Shown here one piece after another: positions 1 through 64,000 of a stretch of DNA of 64,000 nucleotides. The stretch's first letter is position 1; each line of letters opens with the position of its first letter. Both the position numbers and the translations under genes were made by a program. The notes below the pieces were generated by a model that was not told where the DNA came from, made no database searches, and was given only the letters and a program-made list of their open reading frames with translations. Source of the stretch: Rugalucina vietnamica (Eukaryota; Mollusca; Bivalvia; Lucinida; Lucinidae); contig OZ024884.1 in assembly GCA_964017185.1 (NCBI GenBank), positions 17,258,548 through 17,322,547 of the forward strand, given 5' to 3'.

Positions 1-644
1 ATAAATTTTGCCTGACCACAATTGTCTACAACCCATCTTAGACCGAGCACAGCCTTGTATGTTAGATTCTGATACGTGTCTAGAAATGCACCCTGTACAA
101 TATCATTGTATTGCTTATTTTCAAAGTTTATTGCACTCTGATATTGCTTCTTTTCTGGTTTCCCGAGAAGGAAAACTACTCGTATCTTTTGGTTTTCAAA
201 CATACTGATATTTCCCCATGTATTTCGGATGAATTTACGTCGTTCGAAATTGCCGGTCGCAGTATGTACAAGCACCAACACAAACAAATCGCTCACTCCG
301 GAACAAATATTTTCACTGTTAATAAGGTAACTGGTATTTTGAATGGCTAAGTTTGTTGCTTCATCAGTTTTATTTGTGTCTGACTTTGTACGTTTTTCAT
401 TTGACCCACTAGCATTCAAATAACCGTGTAAAACCACAGTAGCTGGCACAGTTCTATTGTTAGCAAACGCAACAGTTTGAAATGATGTCACGATTCTGGT
501 AGCAAAAGTTACAGTTTGAAATGATGTCACGAAAGCACTGTATCTGTAAATTGATAATACCAATGCTAATATAATCATGGAGAGGAGTAAGGTCTCTGTT
601 CTTGGACGGGAACATTTGCTCATCGGTTGCTGTAGAGTTTTCAT
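1..644 (-). CDS. Beta-1,3-galactosyltransferase family protein, 5' part (cut by window edge)
   Basis: Golgi type II glycosyltransferase of the Galactosyl_T (GT31) family, which adds Gal or GlcNAc in beta-1,3 linkage from a UDP-sugar. The minus strand is open for 214 codons from an ATG at 644 to the left edge. Seen in order: a basic cytosolic tail, a membrane anchor at about residues 19-33 (LLLSMIILALVLSIY), a Ser/Thr/Asn-rich stem, then the start of the catalytic domain with FVLVLVHTATGNFERRKFIR, NTWG, YNDIVQGAF and DTYQNLTYK, all GT31 hallmarks. The DDD metal site lies beyond the edge. The stem holds a 39-nt tandem duplication (VTSFQTVTFA then VTSFQTVAFA). A good splice acceptor (pyrimidine-rich, ending in ACAG) sits at about 662, so the ATG probably lies in the second exon behind a 5' leader exon. 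Donor and acceptor sugars cannot be told from this part. Confidence 0.88.
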   Translation of the reverse strand, partial: MKTLQQPMSKCSRPRTETLLLSMIILALVLSIYRYSAFVTSFQTVTFATRIVTSFQTVAFANNRTVPATVVLHGYLNASGSNEKRTKSDTNKTDEATNLAIQNTSYLINSENICSGVSDLFVLVLVHTATGNFERRKFIRNTWGNISMFENQKIRVVFLLGKPEKKQYQSAINFENKQYNDIVQGAFLDTYQNLTYKAVLGLRWVVDNCGQAKF

Positions 645-1324
645 CGCAGCAGATTCAGTTCTGTAATCAAATAGTAGAAGAAACATACTAAAGGTGCAGA
701 AAACAAACAAATCGACATCAAAACCTTTAACAAACAAAATAAATTCGCAACAGGAATACACAAGACTGAAATGAATAGTCAAATGAAGAAGTAAGTGAAG
801 CTGAGCTTTCGGGAAGGGCTAATAACACGGTTAAGCATAATATGTTCTCTTTATCCCTATTTGTAATTTCGGTTGTTTCCTGAGCTTTTAGGATAGCCTC
901 GTTTGGTTCTTATTGCACAAGCTCCTAATTGTTTCTTTTAAAAATCTACGCCAAACGTTACTTATTTTATAGTTATTTGAAAAGGGTAAAACTCACAATT
1001 ACTATCCCTTGTTTTTTATTTCCAGAATGCCAGAAAACAGTTTTACTATCTTTTTTAAAAAAGTCTGGGAACTAGACGGCATTTTCGGCAAAACGCTGTC
1101 ATTTATCAAATGAAGCTTAACAAGCAAACGGACAAAATTTTATTATTTTTTTTCATGAAACTACTTTAAACTTAAGTTCAGATTTTGAAAAGGTTATTCA
1201 CTGGCTCAAATCTTAAATCATTAAAGGGCATAATAAGGGCGGATTGAATTTCGAAAACCTTGACTATACAGGCTGTCAATTATCGTTGCTATTAAACCGT
1301 CGACATTCGGGCTACTCAACATCA
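645..1324. other. Stretch with no recognised gene
   Basis: AT-rich sequence upstream of the minus-strand galactosyltransferase. It would contain that gene's first intron or promoter. I see no convincing exon or repeat here. Confidence 0.4.
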
Positions 1325-1450
1325 GGGAAACATGTCCGTGCAATAAATACCCCCCTAAACCCCAATTTTATATAGTAAAACTGTGGTTTGCAGGGGTATA
1401 CATAGTTTTCTTATTTTTGCTCTGAAAAATAGATTGTGGGTACTCGTTAG
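1325..1450 (+). repeat. Family A MITE-like repeat, left-end fragment
   Basis: It carries the left terminal motif CATCAGGGAAACATGTCCGTG, the run of Cs 'CCCCCCTAAACCCC', the TATATAG stretch and the beginning of the central segment TTCTTATTTTTGCTCTGAAA. It stops before the palindromic centre. The same order is seen in the complete copies at 22168 and 62284. Confidence 0.6.
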
Positions 1451-1650
1451 TTTGTTTGGGGCCCACTGTCAGAAAAAGAAAAACATTTAATTGCGAGTTT
1501 GCTTTAGAAATTGAAATTGCAATTAATGTTATTGCTAATACACAGTGCATATGTAGGTATACTTTGTCGTGCGAACGAATACAATCCCTAGGCTATTCGA
1601 TTAATTCATCGCCTATTCTCTGGATAACCATGGATTTCACTTTTTGAACA

Positions 1651-1945
1651 TCATCAGGAAAACATGTCCGTGACATGTATACTCCCATGCACCCCACTTT
1701 TATGTGGTAAAACTGGGGTATACAAGGGTATACCTAGTTTTCTTATTTTTGCTTCAAAACATAGATTTTGGGTACTCGATAGAGCCGCCTTGGCAAGGCG
1801 GTTTTAACGTTTACCCACGATCTATGTTTTGAGCAAAAATAAGACAAATATCCAGAAGAATGTAATGTTGTTTTTGTTTTTGTTTTTTTAATTTTCAGCT
1901 TTAAAAAATCTCTGTATATTGCATGGGCGTGTTTTCGTAATGGAT
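1651..1945 (+). repeat. Family A MITE-like repeat, near-complete
   Basis: About 295 bp. The left end ATCATCAGGAAAACATGTCC and the right end GCATGGGCGTGTTTTCGTAA form an imperfect terminal inverted repeat. In the centre AGCCGCCTTG is followed by CAAGGCGGTT, flanked by inverted copies of CTTATTTTTGCT...ACATAGATT. No protein is encoded, so a non-autonomous DNA element is the best reading. Confidence 0.7.
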
Positions 1946-3080
1946 TGGTTATCATCGTGCAATGTTGCAAAAAATGTGATGGAATTTTTCAGACTTCTGC
2001 ATATTACATGGGGACAAATGTTTTGAAATATTTGACGGTTTCTGGCAATGATCCCATAGCGAGGTCAACAATATGTAGACATGGAAAACTACAAAAATCA
2101 TTTGACAAAATTAATTACAATAATTGTAATTTATGATTATTTTGGAGACTATACAGTGTATTTATTACTTCGCCACGCAATTAATAATTTGCAATTTCTT
2201 TTTACAAAGAATGCGTTAAGCGGAATTTCTTAATGTAACGATACAGATTATATGCAGTATGTCTTAGATTTATAGTTGAAAGTGATTTATGCTATTTGCT
2301 TTCTTAGGCATAACTATCTTGTCAATGGTTCGGTTTGTCAATCAATTCCATCGTGCGAAGTTAACGTGAATTACGCTGTAGCAGCTTTATTTCAGCTTCT
2401 GAATTTGTATTTTTAAAGTTTTATTTTGGAAAGCAGCATTTTTTCCTGCTTCAGAGCTTGCCTTCAAACCTTTTGTCATCAACTACATTATTAAACCTTC
2501 TGGTTGCTTACGGACTAGATGATAAAACACGTGTCTCTATCGTCTATCGCACCTACGGGTAGAGTAACATCTTGTGAACTTGCGAATCAATAAATTAGAA
2601 AAAAATGTGAATATTGATTTTAACTTTGTTAAATTCGCTTACCTTATTTACAACTATTTCATCTGTTTTTGTACTAGTTTGTCATACTATATACATATAG
2701 GATATTTACCAAATGCTAAAGGTGACGCGCAGGGGCATATTTAGACACGAGAATAAATAGGCCATGCCATTTGAAACAGCTCTCTCGTCTATTGCTACGC
2801 CTATATGTTTGCATCAGATTTGCAATGGTGTTTGACACCCTAGTGGTCTCCATTTCACCATTTGAATATTTTGAATAACTTTGGAGGCGTATTCGGGGCC
2901 CAGTGAGCCGTTGTAATTATACATAAAGGACATTTATGTTTTTCTGTAATTGCTATACGACTTTAAAAATTCAATTGGCGTTTATCGCGTGAACTAACTA
3001 TACATAGAGCACAATGTCAAACCATCGTGTTTATTTTATTTTTAACACCTTCATCATTTTGTAGCACCATTAAGCTGGAG
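1946..3080. other. Stretch with no recognised gene
   Basis: AT-rich intergenic DNA. The last part would include the promoter and 5' leader of the sulfotransferase gene whose start codon is at 3081. I see no repeat family or exon that I can name. Confidence 0.4.
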
Positions 3081-6000
3081 ATGACTTCAACTTTTACAAC
3101 GACGAGACCAAGACGTAACTGTATTGTGTTATGGACGCTTGTTATTCTAGCTGGTGTGATGATGCTCTCATTCAAAGGTAAAATTGATATAAAGGCAGAA
3201 TAGAAAGGCAAGGGATTGATCATGCAATTAAATGAGCGGCGGCGCGAGCAAACCGGTCTGCGGGGTTTCCGACCAGGTCTGACACAAACCGACCTGTGCA
3301 GTCTCAGAAGCAGGCTAGACGCTACAAGTTTCGGATTTAAGAAGAAGAGAAATTGTACTATCGGTGTAGCGAAAACAAAGGCGCTGACCAGCTGTGCAGT
3401 TACTGCACAGCTGATCTGCGCCTTTGGTTTCGCATATGCAGATTGTTGCGTTTCTGATGCAGCGGTTCAAATATTGTCAGAATAGAAAGGCGAGGAATTG
3501 ATGCAATAATTAACTTTGAAGTCCCAACCCATATACAAGTCGGGAAAGTAGCGACAACACATGATGCCACATGAGTTTTAACAACACATAGGAAGAGTAA
3601 CTGATGACTAGCTCTTCCCAAGAAAAGTCGTCATCCAGCTAAAAACTTGGTTTCCTGAAAGTGGCATGTTCTTGGAAAGATTCTAAAATAATATTTGCAG
3701 TTGAGTGTTACATGTACAAGTGCATCTTTACCTCAAGTTTTCATTATTTGTACACTATCCTTATATACACGCGTTATCAAGGGTTACGTCAAATCCACAT
3801 TCGTAGTTGTGAAAAATGAATTATGAAAAGAAGGAAATCAGTCTTTCCGGGATGTCCAAATTGTTTTATATTCCACATGTTTATACCTTCGTTGGATGTT
3901 TCAGAAACTATCTTAAGGTTCCAGTCAGAGACTATTTCAACGGTCCAAGCAGGAATAACTAGCGTTTCAAAGGTCCGATCAGCCCAGGGTCACCTATACG
4001 CAAATCAGGTCAGTAAAAACGTCACATGCAAACTAGGTATATACCAGAAAACTATGTCTTTAAATACTGAATGGGGCGCACTGGCACACCTTGCTTAGAC
4101 ACATCCAGTTTAATGCATGCAATCTGTAGTTGCGGGCGGGGAGGGGGAGGACAATTCTCCTATCACAGTAAATGGTCTTTCGTCTCTCACTAATGAAAAA
4201 GACCATCATTAACTCTTGAATAGGTTCGTGTGTGTTGGTGAGTTCTTTGATGGATGACTAGGCCAATTCTAGCTCTAAACTGTCGGTTGCAAGTAGAGCA
4301 AGTCAAGATATCAGCTGGTGGCCCATTAGTATTGACTTTGCGTTCTATGCGCTTTCTTTCAGCTTCACAGGTTCTCTTTTTTCATAGAGAGCTGCTCCTT
4401 TAATGACGAGACCTCGCTGCTTTTATCGCTCCTATGCAATCTGTTCCCAAGACCCGTTGGTATGTCGAAATCCTTCAGAGAGGCATTGAGTGTGTCTTTG
4501 TAGCGTTTCTTCTGGCCACCTTGAGAGCGCTTCCCTTCTGTAGTTCTCCATAGAAGACTTTTATGGAAGTCGCTCATCAGGCATTCTTATAACATTGCCA
4601 GTCCATCTTAGCTGTGCTACCTTTAAGGCAGTACCCTGCTTTCTTCAGGACCTCTGTGTCTAGAATCTTGTCTTGCGACTTGATTTTTAATAGCTTTCTC
4701 AAACAGCTTGAGTGGAAATGGTTAAGTTTTTTTGCATGACGCTGTTATACTGTCAAGGTCTCACATGCATACAAGAGGGTTGACAGTACCACAGCCTTGT
4801 GACTTTCAGCTTGGTGTCAAGCTTGATTCCGCTCCCAGACATTTGCACGGAGTCTTCAGGATGCCACACTGGCTTTTGTAATTCTGGCAGTGACCTCATC
4901 ATCAATGTGCACTGCTCTGGAAAGAGTGCTTCTCAGGTAGGCGAATTTTTTAATAACTTTCCGTTTTTGTCCATTCACAGTGATGGTTGGTTCATTGTAC
5001 AGTTTTCCAGGTGCTGGTTGGTGTACAATCTCTGACTTTTTGTGCTGATTGTCAGATCATAGTTATCACATGACTATGAGACTTGATCCATGGCTTTATG
5101 CATTTTTACCTCTGAGCTGGTATTTATATCTATGTCGTCTGCATAGAGGAGCTCATCTAGCACATCAGTCTGCACCTTAGTTTTGGCTTACAACCTATAA
5201 GGTTTAATATATTGCCATCAAAACGGTACCTGATTGGAAAATCAGTGTCGCTGTCCTTGAAAAGCATCCATGAGCATAGCAGAAAACATCATGCTGAACA
5301 CTGTTGGTGCCATAACACACCCCAGTATGACCCCATTCGTTACCCCAAAAGGTTCTGAGAACTCCATCATTTTGCACACGTGCCTGCATGCCATCATGAA
5401 ATTGCCGCATATTTGCTATTGCTATGAATCTAGGTGGACAGCCAAACTTGGCCATAATTTTCCAGAGTCCATCACGACTAACTGTCAAAAGCTTTGGTGA
5501 GGTCGACAAACGTCTAGTATGGATCTACATTCTGTACTTGGCATTTCTCCTGAAGCTGTCTTCTTGTGAAGATCACGTCTATTGTCCCTCTGTCTTTTCT
5601 GAATCCACATTGACGTTCTGCAATAAGTCCCTTCTGATGAAGAAGAACATTCAGATTCAACAAAACAATTGCCAGTATCTTTCCAGCAACGTATAGGAGG
5701 GAGATGCCTCTGTGGTTATCACAGACTTGGTGATATCCTTTCCGCTTGTATAGGTGGATTCTGGGTGCATCCTTAAATTCTTGTGGGAAAGCTTCCTTCC
5801 TCCATATACAGTGAAACAACTCTGTCAGTTTCTCTGCCATGGATAGCCTCCCAGCCTAATAAACCTTTGCAGGAATTGCATCTGCACCGTGAGCTTTGCC
5901 AGATGACAGTTGTTGAGCTGCTTCTCTTGTTTCCATGACGGTTGGAAACAGAACATTGCTCTATATCTGTGGAACTGTGTCGATTTCATCCTTATTGATG

Positions 6001-9000
6001 CTTGATGGTCGATTGAGCACACTATTGAAATGTTCTGCCCACCTTTCCAAAATAGCCTCTTTATCTGTGAGAAGGGTGCTTCCATCTGCAGTGAACAATG
6101 TAGTGTCTCCATAACTCTTTGGGTCATAAATGGTTTTCAGTGCATCATGAAATTTCTTCATGTCCTTTCTGTCCGCAAAAGACTGAATTTCGTCTGTTTT
6201 CTTCCTCATCCAGGATTTTTGCATGTCCAGCTTGGTCTGGACTGTCTTACAGTTGTTGCTGTAGGCTGCTTTCTTAGATACTTAGCTAGTATCATCTTGA
6301 TGTGTCGTGTGCAATCGGTGTTTTTCCTCAAGAAGCCTCTGAATTTCGTCAGCATTCTCATCAAACCAGTATTGATATATGCGATGGATGTCCTACAGTA
6401 TATAGTAGATGCTGAAGAATGAACTGTTTTATGTAAAACAATCCAGTTTTTTTCGCGGTCCTCTGAATAAAACTATCCAGATTTTTTCGCGGTCCTCTGA
6501 ACTGAGATTGATTGAATCCAGTTGGTTGCAAATGTGCGTTAATAAAGCGCATGAACCACTGCAGAAGCTGAGGGTGAGGTTATGACCATTTAAAATCGAT
6601 TTAAGCCCGCCAGTAATTTTATATTACTGGTCGTTCCAAGGCGATACTTCTGTGGTGGTTCTTTCGTTTTATGTCTTGGTGTTTTTAATTTTTTTTTTGT
6701 GCTGTTGGCACCTTATGTATGTTTTCATATTTTTAGTTGAGTTTAGGTAACTGAGTGGCCACCTATTTGGAAAATAGCTGCCCATTCAGCTTGCGATATG
6801 TGTTCATGGTATAAGTACTTGATTGTTAATTTAGTTTTTTCCCGTCTCGGTTTTTGGAGTGGGAATCTTTTTTCTGATTGCGCCTTTTCCTGATCTTTGC
6901 CTACTTGTACCTTCTCATGGTGTCTTGATTAAGCTTTGAGACATTTAGTCTCTTAGGAGCTTTCTTGCTTCGATGTCGCCTCGCAGCTGGATTCTTAGGT
7001 TGAGTTTGCTGACAAGTCTATAATTTGTCCAGCAGTCTGCACCACACAAAGACATCCTGCCAGTCTGTTCTCCGCACTATGACGTAGTCTATATGATGCG
7101 TGTGTTTGGAACGGGGATGCATTCAGGATGTTTCGTTTCTATCAGGTCGACAAAGAACTGCGTTGGTCCCAGGTCTGCCGGTCTGTACCAACTCTGGCAT
7201 TAAAGTCGTCATGAAGGATAAGCTTGTCTGTAAGGGGTGTTGCAGAAATAACGTCGTCTCAGTCATTATATAACTTGTCGTTAACCTCATCACAATAAAT
7301 ACACCATTACCGTAGAAACTAGATTGCTGATCTTACCAGCACAGAAATAATTGCTGGAAAGCACATGTGGATGTTCCTAAATGTATGACTCTAAAATTAC
7401 CCTTTCATATGCTACCATAGCAGCAAACATCTCAGACATGCATGTTTGAGGAAAGAAAATGAATACGCACATGTATTTTGTTCATTATTTAAAGAGGGAC
7501 GTGCATTAACAGGGTTTTCTGGCCCACCCAAAAGCCAAAAAATAAAAGTATCTGTACGACATTTTATCTTATATGTTTTAATAGATGAAATGTCCAAATG
7601 TTTTAATCTAATATTGATTTCACTTTTATGGTTGCAATGGTTACACAAAATGGCCGCCAATATGGGCTAAAGTAGGAAAATCACAATTTTGGACCGAAAT
7701 TTAGAGGTTTAACAGAGAAGTTTACATAGAGCCCAGCTAAATACCAAAAAGATATTTTCATAAAAGATTAGTATTACAAAGATGCACAAAATGTGAAAAT
7801 ATCTTTTTGGTATTTAGCTGGGCTCATACCTAATTCTTAAAAATTGCTCTATAGATTACCTGCATTTCACTCAAAGTAAGACACCTTTATTATAAGGCCT
7901 TGTGCCAATTAATTCCACCAAGCACCAGAAGACATCCTCTAATGTGTGATAAATTGTTGATTGGGACCCCCGAAATAAAATGGGATTTTTTTTCAAAGGC
8001 GCACTTATTTGTGTTATGAAGAAAATCATGGTTTCCATAGCAACTTGTATTGTATTGTATATTGTATTTCCAGCCCATTTAGGTTCACCTCACTTTGCTA
8101 GAAGGCACCAGGTAAAATACAAGTTTTGGATACTACGCAACCATTGACCAAACTATTGGTACAGAAAAATATCTCAGAAATATGGAGTTTGATCATGTAG
8201 ATTCCAAACTACAAACCAGTCACGACATGTGGTTGTGCCAGATCGGCAACCACAAATATGATTTTTGAACATAGGGGTATACCTACAAAATCAAACATAA
8301 CTTAGATACTGATTATCCTAGCTCACTAAACATGGTATCATTTTAAAGCTTATGCTTAGGCCTTTCATCCAACTGTAGCTTGTGTAAAATATCTAAATTA
8401 TATATTCATCTAATTTGCATATTCATGAATACCGGTATTGATAGAATCATAATAGAAAATATATAAATAGAAAAAAACATAAAATGCACTGACTTCAATA
8501 ACAAACAGCCATTTTCGCATCATGTCGATAAGCGATACAACTTGATATCCCCTAACACGTAATGAATCTATGCATAAAAATTAGCTCATTTGCATATTTA
8601 TGAATATTTATAGAAATATGAGAAATTAAGAAAAAAAAATTCAATGGACTTCTAAGATATACTAATTTCAGTCAAAAATCATCACTGCGGCTTGTTGTTG
8701 TCCATTTGTTATACAATTTTTCATTTTCTAACCTGCAATCGCCCAATATTAAAATAATCTTATTTGCATATTCATGAAAATAAAATGAAAGGGCATTGAA
8801 AATGAGGGAGGGCGGATTCAATAAAATCCGTAAATATTCCACCCACCATCACTGTGGCATGTTGTCATTTATACGATTTGGCTGTCCTACCATGCAAAAT
8901 ACTATATGACAAGAATCTAGTTTGCTAACTTTGCATATTCACTGTATCATTTTCATGAATACGATGATACAAAGAAACAAGAAATTGAGATAGAATTTGA

Positions 9001-11847
9001 AACAAGCCTTCAGCGTAAATATTTCAAAAATACTTATTTCAATTTAAAACAATCTTTTTGGCATGTAATTGTTGGTCAGTAATATAATATGACTATTCTT
9101 ACATACATGGGGCCCGTATGAACTTAACCATATTTGCATATTCATGAATATTGATCTGAAAATAAGATATTGAAAGAAAGTTCAATTAAAACCGTAAACA
9201 TACTTATTTAAGTCAAACACCAGCATCGTGTCAAGTTGTCGTTAATCATTTATGCGATGTGCATGACCTAACATGTAATGGATCTATGTGAAAATTTGAA
9301 TATCCACAAAAGTATCGAACCAGTGGCATCAATCAATCGATCTGTCTATCCATATAAGTCAAAGCTGAGTGATTTATCCCCATGTCATATCTGTTGAATC
9401 CTAGACTTGCTTCGTTAAAGTTTGAAATTGTGATTAATTCGATTACTTTGGTGAATAAAAATAATCATTCATATGCAAATTCATGGTATTCAAATTAGAT
9501 AATTTGCACTTCTGAACAGTGTAATAAGTTTTGTTTGTAACCATTTCTTAGTTAATGCTTGTTCAATATTCTATAGCAGACATGTGATGAATTAAGAGTG
9601 TGTTGTGGTAAACAGTATTAATTTGGGTTTTTTTCCTGTATTTTCTAAAGTTTTCATTAATATTCATGAATATGCAACTAAGAAATTTTGCATAACCACA
9701 GTGGCTTAGCATAAAGTTGACTCTGTATGGTATTGATGGTATTGGACAAGTGCAATATAGGTACATTTACATCTGTAAGGCACTCAAATCATTTTTATTC
9801 TGTTCGTTAATTTCTGATAAAGCACTTTGGTTTTCATCAATATTCATGTATATGGAATATGTAAATTTCATATTTTGCATATTGAATGCAGATTAGGTTC
9901 AAAAGCTGAGCCGAAGCATTGTTAATAACATATTAGGTTGACAATGTTAGAATTTGAATACGAGTAATTACTTATTCAACTTATTGGAACTGTAGTATCG
10001 GTTGCTATGGAAACCATGAATATATGCATTATCCATATGCACTTTTGCAGTTTATGGGTTTTTCTCTCATTTTTACATTAAGGAAGTCCCTCTTACTATA
10101 ATGCTTCAGTGATGTTCTTTCTGAAGTATGTAACGAAGGTCTAAATATCACAAGCCAACCCTTAAATGGATATGAGTTTAGTCATTTCTTTTTGTATTTC
10201 ATTAAAATTCATAAATTTCGACATGGCCACTTTTCTTTATGGTAATTGAATGACTTGTTCAGAAGTATTAATGACGCCATAGCAACATATCATTCTATGG
10301 TTTGAACTGAAATTAATGAAGTTATGAAGTTCTAACAGACTTACTTGTTTTCCAATTACTTTCAGTGTTTTCATTAATATTTATGAATATGAAAATTCAA
10401 TTTAATTTTCATTATAACACCAATTAATGCAAGGCAGGTGTGTAAGCTCTAAATTGATACCAACTTCAGTGGTCTACAACAAGTAAAAGCTGAAATATGA
10501 CCATCTTTTCCCATTAGCTGATATATCAATATTGAAATTGCTTTGAATGGGTCATGACCTTTGACCCAAGGTCATTCCTATAAGAAAGGTCATACACATG
10601 TTTTAATATTATTTTCATGAAGAGCAATAACAAGGCTATATTTCACAACATTGTCACTCAGCTCGGTTGGGGGCTATTTTTGGCTCTTAATGCACGTCGC
10701 CCTTTCATTTCTTGATTCTATGATTCAGACTCTTCTGAAAACTGCTTCGCTTACACACTATGTTAAACAAGTCTGTGACGAAAATGATCTACAGACAACG
10801 GCTGAGAAAAGGAAACAAGCCATGTTTAACAAGATGCGCTTAATACCACCCAAAAAGTTCCTGTACTGCCCTGTGGAAAAAGTAGGGTCGACATTCTGGT
10901 GGCGGGTGATGTATCTACTTCAGATGCCTTCTAAAGGGTACAAACATCCGTTTGAAGTTCCAATCCCTGACGTTTTAACACTAAAACACACCGGGTACAA
11001 TCCAAGTGCTGACTACAATGACTGGTTCCGTTTTATGTTTGTACGAAATCCATATTCCAGGCTACTTTCCATTTACGTCGATAAATTGTTAGTTCCAAAT
11101 CCAGTGCACTGGAACAACATGGGAAAAGACTCGATCAAAATGTTTCGTAAAAATGCAAGCCAAGTGAGTTTGAATTGCGGGCATGATCCATCTTTTCTAG
11201 AATTTGCGCAGTTTGTTGTCTGGTCATTACGTACAGGAAAGAAATTAAATATTCATTTCCTCGTGGCTTCGGAGATGTGTATGCCATGTGATATGAATTA
11301 TACTTTCATAGGGAAGATGGAAAATGCAAAAGGTGATTTCACATACGTTCTTAGGCAATTTGGTCTCGATTCTGTTGTGAAAGAAATGGGTGATAAATTC
11401 TCTAATCTCACTGCTGAGGACGCGATCATTGACAGTATAACAGCTCCATTTGGGTGGAAGAAAAACATCTTGAAATGTATGAATTGGAATGAAGCACTTA
11501 TGAGAGTTTGGAGAAAACTTCAAATACGTGGCCTTGTTGGAATCAGCCAGTTCTATCCTCTAAATGAAACAAGAGCTGAGACAATTGAAGCTAAAGAATT
11601 TATTCGCCTAGCAATGACAGCGAGAGAACAGTCAAGGCATGATGAACTGAAAAATCAAAAGACGGAAATCTTTGAAAGTATATACAGAGCTATACCTAGC
11701 AATGTATTGTCCCAGATAAGAGATGCGTATAGATTAGATTTTAAACTTTTTGGGTATGATGACAGCCCAGAGACTTTCTTTGGTCAGAGAAGTATAGGCA
11801 ACATGCAAATTGATTTTTTGAACTTTAAGAATGCTGTTATAACTTAG
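3081..11847 (+). CDS. Carbohydrate sulfotransferase, HNK-1ST/CHST8-14 type (Sulfotransfer_2), three exons
   Basis: Golgi enzyme that would move sulfate from PAPS to a hydroxyl on a glycan such as GalNAc. Proposed exons: 3081-3177, 3905-4008, 10729-11847; phases 1/1 and 0/0 agree, giving 439 residues. Exon 1 supplies the type II anchor (residues 14-31, CIVLWTLVILAGVMMLSF), exon 2 a short stem, exon 3 the whole catalytic domain. The 5'-phosphosulfate loop is LYCPVEKVGSTFWWRVM (about residues 111-127), the 3'-phosphate site RFMFVRNPYSRLLSIY (about 168-183), and the C-terminus has the family ending YRLDFKLFGY. The exon 3 acceptor follows a good pyrimidine tract (CCTTTCATTTCTTGATTC). Exons 1 and 2 are inferred from splice signals, phase and the need for an anchor; a shorter product starting at ATG 10690 is possible. 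Intron 2 holds a decayed LINE and a satellite-like array. CHST8/9/11-14 cannot be told apart here. Confidence 0.75.
3230..3484 (+). repeat. Family B MITE-like repeat
   Basis: Ordered blocks shared with copies at 33905 and 63538: GAGCGGCGGCGCGAGCAAACCGG, then GGTCTGACACAAACCGACCTG, GAAATTGTACTATCGGTGTAG, then the hairpin GCGAAAACAAAGGCGCTGAC...CTGATCTGCGCCTTTGGTTTCGC. It lies in intron 1 of the sulfotransferase gene. A short overlapping reading frame is a by-product of the repeat. Confidence 0.7.
4210..7260 (-). mobile_element. Decayed non-LTR retrotransposon (LINE), antisense in a host intron
   Basis: Broken reading frames on the minus strand follow LINE order. At 6960-7260 is an endonuclease remnant (DFNARVGTD, then a TWMHPRSKHTHHIDYVI-like stretch in shifted frames). 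At 5961-6224 comes the linker into reverse transcriptase (LTDKEAILERWAEHFNSVL). At 5204-5840 are reverse transcriptase pieces (PRIHLYKRKG, NHRGISLLYVAGKILA, CGFRKDRGTIDVIF, and a degraded form of the AFDTVSRDGLW and GVKQGCVLAPTLFS motifs). At 4365-4577 is the C-terminal GKRSQGGQKKRYKDTLNASL. Several frameshifts and stops make it inactive. I cannot assign the clade. It is inserted opposite to the host sulfotransferase gene and is itself split by a family S element at 6550-6925. Confidence 0.8.
6550..6925 (+). repeat. Family S repeat inserted in the LINE
   Basis: About 375 bp from TGAACCACTGCAGAAGCTGA through CAGTAATTTTATATTACTGG and TTCTGTGGTGGTTCTTTCGT to CTCGGTTTTTGGAGTGGGAA. Near-identical order and length to 15051-15416. 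There are no terminal inverted repeats and no coding capacity; a SINE or other short retroelement is possible, but I see no clear A and B boxes. Confidence 0.7.
7729..7828. repeat. Perfect hairpin with ~32-bp arms
   Basis: The left arm begins GAGCCCAGCTAAATACC and ends AGATATTTTCA. The right arm is its exact reverse complement (TGAAAATATCT...GGTATTTAGCTGGGCTC), with a loop of about 37 bp. No family member elsewhere in the window was recognised. Confidence 0.75.
8020..10545. repeat. Diverged ~178-bp-period array with an orientation flip
   Basis: The motif ATTTGCATATTCATGAAT or close variants recurs near 8413, 8588, 8762, 8932, 9131, 9468, 9650, 9834, 10010, 10196 and 10370, spacing mostly 170-186 bp. 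In the left half it reads TTTGCATATTCATGAAT; in the right half the reverse form ATTAATATTCATGAATATGC. A flanking block is also inverted: ATGGTTTCCATAGCAAC near 8030 and GTTGCTATGGAAACCAT near 10002. It lies in intron 2 of the sulfotransferase gene and holds no open reading frame of note. Confidence 0.6.
10545..10600. promoter_or_regulatory. Cluster of nuclear-receptor half-sites
   Basis: The sequence contains GGGTCATGACC (inverted pair), TGACCTTTGACCC (a direct repeat with one base between on the other strand, DR1), CCCAAGGTCA, and a further AGGTCA just after, all within about 55 bp and about 130 bp before the catalytic exon of the sulfotransferase. DR1 sites are bound by RXR, HNF4 and PPAR-type receptors in animals. 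Function here is inferred from motif density only, and it could be part of the neighbouring repeat. Confidence 0.35.
10729..11847 (+). other. Terminal exon with the complete sulfotransferase domain
   Basis: The firmest part of the gene starting at 3081: 372 uninterrupted codons carrying both PAPS-binding motifs and the FGY ending. The reading frame extends a further 26 codons upstream to 10651, but that extension begins with TTG and overlaps the pyrimidine tract of the acceptor, so I take it as intron. A close relative of the last 36 codons and the first 45 bases of 3' flank is found at 63796-63943 on the other strand. Confidence 0.9.
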
Positions 11848-12595
11848 TTGTCTTCACCATCATGTCTCAAACTCATTCAGTAAATCTATGTAAATAACGT
11901 AATCTTGTTCACTTTTCTTTTTGTATTTTTCAATATCAGTGTTACGGAAGATGACGGGAAAAGCTGCCCACTTGTCACGTCAAAAGGTGGATTTCGATGA
12001 TTGTTTACCTTGAGAGTTCCAGATAAAGTGCATGGCATTATTTTACCTGAATATGCAAATAATGTGCAAATTTAATCATAACTTGAATGCAAAAAAGTTG
12101 GCATTTGGTGTATTTCTTATCTTATACCGCACAAAATAACCTAAGTTTTTGATGCATTTAAGTTTCTTAAACCACGTATAAATTAACAGAAAGTCTATAA
12201 ATCAAAATCTTTCCTCTACCTGTTTAAATGGTTTAACTGTCCAACCTTTGCTGCCAATAACCCAGAAATGTATACGTCATCTGGTCATAAAAACGGAGTT
12301 GGGGTCGACTTTTGTCTTATACTAGATTAATTGGCAATATCTGCTAAATATAACAAATAGCACCGGGCCAAACCGTCATATTAAATGGAAACTATGTGTT
12401 TTTCACTTAATTCTCCCCCGGCGTTAAGTACGAAAGGTACCCTTTGGCCATACTTAGGCACAGAAATCCGTTTGGTTTGCGTGAGTATACTTGCTGTATC
12501 TGTCAGACGTTTGAGTAATCGAGAAGTATAAATGACGACATCGTAATTCACTAGTGCTTGTTTAGATTTCACCGTTACCCACCTCACGGTTACCC
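11848..12595. other. 3' flank of the sulfotransferase gene, nothing else seen
   Basis: The first 45 bases after the stop resemble the flank of the paralogue fragment at the right edge, so they are probably 3' untranslated. I saw no clear AATAAA close to the stop and no other gene. Confidence 0.4.
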
Positions 12596-12665
12596 TAAAT
12601 AGCACAAAGGACTTCTTTTCGCGAAAAGGACTTCAAATAGCGAAAAGGAGTCCTTTTCTCTGTAT
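12596..12665. repeat. Short palindromic repeat shared with 24915-25000
   Basis: The block CGGTTACCCTAAATAGCACA, AAAGGACTTCTTTTCGCGAAAAGG and AGCGAAAAGGAGTCCTTTTC is found again at 24915-25000. It can fold back on itself around TTTTCGCGAAAA. Confidence 0.6.
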
Positions 12666-12769
12666 TCGCTCACACCCAGCAGAGAGTCAGGTTCTGGTAA
12701 GTGTCGCTATGTAAGCATTACATTTGTATTTGTAGATATGCGTACTCCGAGACTGGGTGTAAAACTTTA

Positions 12770-12975
12770 CCCCGATTTTGACCTTAGACGCGTCAAATGA
12801 CGACGAGTCTACTTAGTAGCACATTGAAGGATATTCAGATTGTAACAGTACAAATACTTACTGTGCGTGCAACCGAAGTGCAACGGAACTTGAAGCATTT
12901 CGTACCGATTTAAATTTCACGTACTATTTTATGAACACGTTGATCTTTTGACGCGTCTGAGGTCAAAATCGAGCA
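12770..12975. repeat. ~200-bp terminal-inverted-repeat element
   Basis: The left end CGATTTTGACCTTAGACGCG is matched in reverse by GACGCGTCTGAGGTCAAAATCG at the right end. The interior includes GGATATTCAGATTGTAACAG, also present in a partial copy at about 28340-28440. No coding capacity. Confidence 0.6.
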
Positions 12976-13754
12976 ATAGACATTTTGTTCCTAAGTACAG
13001 GGGAATTCAGGTCGGCTGGTTTTTCTTACACGGCCCATTCGAATAATGAATTCTTTTGTATAGTGTTCATTGCTATAATGGTGGTGTACTGCATAAACAA
13101 TACTTCTTGTATAAATACAATGTCCCCAATTATTAAAGTATATACATAAAACAATTCACAAATTGATCAATGTTTTTGTAATCTTTTAAACTCTTAAGAC
13201 CATCTCATAATGTGCGATACGATTTGAGACTCACCACCTAACAAGTGCGTGTAAAAATAAAAAAAAAAAAACGAATGTACTGCATTGCGGATTCAAAATA
13301 ATACTTCAATACAAAAGTGCCTTCATTGTACAACAACAATGAGGATAAACTAGCATCTTTAGACGAGCTATGCTTATAAAGTGTTGACAATATATTTGAA
13401 TACAAATGGAGACTTAAAATGCGGAGACGCATTGTGGTAGATTTATACACAGTGACACACAGCAATGACAGGTATTTTTTTTTAAATTAATTTAGGTGAT
13501 ATAATAATTCTTAAAAATGTCGTTGGGTGTTAAGGTTCTAAATGATACTATGTTGTTATGTTCGGTCTGCATTATTTTATTCGGAAGCTATACTTAATGT
13601 TAAAGTAATTCATAATAGCCAGTACAAAAGGCAGAATACCCACTTCGAGAACGACACATAAACGTGTCAAATTATCAAAAAATATGAACAACAACAGATC
13701 AAACATTCATTAGGACAATCAAACACAAAGTCACACAGTAAGGCCGAGGTGTTT
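12976..13754. other. Stretch with no recognised gene
   Basis: AT-rich DNA between two sulfotransferase genes, with a short poly-A run near 13260. It should include the promoter of the CHST15-like gene, but I see no distinct core promoter element. Confidence 0.4.
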
Positions 13755-13860
13755 CTAACGAGTACCCACAATCTATAGTTTGGATCAAAAGTAAAAAAAT
13801 ATGGTATGGCCCTGCATACCCATAAACGTGGGGTTGAATGGGGTATATCCTTTTCTCTAC
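13755..13860 (-). repeat. Family A repeat, reversed fragment
   Basis: It reads GAGTACCCACAATCTATAGTTTGGATCAAAAG then CCTGCATACCC and GGGTATAT, the reversed left half of family A. It ends only about 17 bp before the first ATG of the CHST15-like gene. Confidence 0.6.
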
Positions 13861-13876
13861 CACTACCGTAAGCAAA

Positions 13877-16800
13877 ATGTTCCATGATAAAATGCGGAAT
13901 GTTTTTTTACACTTCACTAACATTTGTAAGCTGTATTTACGAACTCGTATTTCAGGTAAAAAGGCCATAATAAAAGTGTGGGTGTGCCTTATAAGCGCAG
14001 TTGCGGTAGTACTCATATACTGGCTGTTCTATTCTAAATCGCTACTGGTACACCAGTTAAACCCGTTACTCCGGGTGCATACGCTACCTTCAACCATAGA
14101 GTTGACACAGCTAAATGTCCAAGCGGTTGCTAGAGTAATTAATAACAGAGCCAAAGGTTTTACTTTGAAACCACCGACGATGAAATCCACGGGCATAAAT
14201 ACTGAAGATGTACACGCGTTTAACGTGACACAAACTATAAATAGCTTAATGGAGTCATCTAACGTTACAGCCCCGTCGTCGTATATAATTTCATTAGCAC
14301 CGAAATTACAGTTGGAGTTTGCAAGCTCAGGTACTCAGAAACAAAGATGGCTGCCAAAACTTGACAGTTTTCCTGAAAAGGTATGGTATTTTACTATTTA
14401 TATAACATTTTGAGCAATCACAAACGCTTAATCAAGCAAAAACGGCATTAGCCCGTTTTCTAAATATAAGGCTTTCTAGACCAAGTGGACACAGGGCGTC
14501 AAAATGACGTCATTTTAACATCGATGCGACGCCATGACGTCGCATCGACGTCGATCTGACGTCATTCTGACGTCATGTGTCTGCTGGGGAGTTTGCATGT
14601 GAAGCTGTTTATTTTACCAGACACTTTAAGTTACATGATATCTAGGTTTCTAGGTATCTTCGATACTTGAATGTTATGCGACAGTCTGCATGCTTAGTTT
14701 TTAACCCAATCATGGTTGATAACTATGCTGCCTTCTTTAATTGCACGCCGGTGGGTCGGGCGTCAGACTCTATGATGGCCCCGACTTAAAGCTATTCATT
14801 TTAGTTGGTTGGGGCCGGAGCTTCTTGTCTGTTGCTTGGCCCACCGGGGTCCAACTGGTGTTTTTCTTTTGCTCCGGAGTTAGTAGGTTATTCGGCGCCT
14901 AGGGATCTCCATCGTCGGGCAGCCTACTCAATCTGTGAGCTCTTGTTTTTGATTTATCAGGATGTTTATCATGATTTATTTGTTTGTTCTTGATGATTCA
15001 TTGACTAGTTAGAGATTCACCACGAGGACCGAAGAACTTACTAAATGTTATGAACCACTGCAGAAGCTGAGGGTGAGGTTAGGATCCTGTAAAACCGGTT
15101 TAAGCCCGCCAGTAACTTTGTGTTACTGATCGTTCCAAGGCAATACTTCTGTGGTGGTTCTTTTTGTTTTATGTCTTGGTGTGTAAAAAACAAATTGTGC
15201 TGTTGGCGCCTTATGTATGTTTTCATATTTTTAATTTAAGTTAAGGTAACTGAGTGGCCACCTATTGGGAAAATAGCTGCTCATTCGGCTTACGATATGT
15301 TTCATGGTATAAGTGCCTGATTGTTAGTTTGTTTTTTCCCACCTCGGTTTTTGGAGTGGGAATCTCTTTCTGATTGCGCCTTTTCCTGATCTTTGCCTAC
15401 TTGTACCTTTTCATGCCTCATTAACCTAAAAATATCGACATCTATTAACTAAACATGTCTATACAATATTCATTATGCAAACTTTAACTGCTGTAAAAGT
15501 GAAAAGCAAATTGGTTGAAATATTTGATAGCTGTCTTATATTTGCTTAAAATATAGAATCTGGGTACGAATATCGGCGGTCTATAAGAGCAAAGGACATA
15601 ACGCTCACCTGACATCTAGTATAATTATACACAAATACGTCCATGTATGCCCTTATAGATAGCCCTGTGGTAACCTTGGGGCAGGTAGCATGTTTTCCAT
15701 GACGTTTGGCTTAAATGGTCTTTAATTTGCCTAGCAGTTTCAGATGAGAAGATTCGATAACATTGTGGACGACAACGACGGACAACTGCGCATGTCTATC
15801 CTATATTAAGCCCACCTTCGGCTCAGGTGAGCCAGAACGCATACACCTGTACACTCCCACAAATTCACTATACCACAGTTGGATAGAAGGGTATACATTT
15901 CATAGGCATGTTATACTTATGCATCTTTACATAAACTAGGGACTTCCAGAGTTTCTTCCAAATTACAAGAGTCCATGTTGGTTCAACAAGACTCACCATC
16001 TAAGATGTTTGCCATATTTTCTACTGGCCGGGTTCCCAAAGGCAGGGACCACAGACCTCTACGATATGTTGTTAGTTCATCCCGACTTTAAACCATATGT
16101 CAAAGAACCACACTGGATTGCTCGTGGTAGGCTTTGTAGAACAAAAAAAAAACAAAGTAAGTTCAAGGACAAGTGAACCTTCTTATGAGAAAACAAAAAA
16201 TTGGGTTTTCGACCAGGTACGATTGGGTCCGACACAAACAAAGCCTGTACCGTCAAAGAAACAGGCTACAAGCTCGAAATCTCGGATTTAAAATGCAGTG
16301 GCATTAAAATATCTATGGAGCGAAAACAAAGGCTCTGATCAACTGTGCAGTTACAGCCGATCTGCGCTTTTGTTTTTGCCTATGCATGTTGTTGCTTGTT
16401 TTCCTATGCGGCGGCTCAATAAGTATTTGTTCCATTATGGCTTTGACGGCGGGACTTGAATTGTCTTTGAATGTGTCCGAGAATTGTCCCGCATATGCTA
16501 TGTTAAATCTTATACACTCATTGATTACATACTGAATCCTGCGCGTGTATAGTACTTCCTTTGGTTTTCTATAAATGGGGTACCATATGTTTGCACATTT
16601 TTCGTACTTTTTCCGAATAACTGTGTAGTCACCTATAGGGAAATAGCGGTTCTATCAGGTTGTGATATGTTCTTTTTGTGTTTGTACCTGATTTACACCC
16701 GCCTTAGTTTTCTGAGAGGGGTACTGGGTTCTGATTGCACCATGTCATGGTTATTGCTTACCTCTACCTTTTTATAAGTGACCACTAATACATCGTGTTA

Positions 16801-19800
16801 AATGTTAGTAAAAAAGTCTTATAATGTACGTATAATGCAAATACTTTCACCGTGCCAGTTAACCTCTGACATAGATATGCATTTTTTGATCGAACTGCAT
16901 CAATAACGAGTATGTTCGCAATAATGCGACTATGACGGTAAACAATATTTGATCCCGTGCTTCACATGGTACTGGAAAAATGTGTAAGACAAATATGTAT
17001 CCCTTTTTTGTGTTTACAAAGCTTCATCACGTGAGGTCAAACAGCACGGTCAAAGTATCTGCACAATATCAGGTACACACTAGCCGCTAATTAAATTTCA
17101 ACACACTCTTTACACAACAAATTATTGAAATAAATTTAACTTTATTCTGTTTGCAGAAAATGTATTGAGGACAGTTTCGACCGCTTTACAAATGACATCG
17201 CCGCACCGATGTCAGCACTGCTAGAGGAGGTAGGTGATGGAACTAGGGCATTGAATGGTTCGAAAAGCGATAGAATCAAATCTCCACGACGACATAGGTG
17301 GTATCATAATCTACTGTTGTCAAATCTGGTGAAATACTCCGTTACAGGTAAGCTTATGTGCATTTTTGGAAAACCGAAAACAATAAACAATAATTGTGAT
17401 TTATTCCATTTCTCAATCATAATGCGTGATAGTAATTTTTCTCAAGTGGTATATGTTTACTTATTCCGAATTCAAGTTGATATTTATAGAGAACTATATC
17501 TTCTATGTTAAAACTGTTTTGTTGTATATGATACGCGGTTCACAATGCCCCACTTAAAAGCTAGGGTATTGCCGGATCGTCGCGTATGTTTTTTGTGAGG
17601 TCCCGAACGAGCCACCGAGTATGAAGAAACCCATTTAGACATGTTAAAATATGCCAAATATAAACAGATTTATCATAATACGTTGTACAGCGTCAAATAT
17701 ATATAATAAATATGTTATGGACACACACGTATTAGTACTTTTGTGGGTTAACGACGCCCGTAACAAAAATGTTCATTGAAAACATGATTGTCCGTTTTCA
17801 TAAAATCCTGATAAAAGTCTTATGATAAAACGAGTCTTACACTTGGAGACATTTCATATGAAGGCTAGTTTAATAACTTTCATATGAAAATACCGCGCGT
17901 GTAAGATCTATTAATTACATTGCATTTATGTTTTACAAATCGAATATGCATCGACAGGGGACTGCAGTGCTTCGACACTTTGGGACAATTTTGACTGGCA
18001 ACTAGCAAAGGAAAATTCTCTTCCACTAGAACCAACAATGACCAATGCTGATTATATTCATCATCTTAACAACAAAACAAAGACAATTGTTATTCTACGC
18101 AACCCTATTGCAAGGTTAGTGTTTGGTAATGCTTAAATAAATGTAGTAACAATTCTATCATGTGATCCTCTTTTAGTCTGCCTAGAATGTCCGTGAGGGC
18201 GTATGGCAGTATACGAAGATAGATAGATAGTCTTCAGTCGAGAATTAGATGGTTAATGTAATTGTTATTATACAGGACAACCTTGCACACCATAGTCTAT
18301 GAATAAATGACTAAATGACCTTGCTATTCAGAATGTTAAAGTAAAACTGGAGAGTTCTGTTTCTTATACTTAAAAAGGCACTGTCATTAGTGTTTAGTTG
18401 GAAAATAGCAAAATTCAACGTTGTTATCATATCCAGTTTTTTTTTAATTTTTATACAGTTAAAAATCAAAAATGTTTGCGAATCACTCGAGAAAAAAGTA
18501 GATAGCCAAATATTCCACCATATTTTGAAACGAGGCGAAATTAGTATTTTTTTCACAAGCTTTTTGTTTTATTTTTGAAATGAAACTTTGCTGATTTTTT
18601 AATTAAAAGTAATTATGCCTTATTGTCCTAATTTTTGACAGTTCAAACAATCAAAAGTGACATTTTGGTGGGGAACTTCAAGCTTTCGTGTATTACCTTT
18701 AGAGAAGAGCAAGTTTGAAGACAAAAATAATCCGTTAATTGACGGCTGGGTTGACAATTGCTTCGGGTATATAGAAATGAAAGGAAAATAGTATTGCAAG
18801 GAACAAAGGTCGTGAAAAAGTTGTACATTCCAGTTGGGCTTTTGTAATGTGGTCATATATTGTTACCGTCTTGTTTTATAGCTCAAAAATGAAATATACG
18901 GATATTTTGACAACTGTAAAAATTGAACATTTTCTATTGAGCCCATCCAAGAAATAAAATAAATATTAACAACAAAACAGTTTGTTTGCAACATCGGAAT
19001 TGCCTTTCAGATTGTACTCAGAGTACCTTTACTTCGATTACACGCATACGCGAGGCGCTGCCGAGTTTCAATGCACGGTGGTAAAAGGTGTTCAACTTTT
19101 CTATGAGTGTTTAGGACGTTACTCCCTGCGCCATTGTGTCTATAGTCGACGTCTAAACTCACAAATTAAAGGTGTAAGTATGATTAACTTGCCCATGGTG
19201 TATGCAGGTCCTGTAAGCTGACGAAAATTAAAGTAACATGTATATTATATTTTTCTTTTGGCCTTAACCACAAAACACAAGATGTGACTAAAATTACTAG
19301 TAGTAATTCATTCTGGACTAAATGCAACTAGCGATTTACTCCGCATATAATATATATACTAGGCAAATTAAATTTAGCAATTTTCGTAACATTCGCCAGT
19401 CTCTGCACATAAGCAATACAAGTCATACTTTGGAATATGGACGTAAGTGGTAACCTTTCAGCAAGAACTTCCAAGTGAAACATTTCGAAAAAATCAAACA
19501 TTACGGCGATACTGACGTGACATTACAATTTAAGACACATGATCAAAACTTGCAGGTCTGCTTAAAGTGGGAAACCAAAATCATGCTTAAGCAACTTTCC
19601 AGTCATCAAAACAAAGGAAAACGTTTAAAACGTTTGGAAACAAAATTTTATCGCCGAGAAATTAAGATCGTAAGTTTTTGGATTCGACGTTTTTTCTTTT
19701 GCTCCTACGTTATCACCTACAGTTACATTTCTAACTGAAATTTCCCAAAAATCGTCAATGAGTTTAAATGCCTGATGTATACCAATATGTTAAAATAAGG

Positions 19801-22108
19801 AGAGTTTGCAATATTCCCTATTTTGGCTTTATAACGCGAGCTTAAATAAAGTTTAACGTCAGCGTTATCTCACTAGCATGACGCGTTATGGCTCTGAATC
19901 TTCAAAGTGTTACTGACTACGGTATTGGCTGCATTGTGCTTTGTTTGTCTTGTTTTGTTTTTATAAAATCAATGGAAACCAAGTTACCCGAAATTAAGGC
20001 AATTTCGACCTATTGACGGCGCGTTGACGTCGTTTTTTGGCAGGTAAAGTTTGTACTGAAAAAGCCCAATCTCAGTTCATTAAGAGGGGTCGAAAAGGGA
20101 TGGGCCTAATGGACTAAACAAAAGTCAGCTGCTTGCATTGTGTTCACTGGTTGAGAATTTGCATCCACACCCATTCTGTATTTATTGGTTGCTCAAGAAG
20201 CCTCTTTAATGGATGGCGTTTTTAAGTTCATCGTATCATGTGCCTAAGACATTGTTCTTGTCATTTAAGTGATAAAGAAATGTCCAAAATTGCTCTAAGG
20301 TGATGAAAAATATATGTAACTTCAAAAATTGCTAAATTTATTTTGCATAGTATATATTTTCTTGTCCAAACCGTATTATAACTTGTAGCATTTTAGCATT
20401 GTGTATTCCGAGTTTAAACCATATTAAATCATTTTGTTGCAACCCCAGGCTTTACATAAAAAGGAAATAAATGAAAACACTTTTATTTACGATAATAATA
20501 TGACATAATTCATTAAAATAAAAGAAAAATGGTGTTAATCTGCGTCTAATCTACAAGTAGGTTTATTAAATCTATCACAATTTATGATTTTCCAAGAAAG
20601 ATTAGAATTAACACCCTACTCTAGAATGATACATCGACTCTAGTAAAACTGTTATAACCTTTTCAAATCTAAATTACGAATCTCATCGTCCAATCCTTAC
20701 CGCTCTACCACTCAGCAACCACACTACCTTTGGATGGTTTTATTTTAGCATATTTAGCTTCATTCAATTTCTTCAATATTTGATATTATTTATCATTACA
20801 GATCAGGCTGTATATAGGCATTTATTTTATCCATCTTCGTGATTGGCTCCGAGTATTTTCACGTGACCAGATCTTCGTTGTTCAGCTAGAAGACAAACCA
20901 CCGAGAAGAAACTATTCAGAAGATTTACAGCTTTCTACAACTGAGTATGTAATAAACGCATTAATTGTTGTTGTCTTGATAATCACTGTAAACGCATTTA
21001 CATAGCAAACATATTGTTCATCTTGGCCCATCTTCGTTTAAATCGCCAAAACATTGCTGTCGTTCATATCATCGGTGTATCTCGTTCCTCAATACAAAGT
21101 TTTTTAAATGTACTGAAAAAGGTAAAAAATAGGCAATGATCAGGAAAAGGCGCAATCAGACTCAGTTTCCAAGGATGTGTATTATTTGTCAAATCTAAAT
21201 TAAATACAATTGTAAAATTTGCAAATATATACAGTCACTGTGGTGTTATGGCTAAAAAACCATTTTGCCGTTTTAACGGCTAATTTGTAAATGGCTAATT
21301 GTAAAATTTCGCGGCGAATTGTGTGTCAGTGCGGAATTTTCGCGGCGGAAGACGGCGACCAAAATATACCTGTCATTACGCATAAAAATAATTGAGCGGT
21401 GTTTCGCGGCGAAACAGAAGACTCACAATTTTTTTTTGGCATCTATTCAAACAAACAAACAAAGCTGACGCATAACGTTATAAATATTTTCGTCAATTCG
21501 TGATTTCGCGATCGTACCATATAATACCAATGGAAAAGTCGCATTATGTAAGTTTTTCATTTCTATACATGCATAAACGTACATATTATTAATGTGCACG
21601 TAAATGACGATATATACTAGGAACAGATGAATCATAGTGTGGTCATTAAATTAAAAAGTAATTTTATATTAACATTTACAGGTATTTCGCCGTGTTTCGC
21701 GGCGAAATAGGAAATTTAAACTTACCTGTTGTAAACGTGAAAACACGAATTTCGCCCGATTAAAAGTTTAAATTTTCCCGTGGCCGGTGAAATTTCGCGG
21801 TGGTTTCGCCGCGAAAAGTCACAAGTGATCAGCGCGAACTGTTCAAAAAATGGGTTTTTAGCCATAACACCGCTGTTAAGCTGCTTTTTCTATCTTTTAC
21901 AGGAAATATAACAAAGTTACCCGAAGCCGAAAAGTTTAAGAAGAGAGCAAGACGTCCTAAAGCTAGTAACGCCAATATACATGGCGCATATAAGAATCAA
22001 ACCATGTTTGAGGAAACAAGAACTATTCTATACCAGTTCTACAAACCGTTTAATAGAGCTCTAGCGCAATTGCTTAATGACAGCAGATTTGATTACGGTC
22101 CATTTTAG
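13877..22108 (+). CDS. CHST15-like (GalNAc 4-sulfate 6-O-sulfotransferase-like) protein, about eight exons
   Basis: Golgi sulfotransferase resembling CHST15, which in vertebrates adds 6-O-sulfate to GalNAc 4-sulfate of chondroitin. Exons: 13877-14380 (cytosolic tail, anchor KVWVCLISAVAVVLIYWLFY, long stem); 15940 to about 16126 (LPEFLPNYKSPCW, 5'-PAPS loop AGFPKAGTTDLYD, KEPHW); 17157-17347 (IEDSFDRF); 17958-18114 (DCSASTLWDN, 3'-PAPS site TIVILRNPIAR); 19011-19173 (LYSEYLYF, YSLRHCVYSRRLN); 20802-20948 (IYFIHLRDWLRVF, VVQLED); a possible 22-nt exon 21100-21121; 21903-22108 (RARRPKASNAN, FYKPFNRALAQLL, stop). Phases agree everywhere except between exons 2 and 3: all donors seen in exon 2 are phase 1 while exon 3 starts in phase 2, and the family usually has about 15 more residues there, so a short exon is probably missed or the gene is damaged. 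A later start at ATG 13892 is possible. Introns carry CRE-like palindromes and families S and B. Confidence 0.85.
14475..14585. repeat. Short TIR element rich in TGACGTCA palindromes
   Basis: Within intron 1 of the CHST15-like gene. The left end GGACACAGGGCGTCAAAATGA and the reverse of the right end CAGACACATGACGTCAGAAT are alike, giving terminal inverted repeats. Inside are several near or exact copies of TGACGTCA (cAMP-response-element palindrome), for example in AAAATGACGTCATTTT and CTGACGTCATTCTGACGTCA. Confidence 0.6.
15051..15416 (+). repeat. Family S repeat, full copy
   Basis: It runs from TGAACCACTGCAGAAGCTGA to CTTGTACCTTTTCATG, collinear with 6550-6925. It sits in intron 1 of the CHST15-like gene, about 520 bp before exon 2. 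Confidence 0.75.
16170..16430 (+). repeat. Family B repeat, diverged
   Basis: Blocks in family order: GGGTTTTCGACCAGGTACGA, GACACAAACAAAGCCTGTAC, CAGGCTACAAGCTCGAAAT, and the hairpin GCGAAAACAAAGGCTCTGATC...GATCTGCGCTTTTGTTTTTGCC. It begins about 45 bp after the presumed exon 2 donor of the CHST15-like gene, which may explain the unclear splice junction there. Confidence 0.65.
16560..16775 (+). repeat. Family S repeat, old fragment
   Basis: Diverged match to the second half of family S: AACTGTGTAGTCACCTATAGGGAAATAG, GGTTGTGATATGTTC, CCGCCTTAGTTTTCTGAGAGG and GATTGCACCATGTCATGG. Intron 2 of the CHST15-like gene. Confidence 0.5.
21237..21876. mobile_element. ~640-bp non-autonomous TIR element with TTTCGCGGCGAAA palindromes
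   Basis: The ends are inverted copies: CTGTGGTGTTATGGCTAAAA at the left and the reverse of TTTTTAGCCATAACACCGC at the right. Inside, the palindromic word TTTCGCGGCGAAA or a variant occurs at least five times (near 21310, 21345, 21400, 21690, 21790-21815), giving a CpG density unlike its surroundings. It ends only 26 bp before the acceptor of the last CHST15-like exon. No transposase frame is seen. Confidence 0.65.
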
Positions 22109-22167
22109 TTAACTTCAGTCTTGACTTATTTTTATTTCTTTTTGGCTAAAATGATTTTGTTTTCCAT

Positions 22168-22440
22168 CAGGAAAACATGTCCTTGTAATGTTTACCCCCT
22201 TGAACCCCACTTTTATATAGCAAAACTGGGGTTTGCAGGGGTATACCTATTTTTCTTATTTTTGCTCCAAAACATAGATTGTGTGTACTCGTTAGAACCG
22301 CCTCGCCGAGGCGGTTCTAACGTGTAATCTATGTTTTGAGCAAAAATAAGAAAAATATCAAAGATTTTCTACTGAAATTGTTCAATTTTTACAACTTAAA
22401 AGATCTCTGTATATTGCATGGGCGTGTTTTCGTAATGAAT
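22168..22440 (+). repeat. Family A repeat, complete
   Basis: About 272 bp from CATCAGGAAAACATGTCCTTG to GCATGGGCGTGTTTTCGTAA, with the perfect central palindrome GAACCGCCTCG/CCGAGGCGGTTC flanked by inverted ACATAGATTGTG / AATCTATGTTTTG arms. It lies just after the stop of the CHST15-like gene, so the gene's 3' end may run into it. Confidence 0.8.
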
Positions 22441-22535
22441 AATTGGTTCCATAACGTCTTGATTGTTCATTATTAATCCTCAGATGGGTATAAGTCAGTT
22501 GACTGGCCATTTCGTTACATTTGTTTTTATTTCAG

Positions 22536-22783
22536 GGGCCAGTTGTTCAAAACTAACGACGTCATTAGTTAACGTTTAGTTAAAATTTCAAACATTAATA
22601 TTACAAATACACTGTCATTTTTTGTTGAAAAAATGTGAGAATCCTTTGCACTGCAAAGGATTGTCACATTTTTTCAACAAAAAATAACAGTGTATTTGTT
22701 ACTTTAGCTGATATTTGCTTAACAAATTTATGTCTTAACGATATCGTTAAGCTAACGATGCTTTGAACAACTGGCCCCAGATG
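22536..22783. mobile_element. TIR element with ends GGGGCCAGTTGTTCAAA
   Basis: The left end GGGGCCAGTTGTTCAAAAC and the right end GCTTTGAACAACTGGCCCC are inverted copies. The interior is a long hairpin whose arms of about 45 bp meet at CCTTTGCACTGCAAAGG. No coding capacity. The host flanks, about 54 bp each (22483-22535 and 22784-22836, both with CAGTTGACTGGCCATTTCGT), are direct repeats of each other. Confidence 0.75.
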
Positions 22784-22839
22784 GGTACAAACCAGTTGAC
22801 TGGCCATTTCGTTACATTTGCTTTTATTTCTGGTCGTCA

Positions 22840-23930
22840 ACAGTTCTAGAACTCATTAAACCGGGGTTGCTTGAGTCTTTATTTTGGCTCGCTTCGAAAA
22901 CTCTGTAATTCGCTTAACATAAGTATACTTAAAGAATATTAGGTACCAGGCGCTGAAGGCCATTGCAAGGCTGTGAAATGCGAACCTTTCATGCACATGA
23001 TATTATTATTTAAAACTAGCATGAAAAAGTCAAATGACATCAAGTTAAACCACTAGATCGGTTACATTTTCTTGACAGCGTGCACTTAGCCGCAATGATC
23101 CACCCTGGATGCATGATCAAATATGTAAGTCAAATCTGAACCATTTGAATTGTTTCCAATACTCATGAAAGTAATTGTAAATGTAACCATTGATCATATG
23201 GTTACATTAGATTATGATAGTAGAAACTGTCATCGTGGCACATTGCTACTGTATGTAAATACCATCTGACAAATTTGTTGATGTCATGGGCCGATATATG
23301 GAAATTATCTCATTTGCATATTAATGAATGTTAAAGAAACATTACGAAAGTCAATAATTTCGAAAGGAAAAAATTGATTTTTGAAGGGTTTGGGTGGATT
23401 ATAGGATCTACCTTGCACCCCCAGAACAAATTGTCACGGAAAAAAAATGCATTGATCAGCCGGTGATTTCTTTTTCACAAAGAGCCACTCAGTTACCCAT
23501 ACCGAACTAAGAGTATGAAAACGCACATAAGGTGCAAAGAAAATCAACATCAAGACATAAGACAAAAAGAACCACAACAGAAGTATCGCCTTGGATCCTT
23601 AATGATAGGGAGGACTTGCTTTAAATATATTGCTGAGTTTTAGGTAATACAGTTAAAGTTTGATATTGCCCGGGCCGGGTGAAATACTCGGGACAATACA
23701 CCCCGTTCCCACAGCGGATGCTCGACCATTTTACAGGACCATTTTACAGGACGAGTATTTTATGTACTGTGTATGGACCGCTGTGAATACTTCCGAGTCC
23801 GTCCAGTAAAACTGGTTCAAGTAAAATCAATAATATAAGCCTTAGTTGTTTGCCTGGGTGGTTATATTTTCTGGTGCATTATGGGTCTCATTGCATTCTT
23901 AATTTAGGGTTATTTAAACTGATAAATAAG
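22840..23930. other. No gene recognised; one reversed family S fragment
   Basis: About 1.1 kb without a supported exon. At 23470-23610 the bases CACTCAGTTACCCATACCGAA, GTATGAAAACGCACATAAGG and CACAACAGAAGTATCGCCTTGG are reversed family S. Elsewhere nothing is recognised. Confidence 0.45.
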
Positions 23931-23932
23931 TA

Positions 23933-24064
23933 TTATTGTGGATATTCAAGAATTGTTTCACTGGGCTAACTGATTCTGAATATCTTAAAAATCATCATGA
24001 GTTAGAATATATTCTAGGTTTTAATGAACCATACTGTTGTCAACAAGCCATACCCTTTATACAG
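23933..24064 (+). pseudogene. Possible lone exon with a GH128-like LGFNEP motif
   Basis: An open stretch ends in a good splice donor (CAG|GTAAGC at 24065). It encodes LTDSEYLKNHHELEYILGFN followed by EPYCCQQAIPFIQ. The combination ILGFNEP plus a following Gln-Ala recalls the nucleophile/acid-base strand of GH128 (asl1-type) glycosyl hydrolases. I find no partner exons on either side, so it could be an orphan exon, a gene relic or chance. The acceptor (ATAAATAAG) is weak. Confidence 0.25.
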
Positions 24065-24136
24065 GTAAGCACACAAACCTATTGTGCAAAAATATTTTTC
24101 AATTATATTATTTTTGCAATCTTTATATATATATAT

Positions 24137-25005
24137 AAGAAACAGAGAACAGCACGATACAGGAAATTACATAAACAGAATAAGCGTCCAAAAATCGGTC
24201 GTGCCGCGACCGGGAATCGAACCACGGACCTCCTGCATTCCGGGCAGACACCACCGCGGTCTTCCGATTCTGTATGCCAATTTTAGCATCTATAAACCAT
24301 TGACGTCATTGACGCTATTTAGCGGCCTATTATTTACCGCCATAGGCGGCCCTATCATTTTCGGTTCTTTTAGTTACCTACGGACGGCGGCCATTTTTAT
24401 TTATTTCATTTATTTGGTTAGATTTACAGACGCTCTACTGCATCGGGAATAAGTATTTAAGAAACAGAGAACAACACGATACAGGAAATTACATAAACAA
24501 ACAGAATAAGCGTAAAAAATCGGTCGTGCAGCGACCGGGAATCGAACCACGGACCTCCTGTTCTTTACGCCAATTTTAGCATCTATAAACCATTGACGTC
24601 ATTGACGCTATTTAGCGGCCTATTATTTACCGCCATAGGCGATCCTATCATTTTCGGTTCTTTTTGTTACCTACGGACGGCGGCCATTTTTATTTATTTC
24701 ATTTATTTGACGCTCTACTGCAACGGGAATAAGTATTTAAGAAACAGAGAACAGCACGATACAGGAAATTACATAAACAAACAGAATAAGCGTCAATGGT
24801 TTATAGATGCGCACAAAAGTCGGTCGTGCCGCGACCGGGAATCAAACCACGGACCTCCTGCATTCCGGGCAGACGTGCTAACCATTACACCACCGCGGTC
24901 TTCCGATTTTGTACGCCAATTTTCGGTTACCCTAAATAGCACAAAGGACTCCTTTTCGCGAAAAGGACTTAAAATAGCGAAAAGGAGTCCTTTTCGCTAT
25001 ATCAT
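24137..25005 (-). repeat. Three head-to-tail copies of a tRNA-derived SINE-like unit
   Basis: Units start near 24137, 24460 and 24740 at CAGAGAACAGCACGATACAG or a one-base variant. On the minus strand the third copy reads GTGGTGTAATGGTTAGCACG (A box) and GGTTCGATTCCCGGTCGCGG (B box) in a tRNA-like cloverleaf with imperfect T stem and a C where U33 should be, so it is a derivative and not a working tRNA. The first two copies have lost parts of the A-box side. The common tail includes TTTAGCGGCCTATTATTTACC and CCATTTTTATTTATTTCATT. The last copy runs into the CCTTTTCGCGAAAAGG block also seen at 12596. Confidence 0.6.
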
Positions 25006-25009
25006 CTTA

Positions 25010-26785
25010 CCCTAAAATAAGAAAAGGACTGATGTTTGTAGAAAAGGACTTTAATATAGCGAGAAGGAATTAATATTTGTGTTATCGCTTCTCATTTTAA
25101 CAGAATGTGTTTTAGACTGAGTATTTAGATCTGCCAAGTGGCGCGATGTCACTCTTGAAACTGATACCGTAAAGTAGTGCAAAGCATTAAAGCTACTATT
25201 TATCAAATATGAGGTGGATGATACACATGTATGCAATACGCATGTATGTGTGGGGTGAGAGAGGGGTTGGCTGCAGAGAGTTTCCTTGATCTGATGTACA
25301 CAAAACTTCGGTGCAGTATTTTGGCAATGTTTTCTTTTTTCTTTTTTTTTTCTTAAGAAGACAATATTTTCAAATAAAAATGATTCTTCTCAAGTTCTTC
25401 GGTCCTAGCTTACAGTTTCCATGTGAGAGTAATTTTCCGCTACACAGAGTGATGGTGTGGGATTCAGATTTTACGCAAAATTTTACTGTGCGATCTTCAG
25501 AAGACTTAAAACTTGTCTGCATGTGTGATGAAAGGTAAAGAGGCATTTATATTATGAAGTTTGGCTCTTTCTTATACGTGGCGTGCAGTATTTTAGAGAT
25601 AGGCAATGTCAACTGCAAAGTGTCACGCATGAGGTGAAATTTGGAAACTGGTCGTTGTTGTCTCTTTGTTCTAAGAATTCTATAGGTGCACATGTATCTT
25701 ATTACACGGAGAGAAAGAAGAAAGAAACCATTTCAGCGTGTATTGAGAATCGTTTGTATATTAAGATCATGTGACTGAGCAATAAAAGGTGTGAAAACGT
25801 GTGTCAAGTTACCGTGTGGTGAACGAATTATCAGTCATGTGTCTGTTGGCGAGGTGTTAAAACAATCGGCTACAGTTACTGTTGTTGAATTGATCTCTAA
25901 TTGCGCGTGTCATTAATTAGATTATCAAGTATTTCGTGTTAACTGAAATTAGAATGTTACCTAATTTGAAATTCATTAGAATTAGATATCGGCCGCGGTA
26001 GTCTAATGGATAGCGTATTAACTTTTAATACTTTTATTCTCGAAAAGGGAACATGTTATAAACAAATAATTTTAAAACATGTTAGCTTTTGCAACTAACA
26101 TGTTTGCGCAATGTTAAATTTCATTAATTTAAGCAAGTTTTACGATTGCGCGGCTATGATACGTTCAAGAGCAAACGGTTGTTTTTTGTTTCAACCAAAG
26201 TTAGTACCAAAATTAGTTTGCGCTAAAACATCATTCTCAGAGATTTGGGCTTTGTCATATGATTGTATCAGTTATGTTTTCCGGCGTTATCATATATATG
26301 AGGAAGCATCTAGACTGGTTGTATATATAGCGCTCAATTGGTCGCATGTTTAGCGCATGTTGCAGTTATAGTTGCGCTTAGAACTACGGAAAAAACTTAC
26401 TGGTCACGGTTTCGGTTCAGTTAATATCCGGCTGTGTTTTAATATACACTAATTATTTCTTGTTTATGATAAAGTATGAATATCAAAGAATAAGCATTTA
26501 TTTCCATGGGTAACGGGAAATGCGCGCGTGATATCTCGCCACTAAGCTAGCATTTTTTTTTGTTTGTTGGGGGGGGGGGGGGTAAAAGTAAATTTTAAAC
26601 CATTGTGTATTACATTGCGACCATTTTAATCGGGCATATCTGTATTGGCTGATATATAATTGTTAGAGTTGTGATTTTAAAAATCTTCTTTATGGTTTGT
26701 AAGGATTATTTCCAGTATGCAATCGCTAAGCAAAGATTTGTCAGCTAAGTGTGTGAACAAAGTGCAGAAAAATTGTTAGAACAAA
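25010..26785. other. No gene recognised
   Basis: AT-rich sequence with several short open frames that have no anchor, domain or splice support. A pure G run of about 14 lies at 26570-26583, and a tRNA-like A box (GGTAGTCTAATGGATAGCG) without a B box at about 25996. Confidence 0.45.
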
Positions 26786-26787
26786 AC

Positions 26788-27262
26788 ATCGGGAAACATG
26801 TCCGTGAAGTTTATACCCCCTTAGCCCCCAACATTTATAAAACTGGGGTTTGCAGGGGTATATCTATTTTTTCCTTTTCAATTGTTAATGCTGAAAACGT
26901 TCTCTGAATATTGCATGGGCATGTTTTCGTAATTATATCATGGAAACATCTCCGTGTGGGACTTAACCCTTTCAAACCTATACTTCTATAGCAAAATTGA
27001 TGTTTGACGCGGTCAAGAGAAAAAACAACCAAAAATTGATATAATTATGTAAATTAAATTTAAAAAGTCGAAAATGCGAAATTCTAACACTGAAAAATCA
27101 ATATAATAAACCATTATTTTGTGACAGGCACGGTAAATATTTTTAAAATTAAAATTTAGTTCATAAATAGATATCTAATATGTAATTAAAAGAAATTCCC
27201 AAGTAATCAAGGAGCAGTTTCCTTAATGTGAGTATTCCATGGGCATGTTTTCGTAATGATGT
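26788..27262 (+). repeat. Two incomplete family A repeats side by side
   Basis: 26788-26935 has both ends (CATCGGGAAACATGTCCGTG, GCATGGGCATGTTTTCGTAA) but lacks the palindromic centre. 26938-27262 starts CATGGAAACATCTCCGTGTG and ends CCATGGGCATGTTTTCGTAA with a replaced interior. Confidence 0.55.
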
Positions 27263-27797
27263 GTCTGAGTACCTTCTGGTTAACTGAAAAGATTCCGACG
27301 GCCCTATTACCGTTGACTTGAACAAGCAAAGCAATGCAAAACTTACGTTAATTTAACAATGAATCTCCAATCTGATTTTTGACTTTTTTTCTTGAGCACA
27401 TTTCGATCCCCAGTTTCAAATGCTATATGCAGTTGCATCGGCGAGTAATATATCTTTGAAAAAAGATCTTTATGAAAGTGTCTCATCATTTGTGACCTTT
27501 TTGAAACGTTGACTTAGATTCATTTCATTGATATTTATAATAGTAAATATGTGACGTGAGTCTGCTTCTATAGACCCCATGATATTTACTTTATCGCCTC
27601 CGCGACATTTTGTCGAAAATAACATTTGTGGAAAATGTCCCCATGCCCTAACCCTAGTGGTTGTTGGCTCAAAATGAGCTTCTATAGGCTAGTCTTCTAC
27701 GGAATAAATCTCAAAATTTTGCGGTGAATATTTTTGAAGTTCCAAAATTTTCGACAAAACACATTTTCGACGAAATCATTTTTGATCATTTTATTCA
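27263..27797. other. No gene recognised
   Basis: AT-rich spacer between repeats, with no exon or named repeat. Confidence 0.35.
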
Positions 27798-28035
27798 GGC
27801 CTGGTTTCCACGGACAATGTTTCTTTGACGAAGATTATATGTCATATATATGTCATAGAAACTTTGGCAATGAGTGAGTTCACGCACAGCAAAGATTTCT
27901 TATATTACTGAGCTCATACCACAGATATTTGACAATGAAACTTCGCGACAGAATTGATTTTACACGAGGATATAAAGTTTATCTGCGACAAACCTACTTT
28001 GTCTTAGAAAAATTGTCTGTGGAAACCAGGCCTGC
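27798..28035. mobile_element. TIR element with ends GGCCTGGTTTCCACGGACA
   Basis: It begins AGGCCTGGTTTCCACGGACA and ends TTGTCTGTGGAAACCAGGCC, a near-perfect inverted pair. The interior is non-coding (TTGACGAAGATTATATGTCA, GAAACTTTGGCAATGAG). Confidence 0.7.
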
Positions 28036-28112
28036 TCCCAAACTTGAACAAAAATATTGGCCTAAGGCCCATGTCAACCGAAGATCGTGAACTAGCCAAA
28101 CATTTCTCGCTA

Positions 28113-28333
28113 GGCCGCGTTCCCACGGACACTTTTTCTCTGGCAAAGTAGGTTTGTCGCGGAAAATAAGCTCGTGTAAACTCAATTCTGTGGCGAAGTT
28201 TCTTTGTCAAATATCTGTGACAAAGTTGAGCGAGCTAAGTAGTATAAGTAATCTATGCTGTTTGTGAAAACAATCTCATTGCCAAAGTTTCTGTGACAAA
28301 GAATCTTCGTTATTGTCCGTGGAGACGTGGCCT
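28113..28333. mobile_element. Second copy of the TTCCACGGACA element, inverted and diverged
   Basis: Ends AGGCCGCGTTCCCACGGACA and TGTCCGTGGAGACGTGGCC. The interior shares GAAGTTTCTTTGTCAAATATCTGTG and TTGCCAAAGTTTCTGTGAC with the copy 80 bp to its left, in the opposite orientation. Confidence 0.65.
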
Positions 28334-29785
28334 TTTAAATTGTTCGATTTTGACTGCAGGTGCGTCAAAAGATCGACGAGCACGTGAAAGGATATTCAGA
28401 TTGTAACAGTACACATACTTGCTGTGTGTGCAACTAAGTATAACAAAAATCTTGCAGCATCAGTTTCTTCCTACTTAACCTTTCATGTGCTTCTTCATGC
28501 ACTCGCTAGTGGTCAACTCTAGCAATACCTTATTTTGTCTGCACACGAGCGCTTGACTTCATTAATTTCACATCTGTGAGAGAGGACTGGTGAGAAATAT
28601 GCGGTCATTTTGGCGTTTCACCAATAAACTAATCCAAACCCGGTAGCACATTTATTCGTCGGTCTGTTGCGAGCTCGTTTACTGTATGGAAAACTAATTG
28701 CCTGATCGCGCTTGGAATCGACCCCCTCTCCACCAATATAAAGATCTGAGAGTTTGTCAGCAATCTTTGTTCTTTCTGAAAAGTAACTGGATTTTACTGA
28801 TAGGCTTCTTTTTTTATAAATCATTATGTATTAGTCCAATCCAGCAACCAAAGTCTCGTCCTTTTAAAGCATGCTACAGTCAGTGGTATTCACAATAACA
28901 GACAGACAATTAGGATACATAATTTACATATTTTATTATGTGCTAGAACTTATTTTATATTCTAGTAAAAACGGCGCGACGTTAACGTCTCAACTCTTGA
29001 ACCGACGTCGTTGCAACGCAACGTCGCTCGTGACACTGCATAACAACCATTACTTCACCCTGACCTTAAAAGTGGCTTAAAAGTGGCTGGTACATGTAAA
29101 TGGTCTTCAGGAAACAGCACAGCCTATAATAGATTTTATGTAGTCTTGTCCTAGTCACACCCCCCCCCTTGTCGGCTGGAAACAAAGGATACCATTTTAT
29201 CCTTTGGCTGATGTGGCAGTGCAAAAATCTTTGTACGCCAATTTTAGCATCTATAAACCTTTGACGTCAATGACGCTATTTAGCGTCAAAGGTTTATAGA
29301 TGCTAAAATTGGCGTACAAAATCGGAAGAGCTTGGCTTGTCTCACATGTGATATATTTATATTTACGTAACATCATCTTTATGAAAGAAAAGTACCGGAC
29401 GCATTGATTCTTTAACTGTTTATCTGTACATTTTGTTTGTATATCAAATAGCAGTCACACATGAGCGTATACGCCAATCGCGATCGGGCGTGTTGACAAA
29501 TATGTAAAATTCAACATACGTCAGGGGCACGTCGGAGCCATGTTACATGTAGAAATGCGTTACATGCACGTTTTGTACGCTTTGTGTACGTTGATTATAG
29601 GTTGCTGTGAGTAATGGTCGTCTTTTCTTACGTAGAGGCATCAAAAGTTATATAGAAGTGGGGTTCAAGGGAGTATACACTACACAGACATGTTTTCGTG
29701 ATGAATAGCTTAGAGTGGGCGCGAATTTTAAGGCGGTCATCTTTAGGCCATCGTAAGTAGGCAAACTTACGATGCCTTCTAGTTA
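28334..29785. other. No gene recognised; element fragment and a hairpin
   Basis: 28340-28440 is a fragment of the element at 12770 (GTGCGTCAAAAGATC, GGATATTCAGATTGTAACAG). 29232-29325 is a near-perfect hairpin made of two opposed copies of TGTACGCCAATTTTAGCATC, the tail of the SINE-like unit at 24.1 kb. At 29640-29710 a short reversed family A piece occurs. No exon is supported. Confidence 0.45.
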
Positions 29786-29789
29786 CTAA

Positions 29790-30090
29790 TCCCTGATTGT
29801 CTATTTAGTTTTCCCAACTCGGTTTTTGGAGTGGGAATTTCTTTCTCATTGCATCATTACTTGATTAATGAAAATACAGGTAAACAATGGTCAGAAAAGG
29901 GCGTAATCAGAAAGAAATTCCCACTCCAAAAACCGAGGTTGGAAAAACTAAATCGACAATAAGATACTTATACTAAGAAAATATATCGTAAGCCCAGTAA
30001 GCAGATATTTCCCATTAGGCGGCCACTCAGTTACCCGAACTTAACTAAAAGTATGAAAAAGTACATAAGGTTCAAACTGCAACAAATTCG
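29790..30090. repeat. Two family S fragments in inverted orientation
   Basis: CTCGGTTTTTGGAGTGGGAA (forward) near 29818 and TTCCCACTCCAAAAACCGAG (reverse) near 29917 face each other. The reverse copy continues through GGCGGCCACTCAGTTACCCG. Confidence 0.65.
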
Positions 30091-30179
30091 ACCCAATTAG
30101 ATCTACTTGCAATATATGTCTTCATGACATTTCACTTAATAATCCTAATTAAGAAAGCTTTTAAATCCAAACTAATCAG

Positions 30180-30430
30180 TTTTCAAATAGTATTAGATTA
30201 GACTGGATTATTAAAGGTTTTATTCCAACTTCTTCTTATCAAAAGTTATATCAGTGGAATCGTAATAAAACAAACGTTAATTTGTGTCAGATAGTAGAAG
30301 GATTCACCAAACGGTATTTAAGATTTCGATTGTTTTACATAATATACAATAGAATAGATAAACGACAGAATTCGACAATGGCGAATCACTAAGAGGTCAA
30401 ACTCTATCATTTTAAACACGACTATGGGAA
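30180..30430. repeat. Dispersed repeat, inverted copy at 61920-62215
   Basis: The sequence between AAGGTTTTATTCCAACTTCT and GACAATGGCGAATCACTAAG is found reversed at 61920-62215 with few changes (including CACCAAACGGTATTTAAGAT). A short related stretch, GATTCGCCATTGTCAATG, occurs at 31262. It has no coding potential that I recognise. Confidence 0.65.
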
Positions 30431-31424
30431 TGTTGGTACTAAGAGTATCAAACATATCTCAGCTTTACAGGAAAATAATAATTTTGATGTATTCAATTTC
30501 CTAATGGGAGATAACTTTTGATATGATACCTTCCGCATTTGACAATGACGAACCAAACTCAGATAGTGTAGGTCAAAAGAAACCATTTTAAGGAGGTTTT
30601 TGCACACAAATGGTGCCATCATAATACGAATGTAAATGGTGTTTGATTATTTCGTATTAATTTGCGTCGGTGCTTTGCGTTCACTGTCAACAGCAAATGC
30701 CATATCGGAAAGGTTTATTATACCTATTTAAAAATGTCTTATTGCTTTAACGAATCATTGTAAGCCTAAACACAAGAGGGTTAAACCACGACTTGCATCA
30801 ATATTAGTTACGCCATTGACCAAATCAAATTGTTCCTGGATAAGCATTCCAAAGGAAGATTATCAGTACTTTGTTTACTTTCTTTTCACTTCGCTATTGT
30901 CGAATTTACCTGTACATGTTTCCACGCTTATATCTACCTTCAGTGTCAAACATTTATCAAAGCAGGCATACTGCATAACTAGGGGTATTATGTATAAAAG
31001 TAATGCAAAAATGGTCATAATCGAATGCTTAAAAACACGGTGAGAAGCAAATTTTATCTGAATGTCACTTTTTGCGGAACAATAAACTAGGTATCTTAGT
31101 TGAGGGGTCATGTGTTTCAGCAACCCTGATTTTATTGTCCGATGGAATTTTGACTCAATTATTTCACCAAACCTCAAAGCATAGATGAAAGTAAATCACC
31201 GAGTTATATAATCAATACTGTTTTGTCAAAGTTTTAAGAAATTCTGCAATATCTCTATAGGTGATTCGCCATTGTCAATGATTCTCCATGATTGTCGAGT
31301 TCATTGTAGAAGTCGATAAATCGTGTTATGTCCTATTCAATTTTACCATTCAACATCAATCATTCGATATTGTTAAACAGTATTAAGCGTACTGTTAAGC
31401 TGTAGTCAACGACGCTACTACGAA
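30431..31424. other. No gene recognised
   Basis: AT-rich DNA with short open frames on both strands and no supporting features. Confidence 0.35.
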
Positions 31425-32281
31425 AGCTACGTATTGCCATACCAGTTTCACCCTCTGTACCCGTGATACAATCAATTACCTAACGTCGGAGACTGATACA
31501 ACTAAACGCGGAAGATGAAGTCAGGTGAGTTGACGATTATTTTAATTTTACAGGCATTTATGCGGGGGAGTTTGGGTCAAGAGTTGGCAGAGAAATAAAG
31601 TGCACATACCTCTGTTTGTTTGCCATCAACAGTATTTTAAACAACATCTCTTTGCCACAGAAACAACAGTTTTCTCGGCTGAAAATTCCACCATCGTCAC
31701 GAAAAATGATTGCATTTGCTAATTTCTCCAATCTTTCGTCACCTTTTGTCATTTTTAACGTTTCAATATAGACCAAAAACATTCTTTGTTACATACAAGC
31801 AGAAAACAATAATGAAGTCAGGCTGGTTTGTTCACAATATGGCGTTGAACACACACAGGGTAGATCGATTAGGATACAACTTACCCATATGAGCCAATTA
31901 CCTCGATACAACTAACGTATAAGACTTTTGGATAGAAAATGATGCTCCTTACGTCAGAGAATAGAGCAAAAAATGATACTACTTACGTCAAAAGACTATT
32001 GTACATTGAAAAGCCCACGGACTAGCGAGCACGAGTGTGTCAGGAAGGGCAAGTTTGCATGTGTTCCCTATATCAACATGTTCCAAGGGCTCTTGTTTGT
32101 GTAATAACGGTTGGTAATACGGAATGCTACTTATGTATTTATCTATTTTAGTCACAACGCATCTAAGGTTGACCAACAGTTCACACATTTCCACCAACAA
32201 ACACATAAATTTTATCAGCAGAATGTATCTCAATCTCAATCTAAAAAAAAAAACAAAAAAAAAAAACAAAAAAAAAAAACA

Positions 32282-32313
<32 letters not shown>

Positions 32314-33725
32314 CAAATTCAGAGAATTTATGTCCCCCGCCTTAATTGTTTAGTTTCACAAATATAATCTGAGAATGATGTATATCCAAACCATATGCAC
32401 TTTCTTAGTGTAAATGTCCGAAAAACAATGAAGTTCAAATTGCAAAAAGAAGTGCCAAAAATAAATCTATGTATTATATTCAAACCACAGGCACAGTTTC
32501 AAAGCATGGTCAGGACATATGTACATTTTCAAAACAATCGGAATAAAACAATAGTAGGAGTTGTGCACATAAGGCACACACTGTTCATTCATTTTCATTG
32601 TAAAAATGCCTGAAAAATGACTATGTTCAAATTGCAAAAAAGGGTCAAAATTTAATCTGAGGATTATATCCAAACCACATGCATATCTTCAAAGCATCAT
32701 AAAGACATCTGTAAAGTTTCAAAAGATTTGGAATAAAACAGTAAGAGGAGTTGCGCACACAAGGTACCCACTGTCCATTCATTTTCATTGTCAAAATACC
32801 CGAAAAACGACTAAGTTCAAATTGCAAAAAGTATCAAAAATTAATCTGAGGATTATATATTCAAACCACAGGCACATCTTCAAAGCAAGGTCAAGACATC
32901 TGTAAAGTTTCAAAAGAATCGGAATAAAACTGTAGGAGGAGTTGCGCACACAAAGTACCCCTGTCCAATGTGTGAACTGCTGGTCAACCTTAGATGCGTT
33001 GTGACTAAAATAAATAAGTAGCATTCCGTATTACCAACCGTTAAAATTGCACAAACAAGAGCCCTTGGGAACATGTTGATATAAGGAACACATGCAAACT
33101 TGCCCTGCCTGACACACTCGTGCTCTCTAGTCCGTGGGCTTTTCAATGTATAATAGTCTTTTGACGTAAGTAGTATCATTTTTTGCTCTATTCTCTGACG
33201 TAAGGAGCATCATTTTCTGTCCAAAAGTCTTATACGTTAGTTGTATCAAGGTAATTGACTCATATAGGTAAGTTGTATCCTAATCGATCTACCCTGTGTG
33301 TGTTCAACACCATATTGTGAACAAACCAGCCTGACTTCATTATTGTTTTCTGTTTGTATGTAACAAAGAATGTTTTTGGTCTATATTGAAACGTTAAAAG
33401 TGTCAATAGGTGACGAAAGATTGGAGAAATTAGCAAATGCAATCATTTTTCGTGACGATGGTGGAATTTTCAGCCGAGAAAACTATTGTTTCTGTGGCAA
33501 GGAGATGTTGTTTAAAATACTGTTGATGGCAAACAAACAGAGGTATGTGCACTTTATTTCTCTGCCAACTCTTGACCCAAACTCCCCCGCATAAATGCCT
33601 GTAAAATTAAAATAATCGTCAACTCACCTGACTCCATCTTCCGCGTTTAGTTGTATCTGTCTCCGACGTTAGGTAATTTATTGTATCACGGGTACAGAGG
33701 GTGAGTTTGAAAACGCTACGATAAT
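31425..33725. mobile_element. 2.3-kb long inverted repeat with tandem-repeat spacer
   Basis: The left arm (about 31425-32190) and right arm (about 32955-33725) are inverted copies with a few per cent differences, from CACCCTCTGTACCCGTGATA inward to GACCAACAGTTCACACATT. Each arm carries the same 74-codon frame (31782-31558 minus, 33370-33594 plus; GIFSREN, CFCGKEMLFKILLMANKQRY). The spacer has an A-rich (A)nC stretch at 32240-32312 and about three units of a 190-bp tandem repeat (start points near 32484, 32672, 32865). It is a fold-back element or an inverted duplication. No transposase is seen. Confidence 0.75.
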
Positions 33726-33904
33726 CAAAAGTCAAAATGGGCATTGGCATAAACTTATATAGACAACGAATCGGGCTGTTCGGCCCCAGAAGAGAATATA
33801 GAGCCCACTACTTCACTGACAGCAGCAGCAACACGCATTTCTCTTCATTAGAGGCCATATATCTCAGCTACAGACTATAAGTAACTTTTACGACTATTGG
33901 AACT

Positions 33905-34145
33905 ATATGAGCCTCGACGCGAGAAAACCGGTCTTCGGGGTTTCCGACCAGGTCTGACACAAACCGACCTGTACAGTCACAGAAGCAGGCTAGAAGCTTG
34001 AAATTTCAGATTTAAGAAGAAGAGAGATTGTACTATCCGTGTAGCGAAAACAAAGGCGCTGATCAGATTCGCAGTTACTGCGAAGCTGATCTGCGCCTTT
34101 GTTTTCGCATAGGCAAAAATCCGGTTTTCTCACGATGCGCCTCAA
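33905..34145 (+). repeat. Family B repeat, complete
   Basis: It starts GAGCCTCGACGCGAGAAAAC and ends CCGGTTTTCTCACGATGCGCC, imperfect inverted ends, with the central hairpin GGCGCTGATCAGATTCGCAG...CTGCGAAGCTGATCTGCGCC. About 240 bp. Confidence 0.8.
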
Positions 34146-34405
34146 TTATCATTGGCGTGTATATTTGTAATGCCAGTTCTAGATATCGGTTTATATTGCT
34201 AGTAAATTGAGCACGAAAGGCCTTATAGTGAAAATGTTAAAAACAAAAGTGGTTGTGGTTGTTTTCAAAAATGGTGCAACACTTGAGAAAGCCGAGAAGT
34301 GTAGTCCCATATTTTACATTGAATTTTACAAGACAATTGTCATTGGAATAAATGACTAACGATCAAGCAACGAAGGGCAAACGTGTCCTTGTATCCATTT
34401 TATCA

Positions 34406-35078
34406 AAAAGTACAAGTAGGCAACGATCAGGAAAAGGTACAATCAGAAAGAGATTTCCTCTCCAAAAACAATCATGCACTTATATCATAAAAATATATCG
34501 TAAGCCGAATGAGCAGCTATGTTACCAATAGGTTGCCATTCAGTTACCTACACTAAACTAAAAATATGAAAACATAGGTAAGGCGCAAACAGCACATGTT
34601 TAAACACAAAGACATAAAACAATAATAACAACCACAGAAGTATCGCCTTGGAACGACCAGTAATATAAAATTACTGGTGGGCTTAAATCGATTTTACAGG
34701 TACCTAACCTCTCCCTCAGCTTCTGTAGTGGTTCAGTTATACACAAATATAAATAAGAAATAAGAAAATCATGTTAGGAAAATTTTTATACATTTATACC
34801 AACGGAAAGCAGGGTGAGAAGCTATTGAAGGTAAGGTGGTCACAGTGCTAGCTTGAACAGAACAAGTAAAATGCAGAGGGCTAAGTAAGCATACACTTGA
34901 TATTGGGGTGGTCACAAATTCATGCAACATTAAACTCATAAATGGAATAAATTGGATAAATGTGAACCACAGCAGCGGTACTGCCTTGAAACGGTCGGTT
35001 ATAAATATTTGGGGGGGGGGGGGGCGTAAATCGATTTTACAGGTACCTAACCTCACCCTCAGCGTCTGCAGTGGTTCA
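34406..35078 (-). repeat. Family S repeats, reversed (one full, one partial)
   Basis: 34406-34735 is a nearly full reversed copy (AGGCAACGATCAGGAAAAGG to AGCTTCTGTAGTGGTTCA). 34965-35078 is a second, partial copy ending CCTCACCCTCAGCGTCTGC, with a G run of about 14 at 35009-35023. Confidence 0.7.
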
Positions 35079-35082
35079 CAAC

Positions 35083-35553
35083 AATTAGTATGTTGTTCGG
35101 TCCTCGTGGTGAATCTCTAACTTGTCAGTGAATCATCAAGGACAAACAAAAATGTGGTATCGATACGGTCAACTGACTAGTAATGTGTTTTCAAAGGTAC
35201 TCCCCATCCGTATGTATGTAGCAAAAATATGGGTATTCAAGCACGGCATGGGGTAGAAGTATACAGTATTATGCGTGTAAGCGTTATCTCTGTGCCTGAC
35301 AAAATGGTAAACATTTAGTTTGTTGTTCGGTCCTCGTCGTGAATCTCTAACTTGTCAGAGAATCACCAAGGACAAACAAAGTTGTATCGATTCGGTCAAC
35401 TGCCTAATAATGTGTTTTTCAAAATATTCGATACACAGGTACTCCCCATCCTTATGTATGCAGCAGAAATATAGGGTATTCGAGCACGGCAGGAGGTAGA
35501 ACGGGTCCAGTTTTATGCGTGTAAGCGTTATCTCTGTGTCCGACAAAATTCGA
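35083..35553. repeat. ~235-bp tandem duplication just upstream of the HS3ST-like first exon
   Basis: Both units contain TTGTTCGGTCCTCGT, GTGAATCTCTAACTTGTCAG, AAGGACAAACAAA, CGGTCAACTG, TAATGTGTTTT, GGTACTCCCCATCC and ATGCGTGTAAGCGTTATCTC. Unit 1 is about 35083-35310, unit 2 about 35318-35553. The second unit ends about 60 bp before the acceptor at 35614. Confidence 0.75.
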
Positions 35554-35628
35554 CAAAATAAGCAATAAAGATTAATACCATAATCATTTTATGCTCTCTG
35601 CCTTATCATTGCAGATTGAAATACTAAA

Positions 35629-38600
35629 ATGAAGTATCGCTATGTGAGGTCTGTATGGATCGGTTGTGTTCTGCTTTACGGTATGTGTTTTAAATTTGTG
35701 TTTGTATAATTCATTTCGTTTCGTTTGATTTTATCAGCTGTCGTTATATTTTCTTTTTAAATTTATGATTTCATATTTTGGAAACGTGACGTAAAATTCA
35801 ATGTTTCGGAAACTAGAGCTGCACTTTTGTTTCAACGTATAGCAAATTCACTGTTGAAGCCTAGGTTACATTTGCCCCGATCATCGTACGATTTTTCGGT
35901 CTGCGATTTTCTCTACGATTTTTAGACATCGTAGGAGATCGTGGGCTACGACGTATGTGTTAACAATTCATACGGACATCGTGCGATTTTTTGATCTGCC
36001 ATTTGTCGACGTTCTCATACAAAAACGCAAGGCGATCGTACGGCAGTCGTATGTCTCCGCAGATAGTATGTAGATATCGTACGGATCCCGTGCGTTGCCC
36101 GTACGGAGTCCCTATACGTTTTGATACAAAACGCAAGGAGGCCGCACGGTAGTCGTAGGGTCTCCGCAGACTGTTAGTGGATATCGTACGGAGTCCCTTG
36201 GACTTCTGACTGATGCCTTGGTTACATTTGGCCTACGATTAGCTTGCGATGATCGTACGATGCCATTTTTTACATTTTCGTGCGGCCTCCGCAGGGTGAC
36301 CTTACGATGTCCCTACGATTCTACGAGTTCCTACGATCTCCGTAGCCTCTACGATCTTGTAATAGTCTGCACTATTACAAATTTTAAAATCGTAAGACCG
36401 TAGACCGTAGACACGTCGTAGGGCATCATACGGGCACCGTACGGATACCCTGCGATAATCGAGCGGTCACCGCACGATTTTTTATGATAACTTGGGAATA
36501 AAAATCGTACAGTGATCGTAGGGAGGCCGCAAGGGGTCATGCCTAGTAGGTTACATTTGCCCCGATCATTGTTCGATTTTTCGGTCCGCGATTTCCCTAC
36601 GATTTTTTAAAATCGAATGTGATCATGGGCTACGACGTAGGTGTTTACAATTCATACGGGCATCGTTCGATTTCTTGTTCTAGCTTTCTTCGATGTCCTG
36701 AGTCGGAACTGTTTGGAGATCGTAGGGAAATCAAAGGGTCTCCGCACACTTTAAGTTGAAATCGTACGGAGCCCGTGCGATGGCCGTGAGGAGTCCTAAC
36801 GATTTCTTGCGGTCTCCCTACGATAGCCGTACGATGTTAGGCGTACGTACGATTTTAATAAACTTGTGATAAAACCGTACGGATGCCGCACGATCACCCT
36901 AAAGGTCTACGATTATCTTTTTATTTTAGTCCCCAAATTATCATAAAACCGTGCGGTGACCGCGCGATCATCGCAGGGTTTCCGTAAGGCGCTCGTACGA
37001 TGATGCTACCTACGACGTGTCTACGGGCTACGGTCTTACGATTTTTAAAATTTGTAAAAGTGCAGACTACTACAAAATCGTAGAGGCTACGGAGATCGTA
37101 GGAAGCCGTAGGAAGTCGTAGGAAGCCGTAGGGAGCCGTAGAATCGTAGGGGCATCGTAGGGTCACCCTGCGGAGACCGCACGAAAATGCAAAAAATGGC
37201 ATCGTACGATCATCGCAAGTTCATCGTAGGGCAAATGTAACCTAGGCTTAAGCAATAAATAACAATTGTAGAGTATAAACATTGTGAAACCTTGCCCATG
37301 CAATATACAGAGATATTTTCAAAAGCAAAAATTGATTTTTTTTCATTGATAAAAGTTTGATTTATTTCATATTTTTGCTCAAAGTATACATTGTGGGTAC
37401 TCGTTAGAATCCACAATGTATGTTTTGGATCAAAAATAAGAAAATTAGGTATACCCCTGCAAACCCAAGTTTTTCTGTATGAAAGTGGGTTTATGGTGGT
37501 ATACGTTTCACGGACATGTTTTCCTGATGAAATTCAACAGCGCATTTCTATTATAGAATAAAAACAAGAATAAGCAATGATCAGCCATTGGCATTATCCA
37601 TTATCTGTCTATAGAAAGATGTTTAGCAGAATTTCTGGCTAAATATTAGGGTACAATTAAATTTTTGTCCCATATCATTTGTATAAGAATACATAATTGG
37701 AAACCCATTTTCAGAAATTTTTATTTGTTGTTTTCTTGCTATTGTCTGTTAAACATAACACAAAAGGATAAGACATAATGAGCCAATGGGCAATTTTCGA
37801 ATGAAACTTTTAAATCACAATTTGTAAACAAATGCTGAAATATAGATTAGTTATGTATAAGATAACAATTCAGTTTGCACCATATCTCAAAGCGATTGTT
37901 TTGTTATTTTGGAGATATGTAGCAAAACATCAGTCTTTATAGAAAGACATATAACCTTTTGACAAAAGAAATTAAATACAGTGGGAGAATACCCGTATCT
38001 TTTATTAGCACCATGTTTGAAAAAATGCCGTTTTCACATACATTGTACTTAGACGTAAAAGTAGGCAATGATCAGGAAATGGGGCAATAAGAAAGAAATT
38101 CCCGCTCCAAAAACCGAAATGGGAAAATACTAAATTAAAAATCAAGTACCAAAAAAAAAAAAAAACAAAAAAAAAACAAAAAAACATTTAATGTCCTAAT
38201 TATAATGTATGTTTTTTGTCGAAATTTCAGTGTTGCTGCCAATTCCCCTCCTATATAAAGAGAGAGGTATTTATATTTTTATTTTCTTTAAAGGCTTAGC
38301 TCCAGAAGGGGCTATATTGGTTCCACTGTTTATTCGGTTAATGACCCCTAATGGTGCAATATGATCCAGATTTCAAAGGACTGTCATAATGAGGTGATTA
38401 CCTCATCAATACCTGTGATCCACTGCTTATTGGTTTTATGATCCCTGCTTAAATGTGCAATAAAATGTCTCCCTCTGCAATCAATATTGAGTTTGCCTGT
38501 TTGGGCCCCTACCTGTATTCAGAGTCAATGTCAGGCCACCAGGTTTTTAGTGTCCTGACCCTTATCATTGATCAGCTAAAATGACCCCTCTCAATAGTCA

Positions 38601-41600
38601 GGGAAATAGGGCTTCAATCCTTTTTTCCAAACGGGCCAGTAGTACTTTGAGTGCCAGCGGATTAATTTTGGTCCCACTCGATGATACTTATTCGCAAAAG
38701 AAACGCAAAAATAAATAAATAAATTAATTAATTAATAAATTCGCTTCTTTGTTTCTTACTGTATCACCAAAATTTATTTTAGTTATATAAATGTTGATAG
38801 TCCCGTTAACTCTTTGGCATACAATTTGAAAATCATGACCTTAAGACTTCCTCTTTTCGCGTTATCGGGATATCATTTATATATCCCCAATTTCCAAAGA
38901 TAATGGTTATGCTATCTTGTATTGTCTTGAAAAAGGTTTCCAAACTTATAACGATATTCGAAAGCCATAAGGGGGACAAAATCAAATCAGAAAACTTTAT
39001 GCCTCATTCGACGCTGATTTCTAGTACGTGACGTTTTTTTTTTTATTTTCTGACGTAATTTGCCGTTTTCTATCAAATGAGTAGACGTACTCAAAATTTG
39101 TTAGTGCCATTAGATAGCTGTTGGCACACTTAACTGACATCTAAAGAATCGCTATGTGAAATACCATAATATATATGTAGTGAACAATTATTGCGATTGG
39201 CTGACGTCGACAGAAAAACGCAACCACTGGGAGCGTTTTCCAAATCGTTTTGTACGATATCTACAGTTAATACATCCGGCCACTACTTCATGACATCTGT
39301 TTTCAATTCGCATTAATCATGGGTGTTTTAGATGCAATTTCGTCATAAACGAGCTCGTAAACATACGTCATTGCAACGTCATAAAACTCCATCAAAATGA
39401 TCCATTCCTAGAAAATTGGGTTTTAATTGCTTCGCGTTTCTTTTGCCAATTAGTGTATAGTGACGGGACAAATACTCGGATTTTTAAGATTTGATGGGAA
39501 AAATATTCTAATTGTTATTTTGCTAATCCTACAAAAGAAATAGGGGCGAAGAACGGGACTCACCTCTCGCTAAAAATCCATATTGTTTTCCTGCGTGTGT
39601 TTTCCTGCGTGTAGTCATGCAACCTCATCTTTGACGTTGGTGGGAACGTAGACGCCAACGTCGCGTATATTAGCAATAGGTTGGTTCGACAAGTGAGAGG
39701 CGTACAAAATGTCAATTCGTTTATCTTTTTTTGTGTGTTTTATCAGTGTATGTTTGGCGAAAGGTTGGTGAGGTTCATGTTTGTGTGAAATCAGTTGAAG
39801 GTCGACAGCACATTGACGGTATACGCAAGCACAAATTCAACCAGGGCACGTAGTGGGGTGGGGGTGTTAAAGTAGGCGTATTAAAAGGCAGGACAAGCTG
39901 GTATATGTGTACACGACAAATTAAATGTTATTGCGATCAGGTTTATAAAACCACTGCTTACGTCATACAAACTGACCAGTTTCTCAAGTCTAGCTGACTA
40001 ACCACTAGTTTTTACCTTATATGAGCCTGGTAGCCATCTTGGTCATGTGACCTAAACCATTTAAACAAACTTCCTAAGAATGATCCAAGTGAAGTTTGGC
40101 TTTGATTGGTCAAGGAGAACAATCAATCCGTCAATTTGGGCACGATAAACTACCCATGGACAGGTTACATCCTACAAGGGGTTACATCCTACCCTTGTAT
40201 CAATAGGTTTCAATTGTTTGGAAACAGAATGTGAATTTAATGGTAGCGGGTCGTTTCGCCCGTGAGACGTTTCGCCCATGAATAAAATGGCGACGTAGCA
40301 TGCAAATGACGTAAATATGGCGACTAAGCATACAAATAACGTCAATGATGTAACTTTTGTGCTCTATAGACAACATTTGTACTGTCTGAATATCAAACAA
40401 TATATAGCAAAATAATTACATCAAATATCTGGCCGGGATACAAGTTTGCGGTTGGTTAATATTGTTTCAAACATTTCCGAGAACACATTGTATACTCACA
40501 TAAACGGACGTCAATTGTATGCTACGTCGCCATTGTTTTCACATTTGTTGTAAACGCATGCGCGGGTATTATAGCAGTAGTATAATGGGGTTGGTAGCAA
40601 TGGGATGAATTTGAAAACAAAGACAGATCATAACAATTTTAATTCATTTAAGTCTGGTGGTCATTTTTGGGACATAGGCAAACAGCATAGCACCAGGTGT
40701 GACGCCAAAGAAAGTGGCGTGCCATCTGGGGCTATTCGGTTTGCTTAGAGGATTTTCATCATAACTTTATATGAAAATTTAAAACCACTACTGATACCCT
40801 TGTGGACTCACCCAAATTGTAATGATGGGAAAATCCATTCGCCATATATGGGTTAAAATAAATAGATTTAATTCCATTAATATTTTCTACAATAAAGGTA
40901 CTGCACAATGTACCGGACCAAGTGACAACATACACAGCGGATCAATAGATGGACGTCGTGGCCAGCCTAAGTTTGAGGGTTCACCGGACCATCGAAAGTC
41001 TGACCTATTAGATAGACTTCGTGGCCAGCATAGTTTTGAGGATTCACCGGATCAACGAAAGTCTGAGCTATTAGATGGACTTCGTGGCCAGCGTCGTTTT
41101 GAGCATTCACCGGATCATCGAAAGTCTGACCTATTAGATGATGGACAGAGGCCAAGGACCTATAAAGCAATCACAAAGGGAAAGTATAATAAACGTGCGA
41201 AAGCAAGATCTGATAACTGCAATATGTATCCTGATATCATAATGGTTGGCTTCGAGAAGTGTGGTTCCATAACGTTGTTGTCTTACTTAGGAACTCATCC
41301 CGAAATCTCTATGACATCATCAGCTGTAATTCACTATTTCGACCTTGGCGTTAGTAAAAATATCGCAACTTTTAACGAGAATACTCCGTGTACACCACCA
41401 AGAAAGCTTAAACTTGCAAAGTTATCGGTCTTCGGTTCCGCTCAGAGAGTCTACGAAACTATTCCTAATATTAAACTGTTAGCCATTGTACGAGAGCCCG
41501 TTGAACGAGTAATGTCGCATTTCGTTCATCACGTAGCCGAAGGAAAAGAAAAGCCTGATACTTTCGATGCGAGGATTAAAAACCTCCTGGACAACAGAAC

Positions 41601-41982
41601 TAATGAAAATGAGAAAATCGAAACAACTGATCTGTTTCGGCAGTCGGCATACATCGCCAGATTGCATCAATGGCTACAAGTATTCGGAAGGGATAATATA
41701 CACGTTGTCGATGGTGACAATTTTGTAAAACATCCAGCGTCCGAGCTGATGATTGTAGAAAAGTTTCTGAACATTTCATCATATTTTACTGACGATCATT
41801 TCATATACAACTCGAAGAAGAAATTCTATTGCCTAAGGAAATCCGGTTGTATGGGCAGGGACAAGGGCAGGCCACACCCGGAAATGACTGAGATTACTAG
41901 GAAAAGACTCCAGGCTTATTTCAAACCATTAAATGAGGAACTGTTTCTTGCTCTAGGACAGAAGTTCTCATGGAACTATTGA
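35629..41982 (+). CDS. Heparan sulfate 3-O-sulfotransferase-like protein, three exons
   Basis: Golgi sulfotransferase of the HS3ST/NDST (Sulfotransfer_1) group. Exons 35629-35680, 38231-38266 (36 nt) and 40898-41982 join in phase 1 throughout, giving 390 residues. The first two exons together build one membrane anchor (VWIGCVLLYVLLPIPLLY, residues 9-26). The stem carries three 21-residue repeats of the type LRGQxxFExSPDxRKSxLLD (41-residue span 48 to 110). The 5'-PAPS loop is MVGFEKCGSITLLSYLGTHP (about 144-163), the 3'-PAPS site LLAIVREPVERVMSHF (about 222-237), and the C-terminus has the family pattern FYCLRKSGCMGRDKGRPHPE with PLNEELF and FSWNY. Odd point: the catalytic Glu expected in E-x-H-F-F-D is Val (VIHYFD, about 173-178). 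A 5' leader exon ending before the acceptor at 35614 is likely. The catalytic exon is certain; the two upstream exons are inferred from signals and phase. Confidence 0.82.
35860..37250. mobile_element. 1.4-kb palindromic CGTACGAT-rich element(s)
   Basis: The outer ends are GCCTAGGTTACATTTGCCCC (35861) and its reverse GGGCAAATGTAACCTAGGC (about 37232-37250). Further copies of the same end occur inside, at 36213 (GCCTTGGTTACATTTGG) and 36545 (AGGTTACATTTGCCCCGATC), so two or three elements are nested or joined. The interior is dominated by self-complementary words built on ATCGTACGAT, CGTAGGG and CGCACGAT, and 36213-36410 is the inverted copy of 37020-37250. Intron 1 of the HS3ST-like gene. No protein motif. 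Confidence 0.75.
37288..37532 (-). repeat. Family A repeat, reversed
   Basis: It begins CTTGCCCATGCAATATACAG and ends ACGGACATGTTTTCCTGATG. The centre is short and lacks the CCGCCTCG palindrome. Confidence 0.7.
37533..38230. other. Intron sequence, reversed family S fragment only
   Basis: Within intron 1 of the HS3ST-like gene. 38059-38140 is a reversed family S end (AGGCAATGATCAGGAAATGG, TTCCCGCTCCAAAAACCG) followed by an A-rich run. Nothing else is recognised. Confidence 0.45.
38672..39470. mobile_element. ~800-bp non-autonomous TIR element
   Basis: The left end (TCCCACTCGATGATACTTAT then TCGCAAAAGAAACGC) and the reverse of the right end (TCCCGTCACTATACACTAAT then TGGCAAAAGAAACGC) match over about 40 bp. 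No transposase frame inside. It lies in intron 2 of the HS3ST-like gene. Confidence 0.6.
39709..39763 (+). other. Candidate alternative first exon with a signal peptide
   Basis: ATG at 39709 opens MSIRLSFFVCFISVCLAK, a typical secretory signal, then reaches a GT (G|GTTGGT) in phase 1 at 39764. That phase fits the catalytic exon of the HS3ST-like gene at 40898 and would give a secreted form instead of a membrane-anchored one. The donor is weak, and a second GT nearby (GTGAGG at 39768) is stronger but in phase 2. Read as it stands, the frame stops two codons later. Confidence 0.3.
40285..40537. repeat. ~250-bp inverted-repeat element
   Basis: AATGGCGACGTAGCATGCAAA at the left faces GTATGCTACGTCGCCATT at the right. 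The left end has a local tandem copy (ATATGGCGACTAAGCATACAA). Intron 2 of the HS3ST-like gene. Confidence 0.55.
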
Positions 41983-41994
41983 ACAATGTCGTGA

Positions 41995-42500
41995 AGCCAC
42001 AATATGAGCCTGTGCGTGACAAAACAAACAATTTGGGTTTCTGACCAGGTACGACACAAACAGGCCTGTACAGCCACAGAAGCAGCCTAGAGACTTAAAA
42101 TTTCTTAGAACAGGGACACAGTGCATTTAAATGCTTTAACAAAAGGACGTTTTTTTCTGTAAAAGGGAGAAATATTATCACAGAAAACTGTGTGAACACA
42201 AAACTAACACTTTTTCATTGAAAAGAACTGATATTTCTATTAGACATGTAAATAACGAAGAACTCAGTACCTGACAAGACAGTGAATGAATTATACACAA
42301 AGCAATCGAGGGAGCGCGATGGCGTAGTGGTGGAACATCGGACTACAAATCGAGAGGTCCTGGGTTCGATACACACAATCAATGTTTTGGAGCAAAAATA
42401 AGAAAAAAAATAGGTATACTCCTGCATACCCCCGTTTTTTATATATAAAAGTGTGGTATAAGGGGGTATTTATTTCACGGACAGTTATTCTTGATGTTCA
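41995..42500. repeat. Repeat patch: family B fragment, tRNA-like stretch, reversed family A fragment
   Basis: 42003-42105 carries the family B start (GAGCCTGTGCGTGAC, ACCAGGTACGACACAAACAGG). 42311-42368 reads GATGGCGTAGTGGTGGAACA and CCTGGGTTCGATAC, an A-box/B-box pair of a tRNA-like sequence cut short by a reversed family A fragment (42375-42500, from TCAATGTTTTGGAGCAAAAA to TTCACGGACAG). Confidence 0.55.
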
Positions 42501-43829
42501 AGGAAACCAATTTCTTGTGTAACATCAACATCTGTCTTTTTTGAGCCGAATGTAAGATCATAGTTATTTATCAGTGTGCGACAGAATACACAGAGAAGTA
42601 ATTGTTATACGTGGAATTAGCGATTATATCTGTTCAGCCATATCATGAAAAAACACATGATATTGCAATGCATTTGTACAGTTCTCTTGTCTAAATAGAT
42701 ACCGGTATTACATTTAACTAATACTAGCTGGATCGATCTATTTTATCATTTCTTTCATTCTACAACTGTATATGAGCAACTTACCTAAAAGGAAGACATG
42801 TGATAGTCAATACTGGACTCCACTGACATTCCTTATCTGTTAAAAGAAACCCAGTTCGAACAAAGGGTGACGGGCGAAACTCACCTGATCTCAAGGTTTG
42901 TTTATTATTATTTTTGATCATTATTTGAGAGAAAAGCGTAGTGGATTGTCCTGTCTAGGGAGGTTCTGTTGTGGTTCTAATTGTTTTGTGTTTTGGAGTC
43001 GAATTTTGTGCTGCTTGAGCCTTATGTCCGTTTTCATATTTTTAGTAAAGTTCGGGTAACTGAGTGGTCGCGCGCGCGCGATCGCCTATTGGGGAATAGC
43101 TGCTCACTCGGCTTGCGATATGTTTTCTTGATATAAGTACATGTACCTAAGTGTCATATTAGATTTTTCCCAGCCCTCGGTTTGTGGAGTGGGAATTTCT
43201 TTCTGATTGTGCCATTTCCTGATCATTGCCTACTTGTCCCTTCTATGTTCGTTTAGGGCTTTTAAAATGCGCAGTGCAGTGAGACAATGTCAAAGGCGAC
43301 AAATGGTCGAATGGTTCATTTTCTAATTGTTATATACATTTGAAGAGAAATTCTGCAATCCCAATCAGATTGGAGTTGCCGTCCCATGCATGGTGATGTT
43401 TTTCTCTTTCTGTAATGTGCATTAAAGTGAAACGATTACGCAAAAGAGCATTATGTAGGGCGTCAGTTAAAGATAAAGACACTGATTGAAACAAATCCTC
43501 TTTTCTGAGACGAAGAATCGATAATGCAAGTGTTGCAAGTCCATGAGCATATATGATTATCAATTGCACAATGTGATAATGTGGAGCATGTAAAAAAGTA
43601 TACATACATACATGTACATGTAAATGTACGTACGTGTCTCAACTAATCATGAGCAGTTTTAAGGAAAAAACCCTTGAAGTTCGTACAGACTTTAAGGAAT
43701 AAATGTACCAAGAGGGATAAGATAACAGTTACAGAAAGCGAGTTAAATATGGGCCTATTTCTACGGTACCTGTGATGTTGCGAAGCATGTCGTGTCTTCA
43801 CGTTGTTTACTTTATAGCGCATAAGCTCA
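42501..43829. other. No exon recognised; family S copy
   Basis: 42940-43245 is a forward family S copy (GGTTCTGTTGTGGTTCTAAT to GATCATTGCCTACTTG) interrupted by a CG run (CGCGCGCGCGATCG). The first exon of the beta-1,4 glycosyltransferase gene should lie here or further upstream, but I could not find a frame with an anchor and a phase 1 donor. Confidence 0.45.
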
Positions 43830-46800
43830 AACGGCGAACATCGAACAATTTAAATGGCATTTTTGCCGATTCTTCAATTTTGTGCATTTTTGTATTCCGT
43901 CAACCAGTTTTAACGCAAAATGGGCAAAAAACTGCACATTATCGAGTCGACGTCAGGTAACCGACACAACCCAACATGCAAAAGGTATGGCATCTTCGCC
44001 TTGACGTTTTCGTCATAATTTGTGTTTTTCATGTTTTTGATGTTTGGTCGTTCATTTAATCAATCAAATGACGTTCATATATTTAATAGTATCATGTAGT
44101 CAGAATACCATTTCTGTAAGTAATTTTATTAAAACGTCAAAAACATACGTAACAGTTTTATGTTCATTGCGTATTTTAATTCCTTAAGTATATAATGGTC
44201 AAAGTTAGACAAGGGATCAAACATGATTTTCCATTCTTCATTAACATTCGCTAGGTCCCGAGGGAAGTGTTGAAAACCGAGGGCGTAGCAATGTTCATTG
44301 TGTATTTTAATTCCTTAAGTATATAATGGTCAAAGTTTGACATTAGTGTTTCGATCGTTACATCTTGTCTTTCAATAATGTGATCAAACATGATTTTCCA
44401 TTCATTAACATTCGCTAGGTCCCGAGGGGAATGTTAAAAACCGAGGGCGTAGCCCTCGGATTTCAACACTCCCCGAGGGACATGGCGAATGTTAATGAAT
44501 GACAAAATCATTTTTGATCGCTATTATTGCATAAATTCTACAGAAACGAAAGAAATAATGGTGCACTTTATTTTATAGCCTCATCACATTTTCATACGTG
44601 TAACAGCTTTCGTTTTATGCTCGTTCCGGGCGGACTTCAGTTTCTCATAATTAACACGTGCTTTGCGTTGAGTCCGGTAGCAAGCATAAATAAAAGCCAT
44701 GTATTAACAGCACATGCGCGCGTGAGTTGCAATATTAATGCATGACTTTCTCTTCATTAATAAACAGCTGTTAATATTGTGTGGCACTGATATTTATGCA
44801 ATAATTCGTATTAATTTATGTTTCTAGTTCGCTGTTTCAGTGTACCTGGAGACATCTCTTAGAAGAAAAGAATCAGGTAACTACATGCATTTATTTTTGT
44901 TTGAATAACGTCATGAAGTAAATAAACGACAATGGGACATGTGGGGTTTGCGCATTTAGCAGTTTTAAAAGATATCACAAACATTTCATACAGATTGATA
45001 TTGAACGGTTGCTGCTCACTCATAAATACTGTTTAACACGTCTATAGACATTTCGTAACGCATTTATTCTTGGCAAATCGTGTCTAATTTCAAATATAAA
45101 CATGGCTGAAAGGGTGTGAATATATGTCCCAGCCCACTGGATCTGTGAGAAAGAGACTGGAGCTTCCTCCTCAATTACAACTCATTGACACGCCATCTGG
45201 TTACCGGCTAACCGGCGTAGAAGGTCTGTGCTTTCCCAAAAATATGTAGTTTGGTCAAACCATCCATACATAGAAGACTAAGTTGTTAACTTGGGTGGGT
45301 AAACTTAAAACTTAATTTAAATGAGATTTTTATCGATTCTTTAATGGTGGAAATTTTTGTATTCCGTTTACCAGTTTTAACACAAAATGGGATGGCACTT
45401 TAGTTTGCAAACAACTGCACATTATCCAGTCGACGTCAGGTAACCGAGATAACCCAACATGCAAAAGTATGACATCTTCGCCTTGACGTTTACATCACAA
45501 CTCATGTTTGCCATGGTTTTGACATTTTTTCGATAATTTGATCAATAAAATGACGCTCGTTCATTTTATAGCATTAAGTAATAAGAATGCCATTTTTGTA
45601 AGCGATTTTATTAAAACGTCAAAAACATACATACGTAACAGTTAAGTTTTCATGTATTGTGTATTTTAATACATTAAGTATATAATGGTCAAAGTTTGAC
45701 ATTAGTGTTTCGATCGTTCAATATGATTTTCCATTCATTTACATTCGCTAGGTTCCGAGGGGAATATTGAAAACCGAGGGCGTAGCCCGACGTTTTCAGC
45801 ACTCCCCGAGGGACTTAGCGAATATTAATGAATAAAAAATCGTTTTTGATCGCTATTATTGTATAAATTCTGCACAAACGAAAGAAATAATGGTGCACTA
45901 CATTTTAAAGCCTCATCGCATTTTCATACGCGTAAAAGCGTTTATCAAATTATTCTCGTTTCGGATAGACTTCAGTTTCTCATTATTAGCACGTGCTTTG
46001 CGTGGAGTCCGGTAACAAGCATAAGTACATGTTAAAGCCATGTATTAACAGCACGTGCGTGTGTAAATTGCAATATTAATGCATGACTTTCTCTTCATTA
46101 AATATCGTGTGGCACGGGTATTTATGCAATAATTCGTATTACTTCATGTTTCTAGTTCGCTGTTTCAGTGTACCTGGATATGTCTCTTAGAAGAAAAGAA
46201 GCAGGTAAATACATGTATTTATTTTTGTTTGACAGTAAGGGGCGTAACCTAAACAGGTTATCAAAAAGAATCGCGTTATTTTTCTTTTCTCCAGAATCGT
46301 TAAAAATCAGCGATTGCTTCTTTCTTTTATTTGAAATTTACACGGTTTTGCGTCATGAAAACGTACAGTCACGGAATGTCTCGAGACGAGAGTTTTATTC
46401 CAATTTTGTGAACAGTCTCTGAACAGCGTTGTGAAGTTGGTAAACTTCTTTTTTGTATGCGATTTAGGGCTCAAAAACGTGAAATGTGTGATTTTAAAAC
46501 ACGTTTCCCCATCTAATCGGAATTTTCGCAACATGTCACGACAATATTCCATGGAAGATATGACTTCAATTAGAACAAAAAAATCTTGGTACGTTAATAT
46601 TGTCTTTTATTTTTAAATGGAACATTTTTAAAATAACTTAAATGAGTCAGAAGAAGAAAAGTTATCTCTAACAACCAAGAAAGAGAGATATTTTTAAATG
46701 TTTTAATAACGCGATTAATTTATTTTTTGATAACTTGGTTAGGTGACGCCCCTCATTGTTAAAGATATCACAATCACAATCATTTCCTACGAAATGATAT

Positions 46801-47240
46801 TGAACTGTTGCTGCTCACTCATAAACACTGTGATTATTTTTTTTTTTTTGATAACTTGGTTAGGTGACGCCCCTCATTGTTAAAGATATCACAATCACAA
46901 TCATTTCCTACGAAATGATATCGAACTGTTGCTGCTCACTCATAAATACTGTTTAACACGTCTATAGACATTTCATAATGCATTTATTCTTGGCAAATTG
47001 TATCTAATTTCAAATATAAACTTGGCTGATAGGGTGTGAATATAGGTCACAGCTAACTGGGTCCTAGCCCACAGGCACTGTGAGAGACTTGTGCTTCTGC
47101 CTCAAGTACAACTCACTGACACACCATCTGGATACCGGCTAACCGCGTAGGTCTGAGATTTCCCCAGATACTGTGGTTTAGTCAAACCATCCATACACAT
47201 AAGATGTTTACTTGGTGGGTAAACTTTATAGCACATTTCG
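43830..47240. repeat. ~1.5-kb tandem duplication that copies a 36-nt exon
   Basis: Unit 1 is about 43830-45335, unit 2 about 45340-47240. Shared in the same order: CCAGTTTTAACGC or CCAGTTTTAACAC, CAGTCGACGTCAGGTAACC-like, AACGTCAAAAACATACGTAAC, the GGTCCCGAGG / CCGAGGGCGTAGCCC hairpin, AACGAAAGAAATAATGGTGCA, the exon at 44841/46169, GAACGGTTGCTGCTCACTCA or GAACTGTTGCTGCTCACTCA, and a SINE-like tail (CACCATCTGG). Unit 2 has an extra 0.6 kb, including a 110-bp block repeated at 46722 and 46848 (AACTTGGTTAGGTGACGCCC). Confidence 0.7.
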
Positions 47241-50200
47241 GATGCCATGGCGTCCCCATGTTGGGTAAGTATTTTATAAAATAGACGCAACGTCCCGCCA
47301 TGGTCATATTTGAAAAAAAAAAAAAAAAAATAAATAAATAAATAAATAAGTAAAATAAATAAACCAGTTTGCACAATAGGTACTACTCCTAATCAACACG
47401 GTTCAAATAACTATCAATAATGCAGTGGAATGCCAAACAGTTTTATTTCTGTTGCAGAAACGAAACTGCATGTGCTGGAAATAAGCAGGAATTTATCGCT
47501 TAGTTTAAAAGGTAAGGTCACTGTGAATCTTGTATTATGTAACGTTTTAAGGACCGAGCTATGTATTTCTGTATGTCTGAAACTGTATAGATATTTACTT
47601 AGAAACACATGCCAAGCAAGAAGCAAGAAACGATTATACTGAGGTTTGAACGAGATGAACCACAACAAGAGCACCGCCTTGGAACGGTTAGTAATACAAT
47701 TACTAGGGGTGGTGGTGGCTTAAACCGGTATTACGGGATCTTAAACCTCGCCCTAGGTCTTCATGTGGTTCATACATTTTGCTTTAGATAATGCCTCGTC
47801 ATGACAGACAATAGTTATTAACACAATGCGATACCTTATTTGCGACTGAATGGTTCCAATCTCAATCCACGTTCAGCAAACCCACACGAAACACACGACA
47901 TGTAAGCCACACTAGCTTCCAGGCTAACCCTGTAGCCCAATGTTTTCAAATCACCGTGTGGCTCGTTAGATACCACACTACAGCCAATAGCTATGGCTTC
48001 CAATGAACTAGTCCGAGACCAGATTCTAATTACCGCAGTGGTCTTTAAACCGTATTCGTCTCGGATTCGTCAAACACTACAATGCGCTAAAGCACTTTGG
48101 TTCCCAGGTATGATCACAATGATCCCATAGTAACCTTACAACGCTTTCAGCTCGTTCCGCCACGAAACCTATTACCCACTGCCTGCTATCTTCCAGATCT
48201 ATTCCAAGCTTGTAACAAGGGTCAACGGAAACTACGGTTTTAAAATGGATATTCGTCACACTTATCAAATTCAAATATTTTACATAAAGTCAATATCTAT
48301 AATACTGCTAATCCAACAAAAGTTAAATTATTTATAGGACCTCCTTTGGAAGTTGGAACAGTCGATTTAAGATTATATTATTGGAATGAGCAAAACAATA
48401 CTGACGTTCTTTATGAGTAAATATATGTAAGCCTTATTGATCGGACTACAGGCATACGTAAGACATGAATTTTGGAAGTATATTAAAGACATTCTGTACT
48501 TGTTTCAGGTGGGACACTACGAAGGAATGTTGAAATTGCATCTTCGACAAAACTAAAAGAACAGCCTGATGAAGTTCGTGCCGGAGGCCAATATAAGCCA
48601 AATTCAAATACATCTACAGGTCAAACTAATTAAATATCAAATTATGAGCTTGTACATGTAACTAGATTTCAACAGAAACTACGGTTTTAAAACGGATATT
48701 CGTCATACTTATCAAACTCAAATATTTTACATAAAGTCAACATCTATATTACTGCTAATCCAATGAAAGTTAAATTATTTATAGAGTGAACCTCCTTGGG
48801 AAGTGGGAACAGTCGATTATATTATAGGAATGAGTAAAACAAAACTGGCGTTTTAAGTGTTGCGTTTTTATTGCATTTATGTGTAAATATGTAAGCCTTA
48901 TTGATGGGACTACAGTTATGCGTAAGACGTGAAATAATTTTGGAAAGTATGTTAAAAAAGGTTCAAGTAGGCAATGATCAGGAAATGGCGTAATCAGAAA
49001 GAAATTCCCACTCCATAAACCGAGGGGCGGAAAAAAACTTAAACTAAAAACAAAAGACAGCTTGTCAATTTTTCAGGTGGGATACTACACAGAAATGTTG
49101 AAATAGCATCTTCGACAAAACTAAAAGAACAGCCTGGTGAAGTTCTTCCCGGAGGCCAATATAAGCCAAACTCAAATATATCTACAGGTCAAACTAATAT
49201 CAAATTATGAGCTTGTAACGAGATTTCAACATAAACTACGGTTCGTCACGCTTACTGAATTTTACATAAAGTCAATATCTATAAATCCAACGAAAGTTCA
49301 ATTATTTATAGAACATCCTTTGAAAGTGGGAACAGTCGATTATATTATTGGAATGAGTAAAACAAAACTGACGTTTTAAGAGTTGCGTCTCTATTGCATG
49401 TATGTGTAAATATGTAAGCCTTTTTGATGGGACTACAGGCATGAGTAAGACATGAATTTTTGCAAATACAAATATGTTAAAGACATTCTGTCCTTTTGTT
49501 TCAGGTGGGACACTACAAAGGAATGTTGAAATAGCATCTTCGACAAAACGAAAAGAACAGACTGGTGAAGTTCGTCCTGGAGGCCAATATAAGCGAAACT
49601 CAAATATATCTACAGGTTAAACTAATATCAAATTATGAGCTTGTAACTAGATTTCAACAGAAACTACGGTTTTAAAACGGATATTCGTACTTATTATATT
49701 CATTTTTTACATAAAGTCAACATCTATATTACTGCTAATCCAACGAAAGTTAAATTATTTATAGAGTGAGCCTCCTTGGGAAGTTGGAACAGTCGATTAT
49801 ATTATTGGAATGAGTAAAGCCAAACTGGCGTTTTAAGTGTTGCGTATCTATTGCATTTATGTGTAAATATGTAAGCCTTATTGATGGGACTACAGCCATG
49901 CGTAAGACGTGAAATAATTTTTGGAAAGTATGTTAAAAAGGTACAAGTAGGCAATGATCAGGAAATGGCGTAATCAGAAAGAAATTCCCACTCCATAAAC
50001 CGAGGGGCGGGAAAAAACTAAAACTAAAAACAAAAGACAGTGTGTCAATTTTTCAGATGGGACACTACACAGGAATGTTGAAATAGCATCTTCGACATTA
50101 CTAAAAGAACAGCATGGTGAAGTTCTTCCCGGAGGCCAATATAAGCCATACTCAGATATATCTACAGGTCATATGGCGCTTCTTGTGCCATATAGAAATA

Positions 50201-53200
50201 GAGAGTCACAACTTCAAACCTTTTTAAAACACATCCATCCTTTCTTGCGAAACCAGTCACTTAATTATAGAATATTTATTATTGAAATGGTGAGTAGAAG
50301 GTTGAGAGAATGCGATTAATGTTTTGAGCATAAATCTTAAAAATATAAAAAAATTTCTGGTGAAAATTTTCATTTTTTACACCTGAAAAATTATCTGTAC
50401 ATTGCATGGGCAAGCTTTCGTAATGTTCCGGTCGGACTGCAATGTACCCCGGCGAGGCGGTTCTAACGTGTACCCCACAATCAATGTTCTGAGTAAAAAT
50501 AAGAAAAAATTTCCTTACAAAATTTTCAGTTTTCACAACTTGATAAATCTGTGTATATTGCATGGGTAAAGTTTTCGTAATTGGTCATCACCAGTTTTTT
50601 CTGCAAAGAATCACTCGTCTTGCAACCGGTAGTTTAGATCTAGAATTGGCCTGAGCACATAGACACATATAAACGATCTAACTATCAAGAAAAATAGATG
50701 GTATTTTTATTATATTATTATATTAGTGAGAGACGATTATTGAGCATAATAAAGAATGCAAATGGTAATGGCAGTGAGCAAGTTGAAGTACGATTTCGTA
50801 AACTAAATAAAATAATCCTCCCATTGAAAATGGACAGCGAATTTATGACCTCGTTTAGTTCGAAAAACACTGAATAACCATGTTTTATTACACCATTCGA
50901 TATAAATAATGACCACCACATCGAAACATTCTAATGGCTTTTAAAAACAAGTAACTCATGAAAACTTAATTATCATTCCAGGCACAAAACATCACATTTA
51001 ACCGTGGAGCTCTATTCAATATTGGATTTAAAGAAGCTAACAAACTGAAGACCTTTGACTGTTTTATCTTTCATGACGTTGACCTGTTGCCTGAGGACAA
51101 CAGAAATGTTTACACATGTGCACGAATGCCCCGGCATCTGTCAGCTGCAATTGACAAGTTTGAATACAGGTTAAGTATTTGAAAGCTTTTAGCACCCCGG
51201 TTTGTATAAAAGAGTTCTACGGTAGTTTACAGGGGCGGAACCAGGATTTCTGAAGAGGTGGTTCAAATGTAGAAAATATTTATTAAATCTTTTTATATGT
51301 TTGAGCCTTTGCATGAGAAAACCAACAATTTGCATATGCTTAAACAGAGAAGCAGATCAGCTGTGCAGTAACTGGCGAGTAATCGAGAGATCAAGAAACA
51401 GCGCTCTTAACTGCTCGGCCACCGGGGCCGCAAAATTATTATTTGACATAGTATATACATGTTCTTTCCTTTTTACAGTTTACTTTACAAAAACATCGTT
51501 GGTGGGGCCTTGGCAATGAGCACACGTCAATTTAAAGAGATAAATGGTTTTTCAAATATGTTCTTCGGCTGGGGAGGAGAGGATGATGATCTTTATAGAA
51601 GGTAATCATATACATCAGGAAAACATGTCCGTGAAACATATGCCCCCTTGAACCCCACTTTTATACAGAAAAACTGGGGTTTGCAGGGGTATACCTATTT
51701 TTCTTGTTTTGCTCCAAAACATAGTTTGTAGGTACTCGTTAGAACCGCCTCGCCGAGGCGGTTCTAACGTGTACCCACAATCTATGTTTTGAGCAAAAAT
51801 ATGAAAAAATATCAAAACTGAAAATTTTCTTTTTTACAACTTTAAAAATCTCTGTATACTGCATGGACATGTTTTCGTAATGAAGCAGGTTAATAGGACC
51901 CCACTCTCACCCTAAGACTCTGCAGCGACTCATTCACACATGCGCAATGAAAATACTTTCGAAGAGTTTAAGATACATCTTAACCTCCATCTATAGTTAA
52001 GATGTGTCAATATCACCCTCAAATAAAGAGTTTAGCTATTATAACCAACATCAATAAGTGACTATTTTGTCATTATGCTCTACCTGATGCCATTTAAAAT
52101 GGTACTATACAATAAATAGGTTTCACATATTATCGTGTATCCTAATCACACGAAACGAGTATGTATAAGCTTGAAAATTAATGCCTTATGTTTTCTATTA
52201 TACTACGAGGGACACCGAGGGACACCGAGGGACATAGTATTTACTATTCTGCCAAACTATGAAATAACTGCTTCAATACCCAATTGACTCGGGTAACATT
52301 AACGAGTTTATTATCATTTAAACATAAACTATTTTATGCCCTTATATCCTTCTTGATCGGATAGCATACAAAAAGCAGACAGCATACAAAAAGCAATACC
52401 AATGAATAATATATTCAATGCACGACGCATACATGTAATATAAATATCCTTCACAGATCCGACTCAATACCAAAAACTTCAAGGTCTGTCCCTTAGAGTG
52501 GAGGGGCTGGGAGAAATTCAACCCAATATACGTGACTATGCGTACCAACCGCTGATAATCGTTGTGACATTGTATGAATAGCGAGTTTAGCTTAGGAAAA
52601 ATGCCGATTTTCGGCTTCCAATATTCTGATCAAGTTTAGATTAAATGCGACCTTAATAGAGACGTTTGACGTCATTTATCGTTATTCTTGGACACTTGAT
52701 GCTATTGAAAAGGTCAAAATTGAAGATGTACGTAACGTAACAAAAACACTAAATTAGTATCCATTGAGTCATTATGAAACGAAACTGAATGGGAAGGTTA
52801 AGAGAACAGAAACACAATTAAAAGCATAAGTAAATCTATTTTACAAAGGTATAATAATATGTCACCTAAGTCCCACAACCGATCAAAGCAAAGCATTCCG
52901 TGCACAATCATACACGGGGTGAAAGTCTGGTTCCGCTGGGTTGAGCACAAAACATCTTGTACTCTAGTTTTTGGCGTTTGTATCGCGACGTTTTAAATAC
53001 TTCTTTTCCCGTAAATGCAGCGCCAGTACATTAAAATTTAAATTTAATTACCGTCAAAAAAAAAAAAAAAAAATTCTCTTGTAGAGATAGAGATAGAACA
53101 GTAGTAAAAGCGTTTCATATCGAATGTATATACAGGGTGTACATGTATGTTATGAATGATCTTAAAAATAATAATTGAACACAATTTTTTCCATTTCAGG

Positions 53201-54116
53201 ATGTACTATAAGAATATGACAATACTACGATATCCAATGGATATAGCGAGATATAAGATGATTCCCCATGGCACGGACCAACCAGAGAATAAACATAAGT
53301 AGAATATTATTTTTTTTAATTTGGGTGATTTCAGTGATAACCTGAAGTTTAGCTAACATCACGAAAACATGTCCATGTAGTGTATACCCCCTTGAATCCC
53401 ACTTTTATATAGCAAAACTGGGGTATGCAGGGGTATACCTTATTTTCTTATTTTTGCTCCAAAGCATAGATTGTGTGTACTCGTTAGAACCGCCTAGATG
53501 TACTCACAATCTAAGAAGGAAAAATAAGAAAAATATCAAAATATTCAGCTGAAAATTTTCAATTTTTAAAGATCAAAAAATCTCTGTTTATTGCATGGGC
53601 AGTTTCGTAAACATTATCTGTATGCATAAGCCGAAAACTCAAAGTTGAGTTATTATTATATGCATTGATAGACGCCTGTCGTCCGTCCTTCCACTTTTTT
53701 TCATTTTCATTGTCAAAGATATTCTCCTCCAACATGGTTTGGCCTGCAGCGTTTCTTTGTTTATTACGAAATCTTGCCCATGCAATAAAGAGAGATTTTT
53801 AAAGTTGTAAAACTGAATGAAAATTTTCAGTAGAAAATATTTGCCATTGTTCTTATTTTTGCTCATATCATTGATTGTGGGTACACGTTAGAACCGCCTC
53901 GCGGTTCTAACGAGTACCCATATCTATGTTGTAGAGCTAATATAAGAAAAAATAGGTATACCCCTGCATACCCTAGTTTTGTTATATAAAAGGGGGGTTT
54001 GAGGGGGTACACATTTCACGGACATGTTTTCCTGATGTTTGAGCCAGGCTTATGATTTTGGTTCGTGTCGTGAGACATGTACTTTTGTTTACAATTAGAG
54101 ATATTGTAGCCTGTAT

Positions 54117-54166
<50 letters not shown>

Positions 54167-55088
54167 CAACAACAAAAAAAACAACAACATTTTGTGCATT
54201 TCGTTGGCGAGGAACGACAAATTAATGTTAAACATTAAAACTGTCTTTTTTCTAAAAGTACCCGGAACCAAGCGAATTCCTGATATGAGTTTGTCCTTTC
54301 TCAAGCACTTGAAAATGCATATTAACTGAACGCTTATAAATGTCGTCAGGTATTCTGTGACTTTCGAAATTTGGAGTTTTATTACAATTTGAACCTTTGC
54401 GTGAGAAAACCAATAAATTGGGTTCCGACAAGGTTCGACCTGGTCCGAAACAAACCGGACTGTACCGTCACAGAAGATGCTAGAGGCTGGAAATTTTGGA
54501 TTTAGAAAGTAGAGGAATTGTAGGCAGTGTAGGGGAAAACGAAGGAGCTGATCCGCTTCGCAGTCACTGCGAAGCTGATCTTCTTCTTTGTTTTCGCCTG
54601 TGCAGATTGTTGGTTTTCCCATGCAGCGGATCATTTTTGAAATATCCTACAAATCGCAAGGCACAGCGTTTTAAAATTTCGAAGCCACATGATAGGATTT
54701 TTAAGTTGTATTATCAATGATCGAACACAATGAGACCTCAAAATGATACAAGGATTTATATGAAGGGGTGCGTTTCTACAGTGTCTCAGTATATCATAAC
54801 ATTCAATGTTTCATCAACGTGAAGTAAGCGAATTCTTTCAGTCATCTATCTTTGTTTCACGATTTTAGAACTACGCTCCTTAAATCAACAAGAACAAGAA
54901 TGATCTACGACGGTCTTAACAGCATACAGTACAAGGTTCTACGACTAGAGTTCCTTCCCCTGTACACATGGATATTGGTGTCGATCAACGAAGCTAACAT
55001 AACAGCTTCAAAATTTAAACGTCCTAACACTCATTCTAAAATAAAGTGCAAATCCTGGAGAAAAAAATGTAGAAAAATAAACGTTTAA
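44841..55088 (+). CDS. Beta-1,4-galactosyltransferase family protein, probable GalNAc-transferase type (5' end not found)
   Basis: Golgi GT7 enzyme adding Gal or GalNAc beta-1,4 to GlcNAc. Stem exons, all phase 1-1: 44841-44876 and 46169-46204 (duplicated 36-nt exon, YLETSLRRKE), 47458-47511 (ETKLHVLEISRNLSLSLK), then three extra copies of the next exon at 48509, 49077 and 49505. Catalytic exons: 50057-50289 (PGGQYKP, LLVPYRNRESQLQTFLKHIH), 50982-51169 (FNRGALFNIGF, metal site FHDVDLLPEDNRNVY, PRHLSAAIDKFEY), 51479-51601 (NIVGGALAMS, GWGGEDDDLYRR), 53200-53298 (MIPHGTD metal-binding His), 54869-55088 (DGLNSIQYKVL, PLYTWI, basic tail, stop). Phases agree at every catalytic junction. Where bovine B4GALT1 has Tyr289 (QYFGG) this protein has Ile (NIVGG), the residue linked to GalNAc transfer in invertebrate homologues. 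AATAAA lies at 55123. The first exon with the anchor is missing from my model. Confidence 0.88.
47045..47345 (+). repeat. SINE-like repeat with A-rich end
   Basis: It shares CACCATCTGGATACCGGCTA, GTGGTTTAGTCAAACCATCC, GGTGGGTAAACTTTATA, GGATGCCATGGCGTCCCCAT and CGCAACGTCCCGCCATG with 45125-45310 and 58070-58280. It ends in a long A run with TAAA repeats. Confidence 0.5.
47650..48219. other. Intron sequence: reversed-end family S fragment, otherwise nothing
   Basis: 47655-47775 matches the left part of family S in reverse order (CACAACAAGAGCACCGCCTTGG, AACCGGTATTACGGGATC, CTTCATGTGGTTCA). 47776-48219 shows no exon or named repeat. Confidence 0.45.
48220..50170 (+). repeat. Four tandem units of a glycosyltransferase exon and its intron
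   Basis: Units begin with AACAGAAACTACGGTTTTAAAA or a variant near 48222, 48668, 49215 and 49650 and each ends at TCTACAGGTCA or TCTACAGGTTA. Each holds a 111-nt copy of the exon coding RNVEIASST...GGQYKPNSN: 48509-48619, 49077-49187, 49505-49615, and 50057 onward. Only the last copy continues into the catalytic domain. In the other three, coding similarity breaks right after ACAGGT and a stop follows unless the weak donor GTCAAA/GTTAAA is used. Units 2 and 4 share the same reversed family S fragment (48966-49045, 49942-50025) at the same place, so an A-B pair was duplicated as a block. Confidence 0.85.
50300..50580 (-). repeat. Family A fragments in a B4-type gene intron
   Basis: Two right-end pieces lie in series: TTGAGCATAAATC...GCATGGGCAAGCTTTCGTAA, then CCGGCGAGGCGGTTCTAACG...GCATGGGTAAAGTTTTCGTAA. 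Both are in the intron after the exon ending at 50289. Confidence 0.55.
51297..51430. repeat. Family B start plus reversed SINE head
   Basis: 51299-51365 holds the family B beginning (GAGCCTTTGCATGAGAAAAC, CAGATCAGCTGTGCAGTAAC). 51375-51430 is the reversed tRNA-like head of the SINE at 55453 (AAACAGCGCTCTTAACTGCT, CGGCCACCGG). About 50 bp ahead of the exon at 51479. Confidence 0.55.
51606..51885 (+). repeat. Family A repeat, complete, beginning at a splice donor
   Basis: It runs from CATCAGGAAAACATGTCCGTG to GCATGGACATGTTTTCGTAA with the perfect centre GAACCGCCTCGCCGAGGCGG. It starts only about 10 bp after the donor of the exon that encodes the GWGGEDDD motif. Confidence 0.8.
51886..53199. 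other. Intron sequence with nothing recognised
   Basis: AT-rich intron of the beta-1,4 glycosyltransferase gene with a short A run at 53056-53072 and a triplicated GAGGGACACC-type word near 52205-52230. Confidence 0.4.
53358..53615 (+). repeat. Family A repeat, left part intact
   Basis: It begins CATCACGAAAACATGTCCATG and ends GCATGGGCAGTTTCGTAA. The palindromic centre is reduced to GAACCGCCTAG. Confidence 0.7.
53762..54042 (-). repeat. Family A repeat, reversed, complete
   Basis: It begins TTACGAAATCTTGCCCATGC, has the centre GAACCGCCTCGCGGTTC, and ends TTTCACGGACATGTTTTCCTGATG. It faces the copy at 53358, so the two together could form a large hairpin in one intron. Confidence 0.75.
54120..54163. 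repeat. (AC)n microsatellite
   Basis: About 21 uninterrupted AC units, followed by AAAACAACAAC. Intron of the beta-1,4 glycosyltransferase gene. It is translated in several frames but is not coding. Confidence 0.95.
54390..54632 (+). repeat. Family B repeat, complete
   Basis: GAACCTTTGCGTGAGAAAACC at the start, GGTTTTCCCATGCAGCGGATC at the end, and the central hairpin GAGCTGATCCGCTTCGCAG...CTGCGAAGCTGATCTTCTTC. Confidence 0.75.
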
Positions 55089-55122
55089 ACCAAACTGACC
55101 ATGTTTCTTTGGCAGCACTTGG

Positions 55123-55128
55123 AATAAA
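55123..55128 (+). terminator. Candidate polyadenylation signal of the beta-1,4 glycosyltransferase gene
   Basis: AATAAA lies 35 bases after the stop codon. A 3' untranslated region of about 55 bases would follow if it is used. A second AATAAA lies at about 55367. Confidence 0.4.
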
Positions 55129-55452
55129 CCACATTATATTTCAGTAGCTCATGTCAGCAAGAGGTCTGTTACGGATGCTACAGAGTTGACATGACATGTT
55201 CTTTTAAAATGTCTGTGCTTTGACAGAAACGAATCAAAGGGCAAATTTTAGGCAAATAATGAAAGCCCTATGTAATGGAATTGATAAAAATGAAATGAAA
55301 TCAGGGACAGACGTTCATGTAAAAATATAGAAAGAAAGTGTAGCGTTTATCACTGTTCATTAGTATAGAATAAAATTCTTCAGGCCAATTGCACCCTGAC
55401 ATCACTTCTGACATTTGCCATTAACCGAAGTACAAAGGAAAGAAATTAAATT

Positions 55453-55697
55453 TTGGCGGCTCCCGTGGCCGAGCGGTTAAGAGCGCTGTTTCTTAATCAC
55501 TCGATCATCTCACCGCTGTGTCTGTGCGGGTTCTAGCCCCGCTCTAGCCACATGTGAGACAAGCCAAGTTCTGCTTGTGGGTGTGTCAGGTGGTTTTTCT
55601 CGGGTTCTCCCGTTTTCGCCCCACCTACTGATAGGCCCGTCTCATATGAGCTGAAATAATCTTGCAAGGGACGTGAAACTGAATTAAAAAAAAATCA
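55453..55697 (+). mobile_element. tRNA-derived SINE, full length
   Basis: The head GTGGCCGAGCGGTTAAGAGC (A box of a Ser/Leu-like tRNA) and GCGGGTTCTAGCCCCGC (B box) is followed by CACATGTGAGACAAGCC, a body with CTCGGGTTCTCCCGTTTTCG, and the A-rich end GAATTAAAAAAAA. The head recurs at 61483 and, reversed, at 51375. Confidence 0.75.
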
Positions 55698-55721
55698 AAA
55701 CAAACCGCTTGCTTTCCTAAA

Positions 55722-56513
55722 ATGATGGAAATCATATGTCATATGAGCTCAGCTGAGGCTTCTGGCTTACAAGGTGAGCATACAGTATACCTATGCTCTG
55801 GCGACCCAGATCTCTGCAACCTCGTGGACCATCATAGCCAAACAGTACACCTTGGTAGGTTTGTGTCTAAACTGGGTGAAACAGCTAGAGTATTAAATTC
55901 CCGCAGCTTTTTCTTGTTTATTCATTTTCAATAACATTTCTCTAAATATTTAAATATTCAAATATACGACCAAACGTTATCACACCGTATTAGCGGCAAA
56001 ACAGAAAGTATTATAAGATCGCAGAACGCCGACCTTTTGATATGCCGATTTCGCGGGTAAGTCAGTTAAATTGACATTTTTACATTAAATAACAATGGTA
56101 TGATTTAAAATGACTTCCCATAGCTATTGTCGAATAAGTTATGCAATGTTCTATGCAGTAGCTGTTTCTGATTTCCATTTATGAAGGCCATGACATCCTT
56201 TTGAACGTTCGTATCTGCACTTTTTACAGGTAAAAGTCGGCTTTATGATGTATATTCTCTAGTTACGGATATGATATTAAAAAGGTTGCTAATCCATAAA
56301 ACATTTGAATATCTTCCCTGCACATCACCCGATTCACCGCGCAGTTTAAAAGTTTGGCCGAGTTATGTACGATTTAAGAAAGGAAGGGTAAATAAAAAAT
56401 GCAATAGAGAACGCCTTTTCATAGAGGAGACTACACTCTGTGAACGCCTTCTATGGCAATCTATGAACTTAATCTTTCAAAACCTAAAAGAACCCTGTAA
56501 AACAAGCTATTAA
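55722..56513 (+). CDS. Unrecognised protein, two-exon candidate
   Basis: The second exon (56230-56513) is the stronger part: a good acceptor (CACTTTTTACAG), then 94 codons to a TAA. It begins GKSRLYDVYSLVTDMILKRL and ends ERLLWQSMNLIFQN then LKEPCKTSY, with five Cys and many basic residues. A possible first exon is 55722-55773 (MMEIICHMSSAEASGLQ, donor CAAG|GTGAGC), phase 1 like the acceptor; an in-frame later donor at about 55854 is also possible. I recognise no family. It lies 1.1 kb after the beta-1,4 glycosyltransferase gene on the same strand, so it could also be an alternative 3' exon of that gene, since the phase fits the phase 1 stem exons. The start is uncertain and the function unknown. 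Confidence 0.35.
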
Positions 56514-58960
56514 AGCGGCAAAAAACACAACGTTTCGTATTGTTGGTCATGCATATTACTTATTATATTGAAAGAGGATTTAGACACAAAAAGCAACAGT
56601 AAAATGGTGACAGTATGGCATAATCGACATGTACTCGTAAGCTTACATAGATCTACTTCAAATTGTGTTGAACGTGAGTTGCATTAGCTGTGGCTTTTCT
56701 TTAGAACGACAATGTATACTGAGTTCCACAGCCAACGTAACTTTATTTTTTCCTATCTGCTTTTAAATTGGTCAATTATGAGAAAACTTTTGTGCTCTAT
56801 CATCATTAAAATGACTGGAAAATCTTTGTGCGTAATCAGATTTGAGATTTTAGTGCGCATGCGCGGGAACACGCCCCAGGGTACAAAAGTGCATTTTCCG
56901 TGCCCTGCGCGCGCGTGCTCGATTTTTTTTTTCAAAACAATTCACTGATTCAAATCTTGGACAATCGTCCAATGAGTGTATGGCAATACCAATGTTGAAA
57001 CCCACGACTCAACGCCAGAAATTAGCATTGATTTTCAGTACCCGAAAAATTCTTGTTTTTAGGCGTTCAACGTCACTTGGTCACATGCTCGACGTCAGTG
57101 CAGATGTCAACCATATGCTTTATTTTGAGTTGGCGACATAGCCTTATTGATTAAAGTGTATTGCAGATATGGGAAAGTCGTTGTTTAATGTGTTTAGTTG
57201 CTGTGGAATAGGGTGGTTTGCACAGTTTAGCAAGAAATTCATTAAAATCGCTGATTTCCTTCATTTTTCAAAATGACCCCTTCGCCAGTTTTCACGCAAT
57301 TGTAGGCGAACGGAAAAAGTCAGACGGCTGATTTTCACAGGTCGTCTTTGAAAATGGTTTGACTACATATATTCAGAATTTCGGATGAATCGACTGAAAG
57401 CACAAAAAGTTATTAAACATTTAATGACGAGTTGCGTTGGCTGTGGAACTCAGTATATATTAAATTAATATTTGATCCGGCAGGGGGTGGTTCAAATGAT
57501 GCTACCTGGGATACCGTCAGAGTCACTTATATACCATCACATGCCAAACACTGCCGTCATCCTAGTATATGATCGACGGCCGCTAAGAAAGAATAAAAAG
57601 AAAAAGATAAATTCAGATTGCCTCTACTTTTCTAAAATTGATAAAACATAATCGCTTCTTATGCTGAGTCACAGTTTCGTGTCTGTTGTTCTCCTAAATG
57701 GTGGCTAAACATTATCAACCTGCATACAAATTAATTATTCTACAAACTTCTTACAGCGCAGATTGACGCAACACCTCTCAACATGTAATGAAATGGGGTG
57801 CGGTCTCGGAAACCGGATCAATTTGACTGCCAACTACAGCGAAACAATGAACTTGTCGCAATAGTTTCGCAGTCTGAGAAAAAAAATCGACCATTTTCAG
57901 TTGAGCATAATGTGAAGGGGGCGCCGGAGTCGAGAAAAAAACTAAGGAATAAAGTCTTGTTCTACATGTAGGCATATATATTTTCGTGAAATTCAACGTT
58001 ATTGTAATAGATGGGCTGTTTGTGCCTCCAGACAAAGCTTGTACTCTGCTGACTGACTGATTACTGATTCACCGCTCGGGTCTGAGCCTGTCCAGGAAAA
58101 GTGGTTTCGAGTCAAACCTTCCACACAAATATAAGCCTTTGTGGCTTTGTTGGAAGGTTATATATTTAGCACTTGCTGGATGCCATGGCATTCTCATTTT
58201 GGGTAAAAGTCCCATAAAATGGAGGCAACGTCCCGACATGACTGGGACGTTAAGCATCAATTCAAACAAACAAACAACGTTATAGCAATATTCCATGTGT
58301 ATCAACAGACGAGAATGCAATCTTACTATGCATAATTTTAGCTAGATCTACATTGTTGTTCAAACTTTTAAAATGGAAATAAAAATGTAATGCTGTCCCG
58401 TCAGACCGGCACGCCAAGGCTTTGAATCTGATTCAGAATGATTTACTGTTGTCATGCCATATTGACAATATGCATCTGGAGGGAACTTAATCCCTGTTTC
58501 TCACAAAACATGCGAATGGCGAACCGAAGCAGTTGTGAATATATGTATATATAGCTTGTACAAACGTAGTCCAGAAGCTCCATTACTATTCTAATTTACA
58601 TAATTAACTGAAAAAAATGACTAAAATGGCCACGTAGAAAGAGTAAAAACGGTTGAAACGCATCAGAACTAAATTGTTCCTAGATTGCCCAATGTATTTA
58701 ATTTTGGCGTTCTGTGATTGCTACCACTAGCGTTCTCCATTGCCAAAGTATCAAATACACTATATGTTCAAACAGACACAGCGCTTTAAACATATCAGAT
58801 TAAATATATCTAATGCACACAGAATAAGCATAAAGGATCTAATTTTATATTTCTGCCTCGTAAACGATTGAATCATATCAAAGAAGACACGTAATCAAAC
58901 ATATTTGTTAGTTTTGTGTTCAAAAAGTGAAGAAAGCGATAAAAAAATGTTATTTTCCAG
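56514..58960. other. No gene recognised; one SINE-like fragment
   Basis: 58070-58280 matches the repeat at 47045 (AAGTGGTTTCGAGTCAAACC, GGATGCCATGGCATTCTCAT, GCAACGTCCCGACATGACTG, ending in CAAA repeats). No supported exon elsewhere. Confidence 0.45.
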
Positions 58961-58996
58961 ATTCAGATGAGGATTGTTTGGACAGGAAAAACAAAG
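58961..58996 (+). other. Orphan 36-nt candidate exon, phase 1-1
   Basis: It is flanked by TTATTTTCCAG and GTACAT and codes D-SDEDCLDRKNK-G when read in phase 1. Length and phase equal those of the small exons in the HS3ST-like and beta-1,4 glycosyltransferase genes. No partner exon was found, so this may be chance. Confidence 0.25.
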
Positions 58997-59261
58997 GTAC
59001 ATCTTAGAAATCGCCTTCAACTAATGGCATACTCACCTTTGCTGACATGCATTCAATTCCCATGAAAAACAATAAAATAATAACCTTACCCACAACACTG
59101 GCCTGTCAAAAAGGTCGGCGTCCTGCGATCGTATAGTGCGTTCTGTTTTGCCGCTAACACGGTGTGGTTATATGTTCGTAAATGCATTATTGATGGATAA
59201 AGTAGTCTTTGTTATAATATGCTTTCCATTGCACCGCAACAGTGCGGTGATTCGTGTACAT
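58997..59261. other. No gene recognised
   Basis: Short AT-rich spacer between the orphan exon and a family A repeat. Confidence 0.3.
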
Positions 59262-59540
59262 TACGAAAACTTTCCCATGCAATAAACTGATAATTTTAGC
59301 TTTAAATATTTAAATTTTTAGCTGAAAAATTTTGATAGTTTTCTTATTTTTTGCTCGAAAGATAGATTGTGTGTACACGTTAGAACCGCCTCGGCGAGGC
59401 GGTTATAACGGGTACCCACAATTTATGTTTTGGAGAAAAAATAAGAAAAATAGGTATACCCCTGCATACCCCAGTTTTACTATATAAAAGTGGGGTTCAG
59501 GGGTGGGGGGGTATACTTCACACGGAGATGTTTACATGAT
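59262..59540 (-). repeat. Family A repeat, reversed, complete
   Basis: TTACGAAAACTTTCCCATGC at the left, the centre GAACCGCCTCGGCGAGGCGG, TACTTCACACGGAGATGTTT at the right. It lies about 220 bp beyond the stop of the minus-strand galactosyltransferase. Confidence 0.75.
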
Positions 59541-59761
59541 AAGAAACGACACACTGTGTTTTGAGCAAAGGAACAACGTTGTATCATCAGTGTCTACGAT
59601 ATTCAGATTATTTAATCTACTTTACCTAATGTGTTTTTTTTCCCTTTTGATTAGTTTAAGGCATCTTTCTTTTGTAACAATATCTCCAGACCTACAAGGT
59701 TCGTTGGAGTTAAGATACGCCTCGTGTGAAATGTATTACTCTGTCTTTTACCTAGTATGTG

Positions 59762-61472
59762 TTAACGTTTGTTTTTCGTTTTGAATAGTTCAAGGCATCT
59801 TTGTTTTGTAAGAATGTCTCCAGACTCACAAGGTTTGTTGTAGATGGATTCCATCAATGCCATAGGAACACCATGTACCGTGATAACGTTCATACATTTA
59901 TACCAACAAAGAGGAAAATGATTACTGTATTTAACTGAGGTGTGTAATGGTGTATCTGTTAATTTTAAACCCATATGTTTCAGACAAAGTCCTACGAATG
60001 CATCTTCAAAAGGTATGAAGTCTACTTTTGGATAAATATTCAATATTCCTTGCACATGTTTCATTGATAACACATACCCCGGGCCGCTGTAGTAGTTAGG
60101 ATACGTTTTGTTTGGATACGCCTCGTGCGAAATGTACCATTTAGTCTTTAAATCACGTTTAGGATATGCCGATTTGACGACTCTACCAAATGAGAAGTTT
60201 TCGTCTTCTAGAGTCAGCAGTTCTAACAGACTTGGAATGTTATTATAAACATCATCATCTGTTTTCATTATAAATCGCGCATGCGCACAATGGTTGTTGG
60301 CAAAATGAAAACCAGCTATGGTCTTTAATGTAAGATTTCTGTAAGTATCTTGAAAATTTACAATCACTATATCGTTGAATTCATTCGCTTCTTTCGTAAG
60401 TTTCTGTTGTAGAATATAGTCATCTGTTTCACCTACAACAAATACATACCTCACGTTGGTGTTATCATTGGCTGCTTTAAGCCAAGAGTTTCTGAGTGAC
60501 TGTCGTTTGCTGCTATATTCAACAGCTGAGGAGATTAGAATAAGCAAGTCTAAAGAACTATTTTCTTCTTTTAACTTGCATATATTTGGAAGATCTTTGA
60601 TGAATTTAAATTTATGCAGGAGTCTTGTCTTGAAGTCTCCTCCTGTAAAAGTAGTCTCGTTTACCGAGTCTCCTCGTGTAAAAGTAGTCTCGTTTACCGC
60701 TCCCTGCAAACTTTGGTTCATGTTTGTCTGGTGACCAATAGATGCAACCGGAACATGACTTGTGCTGTAAATGATACAAATAATCATTCCATTGCACCAA
60801 ACATTATTGAGAAGCTAAAGATAGAAAGACAAACAAACAGACAAAAAGGAATTATGAGAAGTTCTTTAATATATATGAGCCGCCGCAACCAACAAGGCGA
60901 AAACAAAGGCCTAGATCAGCTTCGCAGTAACTGCGAAGCTGATCAGCGCCTTTGTTTTCCCTACACGGATAGTACAATTCTCTAAATTTTCCAGCCTCTA
61001 ACCATCTTCTTTGACTGTACCGCCCGGTTTGTGTCGGACCTGGGCGGAACCCAATTTGATGGTATTCTTGCGCACAGGCTCATATAGTAATTCTTTATCA
61101 TATTTTGTATCTATATATTGTCTTTCTACGTACTTTAGTTTTACATTTTGCACTCTCAAAAATAATTCAACCTTTTCAAAAATGTTTATGTATGTAAATT
61201 CTTGTATTATTAGCCTGTCATGTAACGTAAGAGAAACAGTTATAGGATCTGACTTACATGTACTTAGACGCATTGGCATGATGCCTGTACATATCCACTT
61301 TTGCGAGTCTTCCTAAATTGTCTTTTCCACGTTTCATCCCATTTCCAGCGTGCAAGCATACTAGCAAAATGTTAACTACACATAACAGTAACAACAATCC
61401 GACCACAGCTTTGCTTAGATGAACTCTCATCTGATCCTGTATCATCCATAGTAGTATGTCATGTATTTTCAC
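59762..61472 (-). CDS. Beta-1,3-galactosyltransferase family protein, two exons, complete
   Basis: Golgi GT31 enzyme. Exon 1 is 61472-61258 with a perfect donor (GTAAGT); exon 2 is 60764-59762 with the acceptor TTTGTATCATTTACAG. Both are phase 2, giving 405 residues. Exon 1 holds the type II anchor (AVVGLLLLLCVVNILLVCLH, about 22-41). The stem has a 10-residue tandem repeat (VNETTFTRGD-SVNETTFTGGD) with N-glycosylation sites. Catalytic motifs: LILISSAVEYSSKRQSLRNS, DTYRNLTLKT, FIMKTDDDVY (metal-binding DDD about 241-243), YYSGPGYVLS, and FEDAFVGLCL, as expected for the family. The start could instead be the Met at residue 10 or 15 of the same exon. A family B element (60880-61085) sits in the intron. 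It is distant in sequence from the left-edge relative, so not a recent duplicate. Donor and acceptor sugar are not predicted. Confidence 0.9.
60880..61085 (-). repeat. Family B repeat in the galactosyltransferase intron
   Basis: GAGCCGCCGCAACC at the left, the hairpin GATCAGCTTCGCAGTAACTGCGAAGCTGATC, GTACCGCCCGGTTTGTGTCGG, and TGCGCACAGGCTC at the right. Confidence 0.75.
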
Positions 61473-61482
61473 AAACGTTATT

Positions 61483-61592
61483 TTGCGGCGACCGTGGCCG
61501 AGAGGTTAAGAGCGCTGTTTCTTAATCACTCGATCATCTCACCGCTGTGTCTGGCGTGGCTTCGAGCCCCGCACTAGCCACATGTGAGACAC
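61483..61592 (+). repeat. tRNA-derived SINE head fragment
   Basis: GTGGCCGAGAGGTTAAGAGC and GGCTTCGAGCCCCGC are A-box and B-box sequences. The bases between are identical in large part to 55453-55560. The SINE body is missing after CACATGTGAGAC. It lies just upstream of the minus-strand galactosyltransferase start. Confidence 0.65.
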
Positions 61593-61919
61593 TTCTTCAC
61601 TGACCCTATAGATTTGGCAACATGGAGCCAAATAGAATTACTGCAATTTGCAATTTTCAACAGGATAGTCGAACACAGACTATAAAACTATCATAATCAA
61701 AAAGGGGCTAAATATATTAAACGTTGGTTAGAAAATGATTCTTCGATGCCGATAATAATTTTCAGATTTCTCAGAATACCCTCGCTAATCTCAAAGGACA
61801 AATCGAGAGAATATAATCTGCACTATAGCTGATGTACGGGGAAGCTGAGATATGTTAGATGTTCTACGTGCCAAATAGAAAAAAAAAAAAACAAAACAAA
61901 AAAAAAACATTCCTTGGTC
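61593..61919. other. No gene recognised
   Basis: It contains an A-rich run at 61879-61908. This is the presumed promoter side of the galactosyltransferase, with no clear element. Confidence 0.35.
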
Positions 61920-62215
61920 GTGGTTAAAATAATAGCGTTTGACCTCTAAGTGATTCGCCATTGTCGAGTCCACTGTACCTGTCGTTTATCTATTCTTCTG
62001 TATTGTTATATGTAAAACAATCAAAATCTTAAATACCGTTCGGTGAATCCTTCTACTATCCGACAGAAATTGAAGTTTGTTTAATTACGATTCCACTGTT
62101 ATAACTTTTGATAGGAAGAAGTTGGAATAAATCCTTTAATAATCCAAAATAATATAATACCATTTGAAAACTGATTAGTTTGGATTAAAAGCTTTCTTAT
62201 TTTGGGTTATTCATT
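61920..62215. repeat. Dispersed repeat, inverted copy of 30180-30430
   Basis: GACCTCTAAGTGATTCGCCA, ACCGTTCGGTGAATCCTTCT and AGTTGGAATAAATCCTTTAA are reverse complements of the 30.2-kb copy with small changes. Confidence 0.65.
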
Positions 62216-62283
62216 GAAATGTCATGTTAGTAGATCTAATTGCATGAGTTTTCTATGTATGTATTCAACAACTACAAAAACAA

Positions 62284-62563
62284 TCATCAGGAAAACATGT
62301 CCGTGAAAAGTATACGCCCTTGAACCCCACTTTTATATAGTAAACTGGGGTTTGCAGGGGTATACCTATTTTTCTTATTTTTGCTTCAAAACATAGATTG
62401 TGGGTACTCGTTAGAACCGCCTCGATGAGGCGGTTCTAACTTGTTCCCACGATCAATGTTTTGAGCAAATATAAGAAAAAAATAAAACTTTTTCATCTGA
62501 AAATTTTCAATTTTTAAAGCTTAAAAAATCTTTGTGTATTGCATGGGCATGTTTTCGTAATGA
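62284..62563 (+). repeat. Family A repeat, complete
   Basis: CATCAGGAAAACATGTCCGTG to GCATGGGCATGTTTTCGTAA, the centre GAACCGCCTCGATGAGGCGG. About 280 bp. Confidence 0.8.
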
Positions 62564-62937
62564 TTCATTCATTATCAAAATGGTCTACACAGCATGCCTT
62601 CAAATACGTGGCTAGCAGATGAAAACAAAAATTAAAATCTTCTTCTCGCTCATACAAGTGAAAACCAAACGAATAAGCCTTCTAACATAGCAGACGATTG
62701 GAAGCCCATCCCACTTTGCCATATCGGCTGAACTGCTGTCCGTTCGGAAATTTCAGGGTCTGGTACTGTTTGACAATACCGATCTCCCTATTTTTGCCTA
62801 TGCCTACGACGTTTGGGGCTATGAACATAGCGAAATATTGGAACGAATAATACTCAATTCCTTAAATCCAAAATCATCAAAGCGAGTACAAGTACGACCA
62901 AAACTCCGTTTTGATGACTAGATGACGTATACATTAT

Positions 62938-63170
62938 TTGAGCCTCCACATGGGAAAACCAACAATCTGCATAGGCGAAAACTTAGGCGCAGATCAGCGG
63001 TAACCGCGAAGCTGATAAGGGCATTTGTTTTCGCTACTCGGATAGTACAATTCCTCCTCTACTTAACTCCAAAATGTCAAGCTTCTGGCTCTTTTCTATG
63101 CTTGTACAGGTCGGTTTGTGTCGGACCTGTTCGGAAACCACATTGTTGGTTTTCCCACGAGGCGGCTTAT
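62938..63170 (-). repeat. Family B repeat
   Basis: GAGCCTCCACATGGGAAAACC at one end and GGTTTTCCCACGAGGCGGCTTA at the other, with the central hairpin CGCAGATCAGCGGTAACCGC. The internal order (hairpin before GGTCGGTTTGTGTCGGACC) shows reverse orientation. Confidence 0.75.
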
Positions 63171-63537
63171 TTGGTTGTATCCGCAAATATTGGACAGTTA
63201 AACCATTTGAACAGGTAATGGGAAACTTCGTGTTTTCAGAAACTTACATGTAAATGCATCAAAACATAGATAACTTTGTTCGGGATAAGATTAGATATAC
63301 AAGTACCCCCAATGTCAATTTGTTGCATTCAAGTTATGATTTGATTTGTACATTATTTGCATATTCAACAAAATAAAATTGTTGTGTTTTATTAACGTTG
63401 CAAATAATCTGGAACTCTCAACTTGAGGTAAACAATCATCGAAGTCCACCTTTTTTACGCGGCAATTGGGCAGCCGTCATCTTCTGCAACACTGATATTG
63501 AAATATTAAAGGAGGAAAGCGAACAAGGGATATAATT

Positions 63538-63775
63538 GAGCCGCGACGCAAGAAAACCGGTCTTCGGGGTTTCCGACAAGGTCTGACACAAACCGGCCTG
63601 TACAAGCTCAGAAAAGAGCTAGAAGCTTGAAATTTCGGATTTAAGTAGAAGAGGAATTGTACTATCCGAGTAGCGAAAACAAAGGCGCTGATCAGCTTCG
63701 CGGTTACCGCGAAGCTGATCTGCGCCTTTGTTTTCGCCTAGGCAAAAATCCGGTTTTCTCATGATGCGGCTCATA
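63538..63775 (+). repeat. Family B repeat, complete
   Basis: GAGCCGCGACGCAAGAAAACC to CCGGTTTTCTCATGATGCGGC, nearly perfect inverted ends. The central hairpin GGCGCTGATCAGCTTCGCGG / CCGCGAAGCTGATCTGCGCC is perfect over more than 25 bp. It begins 20 bp from the preceding spacer and ends about 20 bp before the paralogue fragment. Confidence 0.85.
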
Positions 63776-63795
63776 TAATTCCGATATTTGCAACA

Positions 63796-63943
63796 TAGAT
63801 TTATTAAATGAGCTTGAGACTTAGTGAAGCCAATTAAGTTATCACATTATTTTTGAAGTTCAAGTAATCAATTTGCATGTTGTCTACACTTCTTTGACCG
63901 AAGAAAGTATCTGAGCTGTCATCATACCCAAATAGTTTAAGGA
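63796..63943 (-). pseudogene. C-terminal piece and 3' flank of a second CHST8-14-type sulfotransferase
   Basis: The minus strand from about 63943 reads LKLFGYDDSSDTFFGQRSVD then NMQIDYLNFKNNVIT and a stop at 63834. This is nearly the same as the end of the sulfotransferase at 11847, and about 40 bases of 3' flank (to 63796) also match. Upstream of 63943 the similarity stops and an in-frame TAA appears just before ATAAG, so the piece is either a last exon (acceptor ATAAG) of a gene beyond the edge or a truncated duplicate. The window cannot decide. Confidence 0.7.
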
Positions 63944-64000
63944 CTTATGGGTGGTCACTGTATATACATAATTAAAGATTTACCTGTATAAAAAACATTG

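Follow-up and report, generated by a model that had tools for sequence, protein, structure and literature searches.

A grouping of several different sugar-chain building and sulfating enzyme genes, unusual for an animal genome, in the bivalve Rugalucina vietnamica

The genome of the bivalve Rugalucina vietnamica contains a grouping of several different kinds of sugar-chain building and sulfating enzymes that is unusual for an animal genome. The window analysed here spans 64,000 bases (C16:17258548-17322547) of this 1.09-Gb genome. It lies in the midst of a locus at least 0.3 Mb long (C16:17.18-17.47 Mb), where several families of Golgi enzymes adjoin, and related genes extend on to 17.82 Mb. 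The families are GT31, in three diverged subfamilies; CHST8-14-type, CHST15-like and HS3ST-like sulfotransferases; further Sulfotransfer_1 exons, which judged by their motifs look like CHST1-7 type; one GT7 gene; and GT10 fucosyltransferase genes. As a rule, the genes of an animal glycan pathway are assumed to be dispersed, and in the literature searched, which has most subscription journals outside its coverage, no such mixed animal glycogene locus is described by title or abstract. We tentatively propose, as a reading close to evenly balanced, that this is a birth-and-death locus which may supply the Golgi with enzymes that build LacdiNAc-type antennae bearing fucose and sulfate.

The window was scanned with Pfam in all six frames and then again as joined exons. 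A preliminary description had reported six or seven glycan enzymes in it, and Pfam domains were indeed found for a GT7 gene, a CHST8-14-type exon, the CHST15-like and HS3ST-like genes and two GT31 genes, one of them truncated by the window's edge; a further CHST is represented by its 3' end. The cluster is larger than was claimed, but it is doubtful that two of the six or seven genes encode active enzymes. The same description expected more glycosyltransferase and sulfotransferase genes on both sides, and scans of the flanks have borne this out. Among the Pfam results listed for the flanks (93 of 191 frames, 25 of 73 families) are matches to GT10, Galactosyl_T, Sulfotransfer_1 and retroelements, weak coiled-coil matches and, at the left end, one SET/MYND/TPR gene. 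Beyond the glycan enzymes, the six-frame scans of the window gave no more than mobile-element and weak matches, namely RVT_1 (0.0042), sideroflexin (0.053) and a C2H2 finger (9.6e-4); as the CHST15-like exons were missed by the unjoined scans, the absence of other window genes rests on limited sensitivity.

Both GT31 genes have a Galactosyl_T domain and a DxD-type motif, as members of that family do, although the first, GT31a (1..644, minus strand, start codon at 644), is present in the window only as its N-terminal 214 codons and runs on to the left, where it is completed by the flank (frame C16:17258124-17259365, 356 aa). Its window part matches Galactosyl_T at 1e-19, the whole frame has KVDDDV, and its best PDB matches are B3GNT2 (2.9e-24) and B3GALT5 (1.2e-23). 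GT31b, also on the minus strand, consists of a signal-anchor exon (61258..61430), whose splice phase matches that of a catalytic exon with the DDD motif and the stop (59762..60764); it matches Galactosyl_T at 2.7e-49 (59765-60814), has the motif KTDDDV and is closest in the PDB to B3GALT5 (6.4e-34). Similarity among GT31a, b and c is only 28-39%, and GT31b reaches 72% with a gene on C6; the subfamilies thus do not all derive from recent local tandem duplication.

The GT7 beta-1,4 glycosyltransferase proposed earlier is confirmed by Glyco_transf_7N (1.9e-41) and Glyco_transf_7C (3.7e-28). On the plus strand, its first exon found (50057..50289), with the start of Glyco_transf_7N, is placed by splice sites, and alignment to B4GALT1 places the next exon with the DVD metal motif (50982..51169), an exon with NIVGG and WGGEDDD (51479..51601), one with the MIPH motif (53200..53298) and the last exon with the stop (54869..55087). 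The aligned protein has DVD, WGGEDDD and the Met/His residues, which act as metal ligands. The Ile of NIVGG aligns with the Tyr before FGG of B4GALT1, the donor-switch position, presumably Tyr289, and we take it that replacement of this Tyr by Ile or Leu switches the donor from Gal to GalNAc. The front of the first known exon recurs as three extra 111-base copies, open and with AG/GT flanks, which lie ahead of it on the same strand (48509..48619, 49077..49187 and 49505..49615), and no upstream anchor exon was found in searches from 41983 to 50056 and from 22109 to 50056.

The CHST8-14-like catalytic exon (10729..11847, plus strand) has 372 codons and a stop, and carries both the Sulfotransfer_2 domain (7.1e-38, 10729-11844) and the PAPS loops of that group, the loops being judged by eye; its 66 database relatives bear names ranging from CHST8 to CHST13. 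A putative signal-anchor first exon with an ATG, a hydrophobic stretch and a GTAAAA donor (3081..3177, plus strand) is uncertain: its end is in phase 1 but the known exon that follows begins in phase 0, which points either to a wrong assignment or to one more, missing exon. The four nearest paralogues of the catalytic exon (97, 91, 89 and 79%) all lie at C16:17.19-17.78 Mb, the next being a 52% match on C12, and all six CHST paralogue pairs have dN/dS of 0.17-0.24 over 339 codons; the CHST copies are under purifying selection. The "relative" of this gene noted previously is truly akin to it (82% identity), but the window holds only the last 34 codons of this fourth copy (63837..63938, minus strand), with its main exon outside at C16:17323206-17324222.

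The CHST15-like gene (plus strand) gives a Sulfotransfer_1 match of 6.5e-9 once its exons are joined, the unjoined frames having none, which upholds its assignment as a sulfotransferase, but it is frame-broken as assembled. Exon 1 (13877..14380), an open frame with membrane anchor, stem and a GTATGG donor, recurs in two other blocks, with 89-90% identity at the protein level. Exon 2 (15940..16156) bears the PAPS-binding loop FPKAGTTD and has two additional bases near its end relative to the other two copies, causing a frameshift. Exons 3 (17157..17347), 4 (17958..18114, the 3'-phosphate loop region), 5 (19011..19173) and 7 (21903..22108, with the stop) are placed by the gene model and the block copies, whereas exon 6 (20802..20948) is five bases shorter than the M2 copy and is again frameshifted. 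No intact reading frame is found as assembled, with exons 2 and 6 shifted and the other two copies also damaged. Against the PDB the joined exons gave weak HS3ST matches, with no CHST15 chain among the 11 matches; the resemblance to CHST15 is tentative.

The HS3ST-like gene (40822..41982, plus strand) is a single open frame of 386 codons, with a 63-base tandem repeat in its stem region (40946-41140) and an AlphaFold model of pLDDT 86.8. Its naming as an HS3ST-like sulfotransferase is favoured by the PDB matches to HS3ST5 (3.6e-37, the best) and HS3ST1 (1.1e-35) and by Pfam Sulfotransfer_1 (1.9e-13), but it lacks the usual catalytic base of HS3ST, the Glu of the (E)xHFFD stretch, having Val where HS3ST5 has Glu. 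Judged by eye, this Glu is absent from 31 of the 33 parsed relatives and present in P0035 and P0037 (4 of the 37 relatives were unparsed). An HS3ST-derived clade without the catalytic glutamate would raise a question of its own in sulfotransferase chemistry, and one open to testing. Between 22109 and 50056 the search revealed no exon for a membrane anchor.

It had been argued that the families are not homologous and that tandem duplication therefore cannot explain the grouping. This is half right, because a mixed block of GT31, CHST and CHST15-like genes occurs three times, and the sulfotransferase families have the PAPS P-loop fold in common, with weak Pfam cross-matches between them when exons are joined. 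The blocks differ by 2-21% (14 aligned pieces of at least 1 kb). Many copies have decayed: all three CHST15-like genes look damaged, several GT31a copies are broken and one GT10 is broken. Mixed-block tandem duplication has thus raised copy number while single genes decayed, and the locus is a birth-and-death locus. On C12, at 46.13-46.14 Mb (C12:46.13-46.14 Mb), a GT31 and a CHST gene lie 12 kb from each other; the idea that they are an old copy of the block was rejected, as this CHST is only 26% like that of the window.

Genome-wide, matches to all five of GT31, GT7, GT10, Sulfotransfer_1 and Sulfotransfer_2 come together in a single group, the one at C16:17.18-17.47 Mb. Null simulations used either uniform placement or three-fold denser genes, with linkage at 50 and 100 kb. 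A five-family group arose in 0 of 5000 simulations under uniform placement (and 0 of 2000 in an earlier run), and with denser genes in 0 of 5000 at 50 kb and 4 of 5000 at 100 kb. For the four families of the window, a four-family group arose under uniform placement in 0 and 2 of 5000 (50 and 100 kb) and with denser genes in 9 and 20 of 5000; a weaker test on three families only gave a three-family group in 89 of 2000. Besides the locus, 14 groups of two or three families exist at 100 kb, and the 15 two-family groups observed exceed the 7.0 expected under uniform placement but not the 19.2 expected with denser genes. The five families were picked post hoc and the co-clustering test was run without control families; with that qualification, the sole five-family group and the simulations support the view that several families adjoin beyond chance, as first suggested.

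If the preferred reading of LacdiNAc-type antennae holds, the enzymes of the locus would extend and decorate antennae of glycoprotein or mucin glycans, with GT7 adding beta1,4-GalNAc onto GlcNAc to give LacdiNAc, a GT31 adding beta1,3-Gal, GT10 adding alpha1,3-Fuc and CHST-type enzymes adding sulfate; mixed tandem duplication would then change the dosage and specificity of several steps together. In humans, CHST8/9 and B4GALNT3/4 form a pathway that makes sulfated LacdiNAc, and its logic, LacdiNAc formation and then 4-O-sulfation by a CHST8-14-family enzyme, is that proposed for the locus, although it uses another GalNAcT family than GT7. These pathway genes are, to our knowledge, not clustered in mammals. 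The vertebrate HS3ST and CHST15 enzymes have glycosaminoglycans as their substrates, which we count against the antenna reading, and it is weakened further by the damaged CHST15-like copies, the broken GT31a and GT10 copies, the HS3ST-like protein without its catalytic base, the failure to find anchor exons for GT7 and the HS3ST-like gene, and the weak constraint on the GT31a copies M1b and M3b (dN/dS 0.70). According to PMC8699351, a mollusc beta1,4-GalNAcT resembles mammalian beta4GalT and a beta1,3-GalT then acts; fucosyltransferases are covered as well, and sulfated Gal occurs in oyster glycans. The Lymnaea LacdiNAc antenna pathway outlined there uses the same kinds of enzyme as the locus (a GT7-like GalNAcT, a beta1,3-GalT-type GT31 and a fucosyltransferase), but the passages on it deal with activities rather than adjoining genes and the scheme includes no sulfotransferases, whereas the locus is known from genes alone. 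A LacdiNAc-type product would fit both the Ile at the GT7 donor position and this snail pathway (PMC8699351).

Neutral co-location, in which duplication and rearrangement brought large, lineage-expanded glycogene families together by accident in a repeat-rich region and they were then amplified by tandem duplication without a shared pathway, seems quite possible, if on the doubtful side. Four of the five families are large genome-wide (80, 102, 150 and 125 matches; GT7 is smaller, with 28), many copies are decayed, mobile elements lie in and around the window, and the other multi-family groups match the gene-dense null (15 observed against a mean of 19.2). It is countered by the near absence of five-family groups from the simulations above and by the matches listed for the flanks, given above. 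Even a neutral grouping would show how glycogene families, once expanded, mix in mollusc genomes.

A stronger form of the shared-pathway reading, an animal glycan biosynthetic cluster kept by selection, with the mixed block gained and lost as a unit, a surface glycan that is sulfated, fucosylated and variable, and a mollusc HS3ST-derived clade with a replaced catalytic base, we consider unlikely. A locus that combines at least five families of glycan enzymes and has grown by amplification of mixed blocks would make one glycan directly accessible to genetics, and would test whether selection can cluster animal pathway genes. Plant metabolic gene clusters (PMC8418127) likewise have different enzymes of plausibly one pathway adjoining, whereas this locus is animal, concerns macromolecular glycan enzymes and is known from genes alone. 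Perna viridis has tandem pairs of beta-1,3-galactosyltransferase or fucosyltransferase genes within single families (PMC7971044); both cases are tandem glycogene duplication, but here the duplicated block is itself mixed, in a locus that combines at least five families.

More improbable still is a polymorphic recognition locus, in which the cluster stays together because haplotypes of its glycan-modifying genes specify a surface glycan that varies and on which pathogens or gamete recognition exert selection. The duplication of mixed blocks, the decay of genes and the one GT31a pair at dN/dS 0.70 agree with it, as do relatives listed on a 3,248,188-base contig that are 97-99% (CHST) and 93% (HS3ST-like) alike and may represent another haplotype; that contig could instead belong to another species, and the CHST genes are conserved (dN/dS about 0.2). 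An assembly artefact is very improbable, for although near-identical repeats and duplicated blocks are hard to assemble and the frame breaks could be base errors, the blocks differ too much to be copies of one sequence and the contig bearing the window is 38.9 Mb. The check for misassembly, which would have undone the original claim, is partial: the flanks overlap the window letter for letter, within the same assembly, and the database relatives P0038 (CHST, 97% identical) and P0002 (HS3ST-like, 93% over 64% of the query) list the same 3,248,188-base longest contig, suggesting that the two genes are linked in a different assembly or haplotype too.

Mobile elements are present within and around the window. 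An Rfam SECIS_1 match was dropped as a sign of a selenoprotein, as it sits in a repeat with nine matches in 260 kb, the window's own included. An Rfam tRNA match, not called by ARAGORN, sits among repeats that we take to be SINE-like.

The glycogene locus on contig C16 of the assembly is real and unusually mixed. Pfam scans of the window (C16:17258548-17322547), in six frames and as joined exons, bear out the families named in the preliminary description, returning two GT31 genes (GT31a at the left edge, and GT31b), one GT7, one Sulfotransfer_2 and two Sulfotransfer_1, and otherwise only retroelement and weak matches. The GT7 model comprises five exons whose splice sites are plausible, that of GT31b two exons of matching phase, the CHST8-14-type sulfotransferase (CHST) a single large catalytic exon with an uncertain anchor exon, and the HS3ST-like gene is a single open frame; GT31a is truncated by the window edge, and its frame is intact once the flank is added. 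The CHST15-like frame, however, is broken, and the supposed separate relative of the CHST gene is instead the 3' end, 34 codons long, of a fourth CHST copy. The main exon of that copy (C16:17323206-17324222, minus strand) lies about 0.7 kb away, across what may be an intron or an insertion. Apart from a beetle protein among the weakest matches, the named relatives of the window CHST protein are molluscan; the nearest is 44% alike, from Mercenaria, and those of two freshwater mussels are 38-41% alike, which suggests a bivalve. Reverse transcriptase gene fragments, LINE-like as read by eye, lie within the presumed first intron of this gene (4368-6281, minus strand), and a Rfam SECIS_1 match above threshold (14764-14831) sits in a dispersed repeat, with nine matches in 260 kb including the window's own and three others 98-99.5% identical.

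To what extent the grouping exceeds chance was assessed against the whole genome (1,089,854,562 bases, 47 contigs), where hits, which are exons or fragments and not genes, numbered 80 for GT31, 102 for Sulfotransfer_2, 28 for GT7C, 125 for GT10 and at least 150 for Sulfotransfer_1, for which 149 of 358 candidates were scored. Linkage at 100 kb gave 13 groups with two families, one with three (C16:17.650-17.818 Mb) and one with five (C16:17.181-17.471 Mb; 14 GT31, four Sulfotransfer_2, three Sulfotransfer_1, three GT10 and one GT7). When within-family blocks were placed at random (uniform null), a five-family group arose in 0/2000 simulations and, in a larger run, 0/5000, and a four-family group in 1/2000 and 14/5000, respectively. 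With genes confined to one third of the genome (dense null), five families met in 4/5000 simulations at 100 kb and 0/5000 at 50 kb, and four in 167/5000 and 39/5000. For the window's four families only, a four-family group was seen in 2/5000 (100 kb) and 0/5000 (50 kb) under the uniform null, and in 20/5000 and 9/5000 under the dense null; a first, weaker test (three families, 150 kb linkage) gave a three-family group in 89/2000. All of these figures overstate significance, since the families were picked because they had been seen here, the finding came from a scan and the nulls were built from these families alone. The 15 observed groups of at least two families exceed the 7.0 of the uniform null (reached in 6/2000) but not the 19.2 expected under the dense null, so that no general clustering tendency of these families is demonstrated; the C16:17.181-17.471 Mb locus is an outlier.

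The observation of a cluster is confirmed in part, and its interpretation, which had set tandem duplication aside because the families were unrelated, is likewise partly supported. The sulfotransferase families have a PAPS-binding fold in common and so are not fully unrelated; the joined-exon scans show weak cross-matches between them. Moreover, within 260 kb pieced together from the window and 20 neighbouring stretches, which agree wherever they overlap, a block of GT31a (minus), CHST (plus) and CHST15-like (plus) is present three times: M1 at about C16:17.181-17.218 Mb, widened by a retroelement, M2 at 17.224-17.253 Mb, and M3 at 17.258-17.281 Mb, of which only the 3' part of GT31a falls outside the window. 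Among 14 between-block pieces of at least 1 kb, 12 are 88-98% identical and two 79-84%, with shorter pieces down to about 70%. The nearest genomic relatives of the window CHST are all on C16 (97, 91, 89 and 79%), the next, on contig C12, being 52% alike, and dN/dS of 0.17-0.24 in all six pairs of the four copies in the fetched region (339 codons) shows that the CHST copies are constrained; for the GT31a copies M1b and M3b it is 0.70. Separate GT31 lineages have also met here, since GT31a, GT31b and the 17.347-17.650 Mb group resemble one another at 28-39%, while a gene on contig C6 matches GT31b at 72%.

None of the three CHST15-like copies is intact as assembled. In the window gene, which has seven exons in order, exon 2 exceeds that of both neighbours by two bases close to its end, and exon 6 falls five bases short of the M2 copy. 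M2 has a stop codon within the frame of exon 2, and a search of the 260-kb region did not turn up exons 6 and 7 of M1. A run of A in exon 2 could hide a sequencing error, which would account less easily for exon 6. For exons 1 and 5, dN/dS is 0.20-0.62. These genes probably no longer contribute to the proposed pathway.

Extending the locus both ways, as had been suggested, brought further genes of these kinds. To the right of the blocks lie the HS3ST-like, GT7 and GT31b genes and the fourth CHST, then GT31 genes or pieces at 17.332, 17.347, 17.414, 17.471 and 17.650 Mb, Sulfotransfer_1 exons at 17.396 and 17.426 Mb (CHST1-7-like by our reading of motifs), GT10 at 17.387 Mb (3.4e-46), 17.698 and 17.818 Mb, and a fifth CHST at 17.781 Mb. 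A FUT8-like open frame of 369 amino acids right of the window (flank stretch L025:999-2105; weak match, 0.0016), with an HxRxG-like stretch noted by eye, is possibly another fucosyltransferase of the locus. To the left are M1 and M2, a broken GT10 copy (17.254 Mb), a weak GT92 frame (2.8e-4) and, at about 17.159-17.165 Mb, a gene with TPR, SET and MYND frames. Flank content rests on 93 of 191 frames of at least 85 amino acids scanned with Pfam, one scan giving 25 of 73 matched families among the matches listed, a good part of which were weak and of coiled-coil type, so other genes may also lie in the flanks. To the right, the sequence covered runs to 17.460 Mb, with further pieces at 17.466-17.476 and 17.645-17.655 Mb.

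These families are type II Golgi enzymes, and a change from Tyr to Ile or Leu at the GT7 donor position makes a GalNAc transferase. The window GT7 has Ile there and is the predicted GalNAc transferase of the scheme. Families, order, block duplication and decay are directly seen; the product of the locus would be fucosylated, sulfated LacdiNAc-type antennae, as suggested by this Ile together with published accounts of mollusc glycans. Passages of a review of mollusc N-glycans (PMC8699351) describe a beta1,4-GalNAcT, a homologue of mammalian beta4GalT, that acts on GlcNAc and is followed by a beta1,3-GalT; they also mention fucosyltransferases and, in oyster glycans, galactose that carries sulfate. 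Portions of other reports name sulfated galactose in the Eastern oyster (PMC6994554), sulfate in marine molluscs (PMC6935376) and, in infested scallop mantle, changed expression of carbohydrate sulfotransferases (two up, one down) and raised fucosyltransferase expression (PMC6281612).

The GT7 gene has four tandem copies of a 111-base segment, the start of its first known exon (48509-48619, 49077-49187, 49505-49615 and 50057-50167). As all four are open, a multiple of three in length, in the same phase and preceded by an acceptor AG, and the three extra copies carry a GT donor, the latter could be spliced as a repeated 37-residue stem unit.

The HS3ST-like protein (40822-41982) matches HS3ST5 and HS3ST1 and has a confident structural model (pLDDT 86.8), but Val is aligned to the Glu that is the catalytic base. 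Of its 37 database relatives, 33 segments were parsed and 22 sequences aligned; by eye, the Glu is missing in 31 of the 33 and present in two distant ones (P0035 and P0037), and the PAPS-loop lysine is retained in all except P0033 (32/33). Three relatives are listed on contigs of 681,598 bases each and three on 258,487, so there may be several such genes per genome. P0002 (93% to this protein) and P0038 (99.5% to the M1 CHST, 97% to that of the window) are each listed on a contig of 3,248,188 bases, and P0039 (CHST, 79%) and P0104 (the window's own GT31b) on one of 9,956,516 bases, which suggests that each pair shares a contig; P0038, P0002 and P0039 may represent other haplotypes or other species.

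Elsewhere in the genome, CHST8-14-type and GT31 hits lie 12 kb apart at C12:46129636-46142751, divergent as in the C16 block, the CHST being 26% like that of the window, and a second GT10 array, of ten hits of similar score, spans 1.15 Mb (C16:27974732-29125384). Within the window, 22109-40700 is about 18 kb without a six-frame Pfam match, provided that the single Sulfotransfer hit is the HS3ST-like gene, and contains a 190-base tandem repeat (32418-32967); directly behind GT31b lies a short copy of its C-terminal end (59634-59705; 62.5% over 24 residues).
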